Shown here: piece after piece, positions 1-64,000 of the stretch
Position numbering within the stretch: position 1 is the first letter of the stretch
Layout: every line of letters begins with the position of its first letter
Source of the DNA: Ascaphus truei
Taxonomy: Eukaryota > Chordata > Amphibia > Anura > Ascaphidae
Length of the DNA: 64,000 bases
Direction: 5' to 3'
Assembly (NCBI GenBank): GCA_036426205.1
Contig: CM071568.1
Location: forward strand, 119,162,245-119,226,244
The notes under the pieces: generated by a model
What the model saw: only the letters and a program-made list of their open reading frames with translations
What the model was told of the DNA's origin: nothing
The model's database searches: none
Made by a program: the position numbers and the translations under genes

Positions 1-443
1 TAGAAGCAGTCAGACATATCTAATAATTCATGCAATCAGATGCAGACAAATGTTATAACCAAAATACAAATTTATTATGAGTCTACATCAAACACAACAT
101 AGAAACCAAAATGACAAACATGAAAACAGACCAAACAAATATCTCCTATAGACAATAAGAATATGGACCCAAAAATATAGACAGCAGTACAGGGACACAA
201 AAACAGAGATGGCAAATTATGCAGGCGATATAACATCTAATACATGTCACTCTGGGTACAGAAGTTCCCAGGGTAACCAATGACCGGTCGGTCAAAATCT
301 AAAAACTGCAAGAAAGCCTGCCCTGTTGATCCCTAAACCAGCAAATAACTGATAAAGAACCCCAGAAAAAACACAGTGAACAGCCCAGAGGAAAAATAAA
401 AAAATACTCAAACTGTATGTGTACTAGTTAAAGGCAAAGGGAA
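1..443. repeat. PLE1 left arm, outer segment
   Basis: Reverse complement of 8560-9003 with scattered differences. The L2 insertion that follows at 444 interrupts the arm, which resumes at about 1849. The right arm gives the empty site: GGGAACA, a few bases, then CCTTACCAGAG. Only a few target bases were lost and no target duplication is obvious. Confidence 0.85.
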
Positions 444-1848
444 CATTGTATTGTATGTCTTTATTTATAGAGCGCCATTAATGTACATAGCGCTTCACAG
501 CAGTAATACATGTGGTAATCCAATAAATAACAGATAATATAAATAACAGATCATGGGAATAAGTGCTTTAGACATTAAGGAAGAGGAGTCCCTGCTCCGA
601 GGAGCTTACAGTCTAATTGGTAGGTAGGGAGAACATACAGAGACAGTAGGAGGGAGTTCTGGTAAGAGCGTCTGCAGGGGGCCAAGCTTTATGTGCCATG
701 TGTTCAGAATATTCACAGTGCTATTCATATGCTTCTTTAAGCAAGTGTGTCTTAAGGTGGGTCTTAAAGGGGGATAGAGAGGGTGCTAGTCGGGTACTGA
801 GGGGAAGGGCATTCCAGAGGTGAGGGGCAGTCAATGAAAAAGGTTTAAGGCGGGAGAGGGCTTTAGATACAAAGGGGGTAGAAAGAAGACATCCTTGAGA
901 AGAATGCACGAGTCTGGATGGTGCATAACGAGAAAATAGGGCTGAGATGTAAGGAGGGGCAGAAGAGTGTAAAGCTTTAAAAGTGAGGAGAAGAATGGAG
1001 TGTGAGATGCGGGATTTGATCGGAAGCCAGGAGAGGGATTTCATGAGGGGAGATGCTGAGACAGATCTAGGAAAGAGTAGAGTGATTCTGGCAGCAGCGT
1101 TAAGGATAGATTGTAGGGGAGACAGGTGAGAGGCAGGAAGGCCGGACAGCAGGAGGTTACAGTAATCAAGACGGGAGAGAATGAGGGCCTGAGTCAGAGT
1201 TTTAGCAGTCGAGCAACAGAGGAAAGGGCGTATCTTTGTAATATCGCGGAGGAAAAAGCGACAGGTTTTAGAAATGTTTTGAATGTGAGGGGCAAATGTG
1301 AGAGAGGAGACGAGTGTGACCCCAAGGCAGAGTGCTTGGGCTACTGGGGAATGATCGTAGTTCCAACAGTAATGTGGAAGGAGGTAGTAGGGCCAGGTTT
1401 GGGAGGAAGTATGAGGAGCTCTGTTTTAGCCATGTTGAGTTTAAGGCGGCGGAGGGCCATCCAGGATGATATAGCAGAGAGACATTCAGAAACTTTGGTT
1501 TGTACAGCAGATGTAAGGTCGGGTGTTGAGAAATATATTTGTGTGTCATCAGCATAAAGGTGATAATTTAACCCAAAAGATGTTATTAGATCACCTAGAG
1601 AGAGTGTATACAGAGAAAAGAGAAGAGGTCCCAGGACAGAGCCCTGGGGTACCCCCACAGAGAGATCAATAGAGGAGGAGGAGGTATTAGCAGAAGAGAC
1701 ACTGAAAGTACGATGGGAGAGGTAGGATGAGATCCAGGATAGAGCTTTGTTCCGAATGCCAAGAGTATGGAGAATGTGAAGGAGAAGAGGGTGGTCCACG
1801 GTGTCAAATGCTGCAGAGAGGTCGAGTAATATGAGCAGAGTGTAATGA
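444..1848 (-). mobile_element. L2/CR1-clade LINE, 5'-truncated copy (L2-a)
   Basis: A non-LTR retrotransposon fragment read on the minus strand, with its 3' end at about 444-520 (an A/T-rich tail and a GCGCTCTATAAATAAAG-type terminus). It carries the second half of the reverse transcriptase and the C-terminal domain. It is 5'-truncated, as is usual for LINEs, and sits inside the PLE1 left arm. A second copy with the same 3' terminus lies at 3166-4440. Confidence 0.8.
721..1848 (-). pseudogene. LINE reverse transcriptase, C-terminal half (broken)
   Basis: Retrotransposon ORF2 fragment. From about 1848 downwards the frame shows reverse-transcriptase blocks typical of the L2/CR1 group: [13 protein letters not shown] with the first catalytic aspartate, [13 protein letters not shown], and YADDTQ with the catalytic pair. 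A C-terminal block at 1044-721 includes SWLPIKSRI, FKALHSSAPPYIS, LWNALPLSTR and FKTHLKTHL, the usual tail of L2 proteins. The two parts are in different frames and the start is missing, so this is a dead copy. It probably worked in target-primed reverse transcription together with the endonuclease seen in L2-b. Confidence 0.8.
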
Positions 1849-2860
1849 CCTTTCCAGAGTATTAGCTGTAACCCTCCCCCCCTCACTATCAAAGACCCAA
1901 CATGAGAGCACCAATGCTACACTATACTTAGCTTTGATATATGATCTGGGATACCAGAGGTGTATGGGAGGTTCTCTCACTGCAGAATGGAGGGAAACAC
2001 CAGATATCAGTCTCCGAAAGTCCATCTGCTTGTCTGGTCCAAATAACAGCTACATGAAACGTTGATCTGCACTACACCACAACGCGTTTTGACCCTGGGG
2101 TCTTCTTCCCCGAGTGGTAACACATACTAAAAAACTGCAGTGTTTAAACAGAGCATCAGTGACTTAATTTGGCGCCAAAAAATCATGCACCAATCTGAGA
2201 CCAGTGCTGACAAAGACCCGGATGTTGAGATCTGTGTCAGACTGCTTCCAATGAAGTGTGCAGCATATGGTTTGTTTACATGAAAGAGTTCCACATTTAC
2301 ATATTCACCCTGACTACAGACAACATATGTCAGCAACACTGGTGATTGGCTAATTCCTACAGCCTACCTTACAGCAGCACACAAAAATACAAATATATAA
2401 ATACACAGCACTACTGCGCTACTAATGCCTATGAATAGTAACATATGTAACTGTAATTCATAGCTACTTGGCATATTCTAACAGCACTAATTAGTAAAAA
2501 TACATTGTTAGTTGAAGCAAAAAAATGACACCAGAAATAAACAGGAAAACATCAACCATAACAGCATTGTCCACGAGATAGAGAATACTGAAATGCATTC
2601 AAAATTCTAATACCTATTGATCTTACTATATATGCATATTCCCACCCCAGTTCTGTTTGTAGCAGCTATAGATCTTAGTATTGCATGACATAGCTGACAA
2701 TATACCATAACAAACAGATAATGGAGCACGGAACCAATGGATGGTAACCCACTGGGTCCAAATCCTAATATCCTCTAAATTGAGTCAAAATACTGAATGT
2801 CAGCAGCTATCCCAACCTGTGCAAAAAGCTGCAACAGGGTTAATATTCATCCCATTTTCA
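1849..2860. repeat. PLE1 left arm, inner segment
   Basis: Reverse complement of 7545-8545. It includes the ACGCGTT block at 2090-2097 and a GGCGCC box near 2171. Similarity to the right arm ends near 2860, where the two sides pass into unrelated internal sequence. Confidence 0.85.
2075..2118 (-). other. Degenerate hammerhead-like fold in PLE1 arm
   Basis: On the minus strand ACCAC pairs with GUGGU as stem I, GACC/GGUC forms stem II, and ACGCGUU occupies the stem III and cleavage position. The core reads CUCGGGGAAGA instead of CUGANGA and AAAAC instead of GAAAC, so catalysis is unlikely. The matching site on the other arm is 8284-8326, with the same core changes. Confidence 0.4.
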
Positions 2861-2879
2861 TGGTATGCACACTTGTCCC

Positions 2880-3050
2880 AATCGCAGATCTATTGATAGA
2901 AGCTACATATCGTTGTTATGTATACATTTACTGACAGGATACAAAAATAATAAATCATTGTTCCAGTCGTGGATCTGTTGATGGAAGTTACAGATTTTTG
3001 TTGTTTATACATTTGTCGATGGGGTACAGTGAAAATAGATAATCTGAAAG
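2880..3050. repeat. Imperfect tandem duplication, ~85-bp unit x2
   Basis: Two consecutive diverged units, each with GATCTRTTGATRGAAG and a TATACATTT block, in the 3' non-coding part of PLE1 just before L2-b. Confidence 0.6.
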
Positions 3051-3165
3051 AATAAAAAACAAACAAATCAATAATGTACAGTAAAAACAACAATTAATTT
3101 AAAACATACAAAAGCAGTTGAGGAGTGAAATGAACGGAAAAGAAAAAAAATTCAGACAAACTGAT

Positions 3166-4440
3166 GATAATATTATATTGTATGTCTTTATATAGCGCCA
3201 TTGCTCTGCCTACCTGCAATAAACCAGACCTATTGCCAGATTGGAGTGTGCATTTTTGTTTCATGTTCTCCGGTCCCACTGGGAGTTGGATCTTCGTGGC
3301 TGTGCGATCCATCATCATCCTCTACCTTGCTGCGACAGTTGGAAAGACAGGTAGGGTCAAGCTTGCTGTTTTTGAGTAATGGTATAACTGTTGCATGTTT
3401 GAATGAGGATGGAAAGGTTCCAGAGCAGAGGGAGGAGTTAAAAATGTTTTTGAGCGTAGGGATAATAGTAGGATCAAGAGGTTTTAGGAGATGGGAGGGA
3501 ATGGGGTAGAGATGGCAGGTGGTAGAGGGAGAAGAGGCAATCAACAGTGACACATCCTCCTCTGAGACAGTGTGAAAAGAGTCAAGGAAGGCAGGAGGAG
3601 AGTTAGGAAGAGGTGTAGGATGGGAAGTAGAAACAGAGGGGATGTTCTGATGTATGGATTCCACCTTTTCTTTAAAATAGTCAGCAAAGTCCTGAGCAGA
3701 GATGGAGGAAGGAGAGGCAGCTGAGGGTGGTTTGAGTAGAGTATTAAAGACAGAAAACAGTCGGTGTGGGTTAGACTTGTGCATGTTGATTAGTGAAGAA
3801 AAGTAGGCTTGTTTAGCTTGCGAGAGGGCAGAGTTGAAACAGGATAGCATACATTTGTAGTGAAGGAAGTCTGCGAGAGTATGAGATTTCCACCAGAGGC
3901 GTTCAGAGGAACGAGTGGAGGAACGCAACATGCGCGTGTGGGAATTTAGCCAGGGTCTAGGGTTAGAAGGGCGAGGGCGGCAGAGAGAAAGCGGGGCATG
4001 TAGATCAAAAGAGGAGGACAAGGCAGACTTGTAGTTCCTGACCAGGTTGTCAGGGTCTGTAGCAGAGCTGAGAGAGGAGAGGAAGAAGCGTAAAGTGGAC
4101 TCAAAGTCATGTAGGTGAATAGAGCGCAGGTTTCTGCAGAACCGGGGGGTAGATGGAGGTGGAGAAGGGGAGAAGCAAGATAGAGAGAATGAGATGAGGT
4201 GATAGTCAGAGAGAGGAAAAGGGGAAATGGAGAAATCGGTGAGAGAGACGTTTTTAGTGAAAACCAGGTCTAAGTAGTAGCCATCCTTGTGGGTGCTGGC
4301 TGCAGTCCACTGTTGAAGGCCAAAAGAAGAGGTTAGAGAGAGAAAGCGGGAAGCCCAAGGGAGAGAGGGGTCATCAATGTGGCAATTGAAGTCCCCACGG
4401 AGAAGAACAGGGGAGTCTAAGGAGAGAAAGAAAGAGAGCC
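3166..4440 (-). pseudogene. L2/CR1-clade LINE (L2-b): endonuclease end plus RT N-terminal half
   Basis: Minus-strand LINE inserted in the PLE1 3' region. Near 4430-4300 the translation shows the C-terminal part of an APE-type endonuclease (GDFNCHID, then GYYLDLVF). At 4021-3330 it shows the linker and N-terminal RT region, ending at LKNSKLDPTCLSNCR. That block aligns with the usual NYRPIS motif entry, where the copy breaks. The 3' terminus at 3166-3206 (ATTGTATGTCTTTATATAGC) matches that of L2-a, so the middle of this copy was deleted. ATAAT occurs at both edges and may be a target duplication. Catalytic RT blocks are absent here. Confidence 0.75.
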
Positions 4441-4594
4441 ATAATCATAAATATATACAAAATAAAAATCACCTCTAAGTCTGTACTCAATTCCTACATT
4501 ACTAGGGCAAGACCATGGATAATAATTACAAAAACATCGAAAACCCCATATAGTCATTCAAGCCTGTTGGTAACATTGCCCCCAGCTGTATAAT

Positions 4595-5227
4595 CTAACG
4601 ACAATCCTTTAGTAGGAGTGTCCTTTCTATGTCACCGCCTCTAATACCCAGACTGGTGCTTTCAATGGCGAAGGCTGTAGGTTTCGTATTATCTGAGTTA
4701 TGCTTCTGTAAGAAATGCTTAGCAACAGTAGAGATTTTCTTAAAGGAATCGAAGTCCCTTTGTGCAAATTTCCCATTGCGGCAATGCTCCAAGACTCTAA
4801 ACCGTATTTCACGTGTCGTCATGCCCACATAAATAAGATCACATGGGCATGTCAAGTAGTATACTACCCCCTTTGAACGACAATTCAGAAATTGTAGAAT
4901 TCTGAACTGCTTTGTCCCAGTGCTATCACTGAAAGAGTCTGTTTGGCGCATATATTTACAGGCCGAGCAGCCATTACATTTGAAAAAGCCCTTCCTTTCA
5001 AAGGAGGAAAGAAAAGTGGGGTTAATATGTGGCACGTAATGGCTGTGAACCAACTTTTCTTGTAGGTTTGGTGATCTCCTGCTTGTAAGCTCGACTCTGT
5101 TACCTAAAATTGATTTCAGGTCAGGGTCTACCATAAGGACTGGCCAGTGTGTCTGTAGGATATGTCTCAACTGGGACCATTGCTGATTGTAAGTCCCTAT
5201 AAATCTAATTTTCCTACTGGAGACCAT
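4595..5227 (-). CDS. PLE1 C-terminal zinc-binding and GIY-YIG endonuclease region
   Basis: C-terminal part of the Penelope polyprotein, 210 codons open to the stop at 4595. A cysteine cluster (CNGCSACKYM) is followed by the GIY-YIG nuclease core, here VVYYLTC then IYVGMTTREIRFR, with the downstream LEH and KHF...HNSD blocks typical of PLEs. The nuclease nicks target DNA for insertion. The frame is separated from the reverse transcriptase upstream (5280-6113) by a stop and a short spacer, so the original single protein is now split. The catalytic Y and R positions look preserved. Confidence 0.85.
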   Translation of the reverse strand: MVSSRKIRFIGTYNQQWSQLRHILQTHWPVLMVDPDLKSILGNRVELTSRRSPNLQEKLVHSHYVPHINPTFLSSFERKGFFKCNGCSACKYMRQTDSFSDSTGTKQFRILQFLNCRSKGVVYYLTCPCDLIYVGMTTREIRFRVLEHCRNGKFAQRDFDSFKKISTVAKHFLQKHNSDNTKPTAFAIESTSLGIRGGDIERTLLLKDCR

Positions 5228-5279
5228 ATCCCTGGCTTTAGGTTTTAATAAGGAAACTCTGCAAACTACAGAGCTCTGC

Positions 5280-6327
5280 TTATACAGTGTTTCCTTGCTT
5301 AATCAAAGCTTGACTGTAGCCTCTTGACCTAAATCTGGACTGCATTTCTTGTGCTCTAGTTTCAAACATGTTATCTGTTGAGAAATTCTTTTTCAAGCAA
5401 AGACATTCATTGACTGGTACCCCTTTGATTTGGTGTTTCTGATGGAAACTATAGGCATGCAACATGGAATTCGTAGCTGTTTCCTTCCTAAAGATATCAG
5501 TCAGTATGTTGCCATTAGGATCAATACTAATTTTTAGGTCCAGAAAATCTATAGTACTATAACTACATCTGGACGTGAGTTTGATGTTGAACTCGTTGTG
5601 GTTGAGCACATCGACGAAATCCCCAACCCCCTGCCCAGAACCCTGCCAGAGGATGAGGATGTCGTCCATGTATCTTAACCACAAAAGGACATGATCCGCA
5701 TTCTCTTGATTCTGTTCTTGGAATACAACCACTCGCTCCCACCATCCAATAAATAAATTTGCATAGGATGGGGCACATGTGGCTCCCATGGCCGTCCCTC
5801 TCCACTGTACATAAAATTTATTTTTAAAAACAAAATAGTTATGTGACAGAATAAAGGTAAGTAATTCTATCAACCAGCCAACTAAAGGTGGTGACCGATT
5901 CATCATAGATAAGAAAAAATGTGTGGCTAAGATCCCATCCTGATGGTGAATGGAAGTATACAAAGCCTCCACGTCACACGTGGCTAGAATAACATCACCT
6001 TCAACTACCATAGAATCCAACATAGCTAAAGCATCCATAGTGTCTCTAAGGTATGTAGGTAGTGTCTCTACTGCAGGGCGCAAAAACATATCCAGAAATT
6101 GGAAATTGGTCACTAAGACTTCCTATTCCCGCCACAATAGGTCTCCCAGGGGGTTTTAAAGGATTTTTGTGAACCTTGGGTAAAAGGTAAAGCGTTGGTA
6201 TAACAGGACATTTACCCACGAGTCCATCTTTAATTTTTTCAGTAATAATACCCTCTGAACTGGCATCACATAAAATGTGGTCGAGTTCACTTTTGAACCT
6301 CATGGTAGGATCTGAATCTAGCTCCAA
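5280..6327 (-). pseudogene. PLE1 reverse transcriptase (frameshifted)
   Basis: Penelope-type reverse transcriptase on the minus strand. The first part (6327-6115) has the PLE block LYLLPKVHKNPLKPPGRPIV. A frameshift near 6110 leads into an open 277-codon frame with CDVEALYTSI (first catalytic aspartate), GTAMGATCAPSYAN, and RYMDDILI (the catalytic YxDD-type pair), followed by IDFLDLKI. PLE reverse transcriptases are related to telomerase RT. The frameshift and the upstream break at 6330-6360 make this copy unlikely to be active, although the catalytic residues survive. Confidence 0.85.
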
Positions 6328-6360
6328 ACAGCACCCAGGATCTCTCAGTTGTTTAAAAAC

Positions 6361-7352
6361 TTATTTTTCATAAAGATATTTTGGCCATATCACTATATTT
6401 CCACCCTTATCTGCTGGTTTTATTTCCACAGTAGTGAGCTGCCGTAAATCGGCAATTGCCTTCCATTGTGATCTGGTCAAATTATTATCACCCATAGATT
6501 GTGGTAGTGATAAGATGTCTTTGATTACCAGACCGGCAAACACCTCCACCGCTGAACATGTCTGAAATGGGGGGCAAAATGTCAACTTGGGTTTAATGTG
6601 TGACACTATATCCAGCTCATTGTTATTACCTACTGGGATAGCAGTGGGAGGAGAGGTCAAATCCTGAATCAACTGGAGCTCCTGAGTGTTCAGATCAAGG
6701 TTAGCATCCTGTTGCAAACCCAAATCCTGACCAGTCTGGAAGTGCTTAGTCAAAAGAAGCTTGTGACAAAAAAGATTTAAATCTTTCACACATTCAAATT
6801 TATCCAAATAATGTGTGGGTGAGAAAGACAAACCCGTTTGAAGAACATATACCTGATCCTCTGAAAGGATAAAATCAGAAAGATTAATAATGGATAACTT
6901 ATCTGTTACCATTTGGCCTTCTTGTTCTTTTTGCGCTTGTAGCCAAATTGTGCCCTGTCCCTTAGATTTCTTTGTTCCACATCTCATCTTCCTGGCTGTA
7001 TGATTTATTGATCGCCTTGTCCTAAAAAAGACGTTAAGCTATCACCTGTCTGTGACTGTCTCGAATCATAATCTGAGAAGTCTATATCAGAGGACGTGAT
7101 ACCTGAGGAAGCTGCTACAGGATTAGTACGTGCTTGTTTGGTAATCTTAGAATTTCTTTTTCCCTTTTGCCATTGGTAAACTGAACCAGACTTATAGTCA
7201 GAAAAGTCCCTGGCAAATTTTGTCTTTTTAATACTTTTACTGTCTTCCTCAAATTTTACTAGATCTGTCTCTATTTTCTTTGCTTGTTCCAAGTCTCCTG
7301 TTTCAAAATTCTTATATAGCTCATCTATTTGTGCTGAGACTTCCTTTATCAC
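6361..7352 (-). pseudogene. PLE1 N-terminal region (two open segments)
   Basis: Two consecutive minus-strand frames (7352-7005 and 6987-6361) encode the region upstream of the PLE reverse transcriptase. The first is lysine-, serine- and acid-rich with a coiled-coil-like start (IDELYKNFETGDLEQAKKIE). The second carries the family blocks GLSFSPTHYLDKFECVKDLN and VEIKPADKGGNIVIWPK; the ADKGGNIV motif marks the entry to the PLE RT. A stop between the segments and one after YLYEK break the frame. The ATG at 7352 is the most upstream in-frame start I can see. The same DLNLFCRKL block recurs at 35075-35393. Confidence 0.75.
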
Positions 7353-7544
7353 ACTTGTATCATGTGTAATTAGGATCTACATCAGCTCAAAGAACAGGTG
7401 TTCAACGCTAACTCCCATTGTAATTTGAGAGCAGGATCATTAAATTGGAAGGCAGGGAATGTTTTAAGCCTCAAGCCACGTGGAATCAATTTATTTTCAA
7501 TATATCGTTCGAACGAAATCTTGTTCCACCAATTGCGCGTACGG

Positions 7545-9003
7545 ATGAATATGAACCCTGTTGGATGAATATTTCCACAGGTTGGGATAGCTGCTGATAT
7601 TCAGTATTTTGACTCAATTTAGCGGATATTAGGATTTGGACCTAGTGGGTTACCATCCATTTGTTCCTGTGCCACATTATCTGTTTGTTATGGTATATTG
7701 TCAGCTATATCATGCAATACTAAGATCTATAGCTGCTACAAACAGAACTGGGATTGGAACATGCATATATATTAAGATCAATAGGTATCAGAATTTTGAA
7801 TGCATTTCAGTATTCTCTATCTTGTGGACAATGCTATCATGGTTGCTGTTTTCCTGTTTATTTCAGGTGTCATTTTTTGCTTCAACTAACAATGTATTTT
7901 TACTAATTAGTGCTGTAAGAATATGCCAAGTAGGTATGAATTACAGTTCAGTAACATATGTTACTATTCATAGGCATTAATAGCGCAGTAGTGCTGTGTA
8001 TTTATATATTTGTATTTCTGTTTGCTGCTGTAAGGTAGGCTGTAGGATTCAGCCAATCACCAGTGTTGCTGACATATGACGTCTGTAGTCAGGGTGAATA
8101 TGTAAATATGGAGCTATTTCATGTAAACAAACCATATGCTGCACACTTCATTGGAAGCAGTCTGACACAGTTCTCAACATCCGGGTCTTTGTCAGCACTG
8201 GTCTCAGATTGGTGCATGATTTTTTGGCGCCAAATTAAGTCACTGATGCTCTGTTTAAAATGCTGCAGTTTTTTAGTATGTGTTACCACTCGGGGAAGAA
8301 GACCACATGGTCAAAACGCGTTGTGGTGTAGTGCAGATCAACGTTTCCTGTAGCTGTTATTTGGACCAGACAAGCAGATGGACTTCCGGAGACTGATATC
8401 TGGTGTTTCCCTCCATTCTGCAGTGAGAGGACCTCCCATACACCTCTGGTGTCCCAGATCATATATCAAAGCTAAGTATAGTGTAGCATTGTGCTCTCAT
8501 GTTGGGTCTTTGATAGTGAGGGGGGAGGGTTACAGCTAATACTCTGGTAAGGTGGATGTTCCCTTTGCCTATAACTAGTACACATACAGTTTGAGTATTT
8601 TTTTATTTTTCATCTGGGCCGTTCACTGTGTTTTTTCTAAGGTTCTTTATCAGTTATTTGCTGGTTTAGGGATCAACAGGGCAGGCTTTTTTGCAGTTTT
8701 TAGATTTTGACCGACCGGTCATTGGTTACCCTGGGAACTTCTGTACCCAGAGTGACATGAATTAGAAGTTATATTGCCTGCATTATTTGCCATCTCTGTT
8801 TTTGTGTCCCTGTACTGCTGTCTATATTTTTGGGTCCATATTCTTATTGTCTATAGGAGACATTTGTTTGGTCTGTTTTCATGTTTGTCATTTTGGTTTC
8901 TATGTTGTGTTTGATGTAGACTCATAATAAATTTGTATTTTGGTTATTACATTTGTCTGCATCTGATTGCATTAAATATTAGATATGTCTGAGTGCTTCT
9001 AAT
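7545..9003. repeat. PLE1 right arm (pLTR), inverted relative to the left arm
   Basis: Uninterrupted arm of about 1.46 kb, reverse complementary to 1-443 plus 1849-2860. Because the reading frame is on the minus strand, this arm is upstream of the PLE protein. It provides the empty-site sequence for the L2-a insertion. Confidence 0.85.
8284..8326 (+). other. Degenerate hammerhead-like fold in PLE1 right arm
   Basis: Plus-strand counterpart of 2075-2118: ACCAC/GUGGU stem I, GACC/GGUC stem II, then AAAACGCGUU. The GAAAC element reads AAAAC and the CUGANGA core is expanded, so the fold is likely inactive. Confidence 0.4.
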
Positions 9004-9560
9004 TAGGGTTCTTGTGTCTTTTTGTGTGTTATATTATTCCTGCCCCTTAGCACCGCCTGTCCCGTTTATTTGGGACACTTTCTGGCTTGTGACATTATCA
9101 TATTTGACGTTTGTTGTTAGCGGTATTCGTTGTGTGTCTAGATATATAACCCCTGATGAAGTCGGCCAATCACTGACGAAACGCGTAGGGTGCATCACCA
9201 CGTTGGGGTTTGAGCTATCGAGGATTCACTGAGACGAAATCAGCTTCCTTACAGAGAGGCTGCTCCTGTTTCTGTTTGATGTGCCGTACTATCGGGCTGC
9301 ATTTGTGTTTTTTGTGCTATATCTACCTCTACTTCTACTGTTGCAAGTATGTGGGCTGAGTGATCCTGCTTGAGCTAGAAACCTCTACCCGTTGAACACA
9401 GTAGTGTTCTTTGTGATACATGCGGGTCCCGACGCCGACCGGTCAGGTACTCCCTCCCTCCTAGTGCATTCATTTACATACTGGTTCCTACTACTCCTAG
9501 ACACAAGGCATCCAGCTGACAGGCGCGCTGGTGGCGTTATTCCCTGATCAGCATACAGCA
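9004..9560 (+). mobile_element. PLE pLTR fragment with hammerhead-like motif
   Basis: Sequence abutting PLE1 with the organisation seen in the other PLE arms here: a T-rich lead, a hammerhead-like block ending in ACGCGT, then a gene-free stretch turning CpG-rich. No coding region remains and the borders are uncertain. Confidence 0.5.
9149..9191 (+). ncRNA. Hammerhead ribozyme-like motif (type I)
   Basis: Core CUGAUGA at 9153-9159. Stem II is GUCGG (9161-9165) with CUGAC (9173-9177), then GAAA at 9178-9181. A minimal palindromic ACGCGU lies at the stem III position, the GUA triplet ends at 9187, and stem I is ACCC (9149-9152) with GGGU (9188-9191). PLEs are known to carry minimal hammerheads in their pLTRs. 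One extra A sits between the core and stem II; the same insertion occurs in the other PLE-arm copies here. Self-cleavage is inferred only. Confidence 0.7.
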
Positions 9561-9900
9561 CCGGCAGCTTTTATTCTAACACTTCCCGCACGGCAGGATG
9601 CGTGCGGGAAGCGTGGTGACGCGGATTGTCGCGGCGTCACTGTGACGTCACTGTCACGTACGCGCCCGGCTTCCCCAGCTTCCCCAGCTTCCCCGACACC
9701 CCTAGAGTTTAAAGTGAGGTAAGCGGGGGTGCTGGCAAGCAGAGGGGCAGAGCAGGAGCTGGGTTCGGGGTCGGGAAGGGGGGCTAAAATGCGCGCGAAG
9801 TGGAGGGGGGTGCGCGGAGGAACACGCGGCGGCACGCGGTCTAGACCCGGCGCCAGCCGGAGTAGATCCCGGCCTGCCGCCGGCAAAAGTAGCAATAAAA
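9561..9900. other. CpG-rich block, no supported gene
   Basis: GC- and CpG-rich stretch with three tandem CTTCCCCAG units near 9670-9695 and short frames on both strands. The frames show no family resemblance. CpG-rich segments recur next to the hammerhead motifs in the pLTRs at 13.3, 17.4 and 37.9 kb, so this may be PLE promoter sequence. Confidence 0.35.
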
Positions 9901-10395
9901 GCTGCCCCTGCTGTACATCTGGGCTCAGTCAGGAGAGTGTGTTTTATACCAACTATACTGGAACTGTTCATATTTGTACTGCATTAGATACTGGAGGCAC
10001 TTAGCCATATCTGCTAAGGAGGACATTAAGGCACTATTCACTTACAGGACTTGTTATAGACTGTTTTAGTTCTCAGGGAGTATTCTCTATTGCTGCAGCA
10101 ATCTCCACATTTTAACTGTGTTATTTTTTTTTACAGAATTGTGATTTCTACCATGGTCTTGGTCACTTATCACCTATATTTTATTTATTAAATTGTCATA
10201 TATTTTATTTAGGAGTGTGCGCTCACATTTTTTGTTTTTCCATTTGTGTTTTAGGATTTAGTTATTCCTTGTTAAGCTGCCTTTTCACTGTTATATTTCA
10301 CTCCTGCATTAGTCACTGGTTAACTACATGTACTGTACATGCCCACACTTTTTATATTTGTTCCCATATTCACTGAGCGCTGGTATAAATGTTGT
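9901..10395. repeat. Unassigned repeat, pLTR-tail-like
   Basis: No gene seen. It ends in a GAGCGCTGGTATAAA-type block followed by TATATAT, which resembles the termini of PLE pLTRs elsewhere in the window. Assignment is tentative. Confidence 0.3.
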
Positions 10396-10780
10396 CTTTT
10401 ATATATATCTCAAATGGAAATATTACTGTGTGCTCATTTGCATGTCTTAGGTTTGCAACCCTGCCTTTAACCATTATCGCCCAGCATACAGCGCTTCCAC
10501 TGCAGCAAGGGATTCTGGGAAATTACATGCAAATGAGCACAAAGTGCCACCTTTTGCTTCAAATCCATTTTGGCATGGACCCCTATAAGCGTATTCTTGC
10601 TGCATTGCACAGCTTTTCAGCATAGCCTGGGTTAAGATACATAACCACTAAGCCTGACCACAGACAGCTGTTTAGACCTTTTGGGTCTCATCAGTGTGAG
10701 GCTGGCTATATTGGCTTTGCAATTTGAAGCTTGGATATGTATTCACCACACATTAGTTAGGTTATGGTGTGTAAAAAAAT
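10396..10780 (-). repeat. Short dispersed repeat with inverted ends and hammerhead-like fold
   Basis: Contains inverted 19-20-bp segments (TGTGCTCATTTGCATGT at about 10430 and its complement near 10525) and a hammerhead-like fold at 10651-10703. It runs into a (TA)n tract. No coding capacity. Confidence 0.45.
10651..10703 (-). other. Hammerhead-like fold with mutated core
   Basis: Minus strand: CUGAUGA, stem II GACC/GGUC with loop CAAAA, then UAAAC where GAAAC is expected. The palindrome ACAGCUGU fits stem III, followed by C as the GUC cleavage site. Stem I pairs CACA with UGUG and AGCC with GGCU. Position G12 is U, which should abolish cleavage. Unlike the PLE-arm motifs it has no extra A before stem II. 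Confidence 0.5.
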
Positions 10781-10781
10781 G

Positions 10782-10782
<1 letters not shown>

Positions 10783-10829
<47 letters not shown>
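10783..10829. repeat. (TA)n microsatellite
   Basis: Uninterrupted TA repeat directly left of the foldback element at 10830-11968. A similar (TA)n tract lies on the other side at 12001-12045, suggesting insertion into a TA repeat. Confidence 0.9.
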
Positions 10830-10830
<1 letters not shown>

Positions 10831-10880
10831 CAAAAAATAAATAGATGATACCGTTCTGTGGCTAACGAAATGCTTTTATT

Positions 10881-10921
10881 TGGGCGAGCTTTCGAGATAC
10901 ACTGATCTCTTCTTCCGGCGA
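10881..10921 (-). other. Hammerhead-like fold, left foldback arm
   Basis: Minus strand: CCGGAAGA, then AGAGAU/AUCUC as stem II, GAAA, then GCUCGCCC. The CUGANGA core is altered to CGGAAGA, so activity is doubtful. Mirror copy at 11872-11910. Confidence 0.4.
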
Positions 10922-11871
10922 TGTTACAATGAATGAAGCAAGGATAACTTAAAAACAGTGTCTCTTGGAATGTTATCTGTGCTTCTCCTTCCCCCGGTGT
11001 GGATGTGTTTTATGGCTAGAGGTGTCAAAGGGTAACTGAAAGCAAGTGAAGAAAGAGTGTGTATGTGTATCAGTGTGAATAAAAATGAACGGAGAGCCCA
11101 CAGTATAAACAGTGCTCTACACAAGGGTGTGGTGATAGGTGAGAGTAGTGATATAAATTGATAGTAGGGGGTGGTATAGGGCGAACTCTTTCTCTGACTC
11201 TGGCCATAAGAATGAACGATCTGAGGTGTTGCCATACTCAAAGGTAATCTTAAACCCCGAAAGGAGACGGTTTGCATGAATACAATTTAATGCACATCTG
11301 TCGGAAATTAAACGTCGACACTAATAGCGAGTGGCCTAACAGAAGAAAAACGGAAATGTTTATGATTCATATACAAAAACTGAGGAACAGACTAGCATAA
11401 ACACTCTGCTGTCAGGGCTCCTCTCGTCAAGCCCATGAAGGCGCCAAGAAAGTGGCCATAGGGTGCTGTACAACTAGTGCCACTAGAGATTGCACGCACA
11501 GCATTCTACCTCGACACATCAATACTATACTCTTGATAATTTTCCATCCATATACACCAATAAAGGGACCGCCCACAAAAATGAGTATCCACACACACTT
11601 TTAGTTGTGCTACAAACTCTCACATTTCCACACCCACCCACACCATTTATATCCCTCATCACACACCTTGTGTAGAGCACTGTTTATACTGTGGGCTCTC
11701 CGTTCATTTTTATTCACACTGATACACATACACACTCTTTCTTCACTTGCTTTCAGTTACCCTTTGACACCTCTAGCCATAAAACACATCCACACCGGGG
11801 GAAGGAGAAGCACAGATAACATTCCAAGAGACACTGTTTTTAAGTTATCCTTGCTTCATTCATTGTAACAT

Positions 11872-11910
11872 CGCCGGAAGAAGAGATCAGTGTATCTCGA
11901 AAGCTCGCCC
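11872..11910 (+). other. Hammerhead-like fold, right foldback arm
   Basis: Plus-strand mirror of 10881-10921 with the same stem II and GAAAGCUCG block. Confidence 0.4.
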
Positions 11911-11997
11911 AAATAAAAGCATTTCGTTAGCCACAGAACGGTATCATCTATTTATTTTTTGATTATTGAAGCTCGGCTAACACGGTACTGATACCTC

Positions 11998-12000
<3 letters not shown>

Positions 12001-12045
<45 letters not shown>
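12001..12045. repeat. (TA)n microsatellite
   Basis: TA repeat on the right of the foldback element, partner of 10783-10829. Confidence 0.9.
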
Positions 12046-12050
<5 letters not shown>

Positions 12051-12105
12051 GTCCGGAAATAATTAGACACTGACACAATTCTCATACTTTTGTCTCAATT
12101 TCTCC
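12046..12105 (+). repeat. Tc1-type terminal fragment
   Basis: GTTAGGTCCGGAAATAATTA, then GACACTGACACAAT. This is the same terminal sequence as the left end of the Tc1 element at 12488, without the rest of the transposon. Confidence 0.65.
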
Positions 12106-12390
12106 AGCAGTTCTCCTACATGGTCCATCTTTCCCTTCCAGTAAGTTTCCTCTAGTAATATTTAACGCGATGACATCTGCCTGTGGTTTCTTACCTGCTT
12201 AGCTACGGACTTAGATCCGCATTGTACTTTTCAAGCTATATTTACCAATTCCACTTTGGGTCTCTCAGCGCATGTCTCAGAGTCTCCATATTGCTATTTT
12301 TGGAGCTGGGAGTAGTTTCTCATACACGATTCCACTTTCCAAGTAATCTGGTTTTCTTTTCATGCAGCTGGTTATGACAGGTTCAATGTA

Positions 12391-12483
12391 GTGTTAGGAC
12401 CCGCGAACTGGTCATGCCTTGAAAGTGGCTCACAGGCTTATACGCTTTGGCCAAAGGGTTAACTAAATGACCCTTTTTCAAGA
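12391..12483 (+). repeat. Dispersed repeat unit (GTGTTAGGACC family), copy 1
   Basis: Shares GTGTTAGGACC, TTTGGCCAAAGGGTT and AACTAAATGACCC with 14681-14776. A shorter related piece (AAAGGGTTTAACAAAATACCC) lies at 27440-27480. Copies 1 and 2 bracket the Tc1 element. Confidence 0.6.
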
Positions 12484-12958
12484 GATACAGTTAGGTCCGG
12501 AAATAATTGGACACTGACACAATTTTTATAATTTTGGTTCTGTACGCCACCACAATGGATTTGAAATGAAACAACAGAGATGCAATAGAAGTGCAGACTT
12601 TCAGCTTTAATTCAAGGGGTTGAACAAAAATATTGTAGGTAACATTTAGGAATTGCAACCATTTTCATACACAGTCCCCTAATTTCAGGGGCTCAATTGT
12701 AAAGTGACAAATTAACACAATCATAAATAAAATGTTCATTTTTAATACTTTGTTGAGAATCCTTTGCAGGCAATGACTGCATAAAGTCTGGAACGCATGG
12801 ACATCACCAAATGCTGGGTTTCCTCCTTTGTGATGCTTTGCCAGGCCTTTACTGCAGCTGTCTTCAGTTGTTTGTTTGGGTCTTTCTGCCTTAAGTTTTG
12901 TCTTCAGCAAGTGAAATGCATGCTCGATTGGGTTGAGATCAGGTGATTGACTCGGCCA

Positions 12959-13636
12959 ACGCTCATAGTGTATTAAAAATTATAATGTGATTCAATAAAA
13001 AAGGTGAGTATTATGCGTACATTAATGCAAAATAAACAGGCAATTGGAGGGTTATTGTTACCCATACACCACTCAGGACGACAGTGAAGAGGTCTTCAGT
13101 GTAGAAACACACCGCTCCTGCCGTCACGGTCACTTTTACTCAGGCTGGGTCTTGGATAGTAATCAGCTCCATCGTAGACAGTTCAGTTCAGCAGGGCTCA
13201 CGGTGCATGCAGTGTCCTCAGGTCAGGGAGTCTTTACAGCAACACGCGTCACGCTGTTCCACACTCCGATCCGGTACTTCCGTATCAGTGACGTCACTCG
13301 GGAGCGCCAGCGCGTCGTAGCCCTCCCAGACACCGTGAAGGCCCGCAATGAGATGGTACAAAGTCCAAAGTTCATAGAGCAGCTAGGATATTAATTCCAA
13401 CGCGTTTCGAGACCTAAAAGTCTCTTCCCTTCTTGACTGATTTTTAATACACTATGAGTGTTGTGTGCTGTGTTTTTTCTGTATCCTGTTCCTATTAGGG
13501 GTTATTTGAGCTATCCCCTGTGCCACAGCTGCAGACGCTCCCTCCGAGTTTACCAGGTCATATTTTTTACCCCTTTATATCACCTACACTATTTCACATA
13601 TATATTGTTTGTGGTTGCGCACCTAATTTTCACATT
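12959..13636. mobile_element. Solo PLE pLTR inserted in the Tc1 transposase
   Basis: The insertion is bracketed by the 15-bp direct repeat TGATTGACTCGGCCA at 12944-12958 and 13637-13651, which is one uninterrupted stretch in intact family members. The insert starts ACGCTCAT and shares GGTTATGCGTACAT-type blocks with the arm at 17061 onward, so it belongs to a PLE family close to PLE2. It has no coding region. It contains a decayed hammerhead-like block at 13395-13437. Confidence 0.8.
13395..13437 (-). other. Decayed hammerhead-like block
   Basis: Minus strand: GAGAC/GUCUC stem II, then GAAACGCGUUGG as in the active-looking copies, but the CUGANGA side reads AAGAAGGGA and stem I does not pair. 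Confidence 0.35.
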
Positions 13637-14435
13637 TGATTGACTCGGCCATTGCAGAATATTCCACTTCTTTGTCTTAAAATACTCCTGTGTTGCTTTC
13701 GCAGTATGTTTTGTGTCTTTGTCCATCTGTAAAGTGAAGCACCGTCCAATCAACTTCGCTGAAATTTGGTGAATCTGAGCAGACAATATATCCCTATACA
13801 CTTCCGAATTCTTTCGGCTGCTTCTGTCTTCTGTCTCATCATCAATAAACAATAGTGACCCAGTGCCATTGTAAGCCATGCATGCCCATGCCATCACACT
13901 GCCTCCACCGTGTTTTACAGATGATGTGGTATGCTTTGGATCATCCACCGCTGTTTTCTTCTGTGGACGTCCAGGCCTTTTTGTGTTGCAGAGCTCACCA
14001 GTGCGTTCTTTTTTTTCTCAGAATGTACCAAACTGTTGATTTGGCCACTCCTAATGTTCCTGCTATCTCTCTAATGGATTTTCATTTTTGTGCAGCCTAA
14101 GGTTGCCCTGTTTCACTTGCATTGAGAGCTCCATTGACCGCATGTTGTGGGTTCACAGCAACAGCTTCCAAATGTGAATACAACACCTGGAATCAACTCC
14201 AGACCTTTTACCTGCTTAATTGATTATGAAATAACGAAGGAATAGCGAGGCTACATATTAAAGAGATGTAATTCCTAAACCCTTTCTCCAATTTGGATGG
14301 GAATACCCTCTAATTAAAGCTCATAGACAGCACTTTAAACCCGTATTCATTATTTAACTGTAACTTGAATTTATTTTGGTACACAGCCACAATAGCAAAA
14401 TTTGTATCAATGTCCAATTATTTCCGGACCTAACC

Positions 14436-15215
14436 GGCAGGGTTATATATATATGATGTGGTGGGTTCTGGGGTTAGAGCTTGCTGGGGTTGTGTGTGTG
14501 TTAATTTCAATTTTCAACTGGCATTACTTGTTTGGAGGTTAGTGGCCCCTCCTCCCAGGGTTTAAGCTCACCCCTTCCCACTTTTTAAAGTAGGGAAGGT
14601 TTTTTCATTTTGCTGTATGGACGGACTCACTGCAGTCATTCTCCCTCCAACAGGTTTAAAAGAGAAGTTTCACAGTTTAGTGTTAGGACCTGCAAATTTG
14701 GTTATGCCTTGATGTTGCTTGCAAGCTTATAACTCTTTGGCCAAAAGGTTTAACTAAATGACCCTTACTCATGAGAATGTTATTATTGAAGTATTTAACT
14801 ATATACTATTTAATATATATTTTGTCACATTGGATGTAGCATTGGGCTTTTCTGTCCTTTACTGTGAATGCTCACGTTTAGTTCACAGTTCACCAGCACA
14901 TGTGTTGCAGCAGGTAAGAGATACAACTGGCTGCATCTGTAATTGTTTGTATTTGAATTTTATACACACATTAGTGTGTTGATTTTTTTAATAGTATTAT
15001 AGACAACACCCTTGAATTGGTTAAAACCTTTTTCTCAGCACTTAGTCAGCAAGAATTTCCACTGTATGTTCAGTTTTTGTGAGTATAGTTCTGGTTGTGT
15101 TTGTAGTGCTTTGCTTGTTGGCTCCAGGTGGAATAAAAATTATTTATTGAACTACTTTGTCCTGTCTAGTGCCTTAATCCCTGGGTTAAATTCTAGTCTC
15201 CCGTGAAACAGTTCC
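14436..15215. other. Gene-free stretch with repeat pieces
   Basis: Holds copy 2 of the GTGTTAGGACC repeat (14681-14776) and otherwise T-rich sequence without a convincing frame. Short open frames here show no family resemblance. Confidence 0.5.
14681..14776 (+). repeat. Dispersed repeat unit (GTGTTAGGACC family), copy 2
   Basis: Direct repeat of 12391-12483 with about one change in six to eight bases. Confidence 0.6.
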
Positions 15216-15401
15216 CTCCCAAGGCAAAGATTTCCACTGTAAACTTCATCCCTGCACCTCTTCTAAAAAAAAGAGGAATTATGACGCTGGTAATCATGAA
15301 CTGCTGGCCATTAAAATGGCTATCAAGAAATGGAAACATTTGCTAGAGTGGGAAGTGTTTCCATCACAATCCTTATGATCACAAGAACCTTGAATATATT
15401 A
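15216..15401 (+). pseudogene. Gypsy RNase H fragment
   Basis: Shows the Gypsy RNase H pattern NHELLAIKMAIKKWKHLLEW, then after a damaged stretch DHKNLEYI, where the fragment is cut by the MITE at 15402. RNase H degrades the RNA strand during reverse transcription. Upstream pol is not present. Confidence 0.75.
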
Positions 15402-15789
15402 GGCCTGGGACATGGTGCAGGGAGCGGCGTTGGGCAGTGCTGACGCTCATGCTCACCTGCTCACACAGGAGATTTTTCTTGTCCCTGCATGAGGGTCAGC
15501 GAGCATGCTTGTGTGCAGGGTGGGAGCCGGGCATGGAGGCGGGGCTAGGGCACCACATCACGGCGCCGACGTCACGGACTGCCATTGGCTTCTGGCAGTC
15601 ACGTGACCGGCCCTGCGCTTGCATGAGCGGCAAAATTTTAACTTGCCTGTCTCCTGCATTTCCACACGCCTCCGCATGCCTGCGGAAGCGTGCCGAAGCG
15701 CCGTCTAAAGCCGCACTGATAGGGATAATGTTTCCCCTCAGTGCGGCTCAGCGTGCCTCAGCACGGTCTTTTTGACCATGTCCGAGTCC
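15402..15789. mobile_element. GC-rich MITE with TA target duplication
   Basis: Ends GGCCTGGGACATGG and its imperfect complement CATGTCCGAGTCC, flanked on both sides by TA. It interrupts the Gypsy frame right after DHKNLEYI. Non-coding, with several inverted GC-rich segments. The TA duplication suggests mobilisation by a Tc1/mariner-type transposase. Confidence 0.65.
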
Positions 15790-15791
15790 TA

Positions 15792-17046
15792 AGAGGACAA
15801 GGAGAACCAGGCTAAATTGGCACTTTTTATTACTCAGTTTAATTTTGTGATATACTTTCATCCAGGATCTAAGATCATCAAGGCAGACACCCTTTCCTGA
15901 CAATATTCCCCAGATAGTTCTGAGGAATCCAATCAAAGTCCCATAATTTCTCTTTTAAAGATCAGGTCATCAGTATCATCTCCATTTCTGACATGGATTT
16001 CTCAGCTTCAGTTAGAAGAACGTAAATTAATGTCCATCCGTTCTTCCCAAGGTTTTGTCATCGCCCCACAATTCCAAAGAGAATTGCTACAATGGGACAT
16101 CAATCCAAAATAGTTGGTCACCCAGGGGTGAGGAAGAATTGCGACTTTCTGGAATGCATATTTTGGTGGCCTAAGATCTGCGAATATGTGAAAAAATGAA
16201 TCGCATCCTGAACTGTCTGTGCCATGTCTCAAGCACTGCTCGGTGGCTTGATCAACCCTCTATACTACCTGTTCTTCTCCAACCATGGACCCATCTGTTC
16301 ATGGTCAGTACTATGGAGCTTCTGCAATCAAAAGGTATGACCACCATTCTATTAGTGGTTGACCACTTTACCCACCAGGACAATTTCATCACTCAAGAAT
16401 TTGCCTACGGCTACAGAGCTCATGGAGATATTTTTCAGGACCATATGTACATGATCTCAGATTCTGGGTCCCAGTTTCTCTCCAAATTCTAGAATGCCTC
16501 CTGTCAGAAAATGAGAATCTCCCTCCACTTCACCTTTTATAAAAACCCTCAGTTTAATGGACTCTCAGAAAAGACCAACAGTCCTTGGAACAGTTCCTGC
16601 ACTTCTTCGTGTCCGAGCTACAGGATGACTATGCCTACAACTCGCTTAAACATGACTCCCCTCTGGAACCCCCCTTTTTTTGTGCCTACGGACATCACAT
16701 TCGGTCCTCCCTACTTATGCTTCTCCCTAGGGAGTTCCCATGGTTGATGACAGATTCTAAGAACTGCAGGACCTCTGAAAAATAATCCACATAAACCTGT
16801 CAAAAACCACTCTCCATCAGAAAAATCCAATGAAACAAATGCAACAACCTTCTCCTCCATTTCAAGTAGTGGACCAAGTCTGAATATCTATTCAAACATC
16901 AGCCTGAAGATGCCATCCACCAAACTTGACCAGAGGATCATCAGTCCCTATAAGGTCATAAAGCAGATAAACTCAATTGCCTTAAATTTAGAGCTCCCCA
17001 CTAATTTGAGAGTACCCCTGTTCATCCACATCTCCCTCTTCAAGTA
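15792..17046 (+). pseudogene. Gypsy integrase (broken)
   Basis: After the MITE the frame resumes with the connection region (PGSKIIKADTLSR-like, with frame changes). The integrase core follows: PWTHLFMVSTMELLQSKGMT, ILLVVDHFTHQDNFI and ISDSGSQFLSKF. Next come the PQFNGLSEKTN block and YGHH, then a tail with MPSTKLDQRIISPYKVIKQI. These are the blocks of a Ty3/Gypsy integrase, which inserts the cDNA into DNA. Several frame changes and a stop at 16490 show it is dead. It is cut at 17047 by PLE2 and continues at 20727. Confidence 0.8.
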
Positions 17047-17558
17047 ATTCATACAGTACAACAAAACAAAACGCAAAACGCTCATCGTGAAGTAATAAAA
17101 AACAGTGTTTATAAAATAGGTGGTTCAAGGTTATGCGTACATCAAGTTAGAATTAATCAGGCACATAAAGCTACACTGTAGCTGTTACCGATATCTGCAA
17201 CCAGGAACTAAAAGGAATTCTCCCATCTAGGATCTCACTTCCTCTCCCACACGATCAACTGGAGTAAAGCAGCAGTCACAGTACCAGTGTGTAAGTATAT
17301 TGACACAATCTCTGAGTCCAACTTAATGCATCAATGCGCCCGGTGGAGCCAAAGAAGGGAATCAGCTCAGTCCTGTGAGGCAGCGTGCATCGTCCTGTCT
17401 CCACACCTCTCTGCGCGTCCGCGTCGGTTGATGATGTCACAGCGCATGCGCCGAAGGAGGCAAATCGATCTTATAGCTTAAATTTGCAATTTCAAGGCAC
17501 AAGCTATTCCAGACCTCAGAACTCAATAAAAAATATATAAAAAGGTTGAGTAGTATCT

Positions 17559-17601
17559 TTCCAACGCGTTTCGTAGCTCTAAAGGCCACTTCATCAGGGA
17601 A
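17559..17601 (-). ncRNA. Hammerhead ribozyme-like motif (PLE2 left pLTR)
   Basis: Minus strand: stem I UUCC, core CUGAUGA, then A, stem II GUGGC/GCUAC with loop CUUUAGA. GAAA, the palindrome ACGCGU and a GUU cleavage triplet follow, with GGAA closing stem I. It lies about 340 bp downstream of the GIY-YIG stop on the same strand. Confidence 0.7.
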
Positions 17602-17940
17602 TAAAAATCAGAACAATAGTTTGGAATATATACCACTCAAAACTCTGTGATAGGTTAGTTACTGAAAAAGTGTCAGCAAATCACCTTTCACTAAGACAAT
17701 GCAATACAGCTGAATGTCAAGGCTGCACAATCAGAAACATTTACTTTTAATACAATCACAAAAAAGAATAATGCTTGATTTATAAAAATCAAATAAAAGC
17801 AACAAATGGCAAAAACAAAGTTATTAAAAAACTCTGAAAGAAGGAAACACAGAATTAGTAACAATTCAAATGGTTTCAAATGCACGTAAAAAGACTAGAA
17901 TCAATACAGGGACCAGATGTCCACATCCTCATTTAACCCT

Positions 17941-18811
17941 TTAGGTGTGTGGGATTCTAACTTGTAGATCCAGAAAGTTTCCTGCATAGAGATTTTTAAT
18001 TCTATCTCCACCTCTTCTTCCTACAGGAACAGTATGAATGCCCTTAAATCTAAGGGAGGATGGGTCCTTATTATGATGTAACGAGAAATGTCGAGACAAA
18101 CTATGTTTCTCATAGTCATATTTAATGTTTCTAATATGTTCTTGGATCCGCACTTTAAGACACCTTTTAGTGCGACCAACGTATTGATTTTTACATGAAC
18201 ATTCAATAAGATAAACCACATGGGTGGAATTGCAGTTTATAAACTCCTCAATTTTAAATTCCTCTTGATTTACAGCTGATTTAAAAGTTTTTCTCTCTCT
18301 ATGTAAATATTTGCAGATAGAACAATTTCCACATGCAAAATTACCGATAGACTTATTTAGCCATAATTTTTCTCTTTTATTAATAGGTGGAAAAATATCA
18401 CTTGGAGCCCATGTATTCTTAATTTTTTTTTGCTTTCCTGTAGATAAACTTGGTGTTAGTGGGATATGGTCCCCTAAAAACATATCTCTACTTAAAATTG
18501 CCCAATGTTTTCTAAAAATCTCCTCAATTTTGCCATTGGTTGAATTGAAGGTAGTTACAAATGGAATCTCAAGACACCCAGTGGTCTCAAGAAAAGCTTT
18601 TTTAGCCTTAGGTAGAATCATTAAATCTCTATCCATAACTCTCACTTTCTCTAAAAAGGGTTTTCAGGGTACCCCCTTTCAATGAATTTCTGAAAACTAA
18701 ACCTGCTTGCTCTTCAAAATCTTCAATAGTACTGCAATTCCTTTTAATTCTGACAAATTGGCCCCTTGGGATGTTAGAAATCCATGATTTTTTATGATTG
18801 CTTGAGACCAT
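17941..18811 (-). pseudogene. PLE2 left half: GIY-YIG endonuclease end
   Basis: Minus-strand C-terminal part of a PLE protein. An upstream segment (18811-18629, FVRIKRNCSTIEDFEEQAG) is followed by the long frame at 18645-17941. That frame has the cysteine cluster CGNCSICKYL and the GIY-YIG core HVVYLIECSCKNQYVGRTKR with RIQEH and the terminal HFSLHH block. A frame change separates the two segments and the reverse transcriptase is missing, so this is a 5'-truncated copy. The terminal GRRGGDRIKNL block matches the family end. Confidence 0.8.
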
Positions 18812-18839
18812 AAGTAGATTATTTGCATCTACTTCTTTG

Positions 18840-18950
18840 AAGAAGATTTAGATCAAGAAAGTTAATAGAGCTTACATCAGTAGTATGGCTGAAAATTTTC
18901 AGCCATACTACTGATGTAAGCTCCATTAACTTTCTTGATCTAAATCTAAC
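18840..18950. repeat. Palindrome centre of PLE2
   Basis: GCTGAAAATTTTCAGC sits exactly at the symmetry centre (18895/18896). One mismatch is seen over roughly 45 bp on each side. Confidence 0.9.
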
Positions 18951-19037
18951 TGCTACAGACAAAGGAGAAGTAGTTACTGAGGTCTTCTTCCACTGGGTGT
19001 CTTGAGATTCCATTTGTAACTACCTTCAATTCAGCAA

Positions 19038-19634
19038 ATGGCAAAATTGAGGAGATTTTTTAGAAAACATTGGGCAATTTTAAGTAGACATATGTTTTTA
19101 GGGGACCATATCCCACTAACACCAAAGTTTATCTACAGGAAAGCAAAACATTTTAAGAATACATTGGCTCCAAGTGATATTTTTCCACCTATTAATAAAA
19201 GAGAAAAATTATGGCTAAATAAGTCTATCGGTAATTTTGCATGTAGAAATTGTTCTATCTGCAAATATTTACATAGAGAGAGAAAAACTTTTAAATCAGC
19301 TGTAAATCAAGAGGAATTTAAAATTGAGGAGTTTATAAACTGCAATTCCACCCATGTGGTTTATCTTATTGAATGTTCATGTAAAAATCAATACGTTGGT
19401 CGCACTAAAAGGTGTCTTAAAGTGCGGATCCAAGAACATATTAGAAACATTAAATATGACTATGAGAAACATAGTTTGTCTCGACATTTCTCGTTACATC
19501 ATAATAAGGACCCACCCTCCCTTAGATTTAAGGGCATTCATACTGTTCCTGTAGGAAGAAGAGGTGGAGATAGAATTAAAAATCTCTATGCAGGAAACTT
19601 TCTGGATCTACAAGTTAGAATCCCACACACCTAA
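19038..19634 (+). pseudogene. PLE2 right half: GIY-YIG endonuclease end
   Basis: Plus-strand counterpart of 17941-18645, almost identical in protein sequence (same CSICKYL cluster, VVYLIECSCKNQYVGRTKR core and RGGDRIKNL end). It starts later because of a deletion between the junction and the PHWVS region, and it lacks a proper start and any reverse transcriptase. Its near identity with the left half fits both being made in one event. Confidence 0.8.
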
Positions 19635-19973
19635 AGGGTTAAATGAGGATGTGGACATCTGGTCTCTGTATTGATTCTAGTCTTTTTACGTGCATTTGAA
19701 ACCATTTAAATTGTTACTAATTCTGTATTTCCTTCTTTCAGAGTTTTTTAATAACTTTGTTTTTGCCATTTGTTGCTTTTATTTGATTTATATAAATCAA
19801 GCATTATTCTTTTTTGTGATTGTATTAAAAGTAAATGTTTCTGATTGTGCAGCCTTGACATTCAGCTGTATTGCATTGTCTTAGTGAATGGTGATTTGCT
19901 GACACTTTTTCAGTAACTAACCTCTCACAGAGTTTTGAGTGGTATATATTCCAAACTATTGTTCTGATTTTTA

Positions 19974-20016
19974 TTCCCTGATGAAGTGGCCTTTAGAGCT
20001 ATGAAACGCGTTGGAA
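19974..20016 (+). ncRNA. Hammerhead ribozyme-like motif (PLE2 right pLTR)
   Basis: Plus-strand mirror of 17559-17601: UUCC, CUGAUGA, A, GUGGC/GCUAU stem II (one G-U pair), GAAACGCGUU, GGAA. Confidence 0.7.
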
Positions 20017-20726
20017 AGATACCACTCAACCTTTTTATATATTTTTTATTGAGTTCTGAGGTCTGGAATAGCTTGTGCCTTGAAATTGCAAATTTAAGCT
20101 ATAAGATCGATTTGCCTCCTTCGGCGCATGCGCTGTGACATCATCAACCGACGCGGACGCGCAGAGAGGTGTGGAGACAGGACGATGCACGCTGCCTCAC
20201 AGGACTGAGCTGATTCCCTTCTTTGGCTCCACCGGGCGCACTGATGCATTACGTTGGACTCAGAGACTGTATCAATATACTTACACACTGGTACTGTGAC
20301 TGCTGCTTTACTCCAGTTGATCGTGTGGGAGAGGAAGTGAGATCCTAGATGGGAGAATTCCTTGCAGTTCCAGGTTGCAGATATCGGTAACAGCTACAGT
20401 GTAGCTTTATGTGCCTGATTAATTCTAACTTGATGTATGCATAACCTTGAACCACCTATTTTATAAACACTGTTTTTTATTACTTTACGATGAGCGTTTT
20501 GCACTTTGTTTTGTTGTTTGTAGATTTTAGGATCTTGGGCTACCCTTTACTCAGCAGCAGATGCTCTTCTTTATTGGTAACACCAGTTTATTTGAATCAC
20601 CTATTTTCCACAAATTGTTTTTTTGGGTGTGTGTTGTATATTCAACTATTATCATGTGTACACTTTCTTAGAGGTTTATCTTCTTTTGCGCACATGTTTG
20701 TCTGTCTATTTTATTCATACAGTACA

Positions 20727-21160
20727 CATTCTCTTCTATCTCCTTCTACCCCAGGTGTTATTTAGTCTAGGTTGCAGAAGGAATTTGAGGTACAGAAAAT
20801 ACTGGATTGCAGAAGATCCCGGGGCAGACTGCAGTACCTGGTCTCCAAGAAAAGATATGGTCCTGAGAAGAATTTTGCTGCAGCTTGCCCTTATGTGGCC
20901 ATTGCTGCCATCTTGATTCCTGGCAGCCTCCTACTTAAGTCTTTACTTCCTTCAGGAAGTTGCCAAGCAAAGGTTCCTGTCTGCAGTTTCAGCCATGTTA
21001 CCTTGTATCTTCGGTCATCTTACCTTTTTATTCCCTGTTGCCGACCTCAGCCTGTGACCCATATTTGAACCATGCTGCCTGCATTGACATTAGCCTGTTA
21101 CCCGACCTTGCACTTCTGCTATCTGCCTTGATTCTCTGCCTGCATTCTGACTATAATTCT
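20727..21160 (+). pseudogene. Gypsy chromodomain and LTR remnant
   Basis: Continuation of the frame broken by PLE2: EFEVQKILDCRRSRGRLQYL then KKRYGPEKNF, which is the integrase-linked chromodomain of vertebrate chromoviruses. After about 20930 the sequence is LTR-like (CCTGTGACCC and TGACATTAGCC pieces) without a frame. Confidence 0.7.
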
Positions 21161-21331
21161 AAAGAATATCTTCAAATTGAGGTTTTTATTATTTATGATT
21201 TACAATCTACCAATGGTTGGAAATATATAGTTTTTTTTCTTATTATCTGATTTTGAAAATAATTAGTCTTCAACAACTAAAGTGTGCTTGTTTTATTAAA
21301 TAAATAACTAAAGTACTACACTAATATTAAC

Positions 21332-21680
21332 TACAGCAGAGACTACGACTATTCTTACACAAACCAGTGGCAATCGCCAAAAAGACCCAGGTACGCTCAG
21401 GTACATGCTGGATACATGCCTTAAACTTGCCTTAAACTAGACCCAGGATTTCTGCATTGATTAATGGCCCATCAGATTAACAGCGGGGGTCCCTGGCAGT
21501 CCCATTCAGTTTGAATGGGACTGCCAGGGACCCCTGCTGTGTTAATCCTATGGGTCATTAGTCAGTGCAGAAATGCCTTAAACTTGCCTTAAACTAGCCA
21601 GGTTACACCCAGCACATACCCAGAATGTAACCGGACTAGTTTAAGACGAGCTTTAGAATAGTCGTGGTCTCGTCTGTAAG
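21332..21680. mobile_element. Foldback MITE, copy 1
   Basis: Almost the whole element is an inverted repeat centred near 21510 (CCCATTCAGTTTGAATGGG), with GGACTGCCAGGGACCCCTGCT in each arm. The outer ends GAGACTACGACTATTC and GAATAGTCGTGGTCTC are inverted. Same family as 29172-29499. Non-coding. Confidence 0.8.
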
Positions 21681-21683
21681 TAT

Positions 21684-23739
21684 TAATTTAAATAGTCCAT
21701 ACTACGATTTTTTTTATTTTTTTTATATAACTTTGATTTTATTAGGTGAAATATTACATACATGGTAACACAACCCAATGGCTTCAATATCATCACCTCT
21801 TTTCTTAACCTTATTCCACAAAGTTGACACACCAGACACACAGGACAAACAGGGAGACGTGACCAAAGGGTAAGAAAGGGGGGGAGGTGCGTGGAGGAAT
21901 CGACAGCCTTGGTAGAGGGATGGCATGTACTCGGGCCCCCTGCCGTCCAGCCGACTGCTCTCCCCTTAAATCGTACCAAATAAATAATTTGCAATACCAG
22001 TACATCTGATCTCAGACACCCCATTATAAAGGGTTAAGGTTCCTGAGAATTTCACAATATAATTGTGAAAATTCCTTGGAGGACTGCAGTCCGGCCTTAC
22101 GTGACCCACCACGGACATCGCTACGGTAACATAGTTTAATGTTTCTATCGTTTTGGAGTTTAAAAAAAAACTGTGGCCTTTATACCACATTTACTGTGCT
22201 GCATTTTATATGTGTCAGTGTCTGGTATTATGGAAGTAAGGTGGCAGGAAAATTAGGCATCCATTGACAATGTTAGCCGAGAGCCATAGGTGGACATGAC
22301 CAGTGGTGCCCCCCTCGTCCACTCTTTCAATCTGTGCATTGACTGGGTGGTATTGTGCATGGGCATGTGTCAAGGAGGAGGGGTAGCCCCTGGGCTGTAA
22401 ATCATGGTTCCTTGGTGGCTTTTCCGCATCTCTCTTGGCACAGCTGCAAAAGTTTTTCCCTTCCACCCTCCCGGTTTTGGATTAGCACAAATATATTTTT
22501 GTTCCATTGGTGCGTATCTTATGGGTTTATGGTCCGTGTTATTATGTTGTTTGTGGATTTATATACAGTATGTGGTGTATATCGTTGTATGAGCAATGTA
22601 TACCATTTTTTATATCAAATTAAATTTTATAAAATAGAAAGTAGTATGTTACTTCAGGGTTTTGTTTAGTTATCAATTTTTCACACTTGGCAGGAGTTTT
22701 GTAGTGTGCCAGACTGGATCCTATGGGAGGTGGTGGGCTAATGCCATGGGGAGTTCTTTGACAGATGGCGTAATGCCCAGTTGATATATGTAGTATTACC
22801 ATGGTGGCTGAACTGGTTATTTGGATCACAAGTCATGTTTATGTGTGCTCAAGACACTGGCAAGGGGAGTCTAGCACGGTCCAGTTCACGGGTGATATAT
22901 AATGTTTATACGGTTTTGAAGTTAATAAAAAATGTGGTCTTTAAATTCCATATACAGTGTGGCACTTTATTATTGGAGGAAGGGGGGAGGAATGTGGCAT
23001 CCATGAGTAATTTTTTAAAATGTGTCTTAAAGCATACCACCTTTTTGTGGATCTGGGCCTTAGAGTATTGGCTGACTAAAGATGAAACAAATGACTTTGT
23101 ACATGTGTTTATTAACTATAATAAATTTAGGGGTATTTGTACTAAGCAGTGTCTGCTATAAGATGCACTACAATAAATCTTACAGCCTATTCACTTAAAT
23201 GGGCCATAAGGTGTCATAAGGTTTCTCAAGAAATAATACCACATGATGGATGTGTGCCTTTATATGATGCAAATGGCCAATACTTATATTGTCTGTAAAG
23301 CATCTTCCTTATGCTATTAAATGTTATATCATGATACTCCTGATTCTCTTCTTCAAGTTTCTTGAAATAGTTTCTGCTACTTATGTGTTTCTGTCCTGTG
23401 CAGTAACTTTCACTGACTGTACTGACACCTACTGTACTGATGATAGTACACATTCAATTACATGATTTAGGCATAAAATGTAATACAGCAAAACATCATG
23501 TTTTGTAACATTTTAACTATATAATTAACTATATTTAACTATATTATCAACTATATTGGTACAGGTAAATTGTATCAATCACTGTACAGTAGGTCACCTG
23601 TGTCATACTCACGTCCTAGAGTATAACGGGCCTGATTAGATTTCATTGTGCTTTATTCAGGCCAACCATTTTCAAAATACGCAAATAATAGATAGTAATA
23701 CTGCATTAAGCAGTCTTATCCCCCACATTCTTTTGTTCC
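21684..23739. other. Gene-free stretch with a diverged direct duplication
   Basis: No convincing coding sequence. A diverged direct repeat pairs about 22110-22270 with 22890-23010: TAATGTTT, then GTTTTGAAGTT, TGTGGTCTTTA, CAGTGTGGCA. Elsewhere the sequence is T-rich with no recognised element. Confidence 0.5.
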
Positions 23740-23965
23740 CACATGCTTCTCCCCACATGCTCCCTCCTCATTAGCTTCTCCCCTGCATGTTCTTCTCCCC
23801 TGATTCTCCTCTACATGTCCCCCACTTTCTCTCTCATGCCCTCCCCTCCCCTCTCTCACCCCCCCCCCCACCAATCTCTCCCTCAACCCCTCCACTGTCT
23901 CTTATATCACTCTTTCTTACTCCCTCTACTCTCTCTCTTACTCTCCCCCTTTCCTCTATCTTACT
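23740..23965 (+). repeat. CT-rich low-complexity tract 1
   Basis: Pyrimidine-rich sequence of CTCTCC/TCTTACTCCC type with a C9 run. Open frames across it are composition artefacts. Confidence 0.8.
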
Positions 23966-24844
23966 CCAACCATATAGATCACAATAGGGGAACCCCGCTT
24001 CTCTACTGGAAACGGCTACATAATATCCTCCCCCATGGTGATCAAAGGGTTGTAGCGCTTCCACTAACTGAGCACTGTAGCATTACATTTTCAAGGGAAT
24101 TTGCTAATTTTGTTGCCATACCCAGTTTGCTTAACTGTTCTAGCCCATTCATGAATATGGGCTCTGGGTTTGTCAGGTAATATTAGTTGATTCATTCCAG
24201 TGGTATCATTACTGCACTCGCAGCTTATCCAATGCTACACTCTTAACAAGGATAAGAAGCAGAGCTACTCTGTTACCACCAACTTTCTAAAGCAATCATC
24301 TCATCATAGTACTACAGTACATTAGCTGTGGAGCATTTAGAGTAGCAAGGAGTTTCTTCTATGCACCAGTGTGAGTGTATTTAGCAACCATTTGCACCAC
24401 TCACTACTTAGTTGTTGACTCCTTTAGGTACAAGGTTCAGACTTGCAATTTGATCTTCAAGCACACAGCTGGCATACACACACATGTGGGTCATTCCAGT
24501 AAATACACTATTAATCAACGTATTGTGTTTTTAGCTGCCTATTGACAGACTCTGCTAATTTAACCTATTACTCTACTCTTCACCCGTAGACACCATTTTC
24601 CAAGGTATTAGTAAATTACAAAATTGTTTAGGTGTTCATTGATTTAATATAGCTTAATTAACCTTTTTGGACCTATTACTGATCCAGAGTGCTACACTCC
24701 CCTCGACAGAATCAATAGTGTGTGTCTACTATATGTCTATTTTACACCACCTTTATTTTAACATTTATGATTAATAAAATATTTACATTTTGACATAAAT
24801 CATTCAGTCAGGGGGCTAGAGTGGGTTTCTTTCCTCCTTGTTTA

Positions 24845-25085
24845 TCTTACTCCAACCAGACCCTCTTTCTCTTACTCCCCTCCTCTCTCTCCATTACTCC
24901 CCCTCTCTCTCATGCTCCCCCCACCCCTCTTATCTATACCCCCCTCAACTATTACATATACCCCTCCTCCTCTCTCACTTATACCCCTTGTCACTTCTTA
25001 CTTACCCTCTTATTTACCCTCTTCCTTTCCCTCTCACTTACTCTCCCCTCTCACTTATCCTCTCCTATGCAGACTCTTACCTTAT
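24845..25085 (+). repeat. CT-rich low-complexity tract 2
   Basis: The same CTTACTCCCCTC texture as tract 1, about 900 bp further on. Both are preceded by TATCTTACTCCAACCA or a close relative, suggesting one diverged family. Confidence 0.75.
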
Positions 25086-25099
25086 CTCCCGGCAAAATG

Positions 25100-28029
25100 A
25101 GGCGATGAACCTGCAACCCAATGCTACACCCCTGGTCCTGCTCTGCAGGCCAGACAAAAATACTCAGATCTTATGGTTGACACCCCTGAACTATGTACTA
25201 TACAGGTGGCATTTTAATACCCTATATGAAAATCAATGGACTCATTCATAAGCATTTTACTTTTTTAATTACAGTTTACCAGGTCAGTACCTTCAGTTTT
25301 CATCAAATTAATTATCTGACATGAAAATTAGCAAATACTCTCTAATTCCCTTAATCTAGCTATCATATGCCTGTTTTTCTAGATTCTTAAGCATCTTCCA
25401 AGCGTGGCATCATGTACTCCTTAATTTTAGAACATACAGTGTACTACAGTGCAAATACTTTATATACAGTGGACAAATGCCTAGACTTACAAGTTACAAC
25501 AGTAGATTTTTTTTAAATAGAGTACACCCTCAGAATTAATCTCCAAATATAAAGCATTAATTTTCAATATACAGATGATTACATTTTATTGAAACATTGT
25601 AGTTGTTTAAATACAGTTAATCTTGTGCTTGTACAGTATCTTCAATTTACTGTACTTTGAAAATCTTTGCAAGACATCCAGAACAATCCTATATTGAATA
25701 ACAGTCTTTGTTACCTTTCTGACTTTGTAAAAATGACATAAAGCAACTAAATTTAGGATTGTGACTCCCCGGGTAGTCATATACACTGCATCCTTGCTTG
25801 TAAGCAGGAATGAGATTATAGTATTTATGGGTGTTTCTTTTTCAGCTGCTTTCTACAGTTTACATTCATTTTTCAAGATCAATTTAATTCCTTAAACAAC
25901 ACTTTGCATATTTACAGTCCATATTGAGATTTGCTTGTTTTGTATTGCTAATACTATTGTAAGAATGAATTATAATATTGAGAACGTCTTTATTTTAAAA
26001 CTTTAATTGTATGACATTGCATTTCAATTTTGCTTGAATGTATTAATTACAATTACAATTACAATTCAACTTGAATGTATTAATTACATAAACAATTATA
26101 TTTGATCAAATGCTTCTCAATTTGATGGGGGAAATTATTTGGATTGTGTCATAGCATTTATGCTTTTTTGTCACATTGAGTTTGAGAAGAAAAAAGGAAA
26201 ATACTTTGATGTTCCTCTGAGACATCACTTGACCTTTCAACCTTTGAAAGGAAACACAAGGAACACTGTGAAAAAAATCTTCAGGAAGAAAGAGTTCTCA
26301 TTAAACACCCAGTGAAAGTGTTTTAGCACTGCAGTAATAGTATTATCATTTTCACATAAAGGGTAAAATAAACTGAACATTCGTGTTTAGATTATATCAT
26401 AGGGTAATAGTTTTTGTGTTATCATGTAAATATTTGAATGTTGGAGTGCCACCAATGCAGCTGAATTTAAACAATATATCTAAAACCTGTTTATAATTAA
26501 TCATTTTTTCCACCATTTTTTCTGGATACTTACAGTAAGTATGGAAGAAAACAATTGCATGGTTAACTATGCTATATTACACAAACAAATAAATTGTACA
26601 TCTTTGTAGCCTTTATGGATTAAAAACAAATGAAATAATTTTGTCCTATTTGTATTTTGCATAGCTATACAGGATCATATAACTAATTGACATTACTTTG
26701 AACTATCCACAGACACTTTTCAGACCACATCTCTATAAAGTTTTAACTAGGATACCCCAATGCTACAGTACCTTCAGAAAAATGTTAAAATATAAATGTG
26801 AAAAACTATATCAATTGTATACTGTAATCTCTGACTATAATTACAGAATTTTACATTTGATCTACTGTAATATGAAAATTGAAAAGACAGCCTAATAATG
26901 CAAAATGATTCTACATTATTTGAAAATGTGTTCTATCGTGACCGATGCACAATTCATTATTTCATTTCCAGTATTTCAGAATTTAATGATAATTGTCCCT
27001 TTTTAAACAACCTTAATTCTTAGAATTTGTTTCTCTGAAATCAATTATTTTGTTTGTTACTCACTAGTGCCACCGTATGGAGCAAGATTAGAATATAAAA
27101 CCCCATTAAGAAATATGACTCTTTATCCTTGGATATGAAGGCAGAAAAAGAGTTACAAAGCATTGTTATACATGTTTTCAGTTAATATTCACTTGGTTAA
27201 TATTTTACCTTTATTACCAACAAGAAATAAATACAAGAATAGAGTTTTAATTCATAGAACAGTATATCCAGAATTCAGTTAAATATGCTAACTACATACT
27301 ACCGTACTTTCTTTACAAATGCTAATGACATGTGAATTTTGTCTTTTTGCTCAAAAGGACAAATAAAATATAAGATTATATTGGGAACCAAAATAAGCAA
27401 CAAATGTGTACATGTGAGAAACTGTACATAATACCGTGCTGCTAAAGGGTTTAACAAAATACCCTTTTTCATGAGATTATTATTTTATCTTAGCCTAATT
27501 GATAGGACCGTAGGAATCGTTCTTTTTGTTTTTATAAATGTGTATATGTGTTTAACATTTTTTAATGACATCCTAGTTAACTGACTAAACACTTTAAGAA
27601 ACTGGACACATGTCAAGTCCAACCGTCAATTCTGCATGTGTGTCAGGTATTTGTGAACCATTATGAATGGTTTCATGATCCTAAAGTCCTTTCCATTATC
27701 TCTTTCTTATATTTTCCCTTCTTTGATATTTTTGTGCTTGTCTTAGTTCACAATTCATTGTGTCTGCGCTTCCTCTCTCTGGCCCTGACACCGTGGTATA
27801 CTGTAGATCTGCTTTTTCAATATGTTGAAAGCTTACACCCACACACCTGTTACGTGATTTAACATGATGTTATACAACACTTAAAAAAGAGAGACATAGA
27901 AAGTAATCATTTTTAATCAATAGAAACTGTAATTATTACTGGCTCTACTAATTAAACAATATTTGTTGTAAACCAATTAAAGGTTATAAAATCATCTAAA
28001 GGTAATCCAGGTAGAATGAAGTTTCCATT
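25100..28029. other. AT-rich stretch without recognised features
   Basis: Nearly 3 kb of AT-rich DNA. I see no coding block, RNA gene or transposon end, apart from the 41-bp repeat piece at 27440-27480 and a short local duplication (TTGAATGTATTAATTAC) near 26034 and 26070. It may be old unique sequence. Confidence 0.5.
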
Positions 28030-28037
28030 AGTTACAG

Positions 28038-28371
28038 CAGGGGAGCGCAAACTTTTAGTGCTGCGCCCCCGTCTCTCTCCCTCCGGCTCTCGCACCCCCC
28101 CCCCCCCGCATACCTTCATCCGCGTCGTCACGGCACGTCACGTGACCCGCGGCATCATTTGACCCGTGTGACGTCACAAAGCGTTGCCATGGCGACGCGT
28201 CACAGAGTGTTGAGTCCTGGTAAGTAAACAGTTACAGAGGCCTCACGCGATCTCCCGGCATTTTATTTAATTGCCTGGAGGAGAGGGCGGGGCCTCTGCA
28301 ACTGCCCGCGCCCCCCAAGCAAAATCTCCTGCCCCCCCTGGGGGTCGCGCCCCCCACTTTGCGCACCGCTG
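28038..28371. mobile_element. hAT-like MITE
   Basis: Ends CAGGGGAGCGCAAACTTTT and its imperfect complement ending TTTGCGCACCGCTG. The 8-bp flanks AGTTACAG (28030-28037) and AGTTACTG (28372-28379) form a near-perfect target duplication of hAT length. The interior is GC-rich and non-coding. Confidence 0.8.
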
Positions 28372-28379
28372 AGTTACTG

Positions 28380-29171
28380 AATAGTTATGGTGATGTTAAC
28401 CTACAGTGTAAGCTAACGTCGCATTAAGCCTTACCGCATATCTTCAAAGGCTAATAACGTACAGTTCACTCATTTTTTCTTCTGGAAAGAGAATTACATT
28501 TACAGGTATTAGTGATAATGAGATGCAAACATAATGTCCGTTAGGGATAATGAGATGCAAAAGAGTAATTCCCCCTAACATATCATACCCATGTAAAGTG
28601 ATTAAGGTTAACACAGGAATTTAATGCAACATTAGTAAGGTTATATCTAAATGTGGCGTAGCTCATGTCCACACCCTGAAATAGTGCTTTTACAGGGTCT
28701 GGATGTACAATATGTAACACCACAGTATGAAGTGCTATTCCCAGCTTTCGCTCTTTCTCCTTTCCTCAATTTTTTAACTTTAGTTCACCTATTTCAGAGT
28801 CTGGATGAGAGTAATGCTAAGACATACTTAACGTCACTTTATGAAAAGCTAATGCAACGCTGCGCTACAATAACGGGACATTGAGAATATGCTAATGAAA
28901 TAAACAACAGCTTTCTGTTACTGTATAGGTAACACATTGTTATGAGCCATGAGTTCATGAAGCTTTGTGGATTTAGCCCTTAAGGCTGCTTCCATTATTC
29001 TTATTTCATTATACATTTTTGTTGGGTGTGCATTGCATATAAGAGTGTTGCATTTGAAGTGGTCGTTTGAAGTGGATATGTAGTTAGATAGTAGTTGGAT
29101 TTGAGGTGGACTGGAGACTGAAACTTTTTGCAAATACTTCTGCACAAGGCAACAAACAGTAAGCTAATGTA
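28380..29171. other. Gene-free stretch
   Basis: No gene recognised. A short direct repeat GATAATGAGATGCAAA occurs at about 28514 and 28546. Confidence 0.5.
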
Positions 29172-29499
29172 GTGCCGATGAGTATTCTAAAACAAATCTG
29201 GGGTAATCACCAACAAGACCCAGGTACATGCTGGGTACAAGCTGCAACATTTCAGTGACATTTCTGCAGACAGACTAATGGCCCATCGGATTAACAGCGG
29301 GGATCCCTGGCAGTCCCCTTCAAACTGAATAGGACTGCCAGGGACCCCTGCTTTGTTAATCCGATGGGCCATTAGTCTCTGCAGAAATATCACTGAAATG
29401 TTGCAGCATGTACCCAGCATGTACCTGAATCTTGTTGGTGATAGCCCCAGATTTTCCAAGGCAAGTTTAAGGCAAGTTTTAGAATAATGGTCGGCGCAC
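29172..29499. mobile_element. Foldback MITE, copy 2
   Basis: Same family as 21332-21680: arms with GGACTGCCAGGGACCCCTGC and TTAATCCGATGGGCCATTAG, centre near 29327, and terminal inverted GTGCCGATGAGTATTCTAAA and its complement. Confidence 0.8.
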
Positions 29500-29811
29500 C
29501 TGTATCTGACCACACTATATCCCATGCTTGTTAATCGGCACAATTAACCCCTCTATACACTTTATTTACTGCTGTCTGTCCCAACACTTGACTGCCTCTC
29601 CCATCCCCACCAAATCCCTCTGCAAACCTTGAACAGAACTTAGCTTTACAAAGGAAGCAGAACATTTTGGCAAGGAAAAGGCACACCTATGCTGCTTATT
29701 CTGCACACTCACTTGAATCACAACAGCTTCATGCAACATTATCTACCTCTGTCATAATGAACCTGCTTGTTATCGCAACACTGTTCTTTCTTGTGGCCTC
29801 ATGGAAATATA

Positions 29812-30148
29812 AGGCTGCGTCCATACAGTCTTCATCCGCGCAGAGGCGTGACATCACCCACGTCAAGCGGGTGAGTTTTCAGGAAATGGTTTTCACGCCG
29901 TCGGGGGGCGTGTGTATTGGCAAGTCTGTCATGTCACGGAGCTGGTTCGCCCTCATTGGGCGAACCGCTCACATGACCTTCCCGTCGCGCCGAGAAATCA
30001 GTTTCAACTGATTCCTCACGCAACGAGCGCCCCCTCTACCTATCACGCGCACCCGTATGGCATATGGGCGCGATCAATGCCTTAAAGCAATGTAATCGCA
30101 CCGCACGTGGTTGGCTCCGTGCAGTCTTAGTCAGCATGGATGCTGCCT
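29812..30148. mobile_element. MITE with TA target duplication inside the LINE
   Basis: Starts AGGCTGCGTCCATAC and ends with the complement GCATGGATGCTGCCT, flanked by TA on both sides. The GC-rich interior has an internal palindrome GGTTCGCCC/GGGCGAACC. It splits the LINE leader from the endonuclease frame. Confidence 0.7.
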
Positions 30149-30150
30149 TA

Positions 30151-30675
30151 CTCTCTCTATCCAATACAAATTCCTCCCTCCTGGCCCACACCCAATATCA
30201 TCATACACTCTGGATTACTCAAAAGCCTTGCACTATCTACTGATTGTTGGTGGAGAACTCTGAAACCAAGCACACCAACCACTACTCATCCCAATGGCAA
30301 ATATCACAAATATACAACTTGCAAACTTACTTACTGTAAATTTATATTTATACTGTTACAGTCTTTAGCAGGTGATGTTGAATATAACCCAGGCCCTCCC
30401 TTTTCAACTCTGTCCCATACCCTTGAGAATAGCTCCTTCAAATTCCAAAAAGGTCTATTTGTCACCTATATAAATATCCACTGCCTGCTGCCCAAACGGG
30501 ATAAACTAAGGGCATGGTGCCTTATGCATAAACCCAAAGTCATTATTATCACAGAAACATGGCTAACTCCTAAAACCCTCGATGCAATTATCGCCATTAA
30601 GGGATACTCCATTTTGAGGAAAGACAGGTCAAAGAGTGGAGGAGGGGTGTTATTTTATGTTGCAGACACCTTATA
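30151..30675 (+). pseudogene. LINE ORF2 start: 2A-like peptide plus APE endonuclease
   Basis: Open frame with a hydrophobic leader (CKLTYCKFIFILLQSLAG) followed by the 2A-type motif GDVEYNPGP (30371-30397). The start of an APE endonuclease follows: YINIHCLLPKRDKLRAW, then KVIIITETWLTP with the catalytic E, and GYSILRKDRSKSGGGVLFYV. Leaders of this kind with 2A or signal properties are known in some CR1/L2-type elements. The ATG at 30140 lies inside the MITE, so the true start was upstream. The frame ends early at 30676. Confidence 0.75.
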
Positions 30676-31354
30676 ATGTATGCTCCTAAATTGTCCTCCA
30701 AGCCCACCTCTTTTGAAATCCTAGTTGGCAACATCTGCCACCCCTTTTTAAGCCCATTCTTACTGCAGGCATCTGCCGCCCCCCAAAGCCCCACTACAAT
30801 CCCTGACTGATATCACCCAGTTTCTTGACTCCTTTCCTCTCTGAATGAGAAAAGTGAGCTTCTAGTTCTTGGGGATTTCAAATACAATTGTCTCAACCCT
30901 AAAAACCACAAAAGCCTCACTTAACCTAGTGCAACTAATTTCCCAACCCACAAGGACAAATCTGAAATCACACAACCATTCCTTGCTAGACTGAATTCTC
31001 TCTTCTAGTCTAAGCCAGCAGTACCCAATCCTCTGACATCCTACGTGACATTTTCAGTGACCATGCAATAGTGTACTGTGTAAGGAAAATCAGATCATCC
31101 CAATAAAGCCCTAGATTTCTCCTCACTAGAACATTTAGGAACTTTAATCAACAACAGTTTCTGGCTGATCTTACCAACTGCCCTTTGTATAGAATCAACT
31201 TAATTCCTGACCCGAGTCTGCACTTGACTATTTCCAATCCGAGTTCTTAAAACTCTTTGATACCCATGCTCCCCTACGCAGAATAAGAGTACGGGGGGCC
31301 CACCTTCCGTGGGTTACAACCAAACTTATAGCGCTCTATTATCTTAGGGATGCC

Positions 31355-32307
31355 TTGTGGAAAATCTACAAAGTAACTGTCACTACTAAGGATCTTAACT
31401 ACAGATGCCTGCGGAATATATGCACAAAGCAAACAAGTCACGCAAAAAAAAATTTCTCTCACAATCTTCAACAGAATAAATCAAATCCATACAATTTCTG
31501 GACGGTTATCAACAATATACAGTATTCCAGCCTTCTAGTCATCAACAACCATGTAATATCATTAGGTAGGATATTACCTCTGCAAATCCCACTAACATTG
31601 CAAATGCATTCAATGAATACTTTGTGGGGTGTGCTACTATTTTATTAGCGAAACGCAACCCAAACTACATACATGAACATCATTCTGGGAGTACCTCTAT
31701 AGAACCACCCTCTCCCAACAATGCCCACAGTTTTAAATTTGTCCCAGTACCTGAAGAGGAGATTACACAAGCGATCCTCAAATTAAAACTAAGCAGCTAA
31801 TGTGGACCTGACCTACTGCTATCTAAATTCCTACGACTTGGTGCCCCAGCCATTGTCAAATCGATTGCTTCCCTAATCAACTCTCTTGTCTTTAGGCCAT
31901 ATTCTCAAGACCTGGAAAATCTTTAAAAGTTTGGACAAAAACAGTGTCTCAAACTACAGGCCAATTTCTCTTCTCCCAATACTATCCAAAGTCATGGAAA
32001 AATGTGTTAACTCCCAATTAAGCGATTACTATACCAAGACAAATTTTCCTAGCCAATTCCAATCTGGCTTTTGCCCCAAACACTCCATGATAACTACCCT
32101 CCTAAAAATTTGCAATGATATCCAGTGTGGATGGAACTGGGACAATTTACTGGTGCAATATGTCTAGATTTTGCAAAGGCTTATGACACTGTTGATCATG
32201 TTATCTTGCTAAACAAACTCCAGTGCTCTGGAATAGGGAACCATGCTTTAAAATTGTTTCATTCCTACCTATCAGGTAAATCCCAACATGTGTCTCTCAG
32301 GCACTAA
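31355..32307 (+). pseudogene. LINE reverse transcriptase fragments
   Basis: Frames at 31355-31530 (YRCLRNICTKQTSHAKKNF, NPYNFWTVIN), 31930-32165 (VSNYRPISLLPILSKVMEK, FQSGFCPKHSM) and 32125-32307 (LDFAKAYDTVDHVILLNKL, LFHSYLSGKSQ) are consecutive RT blocks of a CR1/L2-type protein. They are separated by frame changes. The YADD block and C-terminus are lost because an LTR element starts at 32319. Confidence 0.8.
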
Positions 32308-32318
32308 CTCCAACCTCT

Positions 32319-32829
32319 TGGATAACAGGGACTTATCACTGTTGGAGAGAAATTGCCTCTAAATCTGCAGTGTGCTGGTTAATTGCACAGGCAATCAACC
32401 ATACTCTACATGGCTGATTAGACCTGTTAGAAAAAGCCTTGTCTGAATAACAGGGAAGAGATTCCTTAGCTCACAATGGAGCTGACAGAAGGAAAAGAGG
32501 GTCTGTGTCCTGAGAGAAAAACACAAGGGGACCAAACCTCTATGCCTCGACCCTCAAGCAGAAACCTACCTGGACACCACTGACCCGAAGGGCCACATGT
32601 GTTAAGGTACCGCTGAGACTTTAGGTGATAAGTGGTTAAGGGGCTTTCCCCCCAGCCTTGCAGAAAGGGACTGGGGAAGTAACTTAGCCCTTACACAGGA
32701 AAAGCTGTTTATTTTTTTTATGTATCTTTTTGTTTGCTGTATTGTTTAGAGGAACAGGCAATAAAGCCTTATTTTTAATTTCACCTTAAAAACGGTTTCC
32801 ATTGCATACCTCTGAACACATCTCTTACA
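32319..32829 (+). repeat. 5' LTR of the coiled-coil element (plus copy)
   Basis: Starts TGGATAACAGGGACTTATC, contains AATAAAGCC near 32760 as a polyadenylation signal and ends CATCTCTTACA. It matches the LTRs at 52729-53305 and 56866-57451 in reverse orientation. Confidence 0.8.
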
Positions 32830-32831
32830 TA

Positions 32832-32849
32832 TGGTGTCAGAATTTGGGA
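32832..32849 (+). promoter_or_regulatory. Primer-binding site, tRNA-Leu type (mutated)
   Basis: TGGTGTCAGAATTTGGGAT begins two bases after the LTR. The better-preserved copy reads TGGTGTCAGAAGTGGGA (56847-56863), which matches the 3' end of a leucine tRNA as I recall it. Confidence 0.6.
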
Positions 32850-33273
32850 TGAGAGGAGGTCCTTGAAGTTCAAAAGGGCCCCGGGGATTGTCTGTGAAAT
32901 TTTGTGTGCTTTTACCTGCATAAGTTCCTACAACAGTCTGAACAATAAAACATGTGCAAATGTGACCAGAATTAAAGGGCTACATATCCAGGCAGGCACA
33001 CTTTACTGCACTGGAGAAAGTCCCAAAATCACAGTTTGACTGGGAGGACTGTGACAGATGGTGACCCACACAAGGGACTGATGGTGTGACCAGAGTCCAC
33101 CCCACCACTTGTGTAAAAAAAAACAGCGTGGAATTTTAAAATATCCGCCCAGCTGAAGTCAAATACAGACTCTGCAAGAATGGGGAAGAACATGTGTTCG
33201 AAGGTGTAAAGAGCCCAGCCACATGGAGCTGTGTCCCTTCAGGCATTATTTGGATGATGAGGATGATCCCTAA

Positions 33274-35070
33274 GTGGCCACAGGAATAGGGCAACAACCA
33301 GAGGAATACTTTTTCAATGAGCAGCAAGCAATGCGCTGTGGTCTCAAGGAAGGTACAGAAGTTTTACTTAGCACGTGCACATCCAGCATCACTGATGAAA
33401 AAGAATGTGTGCACAGTACTGCTGATGTTTCAAAATACCAAAGTAAAGATGAGGAAAAAATCTACAGAGACGCCTGTGAAAGCTACAAACTCTGCAAGCA
33501 AAGTCTGCCCACCTGTAGGACTGCCAGATGAGGTTCTAGCAAATACAGTGAAAACAGCAGCAATAGCACCTCCTGAGGTCAGGAAGAAAAATACACCTGA
33601 TACCATCAAAACGGAGGACAAGATGTGGAGTTCCTATAATGGACCCTACCCCATGGAAGAGTGGTCCTTCTAGTCCTATGAGGATAAGGATGAAGATATC
33701 TCTTATGGGGAACCCGAAACAAGACGCACCCACAGAAAACCCCTATGATGGTGGAGGTGCCCGAACAAACAGGTCTCCATGACCCTGAAATTTCCTGACA
33801 GCTAATGCAATTGAAAGAAAAGCATGGTGGATGCTGTGAAACTGCTGAAGTTTCAAACCTAGAATGAGACCCTAGTACGCCTAATGGAACTGAGTCATCC
33901 AAAGAAAGAAGGCGGAACAAGAGAAAGAAGAAGTTCTCCAATTACCATGGAAGGATCAGACACATCTGCAGATGGAGTAAAAGGGGGCCGAGATGCCCTG
34001 CAGCCTATAGGATGACCGAATATCCAGAGGGCTCACAGAAGAAGTCATGTACCCTAAAGAAGTATCTGTCTGGTGCTGACAGTGAGAAACCCTCAATCTA
34101 TAACAGGGAAGTGGATCCGGAACCAATGAGTGATGATCTCTTGACAAGCCCTGAAGATGCCCTGCAAAATGCCAGGCATACACTGGCGACACACTTTATT
34201 CGAGCTCGGCTAGTCCCACGAATTCGGGTATACCCGGGTGTATTGAGGTTTGTGACTGTTTTCTGCCCGAGTACATTGAGTTATTTTCCAAGCAGGGATT
34301 GAAGCATTTTATTCCCGCTGGCTGCAATACTGCACAGTATATATATATAAACTGCATTACAATTCATGAATTTATGCCATCTGGTAGACACGCGAAGCAT
34401 TGCAGCCTATTAAATCCTAATCATTATCATTTAACAGATCAGCCGCCCATCAGCCAGGCATGAACCCAGGCTGGGAAGGCAAATGCAACGGGGCTTGTCA
34501 GAGGTTAGGAGTGGCGCATTCCAGGTATCTGCCAGGTACATACCGGGTATTTGCTCGAATAAAGTGTGTCGGTGCAGTAACTGTGATCTGCTCTGTGAAC
34601 AATTGAAACTGAAGAGGGAAGATAACGTTGAGCTACAGAAGACTGTTCTCGCAATGTACTCTGTATACGGGACCGAATTGGAGGATCTAAGGACAGATCT
34701 AGACACTGCAAACGTGACTATTCCCGTCATGGATGAAAAGCAGAGCCAATCTGATAGAATAATTGCTAATATGAAGCAGTAAGAGGAGGCACTGAAAGAG
34801 ATTACAGTCTCTCAGCAAAAGGTTCAAAATTGCCATAGAGAGGTGGAGGTCTCTCGGGATGAGGTTCACACTCTCGCATAGAACTGAATGCCTCAAACCA
34901 AGAGGTCAACAGTGTCCGGACAGAGGTGGACATATCACAGAATAAGGTTCATACTCTCCACGTAGCACTGGATGCCTCACACCAAGAGATCAGCAGATGA
35001 CGCACAGAACTGATAGTCTCTAAAAAGGAACTTTACAGTCTCGCTGAGGAGCTTGACATCTCTCAAAAAG
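33274..35070 (+). pseudogene. Coiled-coil gag-like protein, plus copy (broken)
   Basis: Frames at 33274-33531, 33317-33673, 34012-34178 and 34595-34782 align one after another with the minus-strand copy at 53619-55985. Shared blocks include ECVHSTADV, ASKVCPPVGLP, VRKKNTPDT, SPEDAL and ELQKTVLAMYSVYGTELEDL. From about 34800 to 35070 an approximately 83-bp unit repeats, encoding LDASxQEINS-like heptad segments. The product would be a long, acidic, helical protein, perhaps a structural Gag analogue. Stops, frame changes and a MITE make it dead. No zinc knuckle was recognised. Confidence 0.65.
34181..34577. mobile_element. MITE inside the coiled-coil gene
   Basis: Ends GGCGACACACTTTATTCGAG and the complement CTCGAATAAAGTGTGTCGG, flanked by TA (34179-34180 and 34578-34579). 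The other element copy (around 55085-55100) shows the uninterrupted site between GCCAGACG and CTGTGATCTGCTC. Confidence 0.75.
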
Positions 35071-35074
35071 CTGT

Positions 35075-35393
35075 TTACAGTCTCTCTAAAGGTTTATCTT
35101 TCTGTCCTAGAAGTCAGATTGATATTTTTGAAACGGTAAAGGATCTTAATCTGTTTTGCCGCAAGTTAAATCTGCATAAAAAACGCAGACAATGGCAAAA
35201 CAGAAATACACCCTTAGAATGCCTCAGCACACAAGACTGTGATAATATAGAACTCTTAGAGAGTCTGGTTGAGGAAAGTCTTAGACCATGGGGGGAAGGA
35301 GCCTTTACAACGTTAAAGAACAAGTCTTTATTTGTAGCACCATCAGAAATAAGTACAAATGTCGATGTGTTCTGTCAACTTGTCACTAAGGGG
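35075..35393 (+). pseudogene. PLE N-terminal fragment
   Basis: Frame with GLSFCPRSQIDIFETVKDLN and LFCRKLNLHKK, then NVDVFCQLVTK. These are the blocks found upstream of the reverse transcriptase in PLE1 (GLSFSPTHYLDKFECVKDLN). About 100 residues remain; both ends are cut, on the left by the LTR element and on the right by a repeat starting at 35394. Confidence 0.7.
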
Positions 35394-36506
35394 CCTATGC
35401 AGAGAGCTGCGAGAAGCCCAATCTCGCCAGTTTTTAGCCAAATATGCCTATAGCAATTTAGTAAATGGCGAGAAACTGGCGAGATGAGTAAAAAGCGCCA
35501 GTTTTTTTTTTTGTTTTAAAAACTCGCCGCGCGGGTGGCGAGAAGCAATATCTCGCCAGTTTTAAAAAGGGCCGTATGCAGGAAGCCCCACTCACCATCT
35601 CGCCGCTGATCGCGCCAATAAAATGGAGAGATGTTCTCCAAATAGCTCCGCCAAAAAAAGTTGGCAAGAAGCTGGAGCTGAGCGGCGAGAGGGACCATAA
35701 AAAAAAAACATCCTCTTTCCTGGTTCGGATTGATGCCGGGGGGCTCCAGAGCTGATACCCAGGAATATCAGCACCGAAGGCCCCCGGCATGCATCCGAGG
35801 CAGGAAAAATGCATGTACAGCCCACTTCATTACCTTAGCGGGTAACCGCTAAGACAATGAAGGGGTTAACCCACCGTGCCAGCTTTATTGTGGGTAGCGG
35901 GTGTGGGTGAAGGGGGTATGTGGCCCTTGGTGTGAGTTTAGGGCTTGCGGGGGGGGTTGGGGGTGCACTTAACCCCTTCAGGACCGTAGCAGTTAATAAC
36001 GCTACGGTCATGAAGGGGGTTAACCCCTCCCGCTACCCCCCCCGCAAGCCCTAAACAACCACCGTTGGGGCTAATACCCCATTCACCCACCCCCACTACC
36101 CACAATGAAAAATAATCACACAGCAGCCCCACACTAAATAAAGAAATGTAAAAGAATAAATAAATAAATGAATATATCAGAGTAGGGATGGAGTTCCCAC
36201 GCTCTGATTGGCTACCGTACCATGTGTGGACGGCCATGTTTCTTTTAATGATGTCATCTTAAAGGCAATTGAAGCAAAGCCATTCTGATTGGCTGTGCTT
36301 TCATTGCCTTTAAGTGACGTCATCAGTTTTTTTTTTATCGGCCAAAACACATGGTTTTCACGGCCCAATCAGGGCCGTGGGAACCATATGACGAAAATGT
36401 GACGTCATAGGCCTATAGGTCATAGGCCTTTAAAAGCCTATGTCGTCTCATTTTGAAGCCAGACGCCGAGGAGGAAGGACCTCCGGAGAAGAAAGAAGAC
36501 CAGGGC
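35394..36506. repeat. Repeat block with GC-rich hairpins
   Basis: Holds two direct copies of an AAGGG(G)CCNTATGCAG unit (35391 and 35567), several CTCGCCA units, and short perfect hairpins: TTAGCGG/CCGCTAA near 35838 and GACCGTAGC/GCTACGGTC near 35981. CATAGGCC repeats appear around 36405-36440. No convincing gene; the frames at 35458-35825 come from the repeat units. Confidence 0.5.
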
Positions 36507-36611
36507 ATGGCCGAAGACGGGAAGAAGACCCCGGAAGAAGGTAAAAGAAAGAAGAATACAGATGAAGATGGATTACAAGTAGAAGACTCATGGATTGATT
36601 TGGATTCTTAG
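36507..36611 (+). CDS. Small acidic open frame, 34 codons, function unknown
   Basis: ATG at 36507 followed by a highly charged peptide beginning MAEDGKKTPEEGKRKK and ending VEDSWIDLDS before a stop. The upstream sequence is also purine- and charge-biased (GAGGAGGAAGG), so this could be the end of a longer frame or chance in a purine-rich repeat. No family recognised. Confidence 0.2.
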   Translation: MAEDGKKTPEEGKRKKNTDEDGLQVEDSWIDLDS

Positions 36612-37557
36612 TTTAATGTTTATTTTTTTATGGTTTGTTATTTTATGGGTTCCTGCGCCTGGTGGTTTTGTACGTGAGTAACCAGTTCAATGGGAGTCGG
36701 TGGGGGCAAGTAATGGTAATTGAAGAAAAGAAATGTATTTAATTGATCTAGTTAATTTTTTTTAATTCTGTTCTTTACATGTTTATTTAATTATCTGTGG
36801 TATATCATTTCTTTCCACTGTATGTATGTATGTCTAGAGAGATATATACATACAGGGTAAGTAATGATAGTGTTGTAAAAGCTTGATTTGCTATGTTTTT
36901 AATTCTTTTGACTATGCATGTATGCTTAAATGTGTGTTTAAAGTCTTTTAAAATTAGATAGATGTAATTGTTGCTATTGTATGTTGTTTTAGAGGTCAGG
37001 GGTAGCTTTCGTTGTTAATTTTTTATGCTTCTTGGTACTTATATATTTTCACAGCCTACATTGCAGAGTTGCAGGTTTGAATTAGTTAATTGTTTAATTT
37101 TTAGGGATTGAATGTAAATTGTTTAGGGATGCAATGTTAATTGTTTAGGGATGTCATTATTGAATGGTAATTGATTTATGTTTAGCGGATTGGTTACAAT
37201 AGTTTATTTGTTTGGAGTTATCTGTATTTGGATTGAAATGTTATTGTTAACATTCATTAGCAGAATGTATATGGTGCATAGATTGTATAATCATATATTC
37301 AATGTAATGCAATGTGTTGATTGTGATTAGAGGTTTTTGATTGGCATTTTATCTTTTTGATTGTAATATCAGTTAGGATTATGACAGGAAATTACTTGTA
37401 TTGTAGTGTGTATTAATGGAGAACTGTTATTTTGAGTACTGCATGTTTTTGATAACCCTTCTACATTTATTTGTATATTGGTTCATCATGTGTGTGTATC
37501 TCTCTCTCTCTCTCTCTCTCTGTATATATATATATCTATATATCTATATATATATAA
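36612..37557. other. AT- and TG-rich stretch, no gene
   Basis: No coding block. It contains a short (TC)n run (37499-37520) and a (TA)n/TATC microsatellite (37523-37556) directly before a PLE pLTR. Confidence 0.6.
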
Positions 37558-38104
37558 AGCAGAAAGTAGCCGTGTTAGTCCAGTTGCGATAGTGCAGAAT
37601 AAATGAGTTCTTCGGTATTAGGTGATACCTTTTTTATTGGACTAACAATTTATGTCATAGGACAAGCTTTCGAGAGTTCTCCTCTCTTCTTCAGGTCAGC
37701 AATACTGATTTACATAGGAATCAATGCTTGTTGCTGGCTCATTGTATACTCATAGCCAGCCTACACACAAGTGGTTTTTATTCCGATCACGATCGCACAA
37801 ACTAAAACGGACAGGCATCTCCAGGACAGCTACAGGGGCTTCATTTTATGCGCATGCGCGCTACGCGGTCCACCACGCTGACACTCGTGGAGGTCTGATA
37901 GCGTTACAGCGCTACAGGGACAGCCCCAGTGCGCGGGACTGGTCTCTGAGGAGTGATACTGCCCCTGCTTACCCTATTTGATGCCCTACCATAGAAGTGA
38001 CGATCGAGACCGGGGATTATTAAAGTTTTTATTCATGTAAGTTGTTACTATTGTTTATTGTTTGTAATACACTTTATTTCTCTCATTGTGGTGCGCTCTT
38101 GTGT
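37558..38104. mobile_element. PLE-type pLTR with hammerhead-like motif
   Basis: Begins AAGCAGAAAGTAGCCGTGTT in a (TA)n tract and ends near GGTGCGCTCTTGTGTTTTC. It contains a CpG-rich centre (GCGCATGCGCGCTACGCGG) and the GCTTTCGAGAG/CTCTCTTCTTCAGG block. The GGCTAACACGG-type end is shared with the foldback element at 10830-11968. It directly abuts the left terminal repeat of the large transposon, whose outermost bases it has probably displaced. Confidence 0.65.
37655..37700 (-). ncRNA. Hammerhead-like motif in pLTR
   Basis: Minus strand: CUGAAGA core, A, stem II GAGAG/CUCUC, GAAA, then GCUUGUC giving a GUC triplet. Stem III pairing is weak (A-U only) and stem I is short, so activity is less certain than at 9149 or 60727. 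Confidence 0.45.
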
Positions 38105-38109
38105 TTTCT

Positions 38110-38451
38110 TTTTCTTTGCATTTAAAGAAGGAACAATTTTATTTGTAGAGGATATTTTAGGGCAAATGAATAATACAAAAATACAGTAGTTCGCCTCTTC
38201 TTCAAAATTTACAATCTTGTCTTTATTTTCTTCATAATGGCTGCATTGCATTCTGTAGTTCTTTGTAATTGAGGGGGGATTAGGACAAATTACTGACTGT
38301 TAATGTACATTATACACACAGTACAATACGATTTTTGTACACTCCCCCCTTCCTGTAGTGCTGCAGCTCTGAAAAGAAAATTAATGTCACCAGGATTAGT
38401 GCATTAAATGCATTGTGCATTTCACAATATTTGACAATAACTACTGTCTAA
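38110..38451. repeat. Left terminal inverted repeat of the two-gene transposon
   Basis: Runs inward from ATTTAAAGAAGGAACAATTT to TACTGTCTAACT. It contains TACTGTATTTTTGTATTATT (on its reverse strand) and GGCTGCATTGCATTCTGTAG, all found in reverse complement at 51966-52239 and 57934-58010. The outer edge touches a PLE pLTR, so the very terminus is unclear. Confidence 0.7.
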
Positions 38452-38595
38452 CTGTTTTTTTTTCCGGCTGCACTAAATCACTTATTTATATACTGTATAC
38501 AGTATGTGTGGATTTCAGTTTGCACTCTGTATTGTTATGTATTTTTATACTAAACTATATACTGTAAAACTATAACTATATTACTGTACAGTAGG

Positions 38596-38983
38596 TTAGA
38601 CAGCACACATATGTCTAATACAAATGTACTGTACACTGTTCATACTGTACTGTATATAATACTGGAAGGGCTGACATAAAATGGTTAAAATTGTTATTTT
38701 GAGTGCCATACTTACCTGTATTATACTTACTGTACCTGTACTTACCTTATTACAGTACAGTACCTTACTACATTCCGGTGGCACCCCATTACGCTGTAAA
38801 AGAACTGGAAACATGCTAGCAATATCATCAATATAGTTATTGCATCTTTGAAGGGTGAGTATATCCTTCCAGAAACTCATTATTCCTTTTGCCAATTCAT
38901 CCTTTTTGGATGGTTTCACAACTTTTCTGAAATGATCCTTCATCTCATGCCACACCATATCTATAAGATTTAAATCTGGTGAT
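38596..38983 (-). pseudogene. IS630/Tc1-type transposase, exon 5
   Basis: Last exon. The minus-strand acceptor (CCAATTCCAG, AG at 38984-38985) joins in phase to exon 4, giving the junction PPESPDLNLIDMVWHEM. Downstream KDHFRKVVKPSKKDELAKGI and CNNYIDDI match the C-terminus of this transposase group. The third catalytic position, normally E in NPIE, is D (NLID). The usual stop region near 38760 is altered and the frame drifts into non-family sequence before 38596. Confidence 0.7.
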
Positions 38984-39082
38984 CTGGAATTGGAGTGGGA
39001 AAAAAAGGTGAATTAGTTCAAGCGATATAAACAGTGTAAAACAATGAGAAACAGTTACCATACAGTACACTGGAGAACTTAC

Positions 39083-39254
39083 TCCGGTGGCGTCTTAACC
39101 GAGTTGATACCGCTCGCAAGAATATGGGCACTAGAGGAGGTATGTTTAGGGTCATTTTCCTGGAAGAAATGGTGACCAGATGGGAAATCATGCCTAATGT
39201 ATTCAACAATACGGGTGACAATTTTCTTTTGGAAAAATACTTTATCCATGATTC
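39083..39254 (-). pseudogene. IS630/Tc1-type transposase, exon 4
   Basis: 172-nt exon flanked by a CAG acceptor (39255-39257) and a GTAAGT donor (39077-39082). It encodes IMDKVFFQKKIVTRIVEYIR, then FQENDPKHTSSSAH and SGINSVKTPPE. Family members read QDNDPKHTS here, so the second catalytic aspartate is E in this copy. Spacing to the third acidic residue is two residues shorter than the DD34E norm. Confidence 0.75.
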
Positions 39255-39357
39255 CTGGACCAAGAAAAGAAAAATGTAACATTAGGGTACCAAATACTGT
39301 ACACTACAGTTGGACAGTGCCCAAGGCCACTGCATGTGACTTTGTGCTTTAAATTAC

Positions 39358-39602
39358 CCTCAAAGATGATGCATCCTAATCCACGTCAAGAGATCGCACC
39401 CCATACATGCATCTTCACTGGGTTATTGGGATGCAGCTTCAGAGATAGGCGTTCTTTTTTGTGGAATGAAAAAGTGGCAAATCTCTCAAGAGCTACAGTT
39501 GTCTCGCCAGTAAAGATGACATCCTGAAAAGTCTCACCACATTCGATCCATGCCTGGTCCACTCTTTTGATCTTGTTAGTGTCCCTTATCATAGGATATG
39601 CT
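39358..39602 (-). pseudogene. IS630/Tc1-type transposase, exon 3
   Basis: Acceptor CATTTCAG and donor GTAATT are both visible and in phase with the neighbouring exons. The exon encodes AYPMIRDTNKIKRVDQAW, IECGETFQDVIFTGETTVAL and MHVWGAIS, then an in-frame TGA (39384-39386) in place of the arginine codon expected in this group, then RGLGCIIFE. The family reads FTDE at the first catalytic position; here it is FTGE. The TGA looks like CpG decay of CGA. Confidence 0.75.
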
Positions 39603-39829
39603 CTGAAATGACAAGGAATAATTATACAGGTACAGTATAGTAAAACCACACTTTTACCTACTGTACAGTACAAACTACAGTACAGTACTATTGCAATATA
39701 CTGAACTATATTACTACTGTATACTGTACAAACAAAAGACGAGCACACCGCTCACTCAATATATTAGTTATTTTAAATATATCATTAATTGGTCAAAAAT
39801 AGGTGCTACCTATGTACTCAAGTTAATAG

Positions 39830-40392
39830 ATTAACATATAAATGAATGGCTGACAAAAGTCAGTCATTCCAAGAAAGCACATTTATGGTGCACTCCAAAA
39901 TACTTATTTTTATATTTTACAGTGAATACAATAATGTGAAAAAATTGTGAATAGATGATAAAATATCAATAGCAATAGCAATTACTTACTGCTGTGATTC
40001 CAAGCTATTGTTGGTTACAATTGAGTGTAGTGGATTTCCTTTTTCTCCTCTGATTGCAATAATTGAGTGTGTATCAGTTTGATTCTGTCCTATTGCATGG
40101 GCATCTTTGACACTTATGCCTGCTCAAACATATGAGCAGCAAGTATATGTACTGCTTTATTCGTTGTCCATGACATTATTGTATATGGCGAATGATACAA
40201 CATGGCAGCCATTTAATATAGATTAGAGCACCACGTGATATATTTTTAACCAATTTTATTTTTATCACCTATTCACAGTTTTTTCACATCATTGTATTAC
40301 CTGTAAAATATAAAAATAAGTATTTGGCGTGCACCATAAATGTGCTTTCTTTGAATGACTGACTTTTGTCAGGTTATCATTTATATGTTAAT
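39830..40392. mobile_element. Foldback element in transposase intron 2
   Basis: Inverted arms 39830-39965 and 40255-40392: CATATAAATGA, AAAGCACATTTATGGTGCA, TATTTTTATATTTTACAG and their complements. About 290 bp of loop with no gene. The arms resemble small PLE pLTR pairs, but no hammerhead core was found. Confidence 0.65.
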
Positions 40393-40508
40393 TTACTGTA
40401 TAATTTACCATAAAGCATTAACGGGGGGTATTACTACTGTATACTGTAGTTTATTTAGTACTATATGCAATACACAATACTGTACTATTTTTACAGTAAG
40501 ACACTTAC

Positions 40509-40648
40509 TTTACACATCCATATTTCCATTCTAATTTGCATCTCATCTGCCTGATGCTGGTCTCAGATGCTGTTAAATTGTAAGTTTTCTCTAAAGCAGT
40601 CTTGACTCTTGCAGCGCAAAGCTCATCATTATCTTCACTGTTGTTGTC
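40509..40648 (-). pseudogene. IS630/Tc1-type transposase, exon 2 (helix-turn-helix)
   Basis: Minus-strand exon with a GTAAGT donor (40503-40508) and a CAG/AAG-type acceptor. It encodes ARVKTALEKTYNLTASETSI then RQMRCKLEWKYGCVK, matching the second DNA-binding helix pair of Tc1-like proteins (xVRRMRRKLGW). It joins exon 3 in phase (CVK-AYPMIRD). The join to exon 1 is out of phase with the sites I can see, so another exon or a lost site may lie between. The Gypsy at 40746 sits in that intron. Confidence 0.7.
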
Positions 40649-40745
40649 CTTCAGTGTGAAAACAGGAAAACAGAACAATTTGTTACAGAAAGACCTAAAT
40701 GTTCTCTAAAATAATTACAAGTTAATCTTGTATTACCTGAATAAC

Positions 40746-41445
40746 TGTAAGGAATCGGGGAACACGTCCTTTGTGACGTGTTCCCTCCTTACCTGTCATC
40801 AATCAGACCTCCACTCTGGCACCAGCGCGTGCACCCCCCCGCTCTGCGTACAGAGCGCACACGCAGCTCTTCTAGAGTGCCACGGAGATTAGCTCTGCCC
40901 ATCTAGCCCACTTGTCTCCTGCAGCCAATCCTTGCCTCTGTGGAGGCCATGACTCCGCTACACCTCCCTTGCTACTGGTTCCTGTGTGCTACATATACCT
41001 TGCAGTTCCCTTCCTGCTTTGATGAGCATAACGTATTGTAGACTTGATCTCTGCGCCTGTTGTGCCTTACTCCTTGTCTTGTGTTCTTTCCTGCAGTTAG
41101 ATTCAATGTGTACCGACCCGGCTTAACTTCTGAACCCCTCTGGATATTTACCCCGGCTTACCCTCGACTCTGCAGATCTCTCCAACCCAGACCATGGCTA
41201 TACGGACTTCTAGGATTCTGACCTCTCCAACCCCAGACCACTGCTTAATGGACTTTGACTATTCTGACCTCTCTATTCCAAGACCTTGGCAAGCATCAGG
41301 ACTAACCCACTCTCTCCAACCCAGACACGACTACGTTGACAATCCACCTGCCAGGCATGCTTCCGCTGCTGTGGGTGCATGGTTCTATACTTCCCCACCT
41401 CAGTACCGAGGTCCTGACTTGCTCGTGGGAAGCGCAAGGGTTACA
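40746..41445 (+). repeat. 5' LTR of the Gypsy element
   Basis: TGTAAGGAATCGGGG to AAGGGTTACA; an ACACGTCC...GACGTGT hairpin lies just inside the start. The frame at 41194-41547 is LTR sequence only. Confidence 0.9.
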
Positions 41446-41447
41446 GT

Positions 41448-42372
41448 ATGCTCAGCCCAACAAACATGGACCCCCCTGAGGTGGGCCAAGTCCTGTCTTC
41501 TATCTCTGAGCATTTCCAATATCTGGAAAATCATATTGCTTCCCTGACTCAATATCTTGCCACGGTTTCTCTCAACCAATCTCAATGCAGAATTATTAGG
41601 CCTGCTACTCTGTCTGTTTCTTCCCCTGAAGCCTCTCTCTCTCAAGCCACATCTCCCCACTCCCAATCGATATGCGGGAGATCCCCATGGATGCCGAGGT
41701 TTCCTCAACCAATGTGACATACAGTTCGAGATAACCCCTTCCTGCTTCTCTTCTGATAGATCTAAGGTGGCGTAAATTATCGCTTTATTATCCGGAGACG
41801 CATTGGCATAGGCATTCCCCATCTGGGAGCAGAGACCGGAGCTTATTCAAGACTTCCCATGATTCAAGAATTAATTTTAGCATGTCTTTGACACCTCTGG
41901 TCGTAAGATTACTGCTGCTTCTTCTTTGTTTCACATTTCACAGGGTCACAGATCACAAGATACGGCCTGGAATTTTGGACCACCGCAGCAGAGACGGCCT
42001 GGAATGATGAGGCGTTAGCTGCAGATTTCTGGCAAGGTCTCTGAGACATTAAAGAATGAATTAGTTGCTCAAGATAGACCCATGATGCTTGATGATCTTA
42101 TTGCCATGTGTATTAGGGTGGATCAACACCTTCAGGAAAGTCTTGTGCGCCATCACTCACATTCTCTCACACCAACTGTTCTTGTCCCCAGGCTGTCTCC
42201 TCCTACTTTTCCAGCTCTTGTGGCTCCAGAACCAATGCAGTTAGGAAGTCACCAGCTCTCCCCTTCAGTGAAACAACGTCGGAGAACTGGAAGATTATGT
42301 TTTTACTGCGGACTGCCGGGTCACCTGTTGCTTTACTATCCCACGAAGCCAGGAAACGTCAACACCCAATGA
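41448..42372 (+). pseudogene. Gypsy Gag (broken)
   Basis: Starts only a few bases after the LTR. Both ATGs (41448, 41466) are in frame; MDPPEVGQVLSSISEHF is the typical start in this group. After frame breaks in the middle, the C-terminal frame at 42082-42372 has LDDLIAMCIRVDQHLQE and a zinc-knuckle-like CFYCGLPGHLLLYY, in which the last cysteine is Y. Gag forms the intracellular particle. Multiple frame changes around 41720-42080 inactivate it. Confidence 0.8.
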
Positions 42373-42439
42373 GGTATAAGGGGGTCTCATTGGGTACCAT
42401 TTCTTCTTCCCCTCCTATTAAGAGAGGTCTACCAGGGTC

Positions 42440-43020
42440 ATGGTGTCAATCTTCCTTGCGGGTCCTGGCTTCCTAGTTCCTGCCTCTGCCTTCATCGTTT
42501 CCGTGTCTGGGGGAAATTTTGTGGATCAAGATTTCACCACCACACATAAGATTCCTCTAATCAAGAAATCAATACCGGTGGGTTTAGAGGTTATCGACGG
42601 ATTAACTCTCCAGCCAGACTTCATTCCATTAGAGACTCCTACTCTTTCTCTCTCTACGATTGACGGTCACAAGGAAAAGATCTCACTGGATGTTATCCAT
42701 TCACCCTCTGTACTGGAAATTCTGGGCCTTCCTTGGCTCCAACAACACAATCCACTTATAGACTGGACAGACAAGAGACCTATAAAATGGGGTTTTGCCT
42801 CTGAAGTTGCTCCTGTATCCTCGGTACAGCTTACTACTGGCATAGAGACCAGTAATCCTGCCAAACCTACGCTTCCTGAAGTCTATGCAGATTTTATTGA
42901 TGTTTTTGATAAGGTTCGTTCTGAAATTCTTCCCCCTCACAGTCCTTATGATTGTCCCATCGATCTTTTGCCTGGTGCCACCCTTCCTAAGGGTAGATCT
43001 TAGTCTCAGGAAGGGACAAA
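42440..43020 (+). pseudogene. Gypsy protease and start of RT
   Basis: Frame from ALVDSG-like sequence (here SGGNFVDQDF) through IPLIKKSIPVGLEVIDG and LDVIHSPSVLEILGLPWL to the linker EVYADFIDVFDKVRSEILPP and PYDCPIDLLPGATLPKGRS. This is the aspartic protease and RT entry of vertebrate Gypsy elements. The frame stops at 43003, where family members continue. Confidence 0.8.
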
Positions 43021-43731
43021 GGATATGTCTGAATATATTCAGGAGAATTTAAAGAGAGGGTTCATTAGAGCTTCATCCTCCCTAGCTGGGGCTGGGTTCT
43101 TTTTTGTTATGAAGAAAGATGGTTCACTCCGTCCATGCATAGACTATAAGGGTCTTAACAAAATAACCCTGAAGAATCGTTACCCCTTGCCACTCATTTA
43201 AGAATTGTTTGATCATCTACAAGGTTCTTCTATTTTTTCTAAACTTGATCTTCGTGGGGCCTACAATTTCATACGCATTTGACAGGGGGAATTGTCATGC
43301 CTTTCGGGCTCTGTAATGTCCCAGTTGTCTTTCAAGAATTCTTGAATGATATTTTTCGAGATGTCCTCAACATTTTTGTAATTGTCTACCTCGATGATAT
43401 TCTTATTTTTTCTAAATCTATATCAGAACATATCCAGCACACCAAGTTAGTTCTCTCTTGTCTACGTGAGAATCATCTCTATGCCAAGATGGAGAAATGT
43501 ATTTCACAAACATACACTTATTTCTTGGGATACATTATCTCTGATAAAGGCTTCTCCATGGATCCTGATAAACTCAAGGCAGTTGTAGATTGGTCCCAAC
43601 CCACTTCTGTCAAGGCGATTCAGCGGTTTCTTGGCTTCGCCAATTATTATCGTAAGTTTATCCACAATTTTTCCGCCACAGTGGCTCTCATCACCGCCCT
43701 GCCGAAGAAAGATGCGGACACTTCTTCCTGA
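43021..43731 (+). pseudogene. Gypsy reverse transcriptase
   Basis: Blocks [20 protein letters not shown], then [26 protein letters not shown], and after a frame change MPFGLCNVPVVFQEF with the catalytic VIVYLDDILIFS. VDWSQPTSVKAIQRFLGFAN follows, with YYRKFI. Catalytic YLDD is intact, but stops at 43003, 43201 and 43280 break the frame. It copies element RNA into cDNA. Confidence 0.85.
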
Positions 43732-43824
43732 TCTCCTGAAGCATGCCAGGCTTTTGAAACTCTTAAGAAAGCGTTCATCTCTGCTCCCATCTTACACCAT
43801 CCGGACTCTAAACTTCCTTTCACT

Positions 43825-44166
43825 TTGGAAGAAGACGCCTCGGATATTGGAGCAGGAGCTGTACCCTCACAGAGACAGTCTCCCCAGGATAAACTACACC
43901 CCTGCGGGTTTTTCTCAAAAAAATTCTCCTCCGTAGAACAAAACTACGAAGTTGGCAACAGGGAACTTTTGGCCATCAAACTTGCTCTGCAAGAATGGAG
44001 ACACCTCCTGGAGAATACTGAAAATACGATTGAAATCCTCACGAACCATAAAGATCTATTATATATCAAGGGTGCCCATCGCTTCGGCTCCCTTCAGGCT
44101 CGCTGGGCATTGTTCTTTCTCAGATTCAACTATATCAAATCCTACATTCCTGTACTAAGAATCTAA
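43825..44166 (+). pseudogene. Gypsy RNase H
   Basis: Frame with EEDASDIGAGAV, LHPCGFFSKKFSSVEQNY, EVGNRELLAIKLALQEWRHL and HKDLLYIKGAHRFGSLQARW. This is the Gypsy RNase H domain with its D-E-D pattern partly preserved. Confidence 0.85.
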
Positions 44167-44299
44167 AAGCTGATGCCTTATCCCATCAATTCGTCAGTGA
44201 AGACAGATTCAAAGACATTCCTGAGACCATTCTACCCGCCAAATATGTCATCTCGACTAACTCTTTTGATGTACTGGATAAGATATTGGAGACTCAGAC

Positions 44300-45312
44300 A
44301 CTCATCCCCGAGGGTATGGAAGTGCCGGAGGGTTGTTTGTATGCTGCGCCTCAATTTCAGCAGAAGATCCTTTAGTGGGGTCACTCCTCTAAGTCTGCCG
44401 GTCACCCGTGTACAAAGAGAACTTCCAATCTGATCAGACTTACCTTTTGGTGGCCTAATATGTTTAAGGATGTCAAGGAATTCATCAACTCATGTTCCAT
44501 CTGTACTTGAAATAAGTCCGCCCGCAATAAGCCGTCTGGTCTGCTTCGTCCCCAACCCATTCTGGACCGACCATGGACCCACCTCTCAATGGACTTTAGT
44601 GTTGAGCTTCCTGTTTCTTGTGGGATGAATACTATTCTCGTTATTGTTGATACAGTAGGTTTTCCAAACTGGCCCATTTCATTCCTTTCAAGGGTCTTCG
44701 TAATTCTACCACCTTAGCAGATATTAATATCAAAGAAATATTTCCTATTCATGGAGTCCCACTCCATATAGTGTCCGATCGGGGGCACAGTTCGTCTCAA
44801 AATATTCTCGAAACTTTATTTCTGACACACAGGACAACTGGGTGGAATTACTCCCATGGGCCGAATTCACCCATAACTCACTCAGAAATGAGTTTACTCA
44901 AGAATCACCATTTTTCATAAATTACGGGTTCCATCCAGCGTGCCTTCCTATCTCTTCCAATACTTCTGGAGTTCCAGCAGCAGATTCTAGAGTGAACTCG
45001 CTCAAAAATTCTTGGAAGAATATTCAAAAGACTCTACAGGAGGCAGTACTCAGACAAAAGACACAGGTGGATCGCCATCGCCGTGGGGCACCCAAGTTTA
45101 GGCCAGGAGACAAGTGTGGCTTTCATCTAAAAAAACATAAGATTGAAGACACCTACACTGAAACTGGCTCCAAGATTCCTGGGCCCATTCACCATTCTCA
45201 AACAGGTCAATCCTGTGGCATAGCGCTTACAACTGCCTCAATCTATGAGAATCCCGGCAGTCTTCCAAGTCTCATTGTTAAAACCGTTTGTTCAAAGTTC
45301 TCAGTTTCCTGA
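44300..45312 (+). pseudogene. Gypsy integrase (zinc-binding and core)
   Basis: An HHCC segment near 44350-44510 (AGHP, FWWPNMFKDVKEFINS, CSIC) is followed by core pieces HLSMDFSVELPVSCGMNTIL and VSDRG, then LLPWAEFTHNSLRNEF, FFINYGFHP and FRPGDK. The core glutamate region is lost in a deletion near 44790-44840. Several frames are needed to read it. Confidence 0.8.
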
Positions 45313-45389
45313 CATCTCACCTAAACCTCTACCTGTCATCGTACAGGGTCAAGAAGAATTAAAAATTCAATCCATAATTGATTCCAGAT

Positions 45390-45540
45390 AGATTCCAGAG
45401 GAGGTGTTCAATTCCTCGTACATTGGAAAGGCTTTGGACCGGAGGAACGTTCATGGATACCTCTTCGTCAGCTTTATACTCCCGGCTTGCTAAGGCGGTT
45501 CCACGCCATGTTCCCACACAAGCCTTATGGGAATCGTCCT
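45390..45540 (+). pseudogene. Gypsy chromodomain
   Basis: GVQFLVHWKGFGPEERSWIP and LRQLYTPGLLRRFH form a chromodomain. Chromoviruses use it to target integration to marked chromatin. It lies just before the purine-rich AGGTGGGGAGAC that precedes the 3' LTR. Confidence 0.8.
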
Positions 45541-45564
45541 GAGGCGCTCTCAAGGTGGGGAGAC

Positions 45565-46308
45565 TGCAATGAATCAGGGAACACGTCCTTTGCGACGTGT
45601 TCCCTCCTTACCTGTCATCACTCAGACCTTCACTCTGGCACCAGCGCATGTGCGCACCCCCGCTCTGCTTACAGAGCGCGCGTGCATGCGCAGCTCTTCT
45701 AGAGTGCCACTGAGATTAGCTTCGCCCCCTCGGATGCTCCACGCTTCTCTTGCACACAGCATGCACATGTGATGCCGTGCACCACTCCCCAGCTGCGTGG
45801 CACGTGTTCATCTAGCCCACTTGTCTCCTGCAGCCAATCCTTGCCTCCGCGGAGGCCGTGCCTCCACTCCGCTTCCCTTACTACTGGTTCCTGTGTGCTA
45901 CATAAACCCTGCTGTTCCCTTCCTGCTTTTCTGAGTATACCTGTAACTTATTGTAGCCTTGAGCTCCTGCGTATGTTGTGCCTTGCTCGTTGTCTTGTGT
46001 TCCTTCCTGCAGTTTAATTCAAGGTGTACCGACCTTGCTTGACTTCTGAAACCCTCTGGATATTGACCCTGGCTTACCCTCGACTCTGCGGACCTCTCCA
46101 ACCCAGACCATGGCTATACGGACTTCTAGGATTCTGACCTCTCCATTCCAAGACCTTGGCAAGTATCAGGACTAACCCACTCTCTCCAACTCAGACCCGA
46201 CTACGTTGACAATTTGCATGCCAGGCACGCTTCCGCTGCTGTGGGTGTGTGGTTCTATACTTCCCCACCTCAGGTCCTGTCTTACTCGTGGGCAGCGCAA
46301 GCGTTACA
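45565..46308 (+). repeat. 3' LTR of the Gypsy element
   Basis: TGCAATGAATCAGGG to GCGTTACA, directly followed by the target duplication ATAAC. Confidence 0.9.
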
Positions 46309-46836
46309 ATAACAGGCAATAGTTTTTCATATGCAATGCAGCCTGAAAAAGAATGAGAATTTGTGAATGTCCTGTATTGCTCTGAGGGAGGTGTCGATAA
46401 GCAGTTGAATGTCCTTCTGCTATGCTTTGTGAGGGGGGAGGGTGCAACTTTGCCAGTACGAGTGTGCAGGATAATACACTGTAGTTCAAAGACATCATTT
46501 GAACAGTTTTACAATAAAGGTTCACTGCAGTACATACTGTAAATAACATGGGTGTGTGTCTGATATATTTCCATGAGTAGTATGCAAAGCAGACCAAGCC
46601 TAGCAAAAGGCAAAAGTGTGCAGCGCACAGCAATGAGTAGAAGGTAAGTGATTTTAAGAATGTAAAAATTGACAAAATATTAAAAACATGCATCACAAGA
46701 CGTTATTAGAGTAACAGAGGACAAGATTTTTTCTTTAAAATAATTGCTAGGAAAAAAGTACGGTAAAACACACTAAAGCATTTTACCAGTAATAGTGTAA
46801 TTACAGTACATATAGTAAAGAAAACTAAATACTTAC

Positions 46837-46991
46837 TCTGTTTGACTGTGGGACTCCGCTTTACACTTTTTGCCTTACTATAGGCATGATAACTGATTGT
46901 GCTTTTTGCTAAACTGAGGCCAGAAGTATCAAACCAGCGTTGGATCTGTAAAATTCCGTATCCTTTCTTGTACATATCCTGTATTCTCATG
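46837..46991 (-). pseudogene. IS630/Tc1-type transposase, exon 1 candidate
   Basis: Minus-strand exon with GTAAGT donor (46831-46836) and TCTCAG acceptor at 46992. It encodes MRIQDMYKKGYGILQIQRWF, then DTSGLSLAKSTISYHAYSKA, a helix-turn-helix DNA-binding domain of the homeo-like class at the N-terminus of Tc1-type transposases. The acceptor-like site suggests further coding or leader exons upstream, which I could not locate. It is about 6 kb from exon 2 only because a 5.56 kb Gypsy was inserted into the intron. Confidence 0.65.
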
Positions 46992-47177
46992 CTGAGATTC
47001 TTTGAAATCCTTTACTTTTGTATCGCTGCTATTGAAAAAAAAAAATCAAGAATAGAGGAATGTATATTCAATGTGTATTCGATGTATATTCAATGTGTAT
47101 TGAATCAACAAAAGTGATGGTGTGTATACTGTAATGTAATGGACCTCGCTCAACAGGTTTAGTATAGTATACAGTAC

Positions 47178-49950
47178 TGTGACAGTGAAGGGGTTAATCA
47201 AGCCCAATTGGTTACCCCTGATCCGTGTTTTGAGTTCCTAGAGTGTCAGCTCTTGGACCTGACTGTCATATATGCATTGCTGTGACTGTGTACAAATTAT
47301 GCGACAATAAATATTTATTTATGTTTGTTCCTTTCCCAAGGTGCTAGGACCCGGAGATTTCTAGGCGGTAAGTTTCAGGGTGAGTTTGTCGGAGAAAGTC
47401 TTTACAGAATGTGGCTATGTATCGGGGGTCCAGAGTTATAGGATACCCCAAAAACCTATCCGGGAATCAAGTTAGATTCTCGGGTATGTTAAAGCACATT
47501 GCTCCAGTCAAACTCTAATCCTGGGAACGGTATTGCGGCTCACCACCAGAGTTCCTGCTTCAGCACAGATTGGACAGGTAAATGGGACATGAGCGGTTAA
47601 TGTATCCCTGCAACCTACATGGAGTCTCTAGTATAAGGGGGTTTGCCCAGGTAGATGCCCAGCTAAGTTATAAAGCTATATGGGCTAGTATTGTGTGTAA
47701 AACATTAAAGTTAGTTTCTATAGTGTGGCCAGGTAAAAGGTTAATAGGATGAGGAAGTATATTTATCTTATTCTATCCCTGACACCAGAGAGAGAAACTT
47801 ATACAGTTTACACAAAACATCAGACACAGGGAAAAGTATATTTTATTAAAGGTTTACATTAATACGTATATATGCTGTAGCCTGTGAATGAATGGTTGGG
47901 TAAATATGAAAGTCCCCAAGGTTTATATTTTTATTAAAGAAATGTTCAGAGGGGGTCATCCAGTATGGATAAAAATCCATTTGCATGGGAGATAGAGTGG
48001 CTACTCCGTCCTCTAAGCTTCAAAGGCAATCCAGGAAATGGAATTGTTAAACCATTTGTTAGCAAGGAGGGGAAAGGAAGCAATTTCAATAAAGCCATCC
48101 TGGCGTGTTGTCACCTGGCCCAGACTTTCTGGCATTGAGCCTGCGGGGGGCTTGGAATAATAAGTGAGCAAGATGGTGATCTGCGCACATGCCTTCTTAC
48201 TTTTCTGAAGCCATAGGTGCTAGCATTCACAAATCTGGCAAAGTGTGTAATTGGTCAGCGATCAAATTCCCACGCCGTTGGTTGGCGGACAAGCTGTGGG
48301 ACTGCCTTTCCCAAGGTGTATGAGAAAGCTAGTCACCACCCCAGAGGTGTGATTCAATATGTTTCCATGTGTGTTCCAAGAATTCCAAGCTCTGAGTAAG
48401 TCATCTAATTTTCTCAGAAGCTATGTGTCCAGTTACAAGTCTCCAGCAGGAAGAGGCTACTTGAAGGAAAAGCTTCCTGGATTATTTTGCTGTTTGTTTT
48501 GCAACTAGGAAAGGTAGTTGTGTTACCCCAGATTCCCAAAATAAGTGTGTCTTTCTCCTGTTTTTTGTCTAATATTGTGTGTTTGCCTATTTAAGTGAAT
48601 AAATTACAATTTATTTAATCACTCATTTTGCTCAATGAAATGATCCTGGTGTAGCCCTTTTTCCTTATTACTATAAGGGTCTACTGATGCTGTATATACC
48701 TATGGCTCACAAAGATCTGAGCCTCCGCTAACTGGGAGCCTGGGGCAACAATAAGTAACATGGCAGTGCCTCCACTTGCCCAGGATCCCCGCTGTGTGAG
48801 ATTCCCCTGGACAAGAATAACAATAACAATCCACAACTCTGTAACCTTTACTATATACCTGTGGCATGAATACACATATACTGCATATAATATTGAACAG
48901 CATATAAACATATATCATATGTGACAAGTAATATTACATAGAACATATGCACTTCTACAATGGATATAACTGCATATCAGTGGTCCAGAATGCACACCAC
49001 TGTGCAAGTGTCCCTCTCCCACCACCGTGTGCACCCCACACTGTGTCCAATGTACTGGACCAGTTCCTTGGTCACTTAACCCCCAGTGTCCCCAAAGAAA
49101 CCACTACTAAGGCGTAATCCGTGCCTACAGGTACTGGTGTTGGTGCACTTATAAAAATACCTGCCGGGCGCTCCAGCACCCGGTCGCTGATACTTCAAAA
49201 AGTATCCGCAGATCCAGCGTCGTCTCTCGTGAGTAATTCTCCACGGTCAGGGAGGTCTCTCACAAGTCTTGACTCTGCTCTGTAGTCTGATCCCAAACTA
49301 CCGATCACCATGCAGCTCAGGAAGATTCTGTGTCCCTGACTGCCACTATCAATAAGTGAGTAATTCCCTATCTAGGGCTGTTCCCTGCAGTATCACAAGC
49401 TGGTGGTGATGCAGGGCCTGTACTGGGGCCTAGGGGGAATTCCTGGCCTATGCAGTTGGTCACTGACCCCCTGCACTACACACCTCCTCTCCCCTTGCTC
49501 TCCCAGGACTCACTGGCTAGCGTGGTCTCTGCTGCACGGTTCCCTTTCCTGCCTGCCAGCAATCCTCACACACTATTGGCTGCCTGGCCCCCTTTGACCC
49601 TGCTGAGACTCATGGGAATTGTAGTCCCAGCTCATAGCCTCTTCTCTATTGGCCAGCCGTTCGCGCGCTTTTACTGCGCATGTTTGTCCTACCAGGAGCC
49701 TCCCGCTACACATCTACACTGTGCATGCGCAAGGACACAACATGGTGATGCTCTTTACTTGCCTAGCCGCCGCAGAGCCTCCGGAGTACCGGAGCACTCC
49801 CTGCTCGGCCCCCACCTTCCAGACTTGTCGGAGGTCTGCCGCTTGACTCCGGCGTCACCCGCAATAACCCCTTGTAGCGGAGGTAATGAGGGGGGCCAGG
49901 AGAACCCCATTACACTGGTAAAAAGGTGTATTTTGCCTGGTCTTCCATGA
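47178..49950. repeat. Unassigned repeat carrying a solo LTR
   Basis: Starts TGTGACAGTGAAGGGGTTAA after the AT-rich transposon part. It has AATAAA at about 47306 and 48599 and resumes after the solo LTR with TAAAAAGGTGTATTTTGCC. It may be an LTR itself (TG...CA ends), but no target duplication was found and no coding block is present. Confidence 0.4.
48650..49914. mobile_element. Solo LTR, family A, copy 1
   Basis: TGTAGCCC at the start and CATTACA at the end, bracketed by the 4-bp duplication CTGG (48646-48649 and 49915-49918). Shares TTGGTGCACTT, ACCTGCCGGGCGCTCC and GCAGTGCCTCCAC blocks with 62338-63433. The length (1265 bp) and 4-bp duplication fit an endogenous-retrovirus-type LTR. Internal genes are absent. 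Confidence 0.8.
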
Positions 49951-50128
49951 CAACTACGCCCACTTTTAACACCTGCAGCTCGTGTCCATGCCTGCCAAAA
50001 AAATTAAATAGGGACACAATGTATAAAAGATGACACAAATTGCATAGCCTCCCCACACACTGATCTCTATCTGAACTTGCTCTTGTCCAGAAACTGCATT
50101 GTGCATTCTTCCATCTGCATCCATGGAT

Positions 50129-51430
50129 CAACCCCGATTCTACAGACACAGGAATCTGCTGTCTTCTGCCATGCCACCACGCGAAAGTGAAAGGGGGAAG
50201 CTGTTTCCAAGCCAAAGCCAAAACCAAAGCCAAAGGAGAATAAAGAAAATGTTCCGAAGACTCCAAAGTCTAAGAACCCTGGTCCTTATTATGTGAAGAA
50301 GAAAATGGCTAACATATACTCAGATCAAACATTTTGGACGCCCAAAATAATTGACCCGGCACCCACCGAGGATGGCCCATTTTCCACCAATGCTCTGCTG
50401 GGAACCCTCAGCTGCCTGCTCAGCAACCATCCCCTATGATGCCCTCCTGGGAACCCCAGCTCACCTGCTCCAGCACCCATCCCCTACGATGCTATGCTGG
50501 TAACCCCCATCTCACCTACTCCAGCACCCATCCCCTATGATGCTCTGCTGGTAAGCCCCAGCTCATCTGCTCCAGCACCCATCCCCTACGATGCTATGCT
50601 GGTAACCCCCATCTCACCTGCTCCAGCACCCATCCCCTTTGATGCTCTGCTGGTAACCCCCAGCGCACCTGCTCCAGCACCTATCCCCTACGACGCTCTG
50701 CTGGGAACCCCTACTTCACCTGCTCCAGCACTCATCCACGCAGATGTCAACAGCACTCCTCGCACCAGATCCAGCTCATTAGCCCGCATGCTGAATGGTT
50801 TAATTTGTGTCAAAATCACTGACATCTCAACGGTGCAAAAGATTGATCTTCTTTTGGAGACCATGTTCAATATGGATAGGCGTATGGATAGATGGAGAGG
50901 AACATCGCGGGGATCTATTCTTTGCTTGGAGTCCATGCCCCTGTATGTCTGACGCAGGAGGGTGGCCTGGAGACACCTTATTCTACCTTGGAGGTACCGC
51001 AACCCCCTCCTCCATGCACACTCTCAATCCCTGGATTTGACCTTCACGCTTCCAACAACATGCACACAATAGGACCCTCCATGCTCACCCTTTCCACCTG
51101 CAGAATACATGCATGCCCTTCTGGTGGAGGAGATGACAACCCCGGGAAGGCCACGACAAGAGCAAAGCATCCTCCCAAACCACCTACCCTCACCCGCTGC
51201 CAGAAGCTAACACGCTTCAGCACCCAGGATTGTAACACTCCCAGACATCATCTTGAGAGAACTGCCCCAGCGCGTCCGGTAGTAAAACAAGATCAGAAGT
51301 ACTGGTCTAGCCCACAAATATGCCCTGTTCATCTTAAAACACCACATCAGTTTTGAGATGTACAGCGAGAAGACCCACAATGTAAATTATGAAGGAAATA
51401 AATGCAAGAAGGGTCTGCCGGCAAAATTAA
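50129..51430 (+). pseudogene. Second gene of the transposon: proline-rich repeat protein, possible BEN-like end
   Basis: Plus-strand frames starting MDQPRFYRHRNLLSS, then after a frame change a basic, lysine-proline segment (KENKENVPKTPKSKNPGPYY). A 17-residue repeat (SPAPAPIPYDALLVTP, about six copies) follows, then a conserved-looking block VKITDISTVQKIDLLLETMF. After another frame change comes MYSEKTHNVNYEGNKCKKGL, which recalls the NVxG...LP part of BEN domains. I do not recognise the family with certainty. Its outward orientation next to the right terminal repeat, opposite the transposase, suggests an accessory DNA-binding protein. Several frame changes show decay. Confidence 0.4.
50420..50745 (+). 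repeat. Coding minisatellite, 51-bp unit, about 6 copies
   Basis: CCAGCACCCATCCCC recurs at about 50470, 50521, 50572, 50623, 50674 and 50725, exactly 51 bp apart. The period is a multiple of three, so the repeat stays in frame. Confidence 0.9.
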
Positions 51431-51965
51431 GGATACAATCTACGCCAAGAGGACTCTGTCATTACATCGCGTGATTATACCCTGCTGTTTGTAAGTAGGG
51501 CTCTGATTTTTCCATCCCGGACGACCAGCGGTTCTCTGTATTTGTCTATACCATTTTATAGCATAGTTCTTTTTAAATAAATAGTATTTTTAATTGTCAC
51601 TAGGAGTCTCACTGTTTAATGTGATTTGTAGTGTAGGACTGATTTACCCTACAGTGTTGCACTATGATCTGTTTTTGTTTGTTTTTCTCTCATTACATGG
51701 CCTGTCAAGCAAGTGTGCAGATTCCATGAGGAATACAGGACATTCCATTGAATATTTGGCGCCAGGTTTTTTTCTTTTTCATGTAATTTCTGTTTGTACT
51801 AGCAGTAGGTACCAGGCAGCCTAACTTTAATTTTAAGGTATTTGTAACTTGTCACATTGGTGTTTAAACTTTAGCGCTTCTTCACAATTTTTTTTCTTTC
51901 ACATTTGTATACAGTATAGAGTTACAGTATATACTGTACAGTATACAGTTGTTATAATGTATATA

Positions 51966-52239
51966 GTTAGACAGTAGCCATAGTCCAATATTGTGAAATA
52001 CACAATGCCTTTAATACAATAATCCTGGTGACATTTTTTTTTCTTTTCAGAACTGCAGCACTATAGGAAGGGGGCGAGGGGTGGAATGTGCAAACGTATT
52101 GTACAGTTTTCATAATGTACATTAACAGTCAGTAATTTGCCCTAATCCCCCCCTCTCAATGACAAAAGAACTACAGAATGCAATGCAGCCATTACAAAGA
52201 AGATAAAGACAAGATTGTACATTTTAAAGAAGAGGCGAC
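51966..52239. repeat. Right terminal inverted repeat, inner part
   Basis: Reverse complement of about 38180-38451 (AATATTGTGAAATACACAAT, AATGTACATTAACAGTCAGT, CAGAATGCAATGCAGCC). Interrupted at GAGGCGAC by the LTR insertion at 52240. Confidence 0.7.
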
Positions 52240-52728
52240 TGTGAAAGGTTGCACCCATAGGAAACAAACGTCAGGAAGTCAGACAGGGACAAGTAGACAG
52301 ATATTTGTTGGTAAACCAGGACAAGTTTATTCCACTGACAGTTTATGCTTTAGATCAAGATCAAACATAGAAAAAAGATAAAAGGCTAACAGATAGACCT
52401 GGTTTAAAGTACATTGCAGGGTTACTTTAAGCTCACAAGTTTGATTTCCATGTATCAGCTCTTCAAGGAGGCAGGAGCAGCAGAATCTGGGGAGAATAGA
52501 GTTCTGCAAAGCAGCTGCAGTGAGGTACAATCTTCTCCAACTCACTCTGATCTGCATACTGATCCCTCCTTAAATAGCATCAGATACCTGGTTCATTAGG
52601 ACCAAACCAAGTTAAGCCACACAGAGGGGAAACATTTCCAAAACATACACACATAGAAAACATTAGAAAATTGGTATCACATATACAATTTGTTACAGCA
52701 AAAACAAAAGTAATTAGCATTTGCACGG

Positions 52729-53305
52729 TTTAAGAGACGTGCTCAGAGGTATGCAATGGAGACTGTTTTAAGATGAAATTAAAATAAGGCTTTATTGAGC
52801 TTTAAACACAGCAAACATGTAAATCAGCCAACAAAATCCGCTCTACTTTGGAGTATATATACACTTTTGATCCAGCTCTCTAACTGCATGGTTGGCCCAG
52901 CGATTCACCAGCCCATATCATAGAGACATTCATATACTTAGATAGACATAGATAATAGTCTTAAAAGAAAAGTCTTATCTGTTAACTGGTTGCTGTAGGG
53001 GAAGGCTTCTTTGTTCTTCTGGTGTCCACACCCGTCTGTGATAAGGCAATGTCAGGATCCAAGTATAGAAGTATTATCCCCTGTGTCTTGTTGTCAGCTT
53101 GCAGTCTCTTTTGGCAGGCTCAAGACATCTATCTCCTTGTTCAGCCCAATTGTGGACTAAGGAGTCTCACTTCCTGTCTCAGAGGCAGGCTTTTTCTAAC
53201 CCCTGTAATCAGCCAGGTGGTGTTAGTTAATTGCCTACCAGCAGTTAACCACCACACTGCTGGTTTAGAGGCACATTTGTGAACAGGGATAAGTCCCCTG
53301 TTACA
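52729..53305 (-). repeat. 3' LTR of the coiled-coil element
   Basis: About 577 bp, close to the LTR at 56866-57451, with a small internal indel (TTGCGCCTGTTGC in the other copy) and scattered substitutions. Minus-strand start TGTAACAGGGGACTT. Confidence 0.85.
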
Positions 53306-53674
53306 TACTTCCCCTGTTTGTGGGAAGCTCGGGCTGGCCACAGCCAAAGCCCATCCTTCCACTCTCATTCGAGATCTTTCTGTGACTTGAATGAGAGTGG
53401 ATGGAGGAAGAGAACCCTCAGTCCCGCTGGGATTCAAGGCCTTTCTCCAGTTTATTAGTGTCTCCTCCCGAAGGTGCTTGAGATCAGCACTCCTCAGTCC
53501 CTCGAGGAGGACTTTTTCCAAGAATAGTCTTTTTACTGCATGTGCGGTCATGAGATTTCCCTTGCGTCGGGTGCTCCTCTTATTGTAGGCAGACTGTATA
53601 GCAACAGTTGCAGAGTGTTTAAGAATATCCCTTTGAGTTTTTCGCTCTTGAAGCTGTCTCTGCACTTTTCCCAC
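53141..53674 (-). pseudogene. Coiled-coil gag-like protein, C-terminal part
   Basis: Basic, helical segment (VQRQLQERKTQRDILKH, AVKRLFLEKVLLEGLRSADL, HLREETLINWRKAL) running into the 3' LTR. It follows the preceding frame with a small overlap (53619-53674), so a single frame change probably separates them. No family recognised. Confidence 0.5.
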
Positions 53675-54188
53675 TCAATGGAGTTGCTAGTTCAGCTTCT
53701 TTGGGAATGAGTTGCAATTCCACATCCACTTCCAGAGAATGTCCCATCTTTTCAGCTTCATCAGCTAAGGATTCTTCTGGTTTTGATTCTGCACGTATAC
53801 CTTTTTTTGTTGCCTGTTTAGTGGCTGAAGGTTTAGCTAGTGCTTGTTTATGTGGTTCAGACTTTGCAACCTTGTTTTTTAGGCGAGCGGTGCTCCCAGC
53901 TCTCACTGTACCTTTTTTGCTTTGGGTTTTTGTGGCTGTGGGATACTGATGCTTGGTCAGGGTTAATACTTGTCCTTGTAGTACTGTAATCTCATCCGCG
54001 AGAGATCCCTGATTTTTGAGTGCGTCTTGCAAGTCTCTTCTCAGGGAATTTATCTGCGCACTTTGCTTTCTCTGAGCTTGCTTCCACATTTTCATTGTAT
54101 TGTGAAGCCCTGTGAATTTCTTTGCTTGGGCCACAGTTACTTGTCTCAGTTTCTGGACCTTCTTGTGCTCCCTCTTGTGTCGAGTCAC
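53619..54188 (-). pseudogene. Coiled-coil gag-like protein, basic middle part
   Basis: Coiled-coil (KMWKQAQRKQSAQINSLRRD, LQDALKNQGSLADEITVL) followed by a lysine- and alanine-rich stretch (KPSATKQATKKGIRAESKPE), which would bind nucleic acid. About 250 bp of related coiled-coil sequence upstream (54190-54440) is in other frames. Confidence 0.55.
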
Positions 54189-54441
54189 CTTGGCTCTAAG
54201 CTTGGCCTCTAGCGATGCTTTGGTGATACTCAGGGTAGCCTTCAGTTTCTCATGCTGTTTGTGGGGACATACTAGGTAATCAGACGTTCCTGCAGCACTT
54301 TTATTTCTTTTTCAGCCTGCAGATTGTCTTCCTGCAGAGTTTGCTGCTTCTCCTCAACATTCTGGATGTGCGTACGCAGACCTTGCAGCTGGTTCTGCAG
54401 TCGGTGCTCTGCTTCAAACTTTTCCTCTTCCAAAAGTTCAT

Positions 54442-55263
54442 TTATTTCTTTAAGCTCGGCAGCTTTTCATTCTTTTCATTGATGTGGTCTGTCAACTGAG
54501 AATTCTCTTCTTTCAGTCTTAAATTTTCTCTTTTTGCAGTCTCTGTAAGTTTCAGGGCCTCCATGTAGTCCTCCTTCCATTTACGCACATCTGCTTTGGG
54601 AATGACAATTTCCTGGCGTGAGATTTCCTTCTCTAGGTTGAGGATCTGAAGCTCCTTCTGAGAGACTTTGATATCTGTATTAATACTGACAATAGATTCT
54701 TTAGAATTGTCCAGCTTCTCTGCAAGACTGTGTAGTTCCTTTCTGGAGACTTCCAGGTTTGTGTGGCCGCTGTTGATCTCATGCTGTGAGACATCCAGTG
54801 CTGCGCGAAGATTGTGAACATCTTGCTGAAAGATTTTAATCTCTTTCAGTGCCTCCTCATATTTCCGCTTCAGCTTAGCCATCATTTTATCAGATTGGTT
54901 AAGCTTTTCATCCATGGCAGTAATAGTAGCATTTGCAGTATCTAGCTCAGTCTTGAGATTGTCCAATTCTGTCCTGGCCAATGAGTACATCATGAGCACA
55001 TTCTTCTGTAGCTCCACGTTATTTTTCAGTAGCTCTGCGTAACCATCTTTCTTCAGTTTCAATTGTTCCCGGAGCAGATCACAGTCACGTCTGGCAATTT
55101 TCAGGGCATCTTCAGGGCTGGTCAAGGGATCGTCACTCACTGGTTCCGGCTCCACTTCCCTAGGATGGTTGATTGAGGGTTCCTCACTGTTGGCACCGGA
55201 CAGACACTTCTTTGGGTCACCCGACTTCTGCCTTGGGCCATCTGGATATTTGGTCATTCGCAT
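54442..55263 (-). CDS. Coiled-coil gag-like protein, longest open segment (273 codons)
   Basis: A continuous heptad-patterned helix: ARTELDNLKTELDTANATIT, NLRAALDVSQHEINSGHTNL, EVSRKELHSLAEKLDNSKES and similar 25-30-residue units. It starts with an acidic, serine-rich head (EVEPEPVSDDPLTSPEDAL). It is the best-preserved part of the element's single product and matches 34012-34782 of the plus copy, MITE aside. Such helices occur in golgins and in some retroelement Gags. The LTR flanks place it in an element, not a host gene. Confidence 0.65.
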   Translation of the reverse strand: MRMTKYPDGPRQKSGDPKKCLSGANSEEPSINHPREVEPEPVSDDPLTSPEDALKIARRDCDLLREQLKLKKDGYAELLKNNVELQKNVLMMYSLARTELDNLKTELDTANATITAMDEKLNQSDKMMAKLKRKYEEALKEIKIFQQDVHNLRAALDVSQHEINSGHTNLEVSRKELHSLAEKLDNSKESIVSINTDIKVSQKELQILNLEKEISRQEIVIPKADVRKWKEDYMEALKLTETAKRENLRLKEENSQLTDHINEKNEKLPSLKK

Positions 55264-55985
55264 GACGAATCTTCCATTTTCACTAGGCTGCAGGGCATTT
55301 CGTCCCCCTTTTTCTCCGCGGGATCTGCGGACGTGTCTGTTCCTTCCACGGTATGTGAAGAACCGCTTTTCTTTCTCTTTTTTCGCCTTTTTGTTTTGGA
55401 TGACTCTGTCCCCTCAGAGATACTGGGGTCTCCATCTTCATTTGAAATTTTAGCAGCTTCACTGGATCCATCATGCTTTTCTTGCAACTATATTAGCTGA
55501 TGGAAATATTCGGTGATCCGCTGCTCCAGCTCTTTCTCCTGCTGATCATATTCGTCAACATACGGAGCGGTATTTTCGGTTCGTACCGAGTTCAGGCACC
55601 CCCACCATTCTTGGGGTGTTTTGTGGGTGTGACTCGGTTTGGGTTCCCCGTAAGAGATGTCTTACTCCTCATCGGACTGGAAGGGCCACTCTTCCGTGGG
55701 GTAGGGTTCATTACAGGAACGCCGCATCTTCTCCTCCATTTTGGGGCTATAAAGTGTATTTTTCTTCCTGACCTTTGGAGGCTCTATTGCAGCTTTTGCC
55801 AGTATATTTTCTAGAACCCCAGCTTGTGATAGTCCTACCGGTGGGCATATTTTGCTTGAAGAGGTCGAAACTCTCACAGGCATCTCCGTAGACTTTTTCT
55901 TTCCTTTAGTAAGTTTTAAAACATCAGCGGTACTGTACACACATTCTTTCTCATTAGGTATACTGGATGTGCAGTTGCTAAGTAA
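55254..55985 (-). pseudogene. Coiled-coil gag-like protein, N-terminal segments
   Basis: Frames at 55940-55662 (STADVLKLTKGKKKSTEMPV, SSSKICPPVGLSQAG, PTEEWPFQSDEE) and 55487-55254 (KTKRRKKRKKSGSSHTVEG, acidic and basic clusters). Between them DEYDQQEKELEQRITEYFHQ is readable in another frame. Low-complexity and charged; a possible nuclear-localisation-type cluster is KTKRRKKRKK. Confidence 0.5.
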
Positions 55986-56846
55986 AAACTTATATTTGCT
56001 TTACACCATTTACTTGCTAGGAAGGTCCCTCCGCTTCAGCCAAATAATGTGGTTTTCTGCTTGAGTTCAGTAATTTTCAGTCTCATCTTTGGGTATTATG
56101 CCATTCACTCTTCACACTATGGGTGCCTGTTTTACTCCCAAGATACATAGGCAGACTTTACTTGCAGAAAAAAATATATTCCTTGCAGTGGAATTCTTTT
56201 TCCCTCCCAGCAGGGCGACTCAACACTCAGCAATTGGCTTTGGGATTCCTTTTACACAGTTCAGCAATCCCTTTTTCCCCGGTAGGGCAATTTTACACTC
56301 AGCACTTGTTTGCTGAAAATTCCATTGCTTCAGCACAGTCTTGCATCAATTTTCACACTTTTCTGCATATACTCCATTCACAGCTGGTAGTCCTATGCAC
56401 TGTGGCAGCCTTTACTTGCAGAATCAGTACCGCTCGTGGGTCACCATCTGTATTCACTGCTTCAGCGAAACATTTGAAAACAACAAACGCCTATCCCTTT
56501 TTAAGGGCTAACTTACTTCTTGAACCCTGACTATGGCTGGAAGGCAAAACCCCTATTTCATCGACCATATTACACTTAATTATGATAGGCAAGTAAGGTT
56601 TACCTGCTTCAGCAGTCTCTCTCTCCTCTTGGGATTGGGGGAAAGAGTCCATCTGTGGTTTTGTGGCTTTCTTCAGTGCAGTGTAGATTTCCTGCCTGTA
56701 TGTGTATCCCTTTAATTCTGGTCTCTGCTGCATGAGATTCTTTGCTTTGTTGCTCAGTCTGTTTGCAGGAACTATGCAGGCAAAAAGCACAAAAAAATTC
56801 ACATGAAATCTCCGGGGCTCCTTTTAACTTTAAGGGCCACCTCTCG
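55986..56846 (-). other. Leader region of the coiled-coil element
   Basis: Between the primer-binding site and the coiled-coil head. It holds a short open frame (56802-56491, with KNLMQQRPELKGYTYRQEIY) and a diverged tandem duplication of about 80-90 bp near 56160-56320 (TTTTTCCC...GGGCGA / GGGCAATT...CTCAGCA). Confidence 0.45.
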
Positions 56847-56863
56847 TCCCACTTCTGACACCA
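56847..56863 (-). promoter_or_regulatory. Primer-binding site, tRNA-Leu type
   Basis: Minus strand TGGTGTCAGAAGTGGGA, two bases after the LTR end. It is complementary to the 3' end of a vertebrate leucine tRNA (sequence known from memory, not searched). Confidence 0.7.
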
Positions 56864-56865
56864 TA

Positions 56866-57451
56866 TGTAAGAGATGTGTTCAGAGGTATGCAATGGAGAC
56901 TGTTTTAAGGTGAAATTAAAATAAGGTTTTATTGCGCCTGTTGCTTTAAACACAGCAAACATGTAAATCAGCAAACAAAATCCGCTCCACTCTGGAGTAT
57001 ATATACACTTTTGATCAAGCTCTCTAACTGCATGGTTGGCCCAGCGATTCACCAGCCCAAATCATATAGACATTCATATACTTAGATAGACATAGATAAT
57101 AGTCTTAAAGAAAAGTATTATCTATTAGCTGGATTGCTGTAGGGGAAGGCTTCTTTGTTCTCCTGGTGTCCACACCCGTCTGTTATAAGGCAATGTCAGG
57201 ATCCAGGTATAGAAGTATTATCCCCTGTGTCTTGTTATCAGCTTGCAGTCTCTTTTGGCAGGCTCAAGACATCTGTATCCTTGTTCAGCCCAGTTGTGGA
57301 CTAAGGAGTCTCACTTCCTGTCTCAGAGGCAGGCTTTTTCTAACCCCTGTAATCAGCCAGGTGGTGTTAGTTAATTGCCTACCAGCAGTTAACCACCACA
57401 TTGCTGGATTAGAGGCACATTTGTGAACAGGGATAAGTCCCCTGTTATACA
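56866..57451 (-). repeat. 5' LTR of the coiled-coil element
   Basis: Minus-strand LTR ending CATCTCTTACA next to the primer-binding site, with TATATATAC boxes near 57000 and AATAAAACC near 56925. Confidence 0.85.
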
Positions 57452-57933
57452 CGGTTATTACTCTTGCACAATAAGAAGTTTACTGAAAATGTATATCACT
57501 TAATTTAAACACCATAAACTATAACCCATGTAAGGTATTGCAGGAAGGAAACGCCCTTTTCTTTTTACAGTCTGCACAAGCAACATCACATACCCACACC
57601 ACCTTAATATAATTCAGGTAAGGATTTGTCTATATTTATTATACTTGGCCATTAAGAATTAGCCCCCTTCATTCCTGCTAGAACTGCCTGCATGTGTACA
57701 ATACATTTAAACTGTGCAACAAATAAACCACTCCTGCATTCATTTGACTGCCTTCAGGACATCATATTAAAGGTTAGTAAAGTTTAGGGTATAAGAGAGA
57801 AAAGATAGCTGGCCCAGCAAAAAGAAAACAGTAAAGAGAGAAACGTGGTGCACTGCTTGCAAGAAAACAAATATGTATTTACTTTACAAATATGTACATT
57901 TTTACTTTAAAATGTACAAGCAGTCCTGTCACA

Positions 57934-58010
57934 GCAACCTACTGTATTTTTGTATTATTCATTTTTCTTTGATTATCCTCTACAAATAAATTTTTTCCTT
58001 CTTTAAATTC
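57934..58010. repeat. Right terminal inverted repeat, outer part
   Basis: Reverse complement of 38110-38190: CTACTGTATTTTTGTATTAT, ATCCTCTACAAATAAA, TTCCTTCTTTAAAT. It continues the segment interrupted at 52239. Confidence 0.7.
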
Positions 58011-60060
58011 ATAAGAATCATTTGAAACACCCCCATGTGTCGAGAGAAAAAAAAAGAAAGGATGTCTATTTTTTTTTCAGACTTGAAATTCACATTGAAT
58101 GTGGAGTCATGCTCGCGAAATCCCCAAGAAGGGCTTATCACATGTGCACATGCATTTGTGAAACCGGCCTCAAGAAGACTCTACATAGTTCATCAAAGAA
58201 TGAAACATAATGAATGGCTCTGGGGGAGGTGTCGATAAGAAGTTGAATTCACTTATGTTTGGCCTTTGTGAGGTGGGGTGGGGGAGGTGCTACTACTATA
58301 CAGTAGCTTTGAACAGTTCAGCAGAATCATTTGAAACCCCTCACCCCCAAATAAAAATTGCAGTATGCCACCTCATACAGTACAGTATACAGATAAAGTA
58401 TCAAAAATATGCTTCACATAATGGTTTATTAAAATCAGTCCTTTAATAGGCCCATGTGTCGAGAAAAAAAAAAGAATGTCTTTTTTTTTTCTTCAGACTT
58501 TAAATTCACATTGAATGTGGAGTCATTCTCGTCAAATCCCCAAGAAGTGTTTACAGTATCACACTTATCCGGGTGTGCAGGATAAATACAAATACATACA
58601 AGCATGCGCCTAAATGTGATGACGCATATGTGTTTCAAAAGGTTCCAATGAGACATACACGCATGTGCATAAATGTGATGACACGCATATGCGCTTCAAC
58701 ATTGTTCCAATTAGACATACACTCATGCGTACAAAAAAAAACAGTATGAAAAGAGGAGCAAGCCTTGCAAAAGTTGAAAGTATTGAATAATAAATAATAC
58801 ATATAGAATAAAAGATATACATTTTTTTTGGGGGGGTTTCTAAGCCGAATTAATTACACATGCAAGTCTACTATAATTATACTGCAATATGCAACGTCAA
58901 ACAGTAGTGATGATTACTGTACAATGTATAAACTTATTGAATATGAAAACATAGCATCATATTGTATAAGGTTTTGTATAAAACTCACAGTTATTCTCTC
59001 CTAATCAATAAAAATGACACTGTCACTTATATTTTTTTTCCTACTTAGATTTCTAAATCAGATTCACAATGCGCAAGCAACGGTTTAAAAAAGCAATATT
59101 ACAGTAGAGTTCCATCGAAATCCTTCCTTATCTTTTGCCGCTTTATGTCAAAGTTTCTTTTCTGCGGAAAAAAAAATGCTATTATTTCCGATAATGCGCA
59201 TGCGTCAAGTCATGTCATTGGGAATTAAAGCAGCAGTTCAAGCAATATCCTACATGTGTGTCTGTACAATGAGAACAAACTTCTGATAGGCTCTGGTTCC
59301 TGAGCCCCGCCCTCTCCCTAGCTGTCCACCAATTGCATCTACTGTAGTAACTTCTCAGTCAATCATATTGCAGGACTACATTTTCAATAATACTGTGCAA
59401 GAATTGGGCAAGAAAATGTAATTAAATAACCCTGAGCAAAGTGATTGATTACAGGAGAACGGACCAATCTGCAGCGTATTGTACTGTAACTAATCACTTG
59501 TCTGTGTGCATATTGTATTGATGTACAAATTGTTTTTTTTAAAAATATTTTTTTTTTAAACACGGCAGCTTGAACTGCAGCTTTAAACTTAATACTGTAC
59601 TGTATAGTGTAATACAGTATACTTAGTACATTATATTTACCTTCATTATAAAGTTTGCCAAATGGGTGGAGATGAGCCACTGTCACGCCTGTAGTCCGCA
59701 TTATAGTTGACAGGTGACAGCTGGCCTGATACACCTGTAGTTTACAGCTGATGAAGCTGGAAATCTTTTTGGTATATGCAAGCTTGTGCAGTTTCACCTG
59801 TACGTGAAATTAGGCTCAGGCTGTAAATTTTGCAGGTATTCCGGCAGGGACAGGTAGCAAGGATTGCCGTTCAACAGGTTTTCACTGACAGTCGGACCAT
59901 TATTTTAAGCCGGTGCTGGTGACGGTGCTGGCGCTGTTGCCGGCGCTGTTGCCGGCTCTGACACATTGCTGGATTGGGAATGACAAATCTTATATGGATT
60001 AAAGCCGACCTTTCTCCTTTTGAAGTTGCCATGATCAAACATACTGTAAATATCTGGGAT
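58011..60060. repeat. Related transposon sequence with a 419-bp tandem duplication
   Basis: CCCATGTGTCGAG with the following 100 bp occurs at 58032 and 58451. The segment 58205-58440 is related to the transposase-intron segment 46370-46700 (GGAGGTGTCGATAAG, CTTTGTGAGG). Two 65-bp units with GTGATGAC and CGCATATG lie at 58592-58725. A minus-strand frame at 60060-59640 (FKRRKVGFNPY, then TAPATAPAPSPAPA) could be exon sequence of a related copy, but I cannot place it. Confidence 0.4.
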
Positions 60061-60726
60061 TGTGAAATGTTCGAATAACCGCCGCTACATCTGTACTATG
60101 TTGCAGCTGTACTGTATGTGGGCTATTCGTTATATAATCTCATTGGTTACACAGAAACTCTACACTTAAAGTGTACTTCAAACGGGTTGCTAGACTTGTA
60201 AAGGAGCCAATGTTGTTGTTCTCAAAATGAAGTAAAATAAATGTGTGGAGGAGACTGGTCAGTCACTTACAAAATATATATATATATACTCCCCAGTTGT
60301 GATGGATTACGTGCAAATAAGGTCAGTGCTATAATACAGGGCTACCTGAGAGACGCCTGTTGGTATGGCGTATGAATAACTATGATCCAAATTAAAAATA
60401 TAGAGTATATAGTTTATATATGGACAGAATCTCATATGTCCAGACCCATACATGAAATACCCTTCAGTTGCAGCTAATGGATGTCTCATATCACCGCTAC
60501 TAATGCCTCATGCTGTATTGAGTATCATACAAATAAAGCTTAATTAGGAGATTTTAGTTATAATACGAACAGGCTAAATAGTGCTAGTGGCTGCCTCCTG
60601 GGGCCCACAACTTGGTTTAGCTGACTCAATTTCATTCTATATTGCTTTTACGAGAATATATCTAGGCATGGACCGAAACATAAATTTCCAGTAGCGTCTG
60701 TGACATCACTGTATCTGCATCATCTC

Positions 60727-60770
60727 AACCCGACGTGGGTTTCGTTCCCGTGGGAACTTCTTCAGGGGTC
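60727..60770 (-). ncRNA. Hammerhead ribozyme-like motif (type I)
   Basis: Minus strand: stem I GACCC with GGGUU, core CUGAAGA (position 7 is variable in hammerheads), A, stem II GUUCC/GGAAC closed by CACG. GAAA follows, then stem III AC/GU with loop CCAC, and GUC as the cleavage triplet. All three stems pair fully. Confidence 0.7.
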
Positions 60771-61032
60771 GGCGTTACCATGCATGGTCCTGTCTTTTTA
60801 TAGCCTCATGGTTGCCATAACAATCAATTGCTGAGCCATCTGATCCAGAATGATTAATACTGGTAAGTGAGACTTGCTGAATGCTATGGTAGACAGATAA
60901 AAAAAAATCTTAAAAACACATTAAATAGAGTGACCTATATGCAGTCATGAGCGATAATGTCAAGATTGTTGTGACATAAAAATGGACCATATTCACTATA
61001 GAGTATGAGAGAACCTTCTTAAAACCTCTGTC

Positions 61033-61372
61033 AAAGTACCAGCACTCACTGTCTAACAGCTAAATGATCTACTAAAAAAAGGTCAGAATAGTAAATAATT
61101 TTAATATTACTGTACCATATGTAAACCGGAATTAGAGCAAATACAATACAATGGGAAATAATGTCTCACAGTGAGGGGTGTGGGGGAAAAAAGAAAAGGG
61201 GAAAAAACATGAAACATTAGGAAAATACACACAAATAGCCCGCCTAGCATACTTTCTTTTCTCCCATTTTTTGTGTGTATTTTCCTAATGTTTCATGTTT
61301 TTCCCCTTTTCCTTTTTGACCTTTTTTCAGTTGATAATTTAGCTGTTAGACAGTGAGTGCCGGTACTTTGAT
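61033..61372. repeat. Inverted repeat with 35-bp loop
   Basis: Inner arms 61193-61234 and 61270-61313 (AACATGAAACATTAGGAAAA, then TACACACAAA) and outer arms 61033-61083 and 61314-61372 (CACTCACTGTCTAACAGC). The left side has about 110 bp extra between the inner and outer arms. Confidence 0.75.
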
Positions 61373-61485
61373 AGCTGTGTTATTATTAGTAGATGGAAGA
61401 AGGGTCCCCTATGTTCCGTGCACCCTGCATACGTACTTTTTTGCTGTAATCAGTGTGCTGTCTACCATATTTAGATATATATACT

Positions 61486-62333
61486 TCTTAAAACCTCTGT
61501 TCTGAAGGAAGCACTATCTATTGTTATTCTCTATAAACCACGTAGTAGGACTAATAAATAGAGGTGTGGAAACAGGGACTTCAAAGGTAGTTACTAATGT
61601 CTTCCCATACTCTTAAGATTATGAATTTGATATTAAAGAAAATAGTACTATTTATGCTTTTAGTACATAGGTATAATTATGATCATCAAACACATATTGT
61701 TCCATTGACTCTCTTTCTTTCCATAATTTTAATTTTAATAAAGGATCATGAATTGATCGTAGGTGGTGCTTAAAGGTGAAATGAGAGACAGGATGACATA
61801 TTAAATCAAGATATACTTGAGAGTTCATGATTGATATTTATGTGCCCAATTGACAAATCAATCATAATTACTATTTTCTCTTATAGTTAAGATACAATTT
61901 TGTATTAGAGTCCTTTATCATAAAAGTTATGCCTATAAACACACATTGATAATGTTAAAGACTGACTCTTATCTGATTCTTTTCTGTTTTCATTTGTAGA
62001 GAAACTTCTCTCATCATTCTTGATGTCATTAATGTAAGTAGTTGTTCTAAATTTCTTTGTTTACACAGATAAGTCAATATAGTTGATTTTAAATTAATTT
62101 ACAGAATTTACAGATTTGACTTTTTGGGGGAACGATATTTAAATTACCAGCTCGCTTTGTTCAATTTATGATCATGATATTAGAATAATAATTTATATGA
62201 CTAATTCTAGCTATAAATAAAAATGCACCTAATTGTGTTTTAATTTCAGTTGTATCAGGTATTCGACATTAGGCCATGTATTAAAATTAATTTCAAACAT
62301 CGAAATATGAGTCATATGTAGGAATCCTCCATA
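61486..62333. other. AT-rich stretch, no supported gene
   Basis: No clear feature; possibly decayed PLE sequence. (T)n runs and short AT palindromes only. Confidence 0.4.
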
Positions 62334-62337
62334 TAGA

Positions 62338-63433
62338 TGTAGCCCTGGTTCCTATCGAACAGGGGCCACTACCATATGCTGTATAATCTGTAGTCTCACA
62401 GGGCCTAAGCCTCTGCCACGGAGAGCCTGGGGTGCTCACAATACTTATGACTTGGTGCAGCGCCTCCACCTGCGACAGCTTCCGCCCTAGGAGAAGTGGG
62501 TCTTCACAGGAACTTATGTACATGAACACACACACAACACACACACAGCGATATACCTTAACCAATATACGTTTACTTGTAGCAACCAACAGCTTAATTA
62601 ACAGGTGTCCCTCCCTAGAGGAGACACTACTACTAGCGTACGGCTGAACGCTCACTCTCCCTTTCCCTTCACCGGGTGATCCCACCCCGTGTCCAGTTGC
62701 CGCGGTGAATACGTTCACCCACCCCCAAGTGAGTCAGTGGATGTATAAGTGTGTGACTGCGCAGCCACCGTGTCCCAGAGGGAAAATGGTACTGTTGGTG
62801 CACTTGACGTTTACCTGCCGGGCACTCCTGTACCTGGTTCTGCAACTATCTTCACAAAGGATCGGCATGGGCGTAGATGATGTCACCCGTAGGTGTCTGG
62901 GGCGATCCCACTCAGACACGCTGTGTCCCAGGCCTCCCGCTTATTTAGAACTGTCCCGGTAGCGATCGTATGACAGAAGGGGATCCGGAACCTGACTATG
63001 GCCAGTCCCTAGCTCAGCTGCACTCTACTGGGGCTCAGGGCCTAACTGGGTCTGGGGCATGCGGCCTAGGTAAGGGCGGCCTGCCTCCCTACACCGGAGC
63101 ACCTTCTCCTTCCTCCGACAGCTAGCTCTGACTCCTCTTGCGCCCCACCACTTCCTTTTCCTCCCTATTCTCGTACCTGATTGGTTCTGCTGTGTCACGG
63201 GGGACCGCAGGGGCTGCTGGGACCCGTAGTCCCCTAACTCCCTCTCCTCCTTCGCGGGCTTTGTTACCCTGCTCTGCGCATGCACAACCTCCTGTCGGAC
63301 CATGTTTACGCCGGCGCCACCCAAAAACATGGCGTCTCCCTTAACGCGGAACCTCCGTTATTGGAGCATTCCTTAGGTGCGACATATCCCACCCCACACA
63401 ACAATTGGGGGAGAAAACGGGGTCCCGGCTACA
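62338..63433. mobile_element. Solo LTR, family A, copy 2
   Basis: TGTAGCCC start and GGCTACA end, bracketed by TAGA (62334-62337 and 63434-63437). Related to 48650-49914 through TTGGTGCACTT and ACCTGCCGGGCACTCC. It contains a (CA)n run near 62526-62548. Frames within it show no protein family. Confidence 0.8.
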
Positions 63434-63437
63434 TAGA

Positions 63438-64000
63438 CGACACACATTTTATGAAGATTTGTAAAACTTTTTAGCACTTAAGTTTTGACACATAAAAATG
63501 TAAATATGATATTTGAATATACTGTAGGCCTAGGTACGGGTATTCCTATGTATTCTACACACATTTATTGGTAGACGTGCCTTCTCTTCTCTATAATGTG
63601 TTGCTTGCCTCTTCAGCACGGAAACATCTGAAAATATTTTGATATCTTGTGTAGAGTCACAAAAAACAGGTATAATTAGCAAGCAACATAGAAAATGCTT
63701 CAAATTTGGATTGCATTATGGGTTACAATTTACTAACGTTAATTCTGTCATTTTCTTTTTCATGCAGCTGTACACACTGCATTACATTGTAATGGCAGCT
63801 TCCTAATGTTATTAAATGTTTATGCACATTTTGAGAACCTCCCCAAGATACTAATCATTAATGTTGTTGTAGGTTTGGGGCAAAATCTTCAGTCAACGTT
63901 GGCAGTGTGATTTGTTTTTCACTGTCAGGTAGAAGAAGCAGGTGATACAAAAAGGATACACTGTTCTATTTGCTTTAATTCCTCATTAGTATGTTAACAT
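63438..64000. other. Gene-free end of the window
   Basis: AT-rich sequence without a recognised gene, repeat end or RNA. Confidence 0.5.

Follow-up and report, generated by a model that had tools for sequence, protein, structure and literature searches.

A candidate Tc1/mariner-type transposon family in Ascaphus truei with a predicted five-exon transposase and a divergent accessory gene

Tc1/mariner transposons are commonly cited as self-sufficient elements, having one short gene and no helper, and this self-sufficiency is held to explain both how they have spread and why they serve as tools. A stretch of 64,000 nucleotides from Ascaphus truei (hereafter the window; contig CM071568.1 of GCA_036426205.1, positions 119,162,245 to 119,226,244) raises the question whether a vertebrate element of this superfamily can own a second gene. 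A preliminary description had proposed an intron-bearing Tc1-type transposase and a divergent second gene between inverted ends of about 340 bp, together forming one element of about 6 kb with an accessory protein.

The transposase pieces on the minus strand matched Pfam DDE_3 (E = 1.3e-8), which was the sole match of the Pfam scan at E up to 1, and Sleeping Beauty SB100X, a relative of solved structure (E = 6.6e-8), confirming a Tc1-type transposase on this strand. Its splice sites predict a gene of five exons, namely A (46837–47023), B (40509–40648, the HTH region), C (39358–39602), D (39083–39254, containing FFQENDPKHT) and E (38596–38983, containing SPDLN). At least five exons had already been proposed, and the predicted structure is supported at the sequence level by GT/AG sites of four introns, which hold the same positions in most copies of the family and also in a sister family, where 7 of 8 junctions were readable in copy L010 and 5 of 8 in L018. 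The family consensus holds the Tc1-type DDE transposase of IS630/Tc1/mariner and retains the D, D, E triad with DD32E spacing, whereas the window copy carries G, E and D at the first (exon C), second (exon D) and third (exon E) catalytic positions. The consensus grouped in a Tc1-like clade of 15 rows, mostly vertebrate-named proteins, with a support of 100/100. The best database relatives of the transposase were 46% identical (97% covered) and 64% identical (61% covered). For the N-terminal HTH no model matched the window protein, and many relatives carry a precomputed PF01498 or PF13565. The dN/dS values of exons A, B, D and E, obtained by comparing the family consensus with L010 and L018, were between 0.12 and 0.45.

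Besides its lost triad, the window copy has ATA at the start codon position of exon A, a frameshift in exon B and four insertions. A palindromic MITE-like sequence (39730–40393; arms 39827–39963 and 40260–40395), which is missing from copy L015, lies in the B/C intron. The A/B intron holds a Gypsy-type LTR retrotransposon on the plus strand (40747–46309) with ATAAC on either side and an RVT_1 match, absent from L013. One or more insertions occupy the central intergenic region (47165–49954; not in L013, L015, L016 and L027), and the right arm is split by a stretch (52242–57932; not in L021) flanked by GCGAC and GCAAC, which agree at 4 of 5 bases. An LTR element is nested at 52731–57447 inside the latter insertion. 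With its broken frames, these insertions and a missing left outer arm the window copy is dead. No Rfam match was found between 37000 and 61000.

Inverted repeats are indeed present in the window, pairing 38191–38453 with 52238–51965 (84.8% over 277 columns) and 38112–38189 with 58017–57939 (87%). They are, however, not the element ends for which they had been taken: the 340-bp repeat belongs to a longer arm, of which it makes up the inner part. The left inner arm on the transposase side (38117–38453) lacks its outer part, the homology to other copies ending at 38117, and no left outer arm was found in window positions 1 to 38116. On the accessory side the inner arm (51965–52239) and the outer arm (57934–60093) remain. 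Other copies remain homologous to the right arm as far out as 60059, and the last base of the terminal motif, which reads CAGATGTAGCGGCGGTTATTCGAACATTTCAC on the minus strand, is 60093. The true end is TA|CAGATGCAGCGGCCGTTATTCGAACATTTCAC, with the TA target dinucleotide at 60094–60095. A TTAA target as in piggyBac had been considered with respect to ATTTAAA at both inner repeats and was rejected, because the inner repeats do not form the termini, the true ends being preceded by TA. The check for target duplications that had been suggested gave TA before each of the 13 distinct termini that were found, the third base being A, C or G; in base-shuffled control sequence the terminal motif had no match at up to 9 mismatches. 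In their present state the arms are 1.3–2.5 kb long. Judged from the sequence, the TA target at the termini and the terminal inverted repeats are consistent with IS630/Tc1/mariner.

The window's own genome (2.82 Gb) was searched with the 346-bp left repeat, as had been proposed, yielding 2481 first-look candidates, 40 of which were scored. All 40, including the window itself, matched at 82–100%, besides two further short matches; the repeat can therefore not be attributed to chance, and the element likely occurs in thousands of copies. The order common to the copies is an inverted arm, the antisense exons E-D-C-B-A, a gap, the sense accessory gene and a second inverted arm. Among 20 stretches fetched at arm matches, 11 had both genes represented at least in part and so arranged, together with at least one correctly oriented arm, and inverted arms flanked both genes in two of these (L023 and L024). 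Four stretches carried the accessory gene of the family without its transposase and five had neither gene. In L023 the element extends over 10,455 bp from TA|CAGATG to CATCTG|TA, thus having TA at both ends with both genes between them; a 2.9-kb stretch within it is probably a later insertion. The distance from exon A to the accessory start was 255–290 bp in 8 of the 10 copies with both blocks, the remaining 2 being interrupted, and we conclude from this spacing that both genes form one unit rather than two separate repeat families. The single element of the preliminary description is thus supported, the refuting conditions that it had set having turned out in its favour, but its size has to be revised to about 7.3 kb (38117–60093 minus the four stretches absent from other copies).

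The accessory gene consists of a single exon on the sense strand, divergent from the transposase. In the window it can be recognized between about 50123 and 51480 of the plus strand, where a divergent second gene had been described, and it is degenerate, being broken by frameshifts and containing a 51-bp tandem repeat (50390–50737). Its damaged C-terminal domain aligns at 68 of 116 positions (51229–51432) with two stops. Intact frames were obtained from three copies of the sister family, L040 (475 aa), L041 (475 aa) and L042 (465 aa), in all of which antisense exon A sequence adjoins the accessory gene. A genome search with the accessory gene gave 23,598 first-look candidates, and 124 of 150 scored matches were stop-free by hand count. 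The protein is composed of a K/R-rich N-terminus with an NKEN stretch, a Ser/Pro-rich middle, a coiled-coil-like segment and a helical C-terminal domain, for which neither a meaningful Pfam match nor a PDB relative by sequence was found. The C-terminus resembles a BEN domain by eye, and the Pfam scan of the pieces gave no BEN match. A protein database search with the broken window protein returned nothing at E 1e-3, and a profile built from four other copies retrieved five proteins, all from Ascaphus truei. One annotated Ascaphus protein (P0125) joins an accessory part to unrelated sequence.

Between the two families the accessory proteins are about 50% identical. For the C-terminal domain, dN/dS was 0.28 and 0.32 (family consensus versus L010 and L018) and 0.34 and 0.40 (L042 versus the two other intact copies). 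Whole-protein values against L042 were 0.61–0.64, and the close pair L040/L041 gave 0.66 for the entire protein and 0.61 for its last 114 codons; the whole-protein values indicate moderate constraint outside the C-terminal domain. In five copies of the sister family (L010, L018, L040, L041 and L042) the accessory gene lay 233–247 bp from exon A. The intact accessory frames of L041 and L042 stand beside a transposase that is broken or without exon E, indicating that the integrity of one gene is not coupled to that of the other. The terminal motif had no true match in L040, up to 13 mismatches giving one match which lacks TA, and was not found in L041 and L042 at up to 12 mismatches. In the weak sample of three sister-family transposase match neighbourhoods, accessory sequence adjoined one; another held sequence common to sister-family loci only, and nothing was recognised in the third.

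Taken together, we consider it probable that the locus belongs to a Tc1/mariner-type family with a divergent transposase of five predicted exons, a single-exon accessory gene and long TA-ended inverted arms, in which the accessory protein likely serves as a transposition partner. The transposase would drive cut-and-paste movement of the element, its HTH region binding the arms, and the centre of about 260 bp between the genes may act as a two-way promoter. The accessory protein would be a DNA-binding or complex-assembly partner of the transposase, which might oligomerise on the arms or help to import or assemble the transposase like the Myb-like protein of Harbinger. That two unrelated repeat families are merely nested side by side, the second gene being foreign to the transposon, could be suspected from a locus full of nested insertions and from the fetched stretches with one gene or none. 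This reading is very improbable and already contradicted by the copies examined here, with respect to the constant order, orientation and spacing in 8 of 10 family and five sister copies and to L023, where TA-flanked termini enclose both genes.

A captured host gene, carried as a passive passenger like the gene fragments in Pack-type elements, would agree with profile relatives limited to Ascaphus truei and with the fusion in P0125. We regard it as quite unlikely, since the gene occurs in two such diverged families and a passenger would be expected to decay over a dS near 1, the value of the C-terminal domain, at which dN/dS is near 0.3. More serious, albeit still clearly the less favoured reading, is that the protein serves the element otherwise, e.g. 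as a repressor or anti-silencing factor on the arms. Such a trans-acting regulator could persist or spread in non-autonomous copies, as the intact frames beside two broken transposases and the many stop-free frames among the scored matches would suggest; pairing with the transposase around a short common centre in two families, however, fits a transposition partner equally well. Extending the transposition-partner reading, we tentatively propose a two-component vertebrate Tc1/mariner lineage, in which a spliced transposase and an obligatory, unnamed accessory family with a coiled coil and a new helical C-terminal domain act on kilobase arms, and which has multiplied into the thousands in a single ancient lineage of frogs, with intact accessory genes remaining. 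If true, such a vertebrate family, in which introns and long arms come together with a second, conserved gene, would mean that this superfamily can evolve two-component systems, as did Harbinger, En/Spm and ciliate elements. The accessory family is unnamed in the libraries searched, and its intact genes make its role directly testable.

PIF/Harbinger elements have two genes, coding for a DDE_Tnp_4 transposase and an accessory protein, and a 3-bp target duplication; their Myb-like protein helps to import or assemble the transposase. The present family shares the two-gene layout of transposase and accessory protein, but differs in its DDE_3 instead of a Harbinger-type DDE domain, its TA target and an accessory protein without a Myb/SANT match in the Pfam scan. 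For a second gene of Harbinger type, as the preliminary description might have implied, there was no evidence. Like animal Tc1 elements such as Sleeping Beauty, the family has a DDE_3 transposase, a TA target and inverted repeats beginning with CAG, whereas two genes, splice sites and a length of about 7 kb set it apart from their typical single intronless ORF of about 1.3–2 kb. According to PMC7325037, Tc1 elements have TIRs of about 30 bp, a single ORF and a length of about 1300 bp, some of them, e.g. Minos, carrying long TIRs. For the ciliate elements TBE and Tec, the same source describes a Tc1/mariner-type transposase with further ORFs, as found here, and for Tec TIRs of about 700 bp and one ORF in the complement; in contrast to the present family their hosts are ciliates and their extra proteins a zinc-finger protein and a site-specific recombinase (PMC7325037). 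The open-access papers searched did not include any description of a vertebrate Tc1 element with introns and two genes, and such a family may be catalogued in Repbase or Dfam. Among 83 database relatives the spacing was 32 in 11, 34 in 71 and 35 in 1. The DD32E relatives, from Xenopus laevis (LOC121396371), Larimichthys, Polypterus, Cyprinus and further contigs, have transposases 40–50% identical and form one clade with the element consensus that also holds 2 DD34E rows. In one relative (P0002) a single frame of 337 aa lies on a contig of 1.9 kb, suggestive of a gene without introns.

The inverted repeats claimed for the window copy in the preliminary description were borne out, 38191–38453 pairing with 52238–51965 (84.8%) and 38112–38189 with 58017–57939 (87%). 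Between them, pieces of a Tc1-type transposase were located on the minus strand, which gave a DDE_3 match in Pfam (1.3e-8) and, at E 1e-3, matched Sleeping Beauty SB100X as the sole PDB sequence. A second coding region on the plus strand, that of the accessory protein, starts at ~50123, is frameshifted and contains a 51-bp tandem repeat. The window copy is dead: it departs from the family consensus at all three catalytic residues and at the start codon, and its frames are broken. Comparison of loci unveiled four interruptions of the window copy which other copies bridge uninterrupted: 39730–40393 is absent in locus L015, 40746–46307, holding a Gypsy-type LTR retrotransposon (40747–46309, RVT_1 E=7e-18, LTRs about 80–87% alike, ATAAC on both sides), in L013, 47165–49954 in L013, L015, L016 and L027, and 52240–57933 in L021. 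Subtracting these four stretches shortens the span 38117–60093, which lacks the left outer arm, to about 7.3 kb. An LTR element at 52731–57447 is flanked by CACGGTT on either side and has LTRs that are 94.5% alike; a diverged second copy lies on the opposite strand of the window at 32319–35081. Two of its minus-strand ORFs were scanned, resulting in weak coiled-coil-type matches only for 54445–55413 and zero matches for 53619–54308.

Beyond the 340-bp repeat, homology among copies was found to extend outward on both sides, and independent copies share the terminus TA|CAGATGCAGCGGCCGTTATTCGAACATTTCAC. Scanning loci L001–L034 and the window at up to 9 mismatches of 32 gave 12 ends, all 12 preceded by TA, including two weak ones (L033 with 8 mismatches, L019 with 9). 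A second scan of ten loci, five of them new, at up to 11 mismatches added one further end with 2 mismatches, again after TA. For comparison, three base shuffles yielded 0.33 matches per shuffle when 11 mismatches were allowed and none when 9 were. The right end of the window element is 60093 (one match in the pattern scan vs none expected); the left outer arm was searched in window positions 1–38116 and not found. The L023 element spans 10,455 bp from end to end (C8:18136905–18147359) and is flanked by TA on each side; most other copies yielded fewer than two ends in the terminus scans of the fetched loci. Within the accessory gene of L023, at element positions 5092–8017, a 2.9-kb stretch carries inverted ends of ~874 bp that are 98.9% alike; it is probably a later insertion, likely a young long-TIR element of a different family.

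The window belongs to contig C2 of a 2.82-Gb assembly (G000), in which a search with the left repeat resulted in 2481 first-look candidates (such counts, throughout our genome searches, are loose and do not equal copy numbers). All 40 scored candidates matched, the window included as one, and 20 stretches were fetched, taking in 21 of the 39 other scored matches. Parts of both window-family genes, ordered as arm, antisense transposase, sense accessory gene and arm, were present in 11 of the 20 (L009, L013, L014, L015, L016, L017, L021, L023, L024, L026 and L027). Among these, L014 and L017 hold little besides exon A and L026 has an internal deletion, while the fetched stretch includes both arms for L023 and L024. 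Four stretches (L010, L011, L012, L022) carry only the accessory gene of the window family and five (L018, L019, L020, L025, L028) neither gene; a gene pair of the sister family is additionally present in L010 and L018. The distance from exon A to the accessory start was 255–290 bp in eight of ten copies holding both blocks, and was enlarged by interruption in L009 (2.3 kb) and L021 (3.6 kb). In the sister-family copy of L018, exons C-B-A and the accessory start are duplicated in tandem (1870–5038).

The eight predicted splice junctions of the transposase show aligned GT/AG in most window-family copies, with sites lost in individual copies; 7/8 junctions were readable in the sister copy of L010 and 5/8 in that of L018. 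Searching an exon in copies without it gave no real match. The majority consensus of the exons, whose rows for exons C, D and E included one sister-family piece, carries D, D and E with a catalytic spacing of 32, a value shared by 11 of 83 measured database relatives (34 in 71, 35 in one). A tree of 63 rows places the element in a 15-row clade (support 100/100) together with Ascaphus, Xenopus and fish proteins as well as unnamed ones. Two DD34E rows fall inside this clade and the DD32E label therefore requires two changes, the relative P0004, which is without the E, being scored as DD32E in this count. P0004 itself gave 21,059 first-look candidates in G000; of three surroundings examined, one held accessory sequence, one only sequence shared with the sister family, and one nothing recognised.

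With a profile built from four accessory copies and a cut-off of E 10, five database proteins were retrieved, every one from Ascaphus truei. One of them, P0125, fuses accessory sequence with an unrelated stretch. In P0124 (LOC142465264) several tandem repeats resembling transposase exon B precede the accessory N-terminus, which may reflect amplification of the exon or an artefact of the gene model. G000 matches the Ascaphus protein P0121 at up to 98%, which makes the tailed frog Ascaphus truei or a close relative the likely host, and the search with P0121 gave 23,598 first-look candidates. By hand count, 26 of the 150 scored hits contain an internal stop and 124 none, intact copies being over-represented because these are the best-scoring ones; open frames reach about 550 aa. 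Three copies were read, L040 (475 aa), L041 (475 aa) and L042 (465 aa), and in each a single-exon accessory frame adjoins antisense exon A sequence. Of the latter, L040 shows 57 bp, followed by a stretch of N, while L041 has an open exon A but broken exons B–D. L042 has a duplicated exon A (2809–2979, 3600–3770) with a stop, open exons B and C, and inverted arms 95% alike; most of exon D and the whole of exon E are missing.

For the accessory domain, the window-family consensus vs the sister copies gave dN/dS of 0.28 (L010) and 0.32 (L018) at dS of about 1.0–1.1; decayed window-family pieces below the identity cut in the same table gave 0.63 (L017) and 0.76 (L027). The corresponding values for transposase exons A, B, D and E were 0.12–0.45, and 0.49 and 1.25 for decayed L023 pieces. 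Copies compared with their own consensus showed 0.34–0.91 on the transposase exons and 0.83 on the accessory domain, the latter being close to neutral decay. Among intact sister copies, dN/dS over the last 114 accessory codons was 0.34 and 0.40 in the comparisons with L042 and 0.61 between the closely related L040 and L041; across the entire protein it was 0.61–0.66. Taken among consensus, sister and intact copies, these values therefore indicate clear constraint on the C-terminal domain and modest constraint on the remainder. This domain is predicted to be all-helical (mean pLDDT 64, block means 63–87 across residues 31–90). From the layout of the element we infer that the accessory protein would act as a transposase partner binding or bridging the long arms; it might instead be a repressor or anti-silencing factor.

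According to PMC7325037, Tc1 elements have a single ORF, some of them (Minos, for example) have longer TIRs, and the ciliate elements TBE and Tec contain multiple ORFs; PMC12477816 mentions algal transposons with accessory proteins. Ascaphus truei is among the genomes of PMC12822217, the excerpted text of which does not mention such an element, and no two-gene, intron-bearing vertebrate Tc1 element was found described in searches of open-access PMC papers.

Elsewhere in the window, two 1.5-kb inverted sequences (17058–18584 and 18990–20517) are 98% identical at a spacing of merely 0.4 kb, possibly a recent foldback element or duplication. Furthermore, segments 1–446, 1848–2852 and 7543–9001 are inverted duplications of 94–97% identity.
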